From: Corynebacterium sp.
GTDB taxonomy: Bacteria > Actinomycetota > Actinomycetes > Mycobacteriales > Mycobacteriaceae
DNA length: 38,447 nucleotides
Assembly (NCBI GenBank): GCA_030530875.1
Contig: JAUMUD010000018.1
Coordinates: 1 to 38,447, forward strand
Direction: 5' to 3'
Every line of letters begins with the position of its first letter. Position 1 is the stretch's first letter. The notes below the pieces were generated by a model. It worked only from the letters and a program-made list of their open reading frames with translations. It made no database searches and had not been told where the DNA came from. Below, one piece after another: positions 1 to 38,447 of the stretch. Made by a program: the position numbers and the translations under genes.

Positions 1-165
1 AAGGACGCTGATAAGAAGGAGCCTGCAAAGAAGGGCCTTCTGGATACTATCAAGCAGTTCGTTCTTAAGAACAAGATTGTCGTGGCCATTGTTGCCCTCC
101 TGGCAGTGCTTGGTCTTGGCGGTGCAGCAGCTGCCAATGCTGGTCTTCTGCCACCAGCACCATGA
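1..165 (+). CDS. C-terminal end of a surface protein of the local propeller family (partial)
   Basis: Only the last 54 codons are in the window, open from base 1 and ending at a TGA at 163-165. They encode a Lys/Glu/Asp-rich stretch, an amphipathic segment (LLDTIKQFVLKNK), a hydrophobic helix of about 20 residues rich in Ala, Leu and Gly, and the ending GLLPPAP. The same pattern closes the proteins at 456-2768 and 3134-5605, so this is most likely a further paralogue of the secreted beta-propeller proteins, transcribed in the same direction. Its N-terminal domains lie outside the window, so whether it really has a propeller is unknown. No basic cytoplasmic tail follows the helix and there is no LPxTG sorting motif. 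Confidence 0.75.
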   Translation, partial: KDADKKEPAKKGLLDTIKQFVLKNKIVVAIVALLAVLGLGGAAAANAGLLPPAP

Positions 166-214
166 CCTTAGTCAACATAAGCCTGGTGCTTTAGGCTACC
201 GGGAGTATCAAATT

Positions 215-246
215 AGCGTCCCATCCGATAGGGTGGGGCGCTTTTT
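215..246 (+). terminator. Rho-independent terminator of the upstream partial gene
   Basis: A 12-bp stem (215-226 with 231-242, two G-U pairs in the RNA) closes on a GATA loop and runs into five T residues. It lies 50 bases after the stop of the partial gene. Confidence 0.85.
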
Positions 247-393
247 CATGCGTGAATGCTGTGATATATCGCATATTTTTGGGAACATGTGCGTGTGTTT
301 GCGCATGTAGTGGGCTGATTGGAATTTTGTGAAACTTTTATGCAACACGAAGGTACTTGTGAGGGTAGGAATAAAACTTTAGTATGAGTTGCG

Positions 394-412
394 TTAGGTT
401 CACCTTACTAAG
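394..412 (+). promoter_or_regulatory. Probable DtxR iron box upstream of the 456 gene
   Basis: The sequence beginning TTAGGTTCACCTTACTAA matches most positions of the known 19-bp DtxR operator TTAGGTTAGCCTAACCTAA, including an intact left arm. A further half-site (AAGGTAAGCC) overlaps its right end. The site is about 45 bases before the start codon, where a repressor would block transcription when iron is plentiful. Apart from this and the terminator, nothing else is seen between 166 and 455. Confidence 0.65.
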
Positions 413-455
413 GTAAGCCACAGTTTATGTTCGTTGTTGTAGGGGAGTTTTCTTC

Positions 456-2768
456 ATGAGTAAGTCTTTCGGTTCCCGCGCAATTGCGCTGACCATGGGT
501 GCAGCGCTGGTATTCGGCGGTACTGTTGTGGCACCACACTTCACGGCAGTCGCAGCCCCAGCTGATGGCGCAGCCACCAGCAATAAGGGCGGAACCCTCA
601 CCATTCTGAACCCGGATGGCAAGGTCACTGCTGATGGTCTTTTGTGGGTTTCGGGTACTGGTTTTGAGGACCGTGTAGCCAGTGCGGCAGATCTCTATGT
701 GAAGATTGATAATCAGTCGGCCAATATTTCCACCACAGATACCGGCGATGATGTTTCTGTTAGCGGCGGAAATTTCCGTCTGAGCCCAAGCAAGCTTCCA
801 GGTACTGATGGCACGACCCTCTTTGCTGTTCGCCTTGATGGCAAACTTGCAGCTGGCAATCACACCGTTCGTCTGCTCGGCCAGAACCCACAGGTCACCA
901 CGGCCGTGAGTTTCACCGTTGATCCAGCTGCCAAGGCTGCTGCTGTTGCGTCCGGTACTTTCACCAGTGGCACTGCTCTTGCAGTAAGCGCTGCAGGTTT
1001 CGCAGCTAATGGCACTCTGAACGCTACTGTTGATGGCGCGGCGGCTCAGTTCGATCTTGGCCGTAGCTTTGGTAAGGCTGATTCCGTAACCGCTGATGGC
1101 AATGGTGCTTGGAACGGCAACCTGGTCGTCACCGCCAAGGCCGGTGAGTCCAAGAATGTTGTAATTAGCGATGGTACGAATAGTGCCAATTTCACCGTTG
1201 TTGGTATCCCTGTTGTTACCTGGGCTGTTGGCGTTAATCGTGGCGCCTACCCAGGTGGTAGCTTCAGCATGGAGCTCAGCAACCTCCCCGATGGTGCAAG
1301 TATCACCTCTATCACTGCTGGTGGCAAGACCTTGACCAGTGCCGCCGTTGATGCCGCAAGTGGCAAGGCTGCTGTGCCAGTTAGCATCCCTAATGATGAA
1401 ACCCTGGTTGGTAAGTACTTCGTGGTGAACTACACCGTGAATGGCCAGAGCTATACCTATGTCACCCCACGTCAGGTCACTGAGTCCGATTCGGAATTTG
1501 GTACTGCAAGCTATGACTCCAAGAAGACGATGCTGAATACCGGTCTTTATCAGAGCGCTTATAACCCAGTAAATAATACTGTGGTCGTTGCACTGGCTAA
1601 CTGGGATGCGTCCACCACCACCCACAGGGAGGGCAAGCTCTATGAGCTCGACCCACAGACCCTCGAGGTGAAGAAGGAAGTTGACCTTAAGGCGCCAGAT
1701 GGTAGCATTCTTGGCGGCTATGGTGTTGGTGTGGATACCTCCAATGGTGATATTTGGGTTGGTCACACCCGCGGTGCCAGCGGCAAGACCGGTGTATCCC
1801 TCTATGACAAGGACCTGAACCTTAAGAAGCAGTGGCTCGATCCAACTAACACTGTTCAGCACGCGCGTGACATTGTGGTTGACCCAACCACCCACAAGGC
1901 ATATGCTTCGGCAGCTAACCGCACCAATGATCTCAAGATCTATGACCCAACTAAGGACGCGCCGGTTGGCTCCATCCCACTTAATGACACCGTCGGTGCC
2001 GCCATGGGTCTTAGCTTCGATGCAGCAACTCGCACCATTTACACTGTTGGCCTGAATAGCCCGGTGGTCGGCGCCATCAATATTGACCAGGTTGTTCCAG
2101 TGGCTGCCACCAATGATGCAACGCAGCTTGCTACCAACCCAAATAAGGCCGGCATCACGACTTGGAATATTAAGGAATCCGGTCTGGCACAGGGCACCAC
2201 CACTGCTTATGATGCTGACAACAATGTCCTCTACATTGTTGGCCAGGGTAATAATAGCCTGCTTGCTTTCGACCTCACTACCCACACTGTAACCAAGCGT
2301 GTTTATACCGGCGACCAGCCAGTATACGTGGTCTACGACAAGACCGAGAAGAAGCTCTGGGTTACCAACTTCTCCTCTGGCACCACTGTGGTTGTGGACC
2401 CTGTCACCGATGCTGTGACTGCACGCTTCCAGACCGGTACTCAGACCAACAGTCTCTCCACTGATGGCAAGGGCAATGTCTTTGTCGGCGTGAAGAATAA
2501 TGACAATGGTCAGGATGCTTTCTGGCGCTTCACTGCTAAGACTCCTGCTTCCTCGGATAATGGCACTGGCTCTACCAATAACCAGAACCAGGGCAGCGGT
2601 GAGCAGAAGGCTACTGAGGCTCCAAAGGGCTTCTTTGCCAATATTCTCTCCTTCCTTAGCGCAAATAAGCTGATTGTTGGCGTTGTCGCAGCTCTGCTGG
2701 CCATTGGCGGTGCAGTGGGGGCTGGTATCACTAGCGGTGCAATTGTGCTGCCACCAATGCCAAACTAA
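456..2768 (+). CDS. Secreted Ig-like / YncE-type beta-propeller surface protein, C-terminal membrane segment
   Basis: This encodes 770 residues. The ATG has a good ribosome site (AGGGGAG) 8 bases upstream. Residues 1-34 are a Sec signal peptide (cleavage near AVAA). Three beta-rich domains follow: 46-156 (GTLTILNPDGK … GTGF … YVKID … GNHTVRLL … FTV), about 165-250, and about 252-342. Residues 361-691 form a propeller built from short blades such as GDIWVGHTRG, LYDKDLNLKKQW and HARDIVVDP. A Ser/Asn/Gly-rich linker leads to a hydrophobic segment (about 735-765) ending VLPPMPN. Propellers of this kind bind ligands or proteins and no catalytic residues are evident. Iron boxes upstream and the FepBDGC operon downstream suggest surface capture of iron or haem, which is inference. 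Paralogues lie at 3134, 5975 and 21521. A 21-base identity with the 5975 gene (near 1815 and 7370) points to local duplication. Confidence 0.85.
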   Translation: MSKSFGSRAIALTMGAALVFGGTVVAPHFTAVAAPADGAATSNKGGTLTILNPDGKVTADGLLWVSGTGFEDRVASAADLYVKIDNQSANISTTDTGDDVSVSGGNFRLSPSKLPGTDGTTLFAVRLDGKLAAGNHTVRLLGQNPQVTTAVSFTVDPAAKAAAVASGTFTSGTALAVSAAGFAANGTLNATVDGAAAQFDLGRSFGKADSVTADGNGAWNGNLVVTAKAGESKNVVISDGTNSANFTVVGIPVVTWAVGVNRGAYPGGSFSMELSNLPDGASITSITAGGKTLTSAAVDAASGKAAVPVSIPNDETLVGKYFVVNYTVNGQSYTYVTPRQVTESDSEFGTASYDSKKTMLNTGLYQSAYNPVNNTVVVALANWDASTTTHREGKLYELDPQTLEVKKEVDLKAPDGSILGGYGVGVDTSNGDIWVGHTRGASGKTGVSLYDKDLNLKKQWLDPTNTVQHARDIVVDPTTHKAYASAANRTNDLKIYDPTKDAPVGSIPLNDTVGAAMGLSFDAATRTIYTVGLNSPVVGAINIDQVVPVAATNDATQLATNPNKAGITTWNIKESGLAQGTTTAYDADNNVLYIVGQGNNSLLAFDLTTHTVTKRVYTGDQPVYVVYDKTEKKLWVTNFSSGTTVVVDPVTDAVTARFQTGTQTNSLSTDGKGNVFVGVKNNDNGQDAFWRFTAKTPASSDNGTGSTNNQNQGSGEQKATEAPKGFFANILSFLSANKLIVGVVAALLAIGGAVGAGITSGAIVLPPMPN

Positions 2769-2817
2769 AGCATCTGCGCGGATCTAGCCCTGCGTTAGAT
2801 TTTTAGATTTAGCCCAC

Positions 2818-2846
2818 AGGCGTCAGGTTTTTACCTGGCGCCTTTT
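2818..2846 (+). terminator. Rho-independent terminator after the 456 gene
   Basis: An 11-bp stem (2818-2828 with 2833-2843, one G-U pair) with a TTTT loop is followed by TTTT. It sits 50 bases past the stop codon. Confidence 0.85.
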
Positions 2847-3077
2847 GTGATCTTCGACATAAGAATCTGTGGTTCTTTTCCTCTTGTTGGTATGTGATGG
2901 TGTGATGGATGCCTTATTTTCAAAGGCGACACGGGTCGTTTTCGCAGCGTGTGGAACTGTTTTCTTTTTAGTCCTTTGCATTTCCTATTTCTTCCATGTG
3001 AATCCAGGTGAATGGATAAGTGGTTTCAAGTCATTGAAAATTTTGCGTCGAATAGGAATCTATGCAATTCTTGTACG

Positions 3078-3110
3078 TAGGCAAGCCTAAGCAAGGTTAG
3101 CCTAATGTTG
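3078..3110 (+). promoter_or_regulatory. Two overlapping DtxR-like iron boxes upstream of the 3134 gene
   Basis: TAGGCAAGCCTAAG (3078-3091) and AAGGTTAGCCTAATG (3093-3107) are adjacent matches to the core of the DtxR operator; the second contains the central AGGTTAGCCTAA intact. They end about 25 bases before the start codon. The rest of 2847-3077 is AT-rich and shows no credible gene. Confidence 0.7.
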
Positions 3111-3133
3111 TTGCTACTAAAAAGAGGAGTCAT

Positions 3134-5605
3134 ATGACCCCGCAATATTCCATTGGCAAGCGCCTGACTACCCTCAGCCTTGCAGGACCACTCGTACTTA
3201 CTGGTGTTATTGCACCACAGTTCATTTCAAGCCCAGCGGCCAGTGCGGCCACTCTGAACACAAGCCCACAGCTCACCGTATTGACCCCGCAACCGCAGGG
3301 TGGATACCAAGCAGGGGATGTCATCCAATTCCAAATCACTAATTTCCCAAGCAGCCCGGAATATCTGCTCTACCGCTTTGCAGGGGACTTTATCCCAGAT
3401 ACGGCAAAGACAGACGCAGCCATCAAAAACATGGCTGAAGGAGAAGAAAAGACGAAGGCACGCGCGGAATTCGCGGGCATCTTCGGGCCAGATTTTGAAT
3501 TCAAGTCGGATAGCAATGGAAACTACTATGCTTACCTGATAGATTCGAAACTCGCCGCGCTCAAGGCTTCCGGCAAGGGCATTGTGAATCTTACAGTGCC
3601 GCCGGTCGACGACTACACCCAGGCAAACTCCAGGGAGTTCCTCCCGCTGCTTGCTCCAAGCGTGAGCCTTCGTGCTTATGGATTGAAGTTCCAGGCCAAG
3701 CAGGCGGAGCATACCTCCCTCACCGCGAAATATTCCGAGAATATTCTGGTCAGTCAGATTGGTGCCACCCCAGCAAGTGCTGCGCTCAACACTGATGCCA
3801 AGGGAACAGTGACCCTTAATCTTCTTGGTCTAACTGCCGGCGCGCAGCTCAGTGAGATCAGTATCAAGAATGGCGACACTGAGGTAGCAAGCCTCAGCAA
3901 GAAGAGCATTTCCACCCCACGCGGTTTTAGTACCACCATTCCGGAATCCGGAAATCTCAGTGCCACACTGACCGTGCCATTGGCGGCTATCTCGGCCCAG
4001 ACCCAATACACCATCACTGCAAGCGTGGCAGGGCAGGAGTACACGACCGCATATACCCCAAGCGGTGTAGTGGCCTATACCAATGATGACCACTCTGAGG
4101 ATGAACTGCTCGCTGGTTCTACTGGTACAGTGACCCTCTATGGCCTGGCCGATGTGGCAACCATTACCAAGGTAAGCTCCGGTTCAACTGACTTCACCAT
4201 TGGAACCGCAACCCCAGCCACAAATGGCATTGCCACTGTTGCTGGCGTGAAGATCCCTAATGATTCCAGCGTCAAGGCAAAGCCAATCACGGTCACCTAC
4301 CAGATGAGTGGCCAAAGCTATACCACCACCTCAGATATCCTGGTCGAGGGTAGCTTTGCGGAAAATACCGCCAACTACACTATCGAGCAAAAGGAACTCG
4401 ACTCTGGTCTCTATCAGTCCGCCTACGATGCGAAGAATGACCTACTCTATGTCACTCGCGCTGTCGGCCGTCCACCAATTAAGCAGTCCACGCTCTATGC
4501 CATCAAGGCAGGGGATCTCACAGTAGAGAAGGAGACTACCCCAGCTGATGGGGGCACGGTCGATGGTCGTGCTGTTGGCCTCTATGCTGTTTATGGTGTC
4601 GCTGTGGATAGCACCCGTGGGCAGGTTTGGGTTTCCAATACCCGTCAGAACACCATTGCGGTCTATGATGCTGAGCTCAACCTACTGCATCAATTCGACT
4701 CTGGCTCCATCGCACACTCTCGTGATCTGCTTGTCGATGAATCCACTGGCAAGGTCTATGTCACCGGTGCTAACCGCGCCGGGCAGTCCGAGATTGCAGT
4801 CTTTAGCTATGACAAGACCAATGGGGCCAAGGAGTACAAGGAACAAGAGGTCACCTTTGGGGATGGCACTGTTCCAATGTCCCTGGTTGCCGCGAAGGAT
4901 GCTGATGGTGGGGTAGAGAAGCTCTACACCATCAATATGGCTAAGCCGGAGTTGCTCATCCTTGACCTCGGTGACGGCACATCCCCAATTGGTGTGAAGC
5001 GAATTGCTCTCGGTGATGACCTCAAGCAGGCCTCTGGCGTGGCCTTGGATACCAAGCGTAATAAGGTGTATGTCGGTGGTCAGGGTTCTGATGTCATCAA
5101 GGTCATTGACCTCGCTACTGAGGCTGTCACCAGCATTGATGCGGGTGCAAGTACCCTCAACCTTGTCTATGAACCAGTAAATGATGAGGTTTGGGCCATT
5201 AGCCGTGAGGGCAACCGCGCCACTGCCATTGATGCCGAAACCGGCACTGTAAGCGCTCGTATCCCGGTGGGCGTCTATGCTAACCACGCCTCTGTTGATG
5301 GCAAGGGTAGCGTCTATGTGGTCAATAAGGCGGCCCGTGATGGCAAGGATGTGCTCTTCAAGATTACAAAGAATGGCGTATCGGAAGAGCAGAAATCTTC
5401 TGAGCAGAAGCCTTCGGAGCAGAAGCTTGCTGATCAAAACGAAGCTGATAAGCAGCAAGAGCCTCAAAAGGGCGTATTTGCCAAGGTCAAGGACTTCTTT
5501 GTTAAGAACAAGCTAATTCTTGGCATTGTGGGTCTGCTGCTTGCACTTGGCGCGGGTGCGGCCAATGCACTAAGCCTCAGTCTCATTGCTTTGCCACCAA
5601 TGTAA
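3134..5605 (+). CDS. Secreted Ig-like / beta-propeller surface protein with an N-terminal charged insert
   Basis: This encodes 823 residues, the largest propeller paralogue that lacks an HtaA domain. The ATG follows AGAGGAG by 4-5 bases. A signal peptide (1-38, ending AASA-A) precedes a diverged form of the shared N-terminal domain (QLTVLTPQ … ITNFP). That domain is interrupted by a charged, probably helical insert (about 84-150) absent from the paralogues. Two further beta domains occupy about 195-300 and 305-405. The propeller spans 421-747 with the family signatures GLYQSAYD, VWVSNTRQNTIAVYD, HSRDLLVDE and ANHASVD. The linker contains EQK-Ser repeats (near 750-765). The C-terminus has KNK, a hydrophobic run and IALPPM. 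Expression is probably iron-repressed (boxes at 3078-3110). The ligand is unknown; a haem, siderophore or host-protein binding role is inferred from context only. Confidence 0.85.
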   Translation: MTPQYSIGKRLTTLSLAGPLVLTGVIAPQFISSPAASAATLNTSPQLTVLTPQPQGGYQAGDVIQFQITNFPSSPEYLLYRFAGDFIPDTAKTDAAIKNMAEGEEKTKARAEFAGIFGPDFEFKSDSNGNYYAYLIDSKLAALKASGKGIVNLTVPPVDDYTQANSREFLPLLAPSVSLRAYGLKFQAKQAEHTSLTAKYSENILVSQIGATPASAALNTDAKGTVTLNLLGLTAGAQLSEISIKNGDTEVASLSKKSISTPRGFSTTIPESGNLSATLTVPLAAISAQTQYTITASVAGQEYTTAYTPSGVVAYTNDDHSEDELLAGSTGTVTLYGLADVATITKVSSGSTDFTIGTATPATNGIATVAGVKIPNDSSVKAKPITVTYQMSGQSYTTTSDILVEGSFAENTANYTIEQKELDSGLYQSAYDAKNDLLYVTRAVGRPPIKQSTLYAIKAGDLTVEKETTPADGGTVDGRAVGLYAVYGVAVDSTRGQVWVSNTRQNTIAVYDAELNLLHQFDSGSIAHSRDLLVDESTGKVYVTGANRAGQSEIAVFSYDKTNGAKEYKEQEVTFGDGTVPMSLVAAKDADGGVEKLYTINMAKPELLILDLGDGTSPIGVKRIALGDDLKQASGVALDTKRNKVYVGGQGSDVIKVIDLATEAVTSIDAGASTLNLVYEPVNDEVWAISREGNRATAIDAETGTVSARIPVGVYANHASVDGKGSVYVVNKAARDGKDVLFKITKNGVSEEQKSSEQKPSEQKLADQNEADKQQEPQKGVFAKVKDFFVKNKLILGIVGLLLALGAGAANALSLSLIALPPM

Positions 5606-5631
5606 ACCGAAGGACATTTTGAACCGACATA

Positions 5632-5677
5632 AGCTCCCGGTTGCCCAGAATTCTTCTGAGCGGCGGGGAGCTCTTTT
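5632..5677 (+). terminator. Rho-independent terminator after the 3134 gene
   Basis: Outer stem AGCTCCC (5632-5638) pairs with GGGAGCT (5666-5672). An inner CAGAA/TTCTG stem closes the long arm, and CTTTT follows. Confidence 0.7.
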
Positions 5678-5693
5678 AGTATTCTTGTGGCGC

Positions 5694-5709
5694 TGTGATA
5701 TAAATCACC
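5694..5709. promoter_or_regulatory. GlxR (CRP-type) binding site candidate
   Basis: TGTGATATAAATCACC matches the corynebacterial GlxR consensus TGTGANNTANNTCACA at every specified position except the last. GlxR is the cAMP-responsive global regulator. The site lies about 265 bases before the 5975 gene, just beyond the terminator of the preceding gene, so any effect would be on the 5975 promoter from a distance. The remainder of 5710-5918 shows no gene. Confidence 0.55.
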
Positions 5710-5918
5710 AAATATTTTTCTGTGAGAAAGCGTAATGTGCTTTTCCGTAAGTTAGCGCTCGTGCTTGAGGGATCTGACCTGTGTGCATGGGCCAAAAGTT
5801 GATGAATAAATAATTTAGTTCTCATGGGGATTTATCCTTCGATCGGTGCCTGAAAATGGGGGAAGTTGCATGGGAAGGGCTTGAAATTTAACTCAGTGTA
5901 GCCTTAGTATTCCGTTGG

Positions 5919-5937
5919 GTAGGTTGGCCTAACTTAG
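5919..5937 (+). promoter_or_regulatory. DtxR iron box upstream of the 5975 gene
   Basis: GTAGGTTGGCCTAACTTAG matches about 15 of 19 positions of the DtxR operator. A second weaker copy (TTAGGGCAGCCTTGATT) overlaps it at 5934-5950. It sits 38 bases before the chosen start codon. Confidence 0.75.
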
Positions 5938-5974
5938 GGCAGCCTTGATTTGGTTTCTATGTGAAAGGGCTTTC

Positions 5975-8245
5975 ATGGCTTTGAAGAATACTGTTGGTGG
6001 CCGCGCTATTGCGGCTGCTCTTGCCGGTGCACTCTCTCTTGGTATCGCTGGCAGCATTGTTATTGCACCACATGCTATGGCAGTGGAGGGGTCCAAGGTT
6101 AATGCAGGCCAGGGTACTCTGACCATTCTGAATAAGGACTCTGCTGTTAAGCCAGGTGGCACCCTTTACGTCCAGATGTCTGGTTTCCCAGCCAATGAGA
6201 ATTACTATGCACTCAAGATTGATCGCAATGCCATCACTCAGGATGCAGCAGGCGATGATGTTACCCTCAATGGCGCCGATAGCTATGTCTCCGATGAAAA
6301 GTTCGCTGAGATTAACCCAACTGGTGCCGGTATCTTCAAATTCACCATTCCAAGCTCTGTAGCTGCTGGTGACCACACTCTGTACCTGTTGAGCTCCAGC
6401 CCAGCTAACTCTGTCCAGGTCGGCTTCACCGTTAGTGACTCCGCAACTGACTATGACGCAAATGCTGTTAGTGCTGATCTAAGCTTCAGCAGTGTAAGCC
6501 TGGGCAATGACGGCACTATTTCCGGCAGTGTTGCAGCCACCCTGGCTAATGTGCCAGCTAATGCAGCTGTGAGTGCTTACCTTGATGGCGACACCAATGC
6601 TGCTCTTCAGTGGGCAGGTCAGGGCCGTGGCGCAAAGCCATCTGCTACCAAGAATGCCGATGCCAGCGGTGCTGTGAGCGGCAACCTGAGCATCCCAGCT
6701 GCTGGTCTTGGTGCAGGCTCTACCCACAAGATCACCTTCTCGTGGAGCGATGGTTCTGCAACCAAGACTGTGGACGCCACCTATACTGCTGGTACTTCCG
6801 CTTCCTTCCTTAATGATGATGCGGCCCTGGGTACCAAGGCTGTTCTTGGTTCCAAGGGCACCGTGACTGTTATTGGTCTTGCTTCCGGCTCCACCATCAC
6901 CGCTCTAAAGTTCGGCGACACCAAGGTGAATAGCGATAATGTCACCGCTTCGGGTACGTACAAGGACACTGTTGCTATTAGCATTCCTAGCGATACCAAC
7001 ATTGCCAATAAGAACCTGACTATCACTTATAATGACGCATCGGGTGTTGCTCATACCGACACTATTAGCGCCATCACCAGCGCTGTTGATACCTCCAATG
7101 GTGCTGATAAGTTCACCGTGAGCCATGTCGATGTTGACTCCGCCCTGTATCAGAGCGTGTATAGCACTGTGACCAATAAGTTCTATGTATCCGGTTCCGG
7201 CAACTTCTTTATCGTTGACCCAGCTACCGGCAATGTTGAGAAGCAGCAGGCTCTGCCAGGCACCGCTGAGGGTGGCTACAATGTCTTCGGTATTGGTCTT
7301 GACCAGTCCACCGGCGATGTATGGGTTACCAACTCTCGTAATAACACCCTCGCTGTATATGACAAGGATCTGAACCTTAAGAAGCAGTGGGCAGCTAATA
7401 TCACCACAGGTTCCCGCGATGTTGCCTTCGACTCCAAGAACGGTATCGCCTGGGTGAGCTCCCCAACCGCAGGTAAAATCTGGGGCTTCAAGGCTGACAG
7501 TGACAATCCAGTAGTTACCCTCGACTCCACCAATTTTGGTACTGGCTTCGGCCCAATGTCGCTCAGCCTCGATGGCACCAATAATGCTCTCTATACTGTG
7601 AGCCTCAACACCAAGGCTGCTGCCAGGATTGATCTCAGCAACCCAACCAACCCAACTGTTAGCACCTATGATCTCTCCTCGCTTAGCGACGCTGAGTTCA
7701 AGACCGGTGCTGGTGCTGCTATCAATCCTGACAAGAACCTGCTCTATGTCACCAGCCAGGCTGGCAACTCCGTGATCGCCATTGACACCACTAGTGGTCA
7801 GATCGCTAATAAGATCAACATCGGTGACGGTGGCCTCAATGCTGTTTATAACGCACCAAAGAAGCAGCTCTATGTCACGAGCCGTGCAGGTTCTAACCTG
7901 ACTGTCATCGACACTGAGACCAATAACATCCTGGCCAACCTCAACATGGGCCTCAATGCTAACCACGCTTCCGTGGATACCAATGGTGATGTTCTGGTTG
8001 TGAACAAGGCTAACCGTAACGGTAAGGACTCCATCTACAAGGTTGTCTACACCGGCACTACCTCTTCCGATAACAGTGCAACCCCAGCTCCTGAGAATAA
8101 GAGCGCATTTGCTAAGTTCATCGACTGGATCAAGAACAATATCCTGCTCGTCGGTGGTGTTACCGGTATCCTCGCTGTTCTTGCAGGTATCGGCGCAGCC
8201 ATTCAGAACGGTCTCATCGCCCTCCCATCAGCTCCTGGCATCTAA
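5975..8245 (+). CDS. Secreted Ig-like / YncE-type beta-propeller surface protein
   Basis: This encodes 756 residues. The ATG at 5975 is chosen over an in-frame start 10 codons upstream because GAAAGGG precedes it and the signal peptide (1-37, ending HAMA-V) then begins normally. Domain order is: shared N-terminal domain (47-155, GTLTILNKD … SGFP … ALKID … GDHTLYLL), second beta domain (about 165-273), third (about 275-370), propeller (387-690), short linker, and hydrophobic C-terminus (about 722-750) ending IALPSAPGI. Propeller signatures include ALYQSVY, VWVTNSRNNTLAVYD and NHASVD. It is the closest relative of the 456 product. The His of the HARD/HSRD motif in its paralogues is Gly here (GSRD). 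The upstream region carries an iron box and a GlxR-like site. Function is not established; surface ligand binding is likely. Confidence 0.85.
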   Translation: MALKNTVGGRAIAAALAGALSLGIAGSIVIAPHAMAVEGSKVNAGQGTLTILNKDSAVKPGGTLYVQMSGFPANENYYALKIDRNAITQDAAGDDVTLNGADSYVSDEKFAEINPTGAGIFKFTIPSSVAAGDHTLYLLSSSPANSVQVGFTVSDSATDYDANAVSADLSFSSVSLGNDGTISGSVAATLANVPANAAVSAYLDGDTNAALQWAGQGRGAKPSATKNADASGAVSGNLSIPAAGLGAGSTHKITFSWSDGSATKTVDATYTAGTSASFLNDDAALGTKAVLGSKGTVTVIGLASGSTITALKFGDTKVNSDNVTASGTYKDTVAISIPSDTNIANKNLTITYNDASGVAHTDTISAITSAVDTSNGADKFTVSHVDVDSALYQSVYSTVTNKFYVSGSGNFFIVDPATGNVEKQQALPGTAEGGYNVFGIGLDQSTGDVWVTNSRNNTLAVYDKDLNLKKQWAANITTGSRDVAFDSKNGIAWVSSPTAGKIWGFKADSDNPVVTLDSTNFGTGFGPMSLSLDGTNNALYTVSLNTKAAARIDLSNPTNPTVSTYDLSSLSDAEFKTGAGAAINPDKNLLYVTSQAGNSVIAIDTTSGQIANKINIGDGGLNAVYNAPKKQLYVTSRAGSNLTVIDTETNNILANLNMGLNANHASVDTNGDVLVVNKANRNGKDSIYKVVYTGTTSSDNSATPAPENKSAFAKFIDWIKNNILLVGGVTGILAVLAGIGAAIQNGLIALPSAPGI

Positions 8246-8302
8246 GGGTTGTGAGTTTTCCCACTTTGCTTGATTGAGTCCTAAGACCTCTATAAGCTAT
8301 TA

Positions 8303-8338
8303 AGCGTAGCCTACACTCACCCTAGGTGAGGCTACGCT
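8303..8338 (+). promoter_or_regulatory. Bulged hairpin in the leader of the 8362 gene
   Basis: AGCGTAGCCT (8303-8312) and CACC (8318-8321) pair with GGTG (8325-8328) and AGGCTACGCT (8329-8338), giving a perfect 14-bp stem with a five-base one-sided bulge (8313-8317) and a CTA loop. No T tract follows, so it is a poor terminator for the gene before it. TATAAG (8291-8296) could be a -10, which would place the hairpin at or in the 5' leader, 23 bases ahead of the start codon. Confidence 0.6.
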
Positions 8339-8340
8339 AT
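8322..8340 (+). promoter_or_regulatory. Possible DtxR iron box upstream of the 8362 gene
   Basis: CTAGGTGAGGCTACGCTAT agrees with about 13 of 19 positions of the DtxR operator and overlaps the right arm of the hairpin at 8303-8338. A protein-binding role and an RNA-structure role cannot be told apart by eye. Confidence 0.45.
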
Positions 8341-8361
8341 TTCATTATTGAGGAGTTTTAT

Positions 8362-8898
8362 ATGAAGAATCGCTTTTCTCGTCCCCTCGCTGGCGCTTTT
8401 GCTGTAGCACTCATTGGCTTCGCTGCTCCAGCTGTTCCAGTAATCTCCGGTAGCCTCAGTGCAGTTGCCCTCCCACCGGGTGGTGCTGTGGAAAAGGGTG
8501 AAGGTACTCTCAGTGTCGGTAATCCTGATGGCAAGGTTGAAGCAGGTGGCCTGCTTATTGTGAAGGGTACTGGCTTTGCTGAGAATCATTCTTACCTGGC
8601 CATTAAGCTGGATCAGACCGAGCCAGCCGAGGACTTTGACGGCGATGATGTCGTGAAGGATGCTTCTGACGGTAAGTTCTACGTGGTTGACTCTAAGGTT
8701 CCACATGGTAGCGGTGATTTTGAATTCACTCTCCGCTTGCCGGCAAATATCTCTCTTGGCACCCACGAGATTCGTGTTCTTGATAATAATCCTGCAGTCT
8801 CCAAGGCGGCGAACTTCACTGTCGTGGAGGCAGCCCAGACCTCTGAGAATCTTCCTTGGTATAAGAAGCTCTTCACTAGCAGTGGTCTTAGCTCCTAA
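8362..8898 (+). CDS. Small secreted single-domain protein (shared N-terminal domain only)
   Basis: This encodes 178 residues. The ATG at 8362 follows GAGGAG by 6 bases; an upstream in-frame start would break the signal peptide. Residues 1-36 are a signal peptide, then ALPPGG, a motif also found after the signal peptide of the 12377 product. Residues 47-155 are the same beta domain that opens the large propeller proteins (GTLSVGNPDGK, KGTGF, LAIKLD, GTHEIRVL, FTVVE). A short tail (NLPWYKKLF) ends the protein without a membrane helix, so it is predicted to be free in the periplasm or medium. Its size and iron-box context suit a carrier, analogous in idea to a haemophore, but no haem-ligand motif is recognisable. 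It may instead be a degenerate duplicate of the propeller genes. Confidence 0.8.
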   Translation: MKNRFSRPLAGAFAVALIGFAAPAVPVISGSLSAVALPPGGAVEKGEGTLSVGNPDGKVEAGGLLIVKGTGFAENHSYLAIKLDQTEPAEDFDGDDVVKDASDGKFYVVDSKVPHGSGDFEFTLRLPANISLGTHEIRVLDNNPAVSKAANFTVVEAAQTSENLPWYKKLFTSSGLSS

Positions 8899-8910
8899 TA
8901 GTCATGCTCC

Positions 8911-8942
8911 AAAGCGTCACGCATTTGCGTGGCGCTTTTTGT
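8911..8942 (+). terminator. Rho-independent terminator after the 8362 gene
   Basis: A 12-bp stem (8911-8922 with 8927-8938, one G-U pair) with an ATTT loop runs into a T-rich tail. Confidence 0.88.
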
Positions 8943-9219
8943 TTAGTTTTGCGCTGCCTTCTGCCTCGGTAGTGTGGGTTTTTAAGATTCTCGGGCTCTT
9001 CGCTCTGTCTTCGCTCTGTCCTTGTTGAAAAGAGATGGATAGGCCGAAGATGAAGAATTCGCTATAGGCTGCTGGCACAGCTGCATGTGTGGGGTATGAG
9101 GGGCGTCGAAAAGCAAAAATAGGGGGCGGACTTTGGGGAATGTGATCTTTTCTGGTTTTATGCAAAAAAGCTTGCTTTATGTTTTAGCTTTATTTAGGAT
9201 AAATGAGGACAGGCTTAGA

Positions 9220-9238
9220 TAAGGTAGCACAGGCTTAG
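9220..9238 (+). promoter_or_regulatory. Weak DtxR-like box upstream of the transporter operon
   Basis: TAAGGTAGCACAGGCTTAG has both arms of a DtxR site (AAGGTAGC and AGGCTTAG) but a poor centre. It is about 45 bases before the start of the substrate-binding protein gene. The rest of 8943-9219 holds no credible gene, only an 11-base tandem duplication (TTCGCTCTGTC, 8999-9020). Confidence 0.4.
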
Positions 9239-9284
9239 TTAAGAATAACTTCTTGTGTTGCCGGCATTCGACACAGAGGGATCC

Positions 9285-10271
9285 ATGCGTCGTCGTAGTT
9301 TTCTTGGATTAATGGCCGTAACCGCACTCGGCCTAACAGCATGCGGAAAGAATAATGGTGGGGCAGCGGTAAGTGGACCGAGTCGCACCATTCAGGATGT
9401 GTGGGGCAAGGATATTGCCGTGCCGGAGAATCCACAGCGAATTATTTCTCTTTCGGAACCAACCATTGACTCTTTGGCGGCGCTGGGAGTAAGCCCGGTT
9501 GGTGCCGTGGCCGGTCGTGGCCAGTCGGATTTGGCACCTTATATTAAGTCCTATTTTCCTAATGTGCCTTTGATGGGTGTGGTGTCCCAGCCAAACTTTG
9601 AGGCCATTGGTGCTGCTAGGCCGGATTTGATTCTGGTGGATGGCACCTCGGTGAATAATAATCAGCCGGTGCTGGATGCCCTGGCTAAGATTGCGCCGAC
9701 CGTGTACACCGGCAATGCTGGTGGTGACTGGAAACAGAATTTTAGGATTGTGGCCAATGCTGTGAATAAGGCAGCGGATGGGGAGAAGGTCATTGCTGAT
9801 TATGATGCGCGCTGCGTGGAATTGAAGGCCGCGCTTGCCCCGGATTATGGGGATTCGACCTTTAGTATTGTGCGCTGGCAGGGCACTAGTGCCGCGCTGA
9901 TTTTGAAAGAGTTGCCGGCCGGTCGCGCGCTCAATGATGTGGGTTTGAAGCGCCCACCAAGCCAGGACCGTGAGGGCATGGGCCACTCAGACCCTGTATC
10001 CAATGAGAACCTCAAGGATATTGATGCCGACTATATTTTCTTCGGCACTTTGGGTGGTTCCTCAGTTTCGAATCCGAATGCCGGTGGCACCGTGGATGAG
10101 GCTGCCGCCCAGCAGGCCCTCTCGGTGGCTGAGGGCGTTCCTGGGTTTACAGATCTTGAGGCCTATAAGAATGGCAAGATTTTGCCCGTGGATGGTTCCG
10201 TGTGGACCTCGACCGGTGGGCCAAAGCTCATGGACCGTATTTTGAGCGATATTCAGAGCTTGTTGCTTTAA
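9285..10271 (+). CDS. Iron-siderophore/haem ABC transporter substrate-binding lipoprotein (FepB/FecB family)
   Basis: This encodes 328 residues. The ATG at 9285 is preferred to an upstream GTG because it gives a compact signal sequence, MRRRSFLGLM … LTAC, with a twin-arginine motif (RRSFL) and a lipobox Cys, and GAGGG lies just upstream. After export the Cys would be lipidated and the protein held on the outer face of the plasma membrane. From residue 38 it has the periplasmic-binding fold of Fe(III)-siderophore receptors (VWGKDIAVPENPQRIISL, LAALGVSPVGAV, FEAIGAARPDLIL). It is the first gene of a six-gene operon ending with permeases and ATPase. The permeases resemble FepD/FepG more than HmuU, so a siderophore is the better guess for its ligand, though haem is not excluded. 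The gap to the next gene is only 11 bases. Confidence 0.88.
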   Translation: MRRRSFLGLMAVTALGLTACGKNNGGAAVSGPSRTIQDVWGKDIAVPENPQRIISLSEPTIDSLAALGVSPVGAVAGRGQSDLAPYIKSYFPNVPLMGVVSQPNFEAIGAARPDLILVDGTSVNNNQPVLDALAKIAPTVYTGNAGGDWKQNFRIVANAVNKAADGEKVIADYDARCVELKAALAPDYGDSTFSIVRWQGTSAALILKELPAGRALNDVGLKRPPSQDREGMGHSDPVSNENLKDIDADYIFFGTLGGSSVSNPNAGGTVDEAAAQQALSVAEGVPGFTDLEAYKNGKILPVDGSVWTSTGGPKLMDRILSDIQSLLL

Positions 10272-10282
10272 GCGGGGCAGTA

Positions 10283-12376
10283 ATGAAAGTAATTAAGAGA
10301 ATTTTGGCCTGCAACTTTGCGGCCTTGTTGGTTGCTGGCGTGGGTATCGCCGGTGTTTCGGCGCATAATGCGGCTGGCTCCGCAGTGGCTGTGGCTGCGG
10401 AAAACAGCACGGCATCCTTTAGTTTATCTACGACTAATGTGACCTCCTCCCAGCATATTCGGCTCACTGGTTCCGGGTGGACCACGGAATCTGGTTCAGG
10501 TTCCACTGTGGTGCTGAAACTCAAGTACACCCTGCCTGGTGGTAGTGGGGATTCCTACTATTCGCGCAGTGGCAGTGATATCAAGAACCACCCTGGTAAT
10601 GGCAAGGCTGATGCCACCATTTGGCTGCTCGTTACTGCGGATTCTTCCGGAAATTTCGATGAGGACCTGGACCTGCCATCGGGTTTGGTGGCGGGGCAAA
10701 AGCTCACAGTCCAGCTCACCTCCGGCTTGGTGGATGGGGATGTGCAGCGCTCCCAAAGTTCTGATCCCTTGGTAGTGGATGGGGTGGCCTGGGCTGGTGG
10801 CAGCCAGGAAACCAAGAACTGTGTCCCCTCCGTTTCCACCCCTGAGGTCGGTGTGGGCGATAGCCTCAATGAGGATGGCACCCTGACAGTCTGGGGTAAA
10901 GGCTTTTGTAACCCAAGCCTGGGTGGTGCGAAGGTGGCCATCAAGATCGATGAGGGTAAAATCTCCCGCCTCAATGAGGACTTAAGTTCCAATACCACCA
11001 TTTGGGCCATTGTTCGCGGTAATGATGAGAATGGTGACTGGTCGATTAATATGACCATCCCTGATGGAACGACCAATCTGCCTAATGGCTCCACCCCTGC
11101 CTTTGACCGCTCCACCACGCACACCCTGCGCTTCCTTTCTGGTTCCCTGCAGGATAATGACCCAATTATCTCCCTGCCTAAGCGCGGTAGCCAGCCAATT
11201 AGCTTCAGCGCCGGTGCCTATAAGCCAAGCGGTGCGCCGGACCCACTGGACTATAAGGAAAACCTGGTCGGTTCCGCACAGAACGGGGTCAATATTGACC
11301 TGACCGATGATAAGAAGATTATTGTCGATGTCCCCAATGCTGAGGCTGGTGACTGGGTTTACCCATCCATCTATATTGCTGATGGTTCCGTGCGCTACCC
11401 ATGGGGTGGTGATTGGTATCAGCTGGATGACAATAAGAACATCACTCTGCCTGGCGATGGGGTGAGCCTGCCAAATGGCAAGCTCAAGTTCGTGGTTCAG
11501 AATGGCAATAAGGGCCACTTAGGTGAGCTCATGGGTTGGACTTGGTGGACGCGCTCCGTGAGCGACTCGAATTCGGATTCTGATTCCACCAGCTCCACCA
11601 CCACGCCACCTTCGGACTTGCCAGGTTATTTGGCTGATGGCGCCAATGTGGTTGCCGGTCTTTTGAGCTCCGTAAATGCGCTGGTAAACCAGGCATATCC
11701 GCCACCACCAAGCCCTGAGGAACCACAATCTGTGGACACCACCGAAGCAGCCACCGTGACCAATGTGGCCCCCGCAACCACGGAGGAAGTGGTGGTGCGT
11801 CGAAACGCAAATAACAGCGGGGCGCGCGTGGCAAGCGCGGGTTCTGGGAGCGGAATTTCTGCTGCTGCCGCACCAACCACCACCCCCAACCTGGCCGTGA
11901 AGGAAGAAAGCGCGCTGCGCCCGGCGAACTCCGGCAAGATGCGCGGGGAGCAAAAGGATGATTCCCTGAGCATCACCTTCACCAACCCAAGTGGTGAAAC
12001 CGCGCCGGGCTCCTGGGTGTACCTCTACGCCTTCACCCCGGCCCTGACCCCAATCGGCTGGACACAGATCGGCGATGGGGGCGTGCTGAAACTGCAGCTT
12101 GGCGCGCTAAGCCAGGACACGAAACTCGCCATTGCCGCCCCAAGCGGTGATTTGCTCGGCTGGTTCAAGGTCCGGGCCACCGGGAATAGCAGCAGTGCCG
12201 CGAATTCCGGGGCTGATATTGCCCCAGTGGTGGTAGTCCAACAGGGACCAACCCGCGCCCTTGACTGGATTTTGATTATTGCCGCGATTATTTTCGTCGA
12301 GGCCCTTGGATATTGCATTTATCTGGTCCGACGCCATAAGTCCCTTCGCCCAGTTCCCGTGGAGAAAGAAATTTAA
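10283..12376 (+). CDS. Plasma-membrane-anchored multi-domain Ig-like protein in the iron transporter operon
   Basis: This encodes 697 residues of no family I can name. The start at 10283 gives a signal peptide (about 1-39) and lies 11 bases after the preceding stop, with a weak ribosome site (GCGGGG). Two related beta domains follow (about 46-165 and 205-310). Both show an L-T-x-x-G-x-G-(W/F) opening, a TIW(L/A)-(L/I)V core and a (SG)-L-x-D-(G/N)-D ending. The second domain contains two Cys (NCVPS and FCNPS) that could form a disulfide. A third beta region (about 340-430) is followed by Ser/Thr/Pro-rich linkers, a further beta domain (about 555-630), a helix (661-682) and a basic cytoplasmic tail. 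The tail-anchor topology differs from the propeller proteins. Its place between substrate-binding protein and permease suggests a receptor or relay partner. Confidence 0.8.
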   Translation: MKVIKRILACNFAALLVAGVGIAGVSAHNAAGSAVAVAAENSTASFSLSTTNVTSSQHIRLTGSGWTTESGSGSTVVLKLKYTLPGGSGDSYYSRSGSDIKNHPGNGKADATIWLLVTADSSGNFDEDLDLPSGLVAGQKLTVQLTSGLVDGDVQRSQSSDPLVVDGVAWAGGSQETKNCVPSVSTPEVGVGDSLNEDGTLTVWGKGFCNPSLGGAKVAIKIDEGKISRLNEDLSSNTTIWAIVRGNDENGDWSINMTIPDGTTNLPNGSTPAFDRSTTHTLRFLSGSLQDNDPIISLPKRGSQPISFSAGAYKPSGAPDPLDYKENLVGSAQNGVNIDLTDDKKIIVDVPNAEAGDWVYPSIYIADGSVRYPWGGDWYQLDDNKNITLPGDGVSLPNGKLKFVVQNGNKGHLGELMGWTWWTRSVSDSNSDSDSTSSTTTPPSDLPGYLADGANVVAGLLSSVNALVNQAYPPPPSPEEPQSVDTTEAATVTNVAPATTEEVVVRRNANNSGARVASAGSGSGISAAAAPTTTPNLAVKEESALRPANSGKMRGEQKDDSLSITFTNPSGETAPGSWVYLYAFTPALTPIGWTQIGDGGVLKLQLGALSQDTKLAIAAPSGDLLGWFKVRATGNSSSAANSGADIAPVVVVQQGPTRALDWILIIAAIIFVEALGYCIYLVRRHKSLRPVPVEKEI

Positions 12377-13303
12377 ATGTTGACCAAAACCGTACACTCC
12401 ATCGCTGCCCTGGGCGGCGCAATTTTCCTCGCTGGTGTGAGTGCCTTTAGTGGGGGCACGGCTATGGCGCTGCCACCGGGCGGTGCCAGCTCTGATACCC
12501 CCGGTACCAGCTCTTATGTGAGCCCCACCAGCCTGAAGGCCTGCGAAACCCTCTCCTATTCGGTCTCTGGTTTCCCTGCCGGTCAGATTGTCTATATCAA
12601 GATCGATGATGGCTCCGCCTCCTCCGGCGACCAGTCCATTCAGGGGCAGGGTGTTGTGGCTCAACAACGCATTGATTCCTCCGGTACGGCCGCCGGCTCC
12701 TTTAGCCTCCCCTGTGATTTGGCCCCTGGCGATCACTGGCTGCGCTACCTGGCTGCCGAAAGCTCTTCGGCCGGTGGCACCATTGGTTATAGTAACCGCG
12801 GTGATTCGAACTTCACCATTGTTTCCTCCTCCAATAGTGATGACAGCAGTAGCACCACCACCGCCACCACCACCACTGCGGCCAGCAGTGGTTCCGGTTC
12901 CGGTTCGGGCGGCGGCTCCCAGCCTGTTACGCAGGTCACCGTCAATGCCGCCGGTGAGCGTGTGGTTGTGACCCGCTATGTGGATGAGCCGGCGGACCCG
13001 GCGAGCGGTAATTCGGCGTCGAATTCTAATGCTGGTGTTAATGCCGGTGGCTCAACCGCTGCGACGACTTCTTCGAACCTGCGCCTTGGTGCTGCTGGGT
13101 CCACTGGCTCGGGTGGGAATTCTGGTTCAAGTGGTACTAGTGGTGGTTCGGGATCTGTCGTGTATGCCGCGGGTTCCACGGGCAAGCCTGTGATTGGTCT
13201 GCTTGTGGGCGGGGCCATCTTGATTGTTGGTCTGCTTGGTATTTGGGCTTATCTCTATGTGAATAAGCCACGCTACCAGGATGGGGAATACGCAAATTTT
13301 TAA
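12377..13303 (+). CDS. Plasma-membrane-anchored single-domain protein in the iron transporter operon
   Basis: This encodes 308 residues. The ATG follows the preceding stop with no gap, and GGAGAAAGA lies just upstream. After a signal peptide (1-32, ending AMA-L) comes LPPGG, as in the 8362 product, then one copy of the shared beta domain (about 48-155: SYSVSGFPAG, VYIKIDDG, APGDHWLRYL, FTIV) with two Cys (KACE and LPCD) that could be bridged. A long Ser/Thr/Gly/Asn-rich low-complexity stalk (about 155-265) leads to a transmembrane helix (271-293) and a short cytoplasmic tail. The stalk could span the peptidoglycan and present the domain away from the membrane. The ligand is unknown. The shared domain ties it to the propeller proteins, and the operon ties it to iron import. 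Confidence 0.8.
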   Translation: MLTKTVHSIAALGGAIFLAGVSAFSGGTAMALPPGGASSDTPGTSSYVSPTSLKACETLSYSVSGFPAGQIVYIKIDDGSASSGDQSIQGQGVVAQQRIDSSGTAAGSFSLPCDLAPGDHWLRYLAAESSSAGGTIGYSNRGDSNFTIVSSSNSDDSSSTTTATTTTAASSGSGSGSGGGSQPVTQVTVNAAGERVVVTRYVDEPADPASGNSASNSNAGVNAGGSTAATTSSNLRLGAAGSTGSGGNSGSSGTSGGSGSVVYAAGSTGKPVIGLLVGGAILIVGLLGIWAYLYVNKPRYQDGEYANF

Positions 13304-13350
13304 ATGCCCGCCAGCGCACGGGCAATAATATTTCCCGTGGTAGGGGCCCT

Positions 13351-14388
13351 GTGCCACGACCTGCTGTGAAGCGTCATGAGATGACCGGTAAAGCCAAGCG
13401 CTTTGCCGCACGACGCTGTGCCATTGCGGCCATAGTGGGTCTGGTATTGGTGCTGGTGGGAGCGCTTCTTTCCCTCATTATTGGTTCCGGCCATATTGGC
13501 ATGGGCCAGTCCCTGCACTTGCTATTCCACCCGGATGGCTCCTTTGAATCCACCGTGATTCACTCCCAGCGTATTCCGCGCACCATTCTTGTCATTCTTG
13601 TGGGCATGGCACTTGGTGTGGCCGGTGCACTCATGCAGTCCTTCACCCGCAACCCCCTGGCCGACCCCGGTGTGCTGGGTGTGAATGCTGGTGCGGCCAT
13701 TGCGGTGGTCTGTGCCGTGGCTTTCTTCAATATTGTGAGCATCTGGTTCTACCTGTGGTTTGCCTTCCTGGGTGCGGCCATGACCAGTGTGGCGGTCTAC
13801 CTGCTTGCGGGTATTCGTGCAACCCCTGCCCGATTAGCCCTTGCCGGTGTGGCCATTTCCATGGCGGTGACCTCCTTGGTGCAGATGGTTATTCTGTCCA
13901 ATCAGAATGCCTATAATGAGTTCCGCTTCTGGGCGGCCGGCTCCGTGGAGGGCCGTGGCCCAAGCATTATCTATGCGATTGTGGGCTTTGTGCTGGTGGG
14001 TTTGGTGCTGGCCTTCCTCTGTGCCCCTGGTCTCAATGCCCTTGCCCTGGGTGAGGATTCCGCCAAAGCCCTTGGGGCACGTATTGGGATTATCCGCGCG
14101 GCTGTGATGGTGGCCATCACCCTTCTTGCTGGTAGTGCCACTGCGGCGGTTGGTCCCATCATGTTCATCGGTCTGGGTGTGCCCTATATTGCCCGCGCCA
14201 TTACGGGGCCGGATCAACGCTATGTGCTGCCACTTTCGGCTCTTGCCGCCCCGGTGGTTCTGCTCGCTGCTGATTTGCTTGCCCGCCTGGTTATCGCCCC
14301 GCAGGAAATTCAGACCGGTGTGGTTACCGCCATCCTTGGTGGCCCTGTCTTTATTGCCCTGATTCGTAGCAGGAAGGTGAATCTCTAA
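13351..14388 (+). CDS. Iron-siderophore ABC transporter permease, FepD-like (FecCD family)
   Basis: This encodes 345 residues of the BtuC/FecCD permease family, with about nine or ten hydrophobic helices. Family motifs are clear: SQRIPRTILVILVGMALG, MQSFTRNPLADPGVLGVNAGA, and near the C-terminus GPIMFIGLGVPYIAR. NPLADPGVLGVNAGA is typical of FepD-type siderophore permeases. The GTG at 13351 has AGGGG upstream; an ATG at codon 11 is an alternative without a ribosome site. The 47-base gap from the previous gene contains only a small GCCCG/CGGGC hairpin with no T tract. The stop overlaps the next start (TAATG). It should pair with the following gene product to form the channel. Confidence 0.92.
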   Translation: MPRPAVKRHEMTGKAKRFAARRCAIAAIVGLVLVLVGALLSLIIGSGHIGMGQSLHLLFHPDGSFESTVIHSQRIPRTILVILVGMALGVAGALMQSFTRNPLADPGVLGVNAGAAIAVVCAVAFFNIVSIWFYLWFAFLGAAMTSVAVYLLAGIRATPARLALAGVAISMAVTSLVQMVILSNQNAYNEFRFWAAGSVEGRGPSIIYAIVGFVLVGLVLAFLCAPGLNALALGEDSAKALGARIGIIRAAVMVAITLLAGSATAAVGPIMFIGLGVPYIARAITGPDQRYVLPLSALAAPVVLLAADLLARLVIAPQEIQTGVVTAILGGPVFIALIRSRKVNL

Positions 14389-15380
14389 TGCGATATGAAA
14401 AGAGAAGCCTGCTTATCTGGGCAATCCTGGCTGTGGTACTTTTTGCTGCTGCGGTGGTGGCTCTCATGATCGGTGATTATCACATCAGCCCGATTAATGT
14501 GGTGGGCGCTATCTTTGGCAGCAGTGCCGATCCGCTGGCCACTTTCTTTGTGCAGGATATGCGCGCCCCACGTGTGGTTATGGCCCTGCTTGTGGGCCTC
14601 GCCCTGGGGCTCTCTGGCTGCATTTTCCAGTCGGTGACCAATAATCCACTGGGTTCCCCGGATATCACTGGCTTTAGTGTTGGTGCGGCTACCGGTGCGC
14701 TGCTTCAAATCATTGTTTTTGATGGTGGCGTCTATGCCGTTGCCCTAGGTGCCATTGTTGGTGGCGCCATCTCCGGTCTGCTGGTGTACCTGCTTGCCCG
14801 TGGCGGTGGCGGTACGCGCTTTGTGCTCATCGGTATTGGTGTCTCGGCCATCTTGAGCGGTGTGAACTCCCTGCTCATTGTCCGTGCCTCCCTTCAGGCC
14901 GCGCAAACCGCCTCGGTGTGGATGTCCGGTTCCTTCAATGCCACGACCTGGACGCAGTGCTCCGCGCTCTTTGCCGCACTGATTATCTGCGTGCCCCTGG
15001 CCCTGCTCCTTGCCCGCCCGCTGGCCATTATGACCAGTGGCGATGAGCTCGCCCACGGTCTTGGTGTGAATGTGAACCTGCGCCGCCGTCAGCTCCTCGG
15101 TCTTGGTATTATTCTTGTGGCCGTTGCTGTGGCCTCCTCGGGTCCGATTAGCTTCGTGGCCCTGGCCGCCCCGCAGCTTGCCCGCCGCCTGACTAAGAGC
15201 TCTGGCATTTCCATGTTGGCCTCCGGCCTGATGGGTGCCGCCATTGTCCTTATCTCTGATATCATTGCCCAGCGAATCTTTGCCCCAACCCAGCTTCCTG
15301 TTGGTGTGGTCACCGGTGTGCTTGGTGGTATTTACCTTATTTGGCTTCTGGCCATTGGAATGCGAAAGAAGAACTCATGA
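14388..15380 (+). CDS. Iron-siderophore ABC transporter permease, FepG-like (FecCD family)
   Basis: This encodes 330 residues and is the second FecCD permease. Motifs include APRVVMALLVGLALGLSGC, the FepG-like SVTNNPLGSPDITGF, LVYLLARGGGGTRFVLIGIG, and GPISFVALAAPQLARRL before the last helices. Start and stop codons overlap both neighbours (1 base with the permease before, 4 bases with the ATPase after), indicating translational coupling within the operon. A FepD plus FepG pair is the usual architecture for hydroxamate or catecholate siderophore importers in Gram-positive bacteria. Confidence 0.92.
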   Translation: MRYEKRSLLIWAILAVVLFAAAVVALMIGDYHISPINVVGAIFGSSADPLATFFVQDMRAPRVVMALLVGLALGLSGCIFQSVTNNPLGSPDITGFSVGAATGALLQIIVFDGGVYAVALGAIVGGAISGLLVYLLARGGGGTRFVLIGIGVSAILSGVNSLLIVRASLQAAQTASVWMSGSFNATTWTQCSALFAALIICVPLALLLARPLAIMTSGDELAHGLGVNVNLRRRQLLGLGIILVAVAVASSGPISFVALAAPQLARRLTKSSGISMLASGLMGAAIVLISDIIAQRIFAPTQLPVGVVTGVLGGIYLIWLLAIGMRKKNS

Positions 15381-16150
15381 CTCAGTCCCTCTCAGCCAAG
15401 AATATTACTGTCGGCTACGGTGAAAAGATCATCATTAATGATCTCAGCGTTGATATTCCCGCCGGCGAGTTCACCGCCATTATTGGCCCTAATGCCTGTG
15501 GTAAGTCCACGCTGCTCAAGACCCTTTCGCGCATGCTGGAACCCAAAAAGGGCGTAGTGGAACTCAATGGCAAAAATATTAAGGAGTACTCCACCAAGGA
15601 AGTTGCCCGCCAATTAGGCCTACTCCCTCAAAGTCCCATCAGCCCTGAGGGCATTCGCGTTGAGGACCTCGTCGGTCGCGGCCGCTACCCCCACCAGGGC
15701 CTCTTCAACCAGTGGTCCTCCAAGGACACCGAAGCAGTCGAACGCGCCATGGCCCGCGCCAAGGTCAGTGACCTCAAGGATCGCTATGTGTCCAGCCTCT
15801 CCGGTGGTCAGCGCCAGCGCGTGTGGATCGCCCTGGTTCTTGCCCAGGAAACACCCATCGTGCTTCTGGACGAACCAACCACCTACCTCGACATCACTCA
15901 CCAGGTCGAAGTCCTCTCCCTGGCCCGCTCCCTCAAAGAAGAAGGCTTTACCGTGGTGGCCGTGCTCCACGAACTCTCCCTGGCCTTCCGCTATGCCTCC
16001 AATCTCATCATGATGAAGAATGGATCCATTGTCGCCCAGGGTGATGTCAAGGAGACCGTGACCCCGGAACTCATCGAGCAGGTCTACGAACTCCCATGTG
16101 ATATCCTCACTGACCCGCGCAGTGGTTCCCCCATTGTAGTCCCGCGCTAA
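15377..16150 (+). CDS. Iron-siderophore ABC transporter ATP-binding protein, FepC-like
   Basis: This encodes 257 residues; the ATG at 15377 overlaps the preceding TGA (ATGA). Walker A is GPNACGKST (37-45), the signature is LSGGQ (141-145), Walker B is IVLLDEP (161-167) and the H-loop His is 198. GRGRYPHQGLF (100-110) is characteristic of the FepC/FecE subfamily. It energises import through the two permeases. It is the last gene of the operon and ends 32 bases from the convergent pncB stop. No clear terminator hairpin is visible in that gap, so read-through antisense to pncB is possible. Confidence 0.94.
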   Translation: MTQSLSAKNITVGYGEKIIINDLSVDIPAGEFTAIIGPNACGKSTLLKTLSRMLEPKKGVVELNGKNIKEYSTKEVARQLGLLPQSPISPEGIRVEDLVGRGRYPHQGLFNQWSSKDTEAVERAMARAKVSDLKDRYVSSLSGGQRQRVWIALVLAQETPIVLLDEPTTYLDITHQVEVLSLARSLKEEGFTVVAVLHELSLAFRYASNLIMMKNGSIVAQGDVKETVTPELIEQVYELPCDILTDPRSGSPIVVPR

Positions 16151-16182
16151 GTGGATGAACACTCAGCGCCCTCCTTTTTCGC

Positions 16183-17487
16183 TTATTGATCAAAGCCAGT
16201 GAAGCGGGTGGAGATTACAGGCTCATCGCGGGACAGGGCCAGGCCTTCCCATGGCAGGGAGACGAGCTGCTGGGCCAGGTAGTCGCGGGATTCGTGCAGA
16301 TTTGGCAGACCCTCCACGGTCACACCATCGCGCATCAGTGGGATGGTGAGTTCATGAGGAACCAGGGTGCCGATCTCCGGGGCCTCGGCGTGGAGAGGGT
16401 AGATGACCTCTTCCACGGCAGTGCCGGTGGCGCGGTGGGCGCGAAGGGCGCGCTTGGCGCCACCCACACTGTTCTTATTTAAGGAGCGCTTGGCCACAGG
16501 GTGGCCGTCGACTTCCACGAGCTTGTAGACAAGACCCGCAGTAGGAACACCGGAGCCATTGACCACGGAGGTGCCCACACCAAAAACATCAATTGGGTCA
16601 CCGCGAAGACCAGCAATGGAGAACTCATCCAGGTCCGAGGAAACCACAATCTTGGTCTTCGTTGCACCAAGCTCATCGAGTTGGGCGCGGACCTGACGGG
16701 TCAAAACACCAAGTTCGCCGGAGTCAATGCGCACACCACCAAGATTGGTGCCGGCCACTTCAATGGCGGTCTGCACACCACGGGTGATATCAAAAGTATC
16801 AACCAGCAGGGTAGTATCCACGCCGAGGGTATCAATCTGTGCCTTGAAGGCAGCGGCCTCATTAGGCCTACCATCCTCATCCACATGGGCAAGAGTCCAC
16901 GCATGAGCAGCAGTACCGGCAGCGGGAATGCCATAGCGGTGGGCAGCCTCAAGGTTAGAGGTGGAGGCAAAACCGGCAAGGTAAGCCGCACGGCTGGCAG
17001 AAACAGCAGCATATTCGTGGGTGCGGCGCGAACCCATCTCAATGATTGGGCGGCCATCAGCAGCAGTCACCATGCGGGCAGCGGCCGAGGCCACTGCGGA
17101 GTCGGAATTCATGATGGACAGAATCACGGTTTCCAAAACCACGCACTCAGCAAAGGTGCCGCGGATGGTGAGAATAGGGGAGTACGGGAAGTAGAGCTCA
17201 CCCTCACGGTAGCCATCAATTTGGCCACTAAAGCGATACTCACGGAGATAATCCAGGGTCTCCTCATCGAGGAAGTCCAGGGATTCCAGCTGCTTGTCCG
17301 TAAAGACAAAATTCTCAATGGCGCGGAGCACGCGGGCAGTACCCGCGACCACACCATAACGGCGCTCACCAGCAAGACGTCGGGTAAAAACCTCAAAAAC
17401 ACACTGGCGATGCGCAGTGCCATCCCTCAAGGAGGCCTGCAGCATAGTTAGTTCATATTTATCTGTGAGTAGTGCGCGTGATCGCAT
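16183..17487 (-). CDS. pncB: Nicotinate phosphoribosyltransferase
   Basis: This encodes 434 residues and makes nicotinate mononucleotide from nicotinate and PRPP (with ATP) in the NAD salvage (Preiss-Handler) pathway. The N-terminal LTDKYELTMLQA, IEMGSRRTHEYAA, AGTAAHAW and VDTFDITRGVQTAI segments, and VRIDSGELG, are standard for the family; His in GSRRTHE is near the site autophosphorylated in homologues. No Shine-Dalgarno precedes the ATG; a TACCAT -10 lies 7 bases upstream, so the mRNA is probably leaderless. It is divergent from the membrane protein gene at 17520. pncA, which supplies nicotinate, is at 37671-38237. Confidence 0.95.
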   Translation of the reverse strand: MRSRALLTDKYELTMLQASLRDGTAHRQCVFEVFTRRLAGERRYGVVAGTARVLRAIENFVFTDKQLESLDFLDEETLDYLREYRFSGQIDGYREGELYFPYSPILTIRGTFAECVVLETVILSIMNSDSAVASAAARMVTAADGRPIIEMGSRRTHEYAAVSASRAAYLAGFASTSNLEAAHRYGIPAAGTAAHAWTLAHVDEDGRPNEAAAFKAQIDTLGVDTTLLVDTFDITRGVQTAIEVAGTNLGGVRIDSGELGVLTRQVRAQLDELGATKTKIVVSSDLDEFSIAGLRGDPIDVFGVGTSVVNGSGVPTAGLVYKLVEVDGHPVAKRSLNKNSVGGAKRALRAHRATGTAVEEVIYPLHAEAPEIGTLVPHELTIPLMRDGVTVEGLPNLHESRDYLAQQLVSLPWEGLALSRDEPVISTRFTGFDQ

Positions 17488-17494
17488 AAGCTAA

Positions 17495-17511
17495 ATGGTA
17501 TCAGGTAGTCT
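17495..17511. promoter_or_regulatory. Back-to-back -10 elements of two divergent, probably leaderless genes
   Basis: On the minus strand TACCAT (17500-17495) stands 7 bases before the pncB ATG. On the plus strand TAGTCT (17506-17511) stands 8 bases before the GTG at 17520. Only five bases separate the two -10 boxes, so each -35 region would lie inside the other gene. The two genes share a 32-bp intergenic space. Confidence 0.6.
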
Positions 17512-17519
17512 GGGTTGAT

Positions 17520-18398
17520 GTGTCACAACATTATGATTTTTATGCCGACCTTAATCTTGATTCCAGCCTGAGCGCTGAGGAACTTTCTGTTCTTATTGAG
17601 GCCCGTCTGGCCGAATTGCCAGCCCCAGTGGCCACAACTCCTGTAGTCCCAGCCTCCCCTGAGGGTGCCGGCGCAACCGACGGTTCCGAAGGAAGCCAGC
17701 CTGTGGCTACGGCTTCTGCCGAGGCGGCGGAAGCACAGAAGACTTTCGACGCCGCTGCGGAATCCGCCGATGTTGTCGCCCTGCGCGATAAGCTCACCAC
17801 CGCCAAGGCTGTTTTGGGCGATGCTTCGAAGCGCGCGCAGTATGATGCCGCTTTGCAGCGTGATGATATTCCAGTCATTGGCCCAATGGAGCTTCACCGC
17901 TTTGTGGAAAAGGGCTATTTCTACGAGAAGCCAGCCATTGCCTGGGAAGTTCGTGCTGCTGTTGTGGCACTGGCCATTTTGGTTCTTGGCCCATTTATTA
18001 CCGGCATTCGTCTCATCTTTGAACTCAATGATGTTTATCAGGAGGTTCAGAAGATGTCTGCTTATGGTTCCAATAGCGTGGTCTATATGCTCTATGATTA
18101 CTCGCTGATGGGCATGTATCTTGCTTCCATTGTGGCCATGTTCTGGTTCGCTAGCGTTGCTGGCCAGGGCATTTACACCCTGCTGACTTCCAAGGACCCA
18201 CGGGCCCGTGTGCCAATGGTCATTAAGATTGTCTGCGCCATTGCCATGATTCTGGCCATGCTTGTCGTTCAGGTCACCACTGAGAGCATTCTCATTGCTA
18301 CCTGCATCATTGCCGTGATCGCTATCATCCTGGTGGCCCTGCCAAAGGTGACCGCGTGGATGCAGCGCGTGGACCCAAATGAGGCTCTGAAGAGCTAG
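17520..18398 (+). CDS. Membrane protein with a degenerate N-terminal J-domain
   Basis: This encodes 292 residues. The N-terminus reads like a broken J-domain: HYDFYADLNLDSSLSAEEL (helix I), then, after an Ala/Pro-rich insert of about 60 residues (35-100), LRDKLTTAKAVLGDASKRAQYDAAL, the end of helix III. The HPD tripeptide that stimulates Hsp70 ATPase is absent, so DnaK stimulation is unlikely. Four hydrophobic helices follow (about 145-167, 195-225, 232-254, 256-280). The start is GTG at 17520, next to a -10 box and without a ribosome site. An ATG two bases earlier opens only a 17-codon frame. The function is unknown. It lies where M. tuberculosis passes directly from pncB1 to clpS. Confidence 0.75.
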   Translation: MSQHYDFYADLNLDSSLSAEELSVLIEARLAELPAPVATTPVVPASPEGAGATDGSEGSQPVATASAEAAEAQKTFDAAAESADVVALRDKLTTAKAVLGDASKRAQYDAALQRDDIPVIGPMELHRFVEKGYFYEKPAIAWEVRAAVVALAILVLGPFITGIRLIFELNDVYQEVQKMSAYGSNSVVYMLYDYSLMGMYLASIVAMFWFASVAGQGIYTLLTSKDPRARVPMVIKIVCAIAMILAMLVVQVTTESILIATCIIAVIAIILVALPKVTAWMQRVDPNEALKS

Positions 18399-18418
18399 AC
18401 TTTCTGGGCTTTTTGATG

Positions 18419-18448
18419 ATGGAGTACGCTACCGCGTACTCCATTTTT
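18419..18448 (+). terminator. Rho-independent terminator between the J-domain gene and clpS
   Basis: A perfect 11-bp stem (18419-18429 with 18434-18444) with a TACC loop is followed by TTTTT. Confidence 0.9.
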
Positions 18449-18466
18449 CTTTCTCCGCTCTCTATA

Positions 18467-18496
18467 TTGTTTGGACAAGGTCCTGAACGATATAAT
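18467..18496 (+). promoter_or_regulatory. clpS promoter, leaderless type
   Basis: TTGTTT (18467-18472), an 18-base spacer and a perfect TATAAT (18491-18496) are followed 7 bases later by the clpS ATG. Confidence 0.7.
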
Positions 18497-18503
18497 TGAT
18501 TCC

Positions 18504-18794
18504 ATGAATAGCGCTTTTCCTGATCTAGAAGAGGCAGTGGACACTGCCCAGGACACCGCGGCGGATACGCCCTGGCAGTGCATTGTGTGGGATGACCCGG
18601 TGAATCTCATGAGTTATGTCACCCATGTCTTCCGCACTGTTCTTGGCATGCCTTTTGAAAAAGCGCAGCAAACAATGCTTGAGGTCCACACCAAGGGCAA
18701 GGCCGTAGTGGCTAGCGGTGAGCGCGATAAGTGCGAATTGCTGGCAAAGAAGCTGGGTACCTGGGGCCTGTGGGCAACTATTAAGCAGGGATAA
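18504..18794 (+). CDS. clpS: ATP-dependent Clp protease adaptor ClpS
   Basis: This encodes 96 residues, the usual length. ClpS binds N-degron substrates and delivers them to the ClpC/ClpP machine. The core WQCIVWDDPVNLMSYVTHVF is the diagnostic motif, with the substrate-pocket Asp-Asp, followed by GMPFEKAQQTMLEVHTKGKAVV and the acidic helix entry GERDKCELLAKKL. ATG 18504 is chosen over a TTG 11 codons upstream because TATAAT lies 7 bases before it; the longer reading would include the promoter. It is the first gene of a run with a DUF2017 gene 3 bases downstream. Confidence 0.94.
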   Translation: MNSAFPDLEEAVDTAQDTAADTPWQCIVWDDPVNLMSYVTHVFRTVLGMPFEKAQQTMLEVHTKGKAVVASGERDKCELLAKKLGTWGLWATIKQG

Positions 18795-18797
18795 TCC

Positions 18798-19361
18798 ATG
18801 GCAGTTTGGCATAAAAAGAAGAATCTCCTCCGCCCATCCAAGTATATTTTGGAACTTCCAACGCAGTCCTGGATGCTGCTCTACGGGGCAGCCAGTGAGT
18901 GCAGCAATCAGCTCATGGCCTATGTGCGCAGTGCACGTAGTGATGATGAATTAGCTGAGATTACCGGCATGAGTGGTGGCCATACCGTGACCCCACGCGA
19001 CCCAGCCATTGCCCGTCTTCTTCCTGATATTCAACATGAGGATGATGAGGGATTTGAGGGAGCCAATGGTCTATGGCGAGCCCTTAATGAGATTGATATG
19101 GCCAAGGAGAAACTTCAGGATTGTGTATTCTTGAATAATCTCTGCCAGGAGGGCATGGAAGAAGGCTCCATTGCCATTGAAGAAAATGAGGTGGATAGCT
19201 TCCTCCGTGCACTGACCTCCACTAGGCTTTTCCTCGGCATGCGTCTTGAGCATTCCCGCGAAGACCGTGAAGGGGAGAGGTGGCAGGGCGCCAATGAGAT
19301 TAATGAATTCTTCGGTTTCCTCATGCAGGACCTTCTTGAGGTTGCTTATGGGGAGTCATAA
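18798..19361 (+). CDS. DUF2017 family protein
   Basis: This encodes 187 residues and starts 3 bases after the clpS stop. It matches the actinobacterial DUF2017 family that always follows clpS (M. tuberculosis Rv1332 position). Visible features are a basic N-terminus, LIKE-type acidic helical core (RDPAIARLLPD), and a C-terminal segment ending in NEINEFFGFLMQDLLEVA. No enzymatic motif or membrane segment is seen. Its persistent coupling to clpS suggests a role linked to ClpS/ClpC proteolysis, but the function is not established. Confidence 0.88.
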   Translation: MAVWHKKKNLLRPSKYILELPTQSWMLLYGAASECSNQLMAYVRSARSDDELAEITGMSGGHTVTPRDPAIARLLPDIQHEDDEGFEGANGLWRALNEIDMAKEKLQDCVFLNNLCQEGMEEGSIAIEENEVDSFLRALTSTRLFLGMRLEHSREDREGERWQGANEINEFFGFLMQDLLEVAYGES

Positions 19362-19376
19362 GTAGAGGAGTAGCCC

Positions 19377-19910
19377 GTGCGCTATGCCATTGGATATTTG
19401 GTTGTGATTTGGACCGTATTCCTTTTCCATATCACTGCCTTTGGTATTCACCCCCTGCAGGTTTCCTCCCTGCCATTTATTTTCCTTGCACCCCTGCAGC
19501 ATGCGGACCTCGCCCACATTATTAGCAATTCCATTCCGGGCGCGATACTGGCTTTCTTGGTGCGCGATAAATTCTGGCGAGTCACATTAACCGGTGTCAT
19601 ACTTGGTGGCCTTGGTGTGTGGCTCATCGGCGGTGTGGGCACTAACCATATTGGCGCCTCCGGGGTGATTTATACCTGGATGCTCTATGTTCTTCTTCGC
19701 GGTTTCTATAACCGCAGTCTGTGGCAGATTCTTGTGGCCGCCGTGCTCTTTTTCTTCTACGGCTCCCTACTCTGGGGTGTGCTTCCGAGCGTGCCGGGCG
19801 TATCCTGGCAGGGGCATCTCTGCGGAGCAATTTCCGGTGTAGTTGCTGCCTCCCGCTTCCGTGAGAAGCCAAAACAGAAAGAACTGACTGGTGGAACGAA
19901 CTTTGGATAA
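19377..19910 (+). CDS. Rhomboid-family intramembrane serine protease
   Basis: This encodes 177 residues. GTG 19377 follows AGAGGAG by 7 bases. Five to six hydrophobic helices are evident. The active-site motif GASG places Ser95, and His147 in WQGHLCG completes the dyad. [10 protein letters not shown] (42-51) gives the conserved His and Asn of the oxyanion region. All catalytic residues are present, so it should be an active protease cleaving transmembrane substrates. It corresponds to Rv1337 in the syntenic mycobacterial block. The genes between DUF2017 and rhomboid in M. tuberculosis (Rv1333-Rv1336) are missing here. It overlaps murI by 20 bases if the GTG start of murI is used. Confidence 0.88.
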
Positions 19911-20691
19911 GAATGCGCCCATTGGCATCTTTGATTCCGGCGTGGGCGGGCTCACCAATACTCGCTCAATAGTGGACCTTTTGCCAAATGAATCCGTGAT
20001 TTATATTGGTGATACGGAGCACAGTCCCTATGGGCCAAAGCCTATTGCCCAGGTGCGCCACTATGCCCAGGAGATTGCCGATAACCTGGTTGAGCGTGGT
20101 TGCAAGATGATCGTCATTGCCTGCAATACGGCCTCCAGTGCATTCTTGCGCGATGCCCGCGAGCGCTATGATATTCCCGTCATCGGCGTGATTGCTCCCG
20201 CTGTGCGCCGTGCTGCTGCGGTTACCCATAATGGCAAAGTCGGCGTCATTGGCACAGTGGGGACGGTCAATTCCGGGGCCTACCAGGAACTCTTTGATGT
20301 AATTCCAGGCGTTCATTGCTATGCCCAGGCCTGCCCGCGCTTTGTGGATTTTGTGGAGCGCGGCATTACCAATGGCCGCCAGATTCTTGGCCTCGCCGAA
20401 TCTTATCTTGCCCCTTTGCAGGAAAAGGGTGTGGATACCTTGGTTATGGGCTGCACCCACTACCCACTGCTCAGCGGTGTGCTCCAATTAGTGATGGGTG
20501 ATAAAGTCACCCTGGTGTCTTCGGCGGAGGAAACCGCCAAGGATGTGTACAGGATTCTTTCCGATATGGATATGCTGGCCGACCAGGATGCCAGTGAGGC
20601 CAAGCATATCTTTGAATCCACCGGGGACCCAGAAATTTTCCGCCAGCTTGCCTCCCGTTTTTTGGGACCTGCTATAGAATTGCATGCATGA
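19891..20691 (+). CDS. murI: Glutamate racemase
   Basis: This encodes 266 residues and interconverts L- and D-glutamate to supply D-Glu for peptidoglycan. Catalytic Cys78 (ACNTASSA) and Cys188 (GCTHYPL) are present, as is the FDSGVGGL motif with Asp15 and Ser16; DTEHSPYG corresponds to the usual DT-x-x-x-PYG. The GTG at 19891 lacks a clear ribosome site. A TTG at 19903, with GGTGGA upstream, would remove only four residues and is a real alternative. Either start overlaps the rhomboid gene, and the stop overlaps the next start (ATGA). Confidence 0.95.
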
Positions 20692-21455
20692 AGCTAACAG
20701 TCCTTGGTTCCTCGGGCTCAGTGCCGGGCCCTGATAATGCGGCCTCCGGTTATTATCTTTCTGTTCCCGGAATGCCAGGTGTACTGCTAGATATTGGCGG
20801 CGGTGTGCTTGGTGCCATGCAGAAATATGGCATTAATCCTAGTGATAGCCATGTGCTGCTCAGCCACCTCCATGCGGATCATTGCTCGGATTTCCCATCG
20901 CTTATGGTCTGGCGCCGCTATCACCCACAGTCCCATGCCAGCCAGGCCCATATGTGCATTGGCCCTTCCGATACTCCGGTGCGCATGGGGCTTGCCAGCG
21001 CGGATGAATTTGCTAAGCCCGATGATATGTCTGATACCCTGCAGTTCCGCCCTTGGACTACTGAGGGATATATGGAACTGGGTCCTCTTCGTCTTCGTGC
21101 TTTCCCAGCTATTCATCCTATTGAGGCCTATTCCATGCGCATTGAAATGCCAAAGGACAGGGTCCTTGCCTATTCGGGTGACTCGGCCTTCAATGAGAAC
21201 CTGATTGAGTGCGCTCGTGGGGCTGATATTTTCATCTGTGAGGCCACCTGGGGTAAGAGCAGTGCTGGTCAGCCACCAGCCATGCACCTTTCCGGCCCTG
21301 AGGCAGGCATTGTCGCCCGCGAGGCGGGGGTTAAGCATCTGCTGATAACTCATATTCCGCCATGGTGTGATCCTGCGGACTCTCTCAATGGTGCGCGCTC
21401 CGAATTTGATGGTCCGATTACCCTTGCACGACCAGGTGAAAGTTATAGCTTTTAA
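20688..21455 (+). CDS. cpdA: Metallo-beta-lactamase-fold cyclic nucleotide phosphodiesterase (CpdA/Rv1339 type)
   Basis: This encodes 255 residues and is translationally coupled to murI. It has the zinc-binding HLHADH motif (60-65), a later His in FPAIHP, the bridging Asp in YSGDSA and a terminal His in [13 protein letters not shown] supplies another. It occupies the Rv1339 position between murI and rph. M. tuberculosis Rv1339 and C. glutamicum CpdA are known cAMP phosphodiesterases of this fold, so degradation of 3',5'-cAMP is the likely role, which would tune GlxR activity. The family also contains tRNase Z-like enzymes, but the synteny favours CpdA. Confidence 0.8.
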
Positions 21456-21460
21456 CAGCT

Positions 21461-21476
21461 TTAGGCTAACCTGTTC
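21461..21476 (+). promoter_or_regulatory. Partial DtxR-like site upstream of the HtaA gene
   Basis: TTAGGCTAACCTGTTC contains an intact half (GGCTAACCT) of the DtxR operator, directly after the cpdA stop. Confidence 0.5.
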
Positions 21477-21484
21477 CTAGTTTC

Positions 21485-21521
21485 TTGACAGGTGGACCTA
21501 ATTAAGGTTAGGCTGTGCTTA
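21485..21521 (+). promoter_or_regulatory. Leaderless promoter with overlapping DtxR box for the HtaA-propeller gene
   Basis: TTGACA (21485-21490) and TAGGCT (21509-21514, 18-base spacer) form a promoter whose -10 is 6 bases from the ATG. TAAGGTTAGGCTGTGCTTA (21503-21521) matches about 14 of 19 DtxR operator positions and covers the -10 and the start, a position expected to give tight iron repression. Confidence 0.65.
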
Positions 21522-24073
21522 TGCGTATGTTTTCACCGAGGCAAAACCCTCGTCTTTTCTTTTCCTCTCTTTCCCTTGGTCTCTCCCTAAGCTTGGGAAT
21601 GGGCCTGAGTGTTGCCACTAGTCCTGCAGCCTTTGCAGTGTCGACACAAGTCACTTCCATCGACACCGTTCAGTCTGCTCACCAAATGAAGACTCGTGAT
21701 GTCGTGGCTGGTACTCCTGCTGCTACTGAGGTCGCTGTTCCAACTAAGCCTGCTACCGCAGTGAATATCACCACCGGTAGCGTGGACTGGGGTTTCCGTG
21801 CCTCCTGGCGAAATTACTCCAAGGATATGGAGCTTTTCTATACTGGCTTGACCATCAATACTGACGGCACATACCACATGCCAGTCAAGGACGGTTGGTA
21901 TGATGCCGCCTCGCAGACCACCGTTCTTAACTTTGATGCGGGCCTGCGCTGGCTTGGCCACTATGAGGGTGATGACTACCTGCTTGACGTGATGCTGAAT
22001 AACCTCAGCCTCGTCATTAGCCCGGATGGCATCTACATTGCCGGTGACTATACCGGAATTTCCATGGATGATATGCAGGGTCCACGCGTTAAGTACACCG
22101 GCATTCATATTGCCGATGCTGATTTCTCCTCGGCCACCATTAATCAGGACTTTGATGCCAACGGCACTGCCACCGCCACCAACATTAAGCTCCCAACCCT
22201 CTGGGGTGGCAAGAATATGCCGATTTATACCTACCCATCTGCCATGGACTCCTTGAGTCTCAGCTACGATGGCCCCGGCACTCTGCCAAAGGTGGAGGAC
22301 AAGACTGTGTCCGGTGACCAGCCAGCCTTCACCTCTGGTGGCTCCATTAATCAGGCTGGTACCAGCCAGTACTTCACCTCCAAGTCTGGTAATGGCAATA
22401 TCATCTACGCCGTTAATGGCAATAAAATCACCGCCATCAACGGCGACACGATGCAGGAAATCACCAGCGCCACCGTCGAGGGTTATGACGGCGGCAGCTA
22501 TCAGTGGGGTTTCTACTCTGAGCCATCCGTTGACCCTAGCAGCCAGCAGGATCACATTTATGTCCTTGCTTTCGGTACTGAGGGTAGCCGTGAATATGAC
22601 GTGGCCTTCACCACTTCCACCAAGGAGTTTGACGAGGAAGAATATACGAAGTCTGATTATGATCTCCTCGCCGGAGGTCTGGGTGTAACCAGTAAGGACA
22701 ACCCGCGGCTCTACTGGGTTGAGGGTACGACCTATGGTCTGCTTTTTAGCAGCAAGGGTATCTTCAAGCTCTCCGATCTTGGTACAGATTCCGAGGAGGC
22801 ATTCACCCTCATTTCCGATGGTGATGTGGGTAAGGGTAGTAATGCCGGTTTGAATAACAACATCCGTATTATCCAGGACCCAGCCAACCCGGATTCCCGC
22901 TACCTTATTGCCAATACTGATACCACCGCCCGTGGTGCCGGTAATTTCGCAGCCATCCATCTGAGCACCAATAAGGCTGAGAAGACTTCCCTTGCCACGG
23001 TGGATACCTTCAAGGCAGTGGATGGTGAGAAGCTTGCAGGCTATACCCACATTCTTGATTTGAGTGGTACGCCGGGTGGTAATCCAGGTGAGTTCTTCGC
23101 CTTTGGTAGCCCAGGTGTTTATGCCTTCATGAATGTCAATAATGGTGTCATTCACCGTGAAGGTGAAGCGCAACGCCTGGCCAAGTGGGATATTGGCGGT
23201 ACTTATGGTGCAGCCGCAAGCCCAGATGGTAAGTATGTCTATCTGCTTAACCGCGAGAAGGCCACCATCTATGTAATTGACCGTGCAACCCACGAGGTGA
23301 CCGAGACCATCGCCGCACCAAATGCTGGTGGTGCCAATGCTGTAGCTGGTAGCCTGCAGGAATTCCGTGTGGATGAATCCGGCAACCTCTACTACAGCAC
23401 CTACAGCGGCCTGGCCAAGCTTAGCTACCAGGGCATTCGTGCTGGTTTTGATACCCCTGGTACCAATATCAACCTTGAATATAAGAATGGTGCAAGCACC
23501 ACTGCCACCATTACGGTGGCCACCCACGGTGCCGCTGATACTGACACCATCACCTGGCAGAAGCGCAATTCCGGCACCCTTAGCTGGAAGGAAATTGAGG
23601 GTGCAAGTGGCACAACGCTGAACCTTGATGTCGCCAATACTGATCCGAACCAGGATATTCGTGCCGTGCTGCACACCTCCCTTGGTGATATTCGCTCCGA
23701 CATCTTCCACGTAGTCCAGCCGGAAGGCAATAATGCACCTGACCTCGATGAGGACGGTCAGCCAACCGTGCCGGAAGCAAAGCTAGATGACCAAGCCCCA
23801 TCGCCTAAGCCAGAGGAGAACACTGGCAAGGGTGGCGAGACTAGCACTCCTTCGGAAGAGCAGAAGCCTGCAACCAATGAGGGTGAAACGCAGGATTCTG
23901 AAAATGAAGGAGGCACGGACCCACTCCCGAACCAAGATAAGAGCATTCTTGCCACCGTGCGAGATTTCCTCCTTGGTATTCTTCGCTCCTCCTGGTTCGT
24001 TCCACTGCTCCTGGTTCTGAACCTTGGTGGTCTGGGAGTTGTCTCTGCTCGTCAAGACGGCCTAATTCCGTAA
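21521..24073 (+). CDS. HtaA-domain haem-binding protein fused to a beta-propeller
   Basis: This encodes 850 residues from ATG 21521, chosen over GTG 21515 because the promoter -10 ends at 21514. A signal peptide (1-39, ending AAFA-V) precedes an HtaA domain (about 80-255): GSVDWGFRASWRNYSK and LRWLGHYEGDDYLLDVMLN. Tyr99 and His147 match the positions of the conserved Tyr and His implicated in haem binding by corynebacterial HtaA domains. Residues about 280-635 form a propeller, more diverged than those at 456-8245. An Ig-like domain follows (about 640-715, ITWQKRNSGTLSWKEIEGA), then an acidic Pro/Glu/Thr linker and a hydrophobic C-terminus ending QDGLIP. It interrupts the conserved cpdA-rph order. 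Haem capture at the cell surface is the likely role; what the propeller adds is unknown. Confidence 0.88.
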   Translation: MRMFSPRQNPRLFFSSLSLGLSLSLGMGLSVATSPAAFAVSTQVTSIDTVQSAHQMKTRDVVAGTPAATEVAVPTKPATAVNITTGSVDWGFRASWRNYSKDMELFYTGLTINTDGTYHMPVKDGWYDAASQTTVLNFDAGLRWLGHYEGDDYLLDVMLNNLSLVISPDGIYIAGDYTGISMDDMQGPRVKYTGIHIADADFSSATINQDFDANGTATATNIKLPTLWGGKNMPIYTYPSAMDSLSLSYDGPGTLPKVEDKTVSGDQPAFTSGGSINQAGTSQYFTSKSGNGNIIYAVNGNKITAINGDTMQEITSATVEGYDGGSYQWGFYSEPSVDPSSQQDHIYVLAFGTEGSREYDVAFTTSTKEFDEEEYTKSDYDLLAGGLGVTSKDNPRLYWVEGTTYGLLFSSKGIFKLSDLGTDSEEAFTLISDGDVGKGSNAGLNNNIRIIQDPANPDSRYLIANTDTTARGAGNFAAIHLSTNKAEKTSLATVDTFKAVDGEKLAGYTHILDLSGTPGGNPGEFFAFGSPGVYAFMNVNNGVIHREGEAQRLAKWDIGGTYGAAASPDGKYVYLLNREKATIYVIDRATHEVTETIAAPNAGGANAVAGSLQEFRVDESGNLYYSTYSGLAKLSYQGIRAGFDTPGTNINLEYKNGASTTATITVATHGAADTDTITWQKRNSGTLSWKEIEGASGTTLNLDVANTDPNQDIRAVLHTSLGDIRSDIFHVVQPEGNNAPDLDEDGQPTVPEAKLDDQAPSPKPEENTGKGGETSTPSEEQKPATNEGETQDSENEGGTDPLPNQDKSILATVRDFLLGILRSSWFVPLLLVLNLGGLGVVSARQDGLIP

Positions 24074-24088
24074 TTTAAAAACCCGCTT

Positions 24089-24125
24089 CAATTCGAAAAA
24101 CCAACTTCGCACATTTTTCGAATTG
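24089..24125. repeat. 12-bp perfect inverted repeat downstream of the HtaA gene
   Basis: CAATTCGAAAAA (24089-24100) and its exact complement (24114-24125) flank a 13-base loop; CCCG and CGGG outside could extend it. No T tract follows on the plus strand, so it is not a standard terminator. Confidence 0.6.
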
Positions 24126-24148
24126 CCCCACGGGCTATCAACTATTCC

Positions 24149-24182
24149 AGGGTTCCCACTTATGTGGGAACCCTCCTCTTTT
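24149..24182 (+). terminator. Terminator between the HtaA gene and rph
   Basis: A perfect 11-bp stem (24149-24159 with 24164-24174) with a TTAT loop is followed by CCTCTTTT. It ends about 30 bases before the rph promoter -10. Confidence 0.8.
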
Positions 24183-24210
24183 GCGCCGGGCAGTCTTGGC
24201 TCTCCGGCGG

Positions 24211-24216
24211 TATACT
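24211..24216 (+). promoter_or_regulatory. -10 element of rph
   Basis: TATACT lies 6 bases before the rph ATG, consistent with a leaderless mRNA. GGTGGA between them could also act as a ribosome site if transcription begins earlier. No convincing -35 is seen. Confidence 0.5.
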
Positions 24217-24222
24217 GGTGGA

Positions 24223-24969
24223 ATGACTTCATTCCTCCGCTTTGATGGTCGTGCTGTTGATGAGATGCGACCAATTTCCATTACCCGTGGTTTTACTACT
24301 AATCCTGCTGGTTCTGTGCTGGTGGAATTCGGTAATACACGCGTGATGTGTACTGCTAGCGTTGAATTTGGCGTGCCACGATTCAAGAAAGATAGTGGTG
24401 AAGGCTGGTTGACCGCAGAATATTCCATGCTGCCAGCAGCCACCCACGAGCGCATGCCACGCGAATCCATGCGCGGCAAGGTCAAGGGTCGCACCCACGA
24501 AATTTCCCGCCTGATTGGTAGGAGCCTTCGTGCCGCCATTGACCTTTCCCAGCTTGGTGAAAATACCATTGCTATTGACTGCGATGTGCTGCAGGCCGAT
24601 GGTGGTACCCGCACCGCATCCATTACCGGTGCATATGTGGCCTTGGCCGATGCAGTTGAGTACCTGCGCAAGGAGGGTGTGCTTCCAGGTAACCCACTTC
24701 GTGAGCCAGTTGCTGCCGTATCCGTTGGTCTTATTGATGGCCACGCCTGCCTTGACCTCCCATATGAGGAAGACTCCAGGGCAGAAGTAGATATGAATGT
24801 GGTTATGACTGCTTCCGGCAACCTCGTTGAGGTGCAGGGCACTGGTGAACACGGCACCTTTAACCGTGAGCAGCTTGGTGCCTTCCTTGATCTTGCTGAA
24901 AAGGGCTGTGGCGAACTCTTCGAGCTTCAGCGTGAAGCCCTTGCTGGTCCTTTGTTTGAGGAAGACTAG
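24223..24969 (+). CDS. rph: Ribonuclease PH
   Basis: This encodes 248 residues. RNase PH is a phosphorolytic 3'-to-5' exonuclease that trims tRNA 3' ends. The family motifs are all visible: [26 protein letters not shown], the phosphate-binding [28 protein letters not shown], and [22 protein letters not shown] 24223 starts [11 protein letters not shown], as in homologues; an upstream in-frame start would pass through the promoter. It is followed 9 bases later by rdgB, the standard actinobacterial pair. Confidence 0.96.
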
Positions 24970-24978
24970 GAGAAACCC

Positions 24979-25617
24979 ATGATTCTTCATGTTGCTACTG
25001 GCAATGCCAAGAAGCTTGCTGAGCTTGAGCGCGTGCTCAAGGAAGATGGCATTGAAAATATCACCTTGCTGCCAACCGGTGAAACCCTCGGTTACCCTGA
25101 GCCGGAAGAAAATGGTCGCACTTTTGCTGATAATGCCCTGATTAAGGCCCGCGCAGGTGCTGCTGCTACTGGGTATGTGACCCTGGCTGATGATTCCGGT
25201 ATTACCGTGGATGAACTCAACGGCATGCCAGGTGTACTGAGCGCCCGTTGGTGCGGTGAGCACGGCAATGATGAGGGCAATAATAAGCTGCTTCTTGCCC
25301 AAATGGAACATGCCCCACTCGAGCGCCGCCATGCCGCCTTTGTCTGCGTGGTCGCTTTGGTGACCCCAGATGGGGAAGAATTTATTGAAAAGGGCGTCTG
25401 GGAAGGTAGGCTCACCCGCACTCCAGCTGGTGAAAATGGCTTTGGCTATGATCCACTTTTCGTCCCAGCCGAAGAGGATGAGAAGGAGACCCCACGTACC
25501 TCCGCGCAGCTAAGTGCAGCGGAGAAGGACGCAATTTCTCACCGCGGTAAGGCCCTGGCCGCCCTCGTGCCAGCCCTTCGCTATGTGGCAGAGAAGTATG
25601 CCAATGAAGGTGAGTGA
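24979..25617 (+). CDS. rdgB: XTP/dITP diphosphatase (RdgB/HAM1)
   Basis: This encodes 212 residues. The enzyme hydrolyses non-canonical purine nucleoside triphosphates (dITP, XTP), protecting DNA and RNA from their incorporation. ATGNAKKLAEL at the N-terminus, the substrate and metal motif TFADNALIKARA, LADDSGITVDELNGMPGV, and GFGYDPLFVP are diagnostic, and the C-terminal SHRGKALAAL completes the active site. TAGGAG precedes the ATG. An acidic insert (EEDEKET) lies where homologues have a short loop. Confidence 0.95.
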   Translation: MILHVATGNAKKLAELERVLKEDGIENITLLPTGETLGYPEPEENGRTFADNALIKARAGAAATGYVTLADDSGITVDELNGMPGVLSARWCGEHGNDEGNNKLLLAQMEHAPLERRHAAFVCVVALVTPDGEEFIEKGVWEGRLTRTPAGENGFGYDPLFVPAEEDEKETPRTSAQLSAAEKDAISHRGKALAALVPALRYVAEKYANEGE

Positions 25618-25646
25618 CGATGAGGATTGAGTTTTCCTAGTCGTCG

Positions 25647-25698
25647 AAAAGCGAAAGGCTGGAGAATACCTAACGGTACCCTCCAGCCTTTCGCTTTT
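25647..25698. terminator. Strong bidirectional terminator between rdgB and the convergent DUF3817 gene
   Basis: An 18-bp perfect stem (25647-25664 with 25681-25698) begins with AAAA and ends with TTTT, so it can terminate in both directions. The interior holds a further TACC/GGTA pairing around TAAC. Confidence 0.92.
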
Positions 25699-25720
25699 GG
25701 TTTATCGGCCTTTGTCTTTT

Positions 25721-25748
25721 CTGTATATATAGTGCCCCGTATATACAG
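25721..25748. repeat. 9-bp inverted repeat, AT-rich
   Basis: CTGTATATA (25721-25729) is repeated inverted as TATATACAG (25740-25748) around a 10-base spacer. It lies between convergent genes, where an operator is unexpected. The function is unknown. Confidence 0.5.
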
Positions 25749-25772
25749 CCCCTGGCTTTGACCGCCAATCGA

Positions 25773-25837
25773 GCTAGTCAGTGCCAGGTTTGCTAATCAG
25801 TGCCAGATCTTTAGGCAGGTATTTTGACTCTAGTCAG
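25773..25837 (+). repeat. Short direct repeats with a 19-base period
   Basis: A 17-base unit containing TCAGTGCCAG occurs at 25773-25789 and 25792-25808 with two differences. CTAGTCAG, the start of a further copy, recurs at 25830-25837, about two periods on. The array ends next to the DUF3817 stop. Confidence 0.5.
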
Positions 25838-25855
25838 AATCTAAACTCGAGTTGA

Positions 25856-26242
25856 TTACTGGGCCTGGCTCTGATTGTTGCCTTGTGCCTGTGCCAGGGC
25901 AGCGGCCTCTTCCTGAGCAATCATGTTGAGGACCTCACGGCGGCGGTAGTGCTCGGCCACGAAGGAGAGGAATGGGATGGTGCCGGCCAGGGCGGTGAGG
26001 ATCCACTTGCCCGGATTCCAGCGGGCCTTGGTGCCCAGGTTCAGGGTGGCGCAGAGATAGAGCATATAGAACAGGCCGTGGACCTGACCAATGAACATTG
26101 CCCACTTTGGCATTTCCATATGGAAGCCGTACTGCAGGATCATGCGTACGCAGAGGATTAGGAGCCACACACCGGTGATCCAGGCGGAGATGGCATAAAG
26201 CTTGAGGGCCTGAAGGATGCGTTGCTTACGAGCAGGATGCAT
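25856..26242 (-). CDS. DUF3817 integral membrane protein
   Basis: This encodes 128 residues, with three hydrophobic helices (about 13-37, 48-68, 77-96). WITGVWLLILCVRMI, the conserved GQVHGLFYMLYL and the AGTIPFLSFVAEHYRRRE ending identify the DUF3817 family, at the Rv1342c position of the mycobacterial block. A Gln/Ala-rich tail (about 110-128) is not typical of the domain. The function is unknown. The start lies 11 bases after the upstream gene's stop, with a GAAAGG ribosome site, so the two form an operon. Confidence 0.85.
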   Translation of the reverse strand: MHPARKQRILQALKLYAISAWITGVWLLILCVRMILQYGFHMEMPKWAMFIGQVHGLFYMLYLCATLNLGTKARWNPGKWILTALAGTIPFLSFVAEHYRRREVLNMIAQEEAAALAQAQGNNQSQAQ

Positions 26243-26253
26243 AGGAAGCCTTT

Positions 26254-26655
26254 CTAAAATCTTTGTTCCTCGTCCTCACGGCGGCGACGCCGGGAGCGAC
26301 CAACCTCATCATTGAGGGAATTAAAAGTTTCGACATCGAGCTGCGGGCGTGCAGGGAGGAAGTCCTCATCGATGGCAGTAACATCGGTGTTGGTCAGGAT
26401 GAGATCTTCGCCGTCTTTTTCGCGCTTTTCATACTGTAGATATTTACGGTACGCATAAATAAAGAAGGCGGCAAAAAGTGGCCACTGGAGGGCATAACTG
26501 AAGTTTTGATATGTGCCCGAGCCAGAGCGCCACCGCGACCATTGCCACCATGCCAAGAAAAAGCAGGTAATGACAGCGGCCGTCAGGAATAAAATTTGCA
26601 CGACTCTCTTTGTCACATTTCCAGAATACTCGCTTTGCTTTTCTAAAGCACACAC
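26254..26655 (-). CDS. Small conserved actinobacterial membrane protein (Rv1343c/LprD position)
   Basis: This encodes 133 residues from the first possible start. Helices lie at about 18-38 and 52-70. The segment between and through them, WWQWSRWRSGSGTYQN followed by FSYALQWPLFAAFF, is highly conserved in actinobacteria, and the C-terminal half is charged and ends in RRRRREDEEQRF. The GTG at 26655 is only 3 bases from a TAGACT -10 on this strand, so the true start may be the GTG at codon 14 (26616). The function is unknown. It is divergent from tRNA-Leu by 25 bases and in operon with the DUF3817 gene. Confidence 0.75.
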   Translation of the reverse strand: MCALEKQSEYSGNVTKRVVQILFLTAAVITCFFLAWWQWSRWRSGSGTYQNFSYALQWPLFAAFFIYAYRKYLQYEKREKDGEDLILTNTDVTAIDEDFLPARPQLDVETFNSLNDEVGRSRRRRREDEEQRF

Positions 26656-26663
26656 GGTAGTCT
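26635..26663 (+). promoter_or_regulatory. Promoter of tRNA-Leu
   Basis: TTGCTT (26635-26640), a 17-base spacer and TAGTCT (26658-26663) stand 17 bases before the tRNA 5' end. The -10 overlaps TAGACT read on the minus strand (26664-26659), the likely -10 of the divergent membrane protein gene. Confidence 0.6.
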
Positions 26664-26680
26664 AGAAGACGCTTATGTGC

Positions 26681-26761
<81 letters not shown>

Positions 26762-26772
26762 CAAATTTACCG

Positions 26773-26803
26773 AAAGCGTCCCTCGCCTGAGGGGCGCTTT
26801 TTT
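26773..26803 (+). terminator. Terminator of tRNA-Leu
   Basis: A 12-bp stem (26773-26784 with 26789-26800, one G-U pair) with a GCCT loop runs into six T residues. Confidence 0.9.
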
Positions 26804-26819
26804 CGTGTCTAGGTTCAAA

Positions 26820-26835
26820 TGTGACATGAATTACA
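26820..26835. promoter_or_regulatory. Possible GlxR site upstream of fas
   Basis: TGTGACATGAATTACA has both half-sites of the CRP-type motif with one mismatch (TTACA for TCACA) and lacks the central A. The region 26804-26976 also holds a TAAAAT (26896-26901) that may be the fas -10, and an inverted repeat GTTTTCT/AGAAAAC (26918-26924, 26940-26946) that could be an operator for the TetR regulator encoded downstream. None can be proved from sequence. Confidence 0.35.
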
Positions 26836-26976
26836 GAGTCTATTTATTGGCAGGCTGGTATGTTTGCATGTTCGCAATTTCGAGGGAACACGCGCTAAAA
26901 TATGAGGAATCCGTCAAGTTTTCTGGCATAGTTACCTCTAGAAAACAACAACTCTGATGAAGGAGAATCTGTCCAC

Positions 26977-29900
26977 GTGAGTACCTATTCCGATCAGATT
27001 ACTGTTCCTGAGAATATGGCACGCCCCGTGTCCGAGACTTTTGCCCTGGCCTTCGCTGGTCAGGGTTTTCCATGGCTGCCAACACTCAAGGAGCAGGTCG
27101 TCGGCCAGATCCACGAGACTATTGCTGGTGTGATTGCTGAGGCTGCTAGCCTCATTGAGCCTCTTGAGGATGTCATCTCCGGCACCCGTCCATTTGGTTT
27201 TGCCCCACTGGAGTGGGCGCAGCAGGAGCAACTCAGTGTTCCTGCCCACCATGCTGCTGTGAGTGTTCCAGGTATTTTCCTGGCACAGCTTGGCACCCTT
27301 GAGTCCCTGAAGGCTCAGGGTCTTGATATTGCTGCTGCTAAGACAGTCATTGGTCACTCCCAGGGTGCCCTTGGTGTTGCTGCTGTTGAGCACCCTGAGA
27401 AGGCTGCCCAGATTCTCGCCATTGCGGAGCTCATTGGCGCGGCTCTTAGCCGCACTGCCCGCACCACCGGCCTGATTGCTGCCGGTGAGGCCACCCCAAT
27501 GCTTGCTGTTCGTGGCGCTACGCGCGAGCAGATTGAGGCTGCTATTGCCCGCATTTCTGGTGCTGAGCTTGCTATTGGTCTGAAGAACTCCCGTGATTCC
27601 TTCGTTGTTGTCGGTGCCCCAGCTGCCCTCGAGGACCTCCGTTCCGTGCTCTCTGCAATGAGCGCTAAGAGCGTGAAGGAAGTAGAGGAGAAGCTGCGCG
27701 GCGGTGCTGCTTTTGCGCCAAAGACCGAGTATCTCTCTGTTGATGTTGCCTTCCACCACCCAGCTCTCCAGCCAGCTGTGGACCAGGTTGTGTCCTGGGC
27801 TACTGAGCTCAACCTGGATGTGGAGCTTGCCCGTGGTCTGGCTCAGGCCATCATCATTGATCCTGTTGACTGGGTAGAGTCTGTTGCATCTGCTGCTTCT
27901 ACTGGCGTTGAGTGGATCTTTGACCTCGGCCCAGCCGCTGGTGTGTCCAAGCTCACTGAGGCCAATGTTGCCGGCCAGGGCATTGGTGTTATTGCGGCCG
28001 CCACCGTTGAGGGCCAGGATGCTCTCTTCGATGCTGGTAAGACCCCTGCACGCCCACGCCCATGGTCCGATTTCGCCCCACAGCTCGTGCGCGAAAACGG
28101 CCAGGTTCGTCTCTCCACGGCCTTTAGCCGTTTGACTGGTCGCAGCCCAATGATGCTGCCAGGTATGACCCCAACCACCGTGGACCCAGAGATTGTTGCC
28201 GCTGCTGCTAATGGTGGCCACTGGGCTGAGATGGCTGGTGGCGGCCAGGTCACCCCAGAAATCTTCCAGGCACATCTTGATAAGCTCAAGAGCCTGCTCA
28301 AGCCAGGTGTGAACGTCCAGTTCAACTCCATGTTCCTTGACCCATATCTGTGGAAGCTCCACGTGGGTGCAACCAAGCTGGTTCCTAAGGCCCGCGCCAA
28401 TGGTGCGCCTATCGACGGCCTCGTTGTTACCGCTGGTATGCCTGATCAGGAAGAGGCTCTTGCCCTCATCGAGTCCCTGCGCGCCGGTGGCTTTAGCTGG
28501 GTTTCCTTCAAGCCAGGTGCCGTCAAGCACATCCACAAGGTACTGAAGGTTGCCCGCGCGGTTCCTGATTTCACCATCATTATGCAGGTTGAGGGTGGTA
28601 AGGCCGGTGGCCACCACTCCTGGGAGGACCTCGATGAGCTCCTCATTGCCACCTATGATGACATCCGTCAGACCCCTAATGTGGTTCTTTGCGTTGGTGG
28701 CGGTATTGCTACCCCTGAGCAGGCTGCGGACTATATTGATGGTTCCTGGGCTGCTAAGTACGAGCTTCCTAATATGCCTGTCGACGGCATCCTGCTCGGT
28801 ACTGTCGCTATGGCCACCAAGGAAGCCAAGACCAGCGAGTCTGTAAAGAAGCTCCTCGTTGAGACCGCCGGTACCCATGGTTGGGTTGGCGCTGGCCACG
28901 CAGCAGATGGCATGGCTTCCGGCCGTTCCCAGCTTGGTGCTGATATTCACGAGATTGATAACTCCGCTGCTAAGGCCGGTCGCCTCCTTGATGAGGTCGC
29001 TGGTGATGAAGAGGCCGTTGCTGCCCGCCGCGAGGAAATCATCGCTGCTATTGCCAAGACCGCAAAGCCATACTTCGGCGACCTTGAGTCCATGACCTAC
29101 CGTGCTTGGCTCGAGCGTTACCTCGAACTTTCCGGCCCATTCAAGGGCGAGTGGACCGATCCTTCCTGGCTCAAGCGCTATGAGGATATGGTTGCCCGCG
29201 CTGAGGCTCGTCTGAACCCTCAGGATCACGGCACCCTTGAACTTGCTGTTTCCGTGGATGCATCTAACCCAGCTGCTGCTATTGAGCAGCTCGCCTCCCT
29301 CTATGATCTTGAGCAGATTCTTCACCCAGCTGACCGCGACTGGTTCCTGAAGCTTGCCCGCATTCCTGGCAAGCCAGTGAACTTCGTCCCAGTCATTGAC
29401 AAGGACGTCCGTCGCTGGTGGCGCTCCGATTCCCTCTGGCAGGCACAGGATGAGCGCTATGATGCCGACCAGGTCTGCATCATCCCAGGTATTTCCGCTG
29501 TTGCCGGCATCACCAAGCTCAACGAGCCAGTTGCAGATCTTCTTGATCGTTTCAACGCCGCATCTATCTCGCGTCTTGAAACTTCCGGCCAGGAAGTTCA
29601 AGAGGGCGCAAGCGCACTCGAGCACATTCTTACCGCTCCTGGTATGAACTGGGCCGGCCGCGATGTGCAGAACATCCTGCACCGCATTGCCCCTGCTTCC
29701 GAGTGGGTTATTAATGGCGATTCCGCTACCTGCGCTGATGCCACCATCACCATGTCCGGCACTACCGCCAAGGTCGTTGTGGCACTGGGTAAGAATGCCC
29801 GTGTTGCAGGCAAGGATGCTGTCCTTGAGTTCACCATCGAGGCCCCACAGATTCCTGGCCAGAGCCCAATTATTTCCCAGGCTGATGCCGATGAGGCTAT

Positions 29901-32900
29901 GTCCGCACTGACCGTGCTTGCCGCTGGTGGTCAGCTTGCTGAGGGCACCTTCACCACCACCTTCAATGGTGCACAGGCCGCTGATTATGCTGCTGTTACT
30001 GCCGGCATGCTTGGTTCTGACCTTGCCCCAGCAGGTCTTGCCCCAGACGTCCTCGTTGGTTATGCATGGCCAGCAATCTTCGCTGCAGTGAAGAACTCCG
30101 GCGTGGTTGAGGGCATGCTTGACCTGGTTCACCTTGAGCACCAGATTGACCTTGATGCCGCTCTTCCTAAGGCCGGCACTGAGCTCAGCATTGCTGCCAA
30201 GACTGAGGCCGTGGCCGATACCGATCTTGGCCGCGTCATTCTTGTGACCGCTACCATTGAGGCCGAGGGTCAGTCCCTTGCCCGCCTGACTGAGCGTTTT
30301 GCTATCCGTGGCCGTTCCGGTAATGAGCCAATGCCACAGGCAGGGGAGCAGCTTGCTACTACTGTGGCTGATACCCCACGTTCCTTCCGTGCACAGACCC
30401 ACCTGCACGCACCAGAGAATATGCGCGCCTTTGCCATCACTTCCGGTGACCGCAACCCAATCCACGTGTCCGATGTGGCAGCCCGCATGGCTGGTCTTGG
30501 TGCACCTATTGTTCACGGCATGTGGACCTCCGCTATTGCACAGCTGGTTGCTTCTGCAGCTACTGAGGATCAGCCAGCTCGCGAAATCTGCGATTATCAT
30601 GCACAGATGCTGGCCCCAATCCCACTGGGTGCGGATCTTGAGGTGACCGTGGTGCGCAAGGGCATGGATAACCGTGCCGGTCGTGGTGAGGTCCGTGAGA
30701 TCACCGTTGCCGCCAATGGTGAGACCGCACTCATTGCTACCGCTACTGTTCGCGCCCCACGCACCTTCTACGCTTTCCCAGGTCAGGGTATCCAGAGCCA
30801 GGGCATGGGCATGGATAGTTATGCTTCCAGTGCTGCTGCCCGTGATATTTGGGACCGCGCTGACCGCCACACCCGCGCTAACCTGGGCTTCTCCATTCTG
30901 GAGATTGTTCGCAATAACCCAACCGAGGTTGTTGTTAAGGGCGAGCGCTTCCATCACCCAAAGGGTGTCCTCTTCCTGACCCAGTTCACCCAGGTTGCTA
31001 TGGCAACCCTCGGTGTGGCTCAGATTGCGCACATGCGCGAGGCTCATGCCCTTGAGGATTCCGCTTTCTTCGCAGGTCACTCTGTTGGTGAGTACAATGC
31101 ACTGGCTGCCTATGCTGGTACTTTGTCCCTTGAGGGTGTTGTGGAGATCGTCTATCGACGAGGCCTCACCATGCACCGCCTTGTTGAGCGTGATGAGCAC
31201 GGTGTCTCCAACTACGGTCTTGCCGCTCTTCGTCCAAATAAGATGGGCCTGACCAAGGACACTGTGGCTGAGTTCGTGGCCGCAATTTCTGAAAAGACCG
31301 GCGAGTTCCTTGAGATTGTGAACTACAATATTGCCGGCGTTCAGTACGCTGTTGCTGGTACCACCAAGGGTCTTGCTGCTCTTGCCGCTGCTGCCGAGGA
31401 GAAGGCTCCTGGTCAGCGCGCCTACATTCAGATTCCAGGTATTGACGTTCCATTCCACTCCTCCAAGCTGCGTGACGGTGTGGCCGATTTCCGCGCCCAC
31501 CTCGACCGCCTGCTTCCTGAGACCGTGGACTTGGGCGTCCTGGTTGGCCGCTATATTCCTAACCTTGTTGCCCGCCCATTTGAGGTCAGCGCTGACTTCG
31601 TGGCGGACATGATGAAGGTTGCCCAGCACCCAATTGTTGAGGAACTTCACCAGCGCCTGCTCGCTCATGAGTCCGGTGCCGTGACCCTTGATGAGGCTGC
31701 CATCAACAGCACTGCTCGTTCCATGCTCGTTGAGCTCCTGGCATGGCAGTTCGCAAGCCCAGTTCGCTGGATTGAAACCCAGGACCTGGCTCTGACCAAG
31801 CTCGGCATCGAGCGCTTCGTTGAAGTTGGTGTGGGCTCCAGCCCAACCGTGGCCAATATGTTCGGCCAGACCCTGCGTCTGCCTCAGTACCAGGCCTACC
31901 ACCCAGAGGCTCTGAACATCGAGCGCGACTCCGCCGTGGTGTTCGCGACCGACAGCGTCCCAGTTCCTGCAGCTGAAGCTCCAGCTGCCGAGGCTGAAGA
32001 AACCGCACCAGCAGAGGCTGCGCCAGTTGCAGAAGCTGCACCCGCACCTACCACGGCGCCAGCTGCGCCAGCAGCTGCGTCGGGTCCGGTTTCCGATATT
32101 GTGTTTACCCCTGCTGATGCAACTGAGATGCTCATTGCTCAGTGGACCAAGGTTCGTCCGGACCAGATGAGTGCAACTGACACCATCGAGGCCCTGGTTG
32201 AGGGTGTTTCTTCCCGTCGTAACCAGCTGCTGCTCGACCTGGGTGTTGAGTTCGGTTTGGGTGCCATTGATGGTGCTGCCGATGCTGAGCTGGCAGACCT
32301 GAAGAAGACCGTGACCGGCATGGCCAAGGGCTATACCGCCTTCGGCCCAGTTCTTGGTGAGGCCGCAGCTGATGCCCTTCGTCGTATCACCGGTCCTGCC
32401 GGCAAGAAGCCAGCCTATGTGGCTGAGCGTGTGAGCGGCACCTGGGGTCTTGGTCAGGGTTGGGTTGACCATGTCACCGCAGCTGTGGTGCTTGGCACCC
32501 GTGAAGGCTCCTCCCTGCGTGGTGGCGAGCTTGCTACCTTGACCGGTTCCCTGGATGATGTAATTGATACTGCTGTTCAGCAGGTAGCTGCAGCGCAGGG
32601 TGTGGCCGTCGCAAAGCCAGGTGCCGGTGCTGGTGCTGGCGGTGGAGTAGTTGACTCTGCAGCGCTGAATGAATTTGCCGAGAAGGTCACTGGCGAGAAT
32701 GGTATTCTTGCCGAGACCGCCCGCGGTATTCTGCGCGGCCTTGGTCTTGAGCAGGAGATTCCACTTCCTGAGGCCCCAGATACTGAGCTCTATGACACTG
32801 TCTCCCGTGAGCTTGGTTCCGATTGGCCACGCCTGGTTGCACCTTCTTTCAGTGCCGCTAAGGCCCTGCAGCTTGATGACCGTTGGGCATCTGCTCGTGA

Positions 32901-35877
32901 GGATCTGGCTCGTGTTGTTACTGGTCAGGTCGATCCAGCCACCGTCAATGTTTATGGTGCTGGTGAGGCTGTGGCTAAGCTTGCTGAGTACTTCGCTTCC
33001 GAGTACCCAGAGTGGAAGACCGAGATGGAGGGCTTTGCAAGCTCCGCACGCAAGACCGATAAGCTTGACTTTGCTTCCGATATTGCGGTTGTGACCGGTG
33101 CAAGTCCACGTTCCATTGCGGCCTCCGTGGTTGCTGGTCTGCTGCGCGGTGGCGCCACTGTTATTGCCACCACCAGCCGCCTGAACCATGAGCGTACTGA
33201 GTTCTACAAGAGCCTCTACCGTGAGAATGCTCGCGGTGGTGCAGCCCTGTGGGTTGTTCCAGCTAACCTCTCCTCCTACGCCGATGTGGATGCATTGGTT
33301 GAGTGGATTGGCAATGAGGAAACTGCCACCGTCAATGGTGCTTCCAAGCTGGTCAAGCCTGCTCAAGTCCCAACGCTTCTCTTCCCATTTGCTGCCCCAC
33401 GCGTTCAGGGTACCCTGGCTGATGCTGGTGCCCAGGCCGAAAACCAGATGCGTCTGCTGCTCTGGAGTGTTGAGCGCCTGATTGCTGGCCTTGGTCAGAT
33501 TGGTGCCAATACCCATGTTGGCCAGCGCCTGCACGTGGTTCTTCCTGGTTCCCCTAACCGTGGCCGTTTCGGTGGCGATGGTGCCTATGGTGAATCCAAG
33601 GCTGCTCTTGATGCACTGGTTCAGCGTTGGAATGCCGAGCCAGTCTGGGCCGATAACACCAGCATTGTCCACACCCTCATTGGTTGGGTTCGTGGCACCG
33701 GTCTGATGGGTGGCAATGACCCACTGGTTGAGGCTGTTGAGGCTGCCGGTGTGACCACCTTCTCCACCGATGAGATTGCTGTGAAGCTCATTGAGTGCGC
33801 CTCTGCTGAGGCCCGCGAGGCTGCTGCTCAGGCTCCTATTACCAAGGACTACACCGGTGGTCTTGGCCAGGCTGAGCTGAACCTTGCTGAGCTGGCACGT
33901 AACGCACGTGCCGAACTGGAGGCCGCTAATGCAGCCTCCAATTCGGGTGAAGAGCAGGTACGCGTCGTCGATGCGCTGCCTAATATTCCTGCACGCAAGG
34001 AGGCTTCCGCTCCTGAGTTCTCTGGCATTAGCCAGAAGCTTGAGGACATGGTGGTTATTGTTGGTGCCGGTGAGCTTGGCCCTTATGGCTCTTCCCGTAC
34101 CCGCTTTGAGGCTGAGCTTGATGGCGACCTCTCCGCAGCTGGTGTGGTTGAGCTGGCCTGGTCCATGGACCTGATCTCCTATGAGAATGGCTGGGTCGAT
34201 GCTGATGGCAATGAGCTTGATGAGGCCGAGATTTACGACCGCTTCCACGATGAGGTCATGGCCCGTGTTGGTGTTCGCCGCTACAATGACGACTTTGACA
34301 TGGTGGATAACCTCGCCCCTGAGCTCACCACCATCTACCTGGATAAGGACATGGAATTCGCCGTGGCTGATGAGGCCACTGCACGTACCTTCCTCGAGTC
34401 CGAGCCTGAAAACACCACTATCGCTTTTGAATCCGGCGAATGGAAGGTCGTACGCAAGGCCGGTAGTGCTATTCGCGTGCCACGTCGTGTAGCTATGAGC
34501 CGCTTTGTTGGTGGTCAGATTCCACAGGGCTTTGACCCAACCGTCTACGGTATTCCAGCCGATATGGCCGATAACCTCGACCGTGTTGCACTGTGGAACC
34601 TGGTGTGCACCGTGGATGCCTTCCTGTCCTCCGGCTTTACCCCAGCTGAGCTGCTGCATCACCTGCACCCAGCACGCATTAGCTCCACGCAGGGTACCGG
34701 TATGGGTGCTATGGAGAGTCTGCGCAGCCTCTACCTGGACCGTATTTTGGCTGAGCCACGTGCTAATGACATCCTGCAGGAGGCCCTGCCAAATGTTGTG
34801 GCAGCGCACGTCATGCAGTCCTATGTTGGTGGCTATGGCCAGATGATTCACCCAGTTGGTGCTTGTGCCACCGCGGCTGTTTCCGTGGAGGAAGGCATGG
34901 ACAAGATTCGTCTTGGCAAGGCCGACTTCGTGGTCGCCGGCGGTATTGATGACCTCTCCGTTGAGGGCATCACCGGCTTCGGTGACATGGCCGCAACCGC
35001 CGATTCCGCCGAGCTTGCCGCCAAGGGCATCGAGGACCGCTATTTCTCCCGCGCCAATGACCGTCGCCGCGCTGGCTTCATTGAATCCAATGGTGGTGGC
35101 ACCATCCTGCTGGCTCGCGGTAGCGTGGCTGCCGACCTCGGCCTCCCAGTTCTTGGTGTGGTTGGTTACGCACAGTCCTTCGCTGACGGTGCACACACCT
35201 CCATTCCAGCTCCTGGCCTGGGCGCACTCGCAGCTGCTTGCGGTGGTCCTCAGTCTGGCCTTGCGACGAGCCTCCGCGCTCTCGACGTCTCTGCCGATGA
35301 GGTCTCCATCCTGTCCAAGCACGACACCTCCACCAATGCCAATGACCCGAATGAGTCCGAGCTTCACGAGTCCATCGCCGAAGCCCTCGGCCGTAAGGAA
35401 GGCAACCCACTCTATGTGATTTCTCAGAAGACTCTGACCGGTCACGCCAAGGGTGGTGCCGCTGCCTTCCAGATCATTGGTCTGACCCAGGTTCTGGCTG
35501 CCGGTGAGCTTCCTGCTAACCGAAGCCTCGACTGTGTGGATCCAGTTCTTGCCAAGAATGAGCACCTGGTCTGGCTGCGTGACCGTCTGGTTCACTCTGC
35601 CAAGGCTGGCTTCGTGACCTCCCTTGGTTTCGGTCACGTCTCCGCTCTGGTTGCCGTTGTTCACCCAGAGGCCTTCTACAAGGCAGTGGAAGAACAGCGC
35701 GGTCAAGACCTGCGCGAGGCTGCTGCCCAGCGTCTGGCCGCCGGTTCCCGTCGTATTCTTGACGGCATCTACGGTGGTGAGGCTCTCTATGAGCGTCCAG
35801 TGGAGCGCAACCTGGGTAAGAATGCCAAGGCTAAGGAGAAGAAGATCCTCATCGACCCTGAGGCTCGTATCTTCTAG
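26977..35877 (+). CDS. fas: Type I fatty acid synthase, multidomain
   Basis: This encodes 2966 residues. GTG 26977 follows AAGGAGAA by 9 bases. It carries the full fungal/mycobacterial-type fused FAS: acetyltransferase (GHSQG, Ser128); FMN enoyl reductase (from about 385; MMLPGMTPTTVDP, VEGGKAGGHHS near 540); MaoC-type dehydratase (SGDRNPIHVSD … VHGMW near 1155); malonyl/palmitoyl transferase (AFPGQGIQSQGMGMD near 1268, GHSVGE with Ser1369); Ala/Pro/Glu-rich linker (1664-1708); acyl carrier domain (GVSSRRNQ, phosphopantetheine Ser1745); ketoreductase (VVTGASPRSIA near 2035); and ketosynthase (Cys2630 in GACATA, His motifs later). It makes the acyl chains for membrane lipids and mycolate precursors. 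The phosphopantetheinyl transferase domain is not fused but encoded next, with a 1-base overlap. The gene contains no TTA, CTA or TCA codon. Confidence 0.97.
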   Translation: MSTYSDQITVPENMARPVSETFALAFAGQGFPWLPTLKEQVVGQIHETIAGVIAEAASLIEPLEDVISGTRPFGFAPLEWAQQEQLSVPAHHAAVSVPGIFLAQLGTLESLKAQGLDIAAAKTVIGHSQGALGVAAVEHPEKAAQILAIAELIGAALSRTARTTGLIAAGEATPMLAVRGATREQIEAAIARISGAELAIGLKNSRDSFVVVGAPAALEDLRSVLSAMSAKSVKEVEEKLRGGAAFAPKTEYLSVDVAFHHPALQPAVDQVVSWATELNLDVELARGLAQAIIIDPVDWVESVASAASTGVEWIFDLGPAAGVSKLTEANVAGQGIGVIAAATVEGQDALFDAGKTPARPRPWSDFAPQLVRENGQVRLSTAFSRLTGRSPMMLPGMTPTTVDPEIVAAAANGGHWAEMAGGGQVTPEIFQAHLDKLKSLLKPGVNVQFNSMFLDPYLWKLHVGATKLVPKARANGAPIDGLVVTAGMPDQEEALALIESLRAGGFSWVSFKPGAVKHIHKVLKVARAVPDFTIIMQVEGGKAGGHHSWEDLDELLIATYDDIRQTPNVVLCVGGGIATPEQAADYIDGSWAAKYELPNMPVDGILLGTVAMATKEAKTSESVKKLLVETAGTHGWVGAGHAADGMASGRSQLGADIHEIDNSAAKAGRLLDEVAGDEEAVAARREEIIAAIAKTAKPYFGDLESMTYRAWLERYLELSGPFKGEWTDPSWLKRYEDMVARAEARLNPQDHGTLELAVSVDASNPAAAIEQLASLYDLEQILHPADRDWFLKLARIPGKPVNFVPVIDKDVRRWWRSDSLWQAQDERYDADQVCIIPGISAVAGITKLNEPVADLLDRFNAASISRLETSGQEVQEGASALEHILTAPGMNWAGRDVQNILHRIAPASEWVINGDSATCADATITMSGTTAKVVVALGKNARVAGKDAVLEFTIEAPQIPGQSPIISQADADEAMSALTVLAAGGQLAEGTFTTTFNGAQAADYAAVTAGMLGSDLAPAGLAPDVLVGYAWPAIFAAVKNSGVVEGMLDLVHLEHQIDLDAALPKAGTELSIAAKTEAVADTDLGRVILVTATIEAEGQSLARLTERFAIRGRSGNEPMPQAGEQLATTVADTPRSFRAQTHLHAPENMRAFAITSGDRNPIHVSDVAARMAGLGAPIVHGMWTSAIAQLVASAATEDQPAREICDYHAQMLAPIPLGADLEVTVVRKGMDNRAGRGEVREITVAANGETALIATATVRAPRTFYAFPGQGIQSQGMGMDSYASSAAARDIWDRADRHTRANLGFSILEIVRNNPTEVVVKGERFHHPKGVLFLTQFTQVAMATLGVAQIAHMREAHALEDSAFFAGHSVGEYNALAAYAGTLSLEGVVEIVYRRGLTMHRLVERDEHGVSNYGLAALRPNKMGLTKDTVAEFVAAISEKTGEFLEIVNYNIAGVQYAVAGTTKGLAALAAAAEEKAPGQRAYIQIPGIDVPFHSSKLRDGVADFRAHLDRLLPETVDLGVLVGRYIPNLVARPFEVSADFVADMMKVAQHPIVEELHQRLLAHESGAVTLDEAAINSTARSMLVELLAWQFASPVRWIETQDLALTKLGIERFVEVGVGSSPTVANMFGQTLRLPQYQAYHPEALNIERDSAVVFATDSVPVPAAEAPAAEAEETAPAEAAPVAEAAPAPTTAPAAPAAASGPVSDIVFTPADATEMLIAQWTKVRPDQMSATDTIEALVEGVSSRRNQLLLDLGVEFGLGAIDGAADAELADLKKTVTGMAKGYTAFGPVLGEAAADALRRITGPAGKKPAYVAERVSGTWGLGQGWVDHVTAAVVLGTREGSSLRGGELATLTGSLDDVIDTAVQQVAAAQGVAVAKPGAGAGAGGGVVDSAALNEFAEKVTGENGILAETARGILRGLGLEQEIPLPEAPDTELYDTVSRELGSDWPRLVAPSFSAAKALQLDDRWASAREDLARVVTGQVDPATVNVYGAGEAVAKLAEYFASEYPEWKTEMEGFASSARKTDKLDFASDIAVVTGASPRSIAASVVAGLLRGGATVIATTSRLNHERTEFYKSLYRENARGGAALWVVPANLSSYADVDALVEWIGNEETATVNGASKLVKPAQVPTLLFPFAAPRVQGTLADAGAQAENQMRLLLWSVERLIAGLGQIGANTHVGQRLHVVLPGSPNRGRFGGDGAYGESKAALDALVQRWNAEPVWADNTSIVHTLIGWVRGTGLMGGNDPLVEAVEAAGVTTFSTDEIAVKLIECASAEAREAAAQAPITKDYTGGLGQAELNLAELARNARAELEAANAASNSGEEQVRVVDALPNIPARKEASAPEFSGISQKLEDMVVIVGAGELGPYGSSRTRFEAELDGDLSAAGVVELAWSMDLISYENGWVDADGNELDEAEIYDRFHDEVMARVGVRRYNDDFDMVDNLAPELTTIYLDKDMEFAVADEATARTFLESEPENTTIAFESGEWKVVRKAGSAIRVPRRVAMSRFVGGQIPQGFDPTVYGIPADMADNLDRVALWNLVCTVDAFLSSGFTPAELLHHLHPARISSTQGTGMGAMESLRSLYLDRILAEPRANDILQEALPNVVAAHVMQSYVGGYGQMIHPVGACATAAVSVEEGMDKIRLGKADFVVAGGIDDLSVEGITGFGDMAATADSAELAAKGIEDRYFSRANDRRRAGFIESNGGGTILLARGSVAADLGLPVLGVVGYAQSFADGAHTSIPAPGLGALAAACGGPQSGLATSLRALDVSADEVSILSKHDTSTNANDPNESELHESIAEALGRKEGNPLYVISQKTLTGHAKGGAAAFQIIGLTQVLAAGELPANRSLDCVDPVLAKNEHLVWLRDRLVHSAKAGFVTSLGFGHVSALVAVVHPEAFYKAVEEQRGQDLREAAAQRLAAGSRRILDGIYGGEALYERPVERNLGKNAKAKEKKILIDPEARIF

Positions 35878-36254
35878 TGATTGGTATCGACCTCGTCCAC
35901 ATTCCCAGCTTCGCCGAACAGCTGGCGATGCCTGGCTCACGCTTTGAGCAGGTATTCTCCGTGGCGGAGCTGCGTGTGGCGCACGCCAAGCCCGACCGTG
36001 CAACCTATCTTGCGGGGCGTTGGGCTGCCAAAGAAGCCTTTATCAAGGCCTGGGATAATACCCTCTTTGGTCACGAGCCCCGTATTAATACCGTGAACTG
36101 GTCCGAAATTTCCGTGGACCAGGATCGCTATGGACGCACCCGGATCGTGCTCTCCGGCGCCATTCGGGAGTCTTGCGAATACAAAAATATCCCCGTCTCA
36201 ATTAGTCATGACGGGGAGTACGCTACGGCCATAGTACAACTTCCGTTGAACTAA
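35877..36254 (+). CDS. acpS: Holo-[acyl-carrier-protein] synthase (4'-phosphopantetheinyl transferase)
   Basis: This encodes 125 residues. The enzyme transfers phosphopantetheine from CoA to the carrier-domain Ser of the upstream synthase. MIGIDLVHIPSF carries the Mg-binding Asp, and RWAAKEAFIKAW carries the conserved Glu and Lys; the SISHDGEYATA end is typical. GTG 35877 overlaps the fas stop (TAGTG), so translation is coupled. The stop interlocks with that of the convergent TetR gene (36251-36254), leaving no intergenic space for a terminator. Confidence 0.95.
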   Translation: MIGIDLVHIPSFAEQLAMPGSRFEQVFSVAELRVAHAKPDRATYLAGRWAAKEAFIKAWDNTLFGHEPRINTVNWSEISVDQDRYGRTRIVLSGAIRESCEYKNIPVSISHDGEYATAIVQLPLN

Positions 36255-36856
36255 CCGGCGACGGAGAACAGGTAGGCTAATAACATCTTCTTGAGTTCCT
36301 CCACGGTGAACTCAAGGTGGCCTTCCACACCATAATTAAGCAGCGAAAAGACTGTGTGCAGCAAAATGGATGCAGTCTCCATTCGCTGCTTTTCTTCTGC
36401 CGCAGGGTTAAGCGGCTTCAAAATCTGGGCGATGATGACCAGCAGCTGCTGTTCCGTATCGGCAGCAGTCAGACGGGTAGCAGGGGTGGACTGCACAGCG
36501 AGCCAGACGGCACGACGGCTTGGGTCCTTGGCCCAAAGGTCGGCCAAGTGATCGATGAACTCGTCGAGAATTTCAGGCCACTGCAGGGCCGGAACCCGCT
36601 GAGAGAATTTTGCCAGCTCAGCGGTAATAGCCTCTGCATCCTGGCGGTCAAGCTCACAAATGAGCACATATTTATTAGCGAAGAACTGGTAGAGCGTACC
36701 AATAGGTACCTCTGCACGTTTGGCCACCTCATCAAAGGTAAAAGACTCAAAGCCATGGGTGACCAAAACCTCACGGGCGCATGCCAGAATACGCGCATAT
36801 CGTTCACGACTGCGCTGCTGGCTTGGGCGCCTCCTGGGGCGGAGAATCTCTTCCAC
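36251..36856 (-). CDS. fasR: TetR-family regulator, FasR-like repressor of fatty acid synthesis
   Basis: This encodes 201 residues. The helix-turn-helix lies at about 20-65 (RILACAREVLVTHGFESFTFDEVAKRAEV … TLYQFFANKYVLI, broken here for length), preceded by a basic Arg-rich arm. The C-terminal ligand domain is helical. In C. glutamicum the TetR regulator FasR, which represses fas and acc genes in response to acyl-CoA supply, is encoded at the equivalent place near a fas gene, acpS and bcp, so this is probably its orthologue. GTG start lies 2 bases after the bcp stop with no clear ribosome site, implying coupling to bcp translation. Confidence 0.8.
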   Translation of the reverse strand: MEEILRPRRRPSQQRSRERYARILACAREVLVTHGFESFTFDEVAKRAEVPIGTLYQFFANKYVLICELDRQDAEAITAELAKFSQRVPALQWPEILDEFIDHLADLWAKDPSRRAVWLAVQSTPATRLTAADTEQQLLVIIAQILKPLNPAAEEKQRMETASILLHTVFSLLNYGVEGHLEFTVEELKKMLLAYLFSVAG

Positions 36857-36858
36857 TA

Positions 36859-37332
36859 TTACTGAGTAAGTTCTTTCACAATACGGGCCACATGGCCGGT
36901 GGCCTTGACATTATACTTGGCAAAACCAATGGTGCCATCAGCCTCCACCAGGAAGGTGGAGCGAATAACACCCTGAACAATCTTGCCGTAATTCTTCTTT
37001 TCGCCAAAAGCACCCCACTCCTGCATGACCGTCTTGTCGGCGTCAGAAAGCAGCGGGAAGTTGAGCTCATGGTCCTCACGGAACTTCTGAAGCTTCTCCA
37101 CCTTGTCCGGGGAGATGCCGACCACGGCAATGCCCAAATCATTCAGCGGCGCCAAAGAGTCGCGGAAATCACAGGCCTCTTTGGTGCAGCCAGGGGTATT
37201 GGCCCTGGGGTAGAAGTAGACCAGTACACGCTGGCCAGCAAAATCCGACAGGGAAGTAGTGCCACCCTGATCATTGGGTAGGCTAAATTCAGGGGCCTTA
37301 TCGCCTGGCTCTAAACGTGAGGAATTAGTCAT
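36859..37332 (-). CDS. bcp: Thioredoxin-dependent peroxiredoxin (BCP/PrxQ type)
   Basis: This encodes 157 residues and reduces hydrogen peroxide and organic hydroperoxides. The motif YPRANTPGCTKEACDFRD holds the peroxidatic Cys49 and the resolving Cys54, the PrxQ arrangement. APEFSLPNDQG and RSTFLVEADGTI are also conserved. A TATCCT -10 on the minus strand (37345-37340) lies 7 bases before the ATG and no ribosome site is seen, so the mRNA is probably leaderless. It is the first gene of a bcp-fasR operon. Confidence 0.95.
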   Translation of the reverse strand: MTNSSRLEPGDKAPEFSLPNDQGGTTSLSDFAGQRVLVYFYPRANTPGCTKEACDFRDSLAPLNDLGIAVVGISPDKVEKLQKFREDHELNFPLLSDADKTVMQEWGAFGEKKNYGKIVQGVIRSTFLVEADGTIGFAKYNVKATGHVARIVKELTQ

Positions 37333-37339
37333 GTCTACC

Positions 37340-37345
37340 AGGATA
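37340..37345 (-). promoter_or_regulatory. -10 element of bcp (leaderless)
   Basis: TATCCT on the minus strand stands 7 bases before the bcp ATG. Confidence 0.5.
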
Positions 37346-37401
37346 CCAAAGACAGTGTTAGTATCTTAACTAGTTGATTAAAACACGAAAGGACTTGCCC
37401 T

Positions 37402-37674
37402 ATGGCACGCAATATTGATGACATCGAGCGCGATATTGAACGCACCCGCAAGCAGCTTGCTTCCACTCTTGATCAGATTGCCGACCGCACCAAGCCATCT
37501 AACATGGTCAATGATGCTAAGAAGAGCCTGACTGAGAAGCTGAAGGACCCACAGGTCCGCAATATTGCCGGTGCTGTTGCCGGTGTGGCCGCAGGTATCG
37601 TGATTATCACCCTGGCAGCTCGCCACCGCCGTAACCGTCAGCTGCGCGAGCTGCGTAAGCTGCTCTCCGCTTAA
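37402..37674 (+). CDS. DUF3618 family small membrane protein
   Basis: This encodes 90 residues; ATG follows AAAGGA by 8 bases. The N-terminal ARNIDDIERDIERTRKQLA is the hallmark of DUF3618, predicted to form a coiled-coil-like helix to about residue 50. One transmembrane helix (about 56-74) is followed by a very basic end (RHRRNRQLRELRKLL). The function is unknown; actinobacterial members are often described as cell-envelope associated. Its TAA interlocks with the convergent pncA TAA through TTAA. Confidence 0.88.
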   Translation: MARNIDDIERDIERTRKQLASTLDQIADRTKPSNMVNDAKKSLTEKLKDPQVRNIAGAVAGVAAGIVIITLAARHRRNRQLRELRKLLSA

Positions 37675-38237
37675 AGCCCGAGCTTAATTTCAATACCGGC
37701 TGTCCTCATATCCTCGAGGGCAGCCTTTCCTGTATCTACAGAGACTGGGGCGACCAGGTCACGCAAAAGCCTGACGTCAAAGCCACGCTGCTTGGCATCC
37801 ATGGCGGTTTGGCGCACGCAGTAGTCCGTAGCAATGCCACAGACGTCCACATAATGCACTCCACGACTCTTAAGCCAGTTCTCGAGTGAGGTGTCCTGAT
37901 AGAGGCCCTCAAAGCCGGAATAGGCGGCAGTATAGCGTCCCTTGCAGAAGGTGCCGTCAATGAGGTCCTCAACGTTCTTGATTTCCTGGTGGAATTCCGC
38001 GCCGAAGGTATCGGCCTCACAGTGCACAGGCCAGGTGTTAATGAAGTCGGGATTTTCGGACCAGTGGGTGCCAGGGGAGACATGCCAGTCCTTGGTAGCT
38101 ACCACGGTCGTGTACTTTTCATGATTGGCACGTAAATATTGTGCGATCTTTTTGGCCACTACGGCGCCAGAACGCGTAGCGAGGGCACCGCCAGGGCAGA
38201 AGTCATTTTGGACATCGACAATAATTAGAGCACGCAT
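37671..38237 (-). CDS. pncA: Nicotinamidase (pyrazinamidase)
   Basis: This encodes 188 residues and hydrolyses nicotinamide to nicotinate, feeding pncB in NAD salvage. Catalytic Asp8 (IVDVQNDF), Lys99 (TFCKGRY) and Cys140 (GIATDYCV) are present, with metal ligands Asp50, His52, His58 and His72. ATG 38237 is chosen rather than an in-frame start 26 codons upstream because TATCCT lies 6 bases before it and the longer reading would run through the tRNA-Lys terminator. Confidence 0.94.
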   Translation of the reverse strand: MRALIIVDVQNDFCPGGALATRSGAVVAKKIAQYLRANHEKYTTVVATKDWHVSPGTHWSENPDFINTWPVHCEADTFGAEFHQEIKNVEDLIDGTFCKGRYTAAYSGFEGLYQDTSLENWLKSRGVHYVDVCGIATDYCVRQTAMDAKQRGFDVRLLRDLVAPVSVDTGKAALEDMRTAGIEIKLGL

Positions 38238-38243
38238 GCATCT

Positions 38244-38249
38244 AGGATA
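38244..38249 (-). promoter_or_regulatory. -10 element of pncA (leaderless)
   Basis: TATCCT on the minus strand is 6 bases from the pncA ATG, identical to the bcp -10 hexamer. Confidence 0.5.
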
Positions 38250-38251
38250 GC

Positions 38252-38282
38252 AAAAAGCCCCAGGCCTGAGCCTAGGGCTTTT
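38252..38282 (-). terminator. Terminator of tRNA-Lys on the minus strand
   Basis: A 13-base arm pair (38253-38265 with 38270-38282, one mismatch) around a four-base loop ends in TTTTT on the minus strand, 1 base past the tRNA 3' end and directly before the pncA -10. Confidence 0.8.
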
Positions 38283-38283
38283 G

Positions 38284-38356
38284 TGCGCCATCAGGGACTC
38301 GAACCCCGAACCCACTGATTAAGAGTCAGTTGCTCTACCAATTGAGCTAATGGCGC
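38284..38356 (-). tRNA. tRNA-Lys(CUU)
   Basis: This is 73 bases, no encoded CCA. On the minus strand the acceptor stem GCGCCAT pairs with ATGGCGC. The anticodon stem ACTGA/TCAGT closes the loop CTCTTAA, giving anticodon CTT. The D-loop AGCTCAATTGGTAGAGCA and T-loop GTTCGAGTC are standard. Confidence 0.95.
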
Positions 38357-38393
38357 GAACTTTTATTTACAAGCCGTTCGCAAGAAGGCTTGG

Positions 38394-38447
38394 TGCGCCA
38401 TCAGGGACTCGAACCCCGAACCCACTGATTAAGAGTCAGTTGCTCTA
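38394..38447 (-). tRNA. Second tRNA-Lys(CUU), cut by the window end
   Basis: All 54 bases present are identical to the 3' part of the tRNA at 38284-38356, including the anticodon arm. The 5' part lies beyond the window. The two are tandem, 37 bases apart, and no terminator is seen between them, so they are probably co-transcribed. Confidence 0.9.

Follow-up and report, generated by a model that had tools for sequence, protein, structure and literature searches.

The window, by which we mean the whole 38,447-nucleotide stretch of Corynebacterium sp. DNA analysed here, carries on its + strand, between positions 456 and 16150, a row of genes for three YncE-type propeller proteins (A, B and C), a small protein (D), a lipoprotein substrate-binding protein (SBP; E), two membrane-tethered proteins (F and G) and an importer resembling FepD, FepG and FepC (H, I and J), with E to J forming one close-packed gene row. 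The open reading frame (ORF) positions of the first-pass annotation are confirmed, and profile matches show that the row of surface proteins which it placed beside a FepBDGC-type importer is real.

A (456–2768, +), B (3134–5605, +) and C (5975–8245, +) share a common architecture, consisting of a presumed Ig-like part (N-terminal in A), a YncE-type propeller and a C-terminal hydrophobic anchor. They match the NCBIfam 7_blade_YncE model with E values of 1.5e-20, 1.7e-19 and 5.6e-17, respectively, all far below its equivalog cut-off of 400 bits; judged by sequence, they are relatives of YncE and not YncE itself. Residues 385–701 of an A–C family profile align with residues 35–351 of Escherichia coli YncE (3vgz; E about 6e-40) in one alignment over the propeller. 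The best match in the protein data bank (PDB), and the only other strong one, is the YVTN propeller 1l0q (E 1.7e-41), which is named a surface layer protein. The three proteins are mutually diverged (about 29–30% identical). The most constant propeller residues include Arg, Lys, Asn and Tyr and are in good part common to E. coli YncE; some polar positions, partly common to YncE, are fixed across 25–29 proteins whose mean column identity is 25–29%. Weak PDB matches (E 0.008–0.05) were obtained to surface-layer and YncE-family proteins, a group that includes the cobalamin-binding BtuG of Bacteroides. The Pfam Lactonase family weakly matched A (0.006) and one relative (L048; 2e-4), both under the cut-off. 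No DUF4374 (XusB family) match was found in A, B or C with Pfam at E values up to 1, and membership of that family was rejected on this ground.

D (8362–8898, +) has a single hydrophobic segment near its N terminus (residues 10–28) and is devoid of a C-terminal transmembrane segment. Its one domain is a homologue of the domain with which A and C begin (BLAST E values of 5.7e-21 for A to D and 4.8e-21 for D to C). The ‘Ig-domain' label given earlier to proteins of this row lacks Pfam backing, as no Ig family matched A–G at E values up to 0.001; ‘Ig-like' is used here as a presumption based on relatives, with TIG matched in L051 (2.4e-6) and Ig in L049 (6.1e-7). The contig starts (1–165, +) with the C-terminal end of a truncated surface protein, whose frame-0 translation closes with a hydrophobic anchor resembling those of A–C; described previously as a partial propeller, it shows the anchor alone and no propeller residues. 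Searching the genome with the propeller profile recovered A, B, C, D and G, plus a weak hit on contig C39; this hit apart, no loose propeller piece was found.

E (9285–10271, +) is a FecB/FepB-like member of the Peripla_BP_2 family (Pfam, 2.2e-19). Its Cys20, located by eye in a lipobox, is invariant in 27 relatives. Among NCBIfam models FecB ranks first (5.7e-22) and FepB second (2.9e-14), with IsdE at 0.038. E shares 26% identity with FepB over an alignment of only 156 residues, in which few basic FepB residues face basic residues of E, and no FepB-like pocket is proposed for it. Its best PDB relatives include both hydroxamate- and carboxylate-type binders, so that the ligand cannot be named from the SBP by itself. 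F (10283–12376, +) shows presumed Ig-like modules, a nearly invariant cysteine pair (C180/C209) and two copies of a GDWVY...GW module, while G (12377–13303, +) combines a domain related to C and D with a Ser/Thr/Gly-rich linker. Both end in a C-terminal hydrophobic segment with no LPXTG motif, neither has a Pfam or NCBIfam match below an E value of 0.03, and a PDB search with F gave nothing useful (best E 0.79). The length of F-like ORFs and the number of their modules differ widely, with up to 2374 residues in L050.

The importer comprises a FecCD permease, H (13351–14388, +; Pfam, 2e-87), a second permease, I (14388–15380, +; FepG model, 2.2e-88), and an ATPase, J (15377–16150, +; ABC_tran, 4.9e-33). 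Their best NCBIfam models are FepD, FepG and FepC (PRK10441, PRK10440 and PRK10253), all matched under the curated cut-offs, and BLAST aligns them with the E. coli proteins at 43% identity over 305 residues, 44% over 334 and 56% over 260, respectively. This resemblance bears out the assignment of a FepBDGC-type importer.

DtxR-like boxes and distribution of the locus

DtxR-like boxes were scored against the 19-bp consensus TTAGGTTAG(G/C)CTAACCTAA with a threshold of at least 13/19 matches. The window holds 13 such sites against 2.6 expected (maximum of 6 in 30 Markov shuffles), overlapping registers being counted apart here as in the shuffled controls. As proposed from the first inspection, boxes precede most units: overlapping sites of 14/19 and 13/19 lie upstream of A (389–412), three sites of 13/19, of which two overlap, upstream of B (3077–3110), overlapping sites of 13/19 and 15/19 upstream of C (5914–5937) and one of 13/19 upstream of E (9204–9222). 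A further box (14/19; 21503–21521) precedes the downstream gene Q, and two more sites are found elsewhere (6302 and 37273). Two apparent boxes before D fall in a GC-rich inverted repeat and were not accepted. The genome encodes two iron-dependent repressors, and the island is putatively under DtxR-type control.

In related loci, at the threshold of at least 13/19, boxes precede 19 of 26 propeller genes, 1 of 26 E genes, none of 121 F–J genes and 10 of 120 other genes, a contrast between propeller and other genes (Fisher 2e-11) that the non-independence of genomes of one genus leads the test to overstate; at a threshold of at least 14/19, the counts are 9/26 and 7/120. Since it is the propeller gene that a box precedes, and only very rarely E or what follows E, the propeller gene is probably the first of the importer operon in these relatives.

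Co-conservation of propellers and importer, which the first-pass annotation had set as a test, is found: among 242 Corynebacterium genomes, the propeller and E occur in the same 26, although the propellers of these very loci were the source of the search profile (A3), which therefore favours such proteins. F occurs in 27; the additional genome is 53% complete, and its F gene lies where a contig ends. A propeller gene lies together with E and F in 23 of 25 stretches of 20 kb; in the remaining two, the propellers lie just past the stretch end (G109) or at a distance of about 1.2 Mb (G021). Propeller copies located away from E (G103, G114, G140, G113 and G021) all belong to genomes that possess E. 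F is present in four of 394 genomes sampled at class level, beside E in each. With ORFs called mechanically (longest start), L007, L012 and L019 lack a gene labelled I, L011 lacks J, and L019, L023, L025, L026 and L027 lack G (unlabelled or labelled as D-like).

Orthologous loci are also scattered outside Corynebacterium, in Rothia, Microbacterium, Nocardioides, Nesterenkonia, Leucobacter and others, hosts that are not known to have a mycolate outer membrane. A relay starting from the mycolate outer membrane, as first suggested, is thus not the general explanation. By the criteria applied, the propeller is absent from 8 of 22 non-Corynebacterium loci, including three of Rothia, and is therefore not indispensable.

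Catecholate genes and the likely substrate

Genes for 2,3-dihydroxybenzoate (DHB) siderophores are found near several orthologous loci: DhbA-, DhbC- and DhbE-like genes in L005, DhbA and DhbC in L024, EntF-like non-ribosomal peptide synthetases (NRPSs) in L023, L025 and L027 (a C-A-PCP-TE NRPS adjoins the locus in Corynebacterium pelargi, in the same record as L027) and a DhbE-like gene in the Rothia mucilaginosa locus (L067), a species reported to make enterobactin (PMC7190385). Among loci of at least 15 kb, such neighbours are found in a minority, namely in 4 of the 14 from named Corynebacterium and in 7 of the 22 others. Genome-wide, DHB-ligase matches at E values up to 1e-120 occur in 22 of the 27 genomes with F and in 41 of the 215 others (Fisher 1.7e-10, overstated by relatedness within the genus), a threshold picked after the list was seen so as to part strong from weak matches; in 8 of the 22 genomes, the ligase lies within 20 kb of F. 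A 610-bit threshold, also picked post hoc and not used as the main statistic, gives 15/27 against 0/215. None of the ligase matches in the 242 genomes reaches the curated cut-off of the family, so that some may be other aryl-acid ligases. Taken together, the resemblance of H, I and J to FepD, FepG and FepC, the DHB/EntF-like neighbours of a minority of loci and the association of DHB-ligase matches with F make a DHB catecholate siderophore the most likely substrate.

Five of the 27 genomes with F have no ligase match at E values up to 1e-120, and the genome of the window is one of them. It contains neither a strong DHB-ligase match nor an NRPS condensation domain, and may therefore pirate siderophores.

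Proposed uptake route and related systems

We favour, with some reserve, the view that the island is a putatively DtxR-controlled system for uptake of a ferric DHB (enterobactin- or bacillibactin-like) siderophore, in which the propellers, F and G would hand the ligand to E and H–I–J. With its C-terminal anchor and presumed Ig-like stalk keeping it outside the membrane, the propeller domain would bind the ferric catecholate at a site made up of its best-conserved residues. F and G, which would be fixed in the cytoplasmic membrane and carry linkers, might pass or concentrate the siderophore across the wall, whereupon E would take it over for import by H–I–J. Here the system would scavenge siderophores of neighbours, and the three diverged propellers could serve different ones. 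Siderophore uptake in Gram-positive bacteria is described as the work of a lipoprotein and an ABC importer, and a surface receptor dedicated to it is not known. Propellers and tethered proteins that are inherited together and apparently regulated together make passage across the corynebacterial envelope directly testable. They also suggest that this Corynebacterium, apparently not a producer of NRPS-type catecholates, pirates siderophores.

The E. coli Fep system shares with the island the FepD/FepG/FepC-type components, a Peripla_BP_2 SBP and, in part of the relatives, DHB/EntF-like genes; however, the island SBP, a lipoprotein, belongs to a distinct subfamily that is closer to FecB, and the E. 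coli fep region examined has neither propeller genes nor tethered proteins such as F and G. The haem relay of Corynebacterium (HtaA/ChtA-HmuTUV) is similar in that iron-regulated, C-terminally anchored surface proteins feed a lipoprotein SBP, but it employs HtaA domains, absent from A–C, and lies at a separate locus in this genome. The closest functional precedent, as an analogy, is XusB of Bacteroides, a seven-blade surface propeller that binds ferric enterobactin (Kd about 55 nM) in an iron-induced system and hands it to XusA (PMC13142918). Like Bacteroidota, the genome of the window seems to lack the means of making the siderophore. XusB, however, is a lipoprotein of the DUF4374 family whose partner is a TonB-dependent transporter, whereas A–C would use an ABC importer and tethered proteins. 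Among corynebacterial systems, the siu clusters of C. variabile, a species with an entA-entC-entB-fes catechol pathway, similarly combine siderophore uptake, DtxR sites and genes of unknown function, but have AraC-type regulators, and the accessible text describes no propeller or capture proteins and does not contain the word ‘propeller' (PMC3219685). Likewise, the corynebactin importer CiuABCD of C. diphtheriae is a DtxR-repressed set of SBP, two permeases and ATPase, and neither ‘propeller' nor ‘YncE' occurs in the accessible text of the DtxR-regulon paper (PMC13001254). Among the matches listed from the openly licensed PMC literature, we recognised no link between propellers and siderophores in corynebacteria or actinobacteria.

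The E. coli yncE gene is described as induced by iron limitation, preceded by a Fur box and of no known function (PMC8896160, PMC7157518). YncE provides the best NCBIfam model of A–C and has motif residues in common with them; it differs in being a stand-alone protein of 353 residues, devoid of the N-terminal domains of A–C and encoded divergently beside the PQQ transporter gene pqqU. More tentatively, and at less than even confidence, we propose that in scattered actinobacteria YncE-type propellers serve as ferric-catecholate surface receptors, handing over through F and G to an SBP and FepDGC-type importer, as a siderophore counterpart of the Isd and HtaA haem relays. If so, the island offers a possible function for orphan YncE propellers, and the common residues would make ferric catecholates candidate ligands of the Fur-regulated E. 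coli protein.

Alternative readings

E–H–I–J could import a ferric catecholate without any direct role of the propellers and tethered proteins in transfer; under iron control, these would then be structural or adhesive surface proteins, or would bind host proteins or surfaces. This reading, to which we give perhaps a minor share of credence, draws on the surface-layer name of 1l0q, on the adhesin-like variability of F-like ORFs and on the 8 propeller-free loci; it is opposed by the identical genome sets of propeller and E, with F in every one, by the apparent lead of the propeller in the importer operon and by the fixed polar propeller residues, which fit a ligand site better than a scaffold. 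It seems less probable still that the propellers act chemically on the siderophore, for example by trilactone opening or redox, or that their ligand is a different small anion, PQQ or cobalamin for instance. The weak Lactonase matches, those to the group that includes BtuG and the proximity of yncE to pqqU point that way, and since pqqU is not Fur-regulated and gives no growth help under iron limitation (PMC7193533), YncE-type propellers may have other ligands; the DtxR-like boxes and the linkage and co-occurrence with DHB/EntF-like genes argue against this reading.

Acquisition of haem or haemoproteins, with the propellers and tethered proteins taking haem from host proteins for delivery to E, was rejected as the main reading and appears very improbable. 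What recommends it is the match to propeller repeats, weak in one case, of two proteins with HtaA domains encoded in this genome. Q (21521–24073, +), absent from the first-pass annotation and lying 5 kb downstream of the island, combines an HtaA domain (PF04213, 9.4e-20) with propeller repeats (1l0q, 1.1e-13) and a C-terminal hydrophobic segment; a 997-residue ORF on contig C39 matches HtaA at 6.6e-13 and YncE weakly (7e-5). Against it, the FepDGC-like importer is associated with catecholate-type biosynthesis genes, and E is far closer to FecB and FepB than to IsdE, whereas the SBP of a separate HtaA-SBP locus on contig C17, which we take to be the usual haem locus, matches IsdE at 3e-7. With Pfam, PF04213 gave no match in A–H or J and was found within the window only in Q. 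The earlier statement that the haem route does without propeller proteins is nonetheless doubtful in this genome, given the repeats in Q and, weakly, in the C39 ORF; by its box, Q is a putative member of the same regulon as the island.

Architecture of the locus and its surface proteins

The first-pass annotation described an iron-regulated island of propeller and Ig-domain surface proteins beside a FepBDGC-type importer. This observation was correct, and ORFs A–J are confirmed on the forward strand. The surrounding genome comprises 2.19 Mb in 67 contigs, and the contig start cuts the first gene of the window. Behind this truncated gene lie three YncE-type propeller surface proteins, A (456–2768), B (3134–5605) and C (5975–8245), and a small protein, D (8362–8898), followed by the substrate-binding protein (SBP) E (9285–10271), the membrane-tethered proteins F (10283–12376) and G (12377–13303), and the FepD-, FepG- and FepC-like importer subunits H (13351–14388), I (14388–15380) and J (15377–16150). 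Genes E–J are close-packed: neighbours overlap or are separated by no more than about 50 bases. The widest gap, that between G and H, contains a terminator-like hairpin (13305–13324). Further hairpins of this kind follow the truncated gene (215–242), A (2818–2843) and D (8911–8938); overall, the count of such patterns was 31, with 15.9 expected. The nearest among the fetched records is a Corynebacterium MAG (L031), whose E is 90% identical.

A, B and C share pairwise identities of about 29–30%, and each combines a propeller with a hydrophobic C-terminal segment; LPXTG is absent from all three. In a simple scan the N-termini of A, C, D, F and G were called hydrophobic, and those of B, E and the downstream HtaA-domain protein Q were not. 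The top NCBIfam model is 7_blade_YncE (A, 1.5e-20; B, 1.7e-19; C, 5.6e-17), at scores far below its equivalog cut-off, and a profile built from 25 relatives matches Escherichia coli YncE along its propeller (3vgz, 6e-40). Near-invariant residues of the family comprise the Y and Q of LYQ, the G of YG, the W and NT of VWVTNT, the R of HxRD, the N of NH and the K of NKA; YncE has the same residue at most of these positions (Y, G, W, NT, R, N and K) and an E in place of the Q. Protein D is similar to the N-terminal domains found in A and C. The 'Ig' label given earlier to the surface domains finds no Pfam match in the window, but TIG or Ig matches occur in two relatives.

F contains a module with a nearly invariant Cys pair (180 and 209) as well as a GDWVY...GW module in duplicate, and matched nothing useful in Pfam, NCBIfam or the PDB. 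In G, a domain homologous to C and D is accompanied by a linker of low complexity, and the C-terminal segment is hydrophobic in both F and G. The lipoprotein E belongs to the Peripla_BP_2 family; its top PDB profile match is YfiY (3tny, 5.5e-49), followed by SirA, FecB, HtsA and YclQ, with enterochelin-binding proteins and FepB ranking lower. For the importer subunits, identity is 43% between H and FepD, 44% between I and FepG, and 56% between J and FepC.

Elsewhere in the window, translations read by eye indicate a nicotinate phosphoribosyltransferase-like gene (16183–17487), a nicotinamidase-like gene (37671–38315) and a giant ORF resembling a type I fatty acid synthase (26977–36254) with an AcpS-like gene behind it. 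A homologue of this giant ORF adjoins the propeller–importer locus in L012 and L014 (the latter the same record as L042).

Co-conservation and distribution

Co-conservation of propeller and importer genes, which the first-pass annotation had proposed as a test, is clearly borne out. Among 242 Corynebacterium genomes, F is found in 27 (E-value ≤1e-5), protein E in 26 (≤1e-60) and the propeller in 26 (≤1e-40), the genome sets of the last two being identical; the sole genome added by F, G190, is 53% complete and carries F at a contig end. For the 25 F genomes other than G190 and the window's own, a 20-kb stretch was examined; 23 of these stretches hold a propeller gene together with E and F, and the usual order is propeller-E-F-G-H-I-J, a few genes being left unlabelled by ORF calling. 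In the two exceptions the propellers lie just outside the stretch (G109) or about 1.2 Mb away (G021). The G109 locus (L028) reads E-F-G-H-I-J-E-F-G, a single H-I-J set flanked by two E-F-G sets; its propeller genes lie further away.

Named genomes scanned with an E profile yielded 45 loci: 14 from Corynebacterium (each also among the records of the 25 relatives), 22 others measuring 15 kb or more, 8 shorter ones and one from Paenibacillus, which was put aside (26% identity). By combined HMM and BLAST criteria, the Corynebacterium loci contain propeller (14), F (14), G (12), FecCD (14) and ATPase (14) genes; the corresponding counts for the 22 are 14, 17, 16, 21 and 16. Their hosts include Microbacterium, Nesterenkonia, Nocardioides, Rothia, Leucobacter, Brevibacterium, Cellulomonas, Gulosibacter and Phytohabitans. 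A class-level sample of 394 genomes, among them the window's, has F in four, each time adjoining E, and these four hold the top four of 11 E scores; the seven lower-scoring E-like matches come without F at E-value ≤1e-20. The propeller–importer system is thus patchily distributed. In two Coriobacteriales loci, E is preceded by an F-like ORF, of 2374 aa in L050 and of 2242 aa in L060. Two Rothia loci (L067 and L068) have F-like and G-like genes with a DhbE-like gene adjoining and, by our own criteria, no propeller within 10 kb; they are possibly a natural propeller-free version.

This distribution bears on the proposed relay from the mycolate outer membrane. To our knowledge, some locus-bearing hosts, in genera such as Rothia, Microbacterium and Nocardioides, lack mycolates, so that such a relay is possible in Corynebacterium but is not the general function. 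Matches to PF00756, the fold of mycolyltransferases but a broad family, occur at seven places in the window genome; they are compatible with a mycolate envelope and prove nothing.

DtxR-like boxes

The published DtxR consensus used was TTAGGTTAG(G/C)CTAACCTAA (PMC1382209). Sites with at least 13 of 19 matches number 13 in the window against 2.6 expected, overlapping registers being counted apart in both figures. A, B and C are each preceded by a box of their own (at 389, 3077 and 5919, respectively), and E by a weaker one at 9204. In the 25 relatives, the 450 bases around each called start were searched (no fewer than 350 where a contig ended). Boxes reaching this threshold precede propeller genes in 19 of 26 cases, E genes in 1 of 26, F–J genes in 0 of 121 and other genes in 10 of 120 (Fisher 2e-11 and 2e-18); at 14/19 the counts are 9, 1, 0 and 7. 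Since boxes sit before the propeller, hardly before E and never before F–J, the propeller probably heads a DtxR-controlled operon in these relatives.

Candidate substrate and alternative functions

Judged from sequence, the island most likely serves ferric-catecholate capture and import. Genes resembling those for 2,3-dihydroxybenzoate siderophore biosynthesis lie beside the locus in some relatives: DhbA-, DhbC- and DhbE-like genes adjoin it in L005; in C. propinquum (L024, the same record as L056) DhbA and DhbC adjoin it and DhbA/B/C/E-like genes lie on its flanks; and L023, L025 and L027 have an adjoining NRPS with EntF as best model. In C. pelargi (L054, the same record as L027) a 1331-aa NRPS of C-A-PCP-TE organisation lies behind the locus. 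Isochorismatase-like proteins at these loci match general family members only. A DhbE-like gene adjoins the locus of Rothia mucilaginosa (L067), a species for which enterobactin production has been shown (PMC7190385); the word 'transporter' is absent from the main text of that study. Matches to the ligase family TIGR02275 (E-value ≤1e-120) occur in 22 of the 27 F genomes versus 41 of the 215 others (Fisher 1.7e-10), although none in the 242 genomes reaches the curated cut-off and some may therefore represent other aryl-acid ligases. Among the 22 F genomes with a match, 8 have the ligase no more than 20 kb from F. The window genome is 93.9% complete; it has no TIGR02275 match at E-value ≤1e-50 and no NRPS condensation domain was found in it, from which we infer that it may use xenosiderophores, an assembly gap being the alternative. 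Its closest relative, G192, has a ligase match.

The best precedent for A–C is XusB of Bacteroides, a seven-blade propeller reported to bind ferric enterobactin (Kd about 55 nM) and hand it on to a transporter (PMC13142918), although XusB is a DUF4374 protein and A–C lack DUF4374. In E. coli, iron limitation induces yncE, a gene that carries a Fur box and whose function is described as unknown (PMC8896160, PMC7157518). It divergently adjoins pqqU, whose product is reported not to be an iron transporter (PMC7193533), and this neighbourhood leaves room for other anionic ligands. Besides ferric-catecholate import, the surface proteins might be purely structural or enzymatic, or the island might take up haem. 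The last is the weakest of these three rivals because contig C17 carries a separate locus, taken for the usual haem locus, that encodes a 628-aa protein with two HtaA domains and, directly behind it, a Peripla_BP_2 lipoprotein.

Protein Q (21521–24073) consists of an HtaA domain, propeller repeats and a hydrophobic C-terminus, and has a DtxR-like box (14/19) directly upstream at 21503. A 997-aa ORF on contig C39 (L080, 166–3159), with weak propeller-repeat matches followed by an HtaA domain (PF04213, 6.6e-13), is perhaps a second HtaA–propeller protein of this genome.
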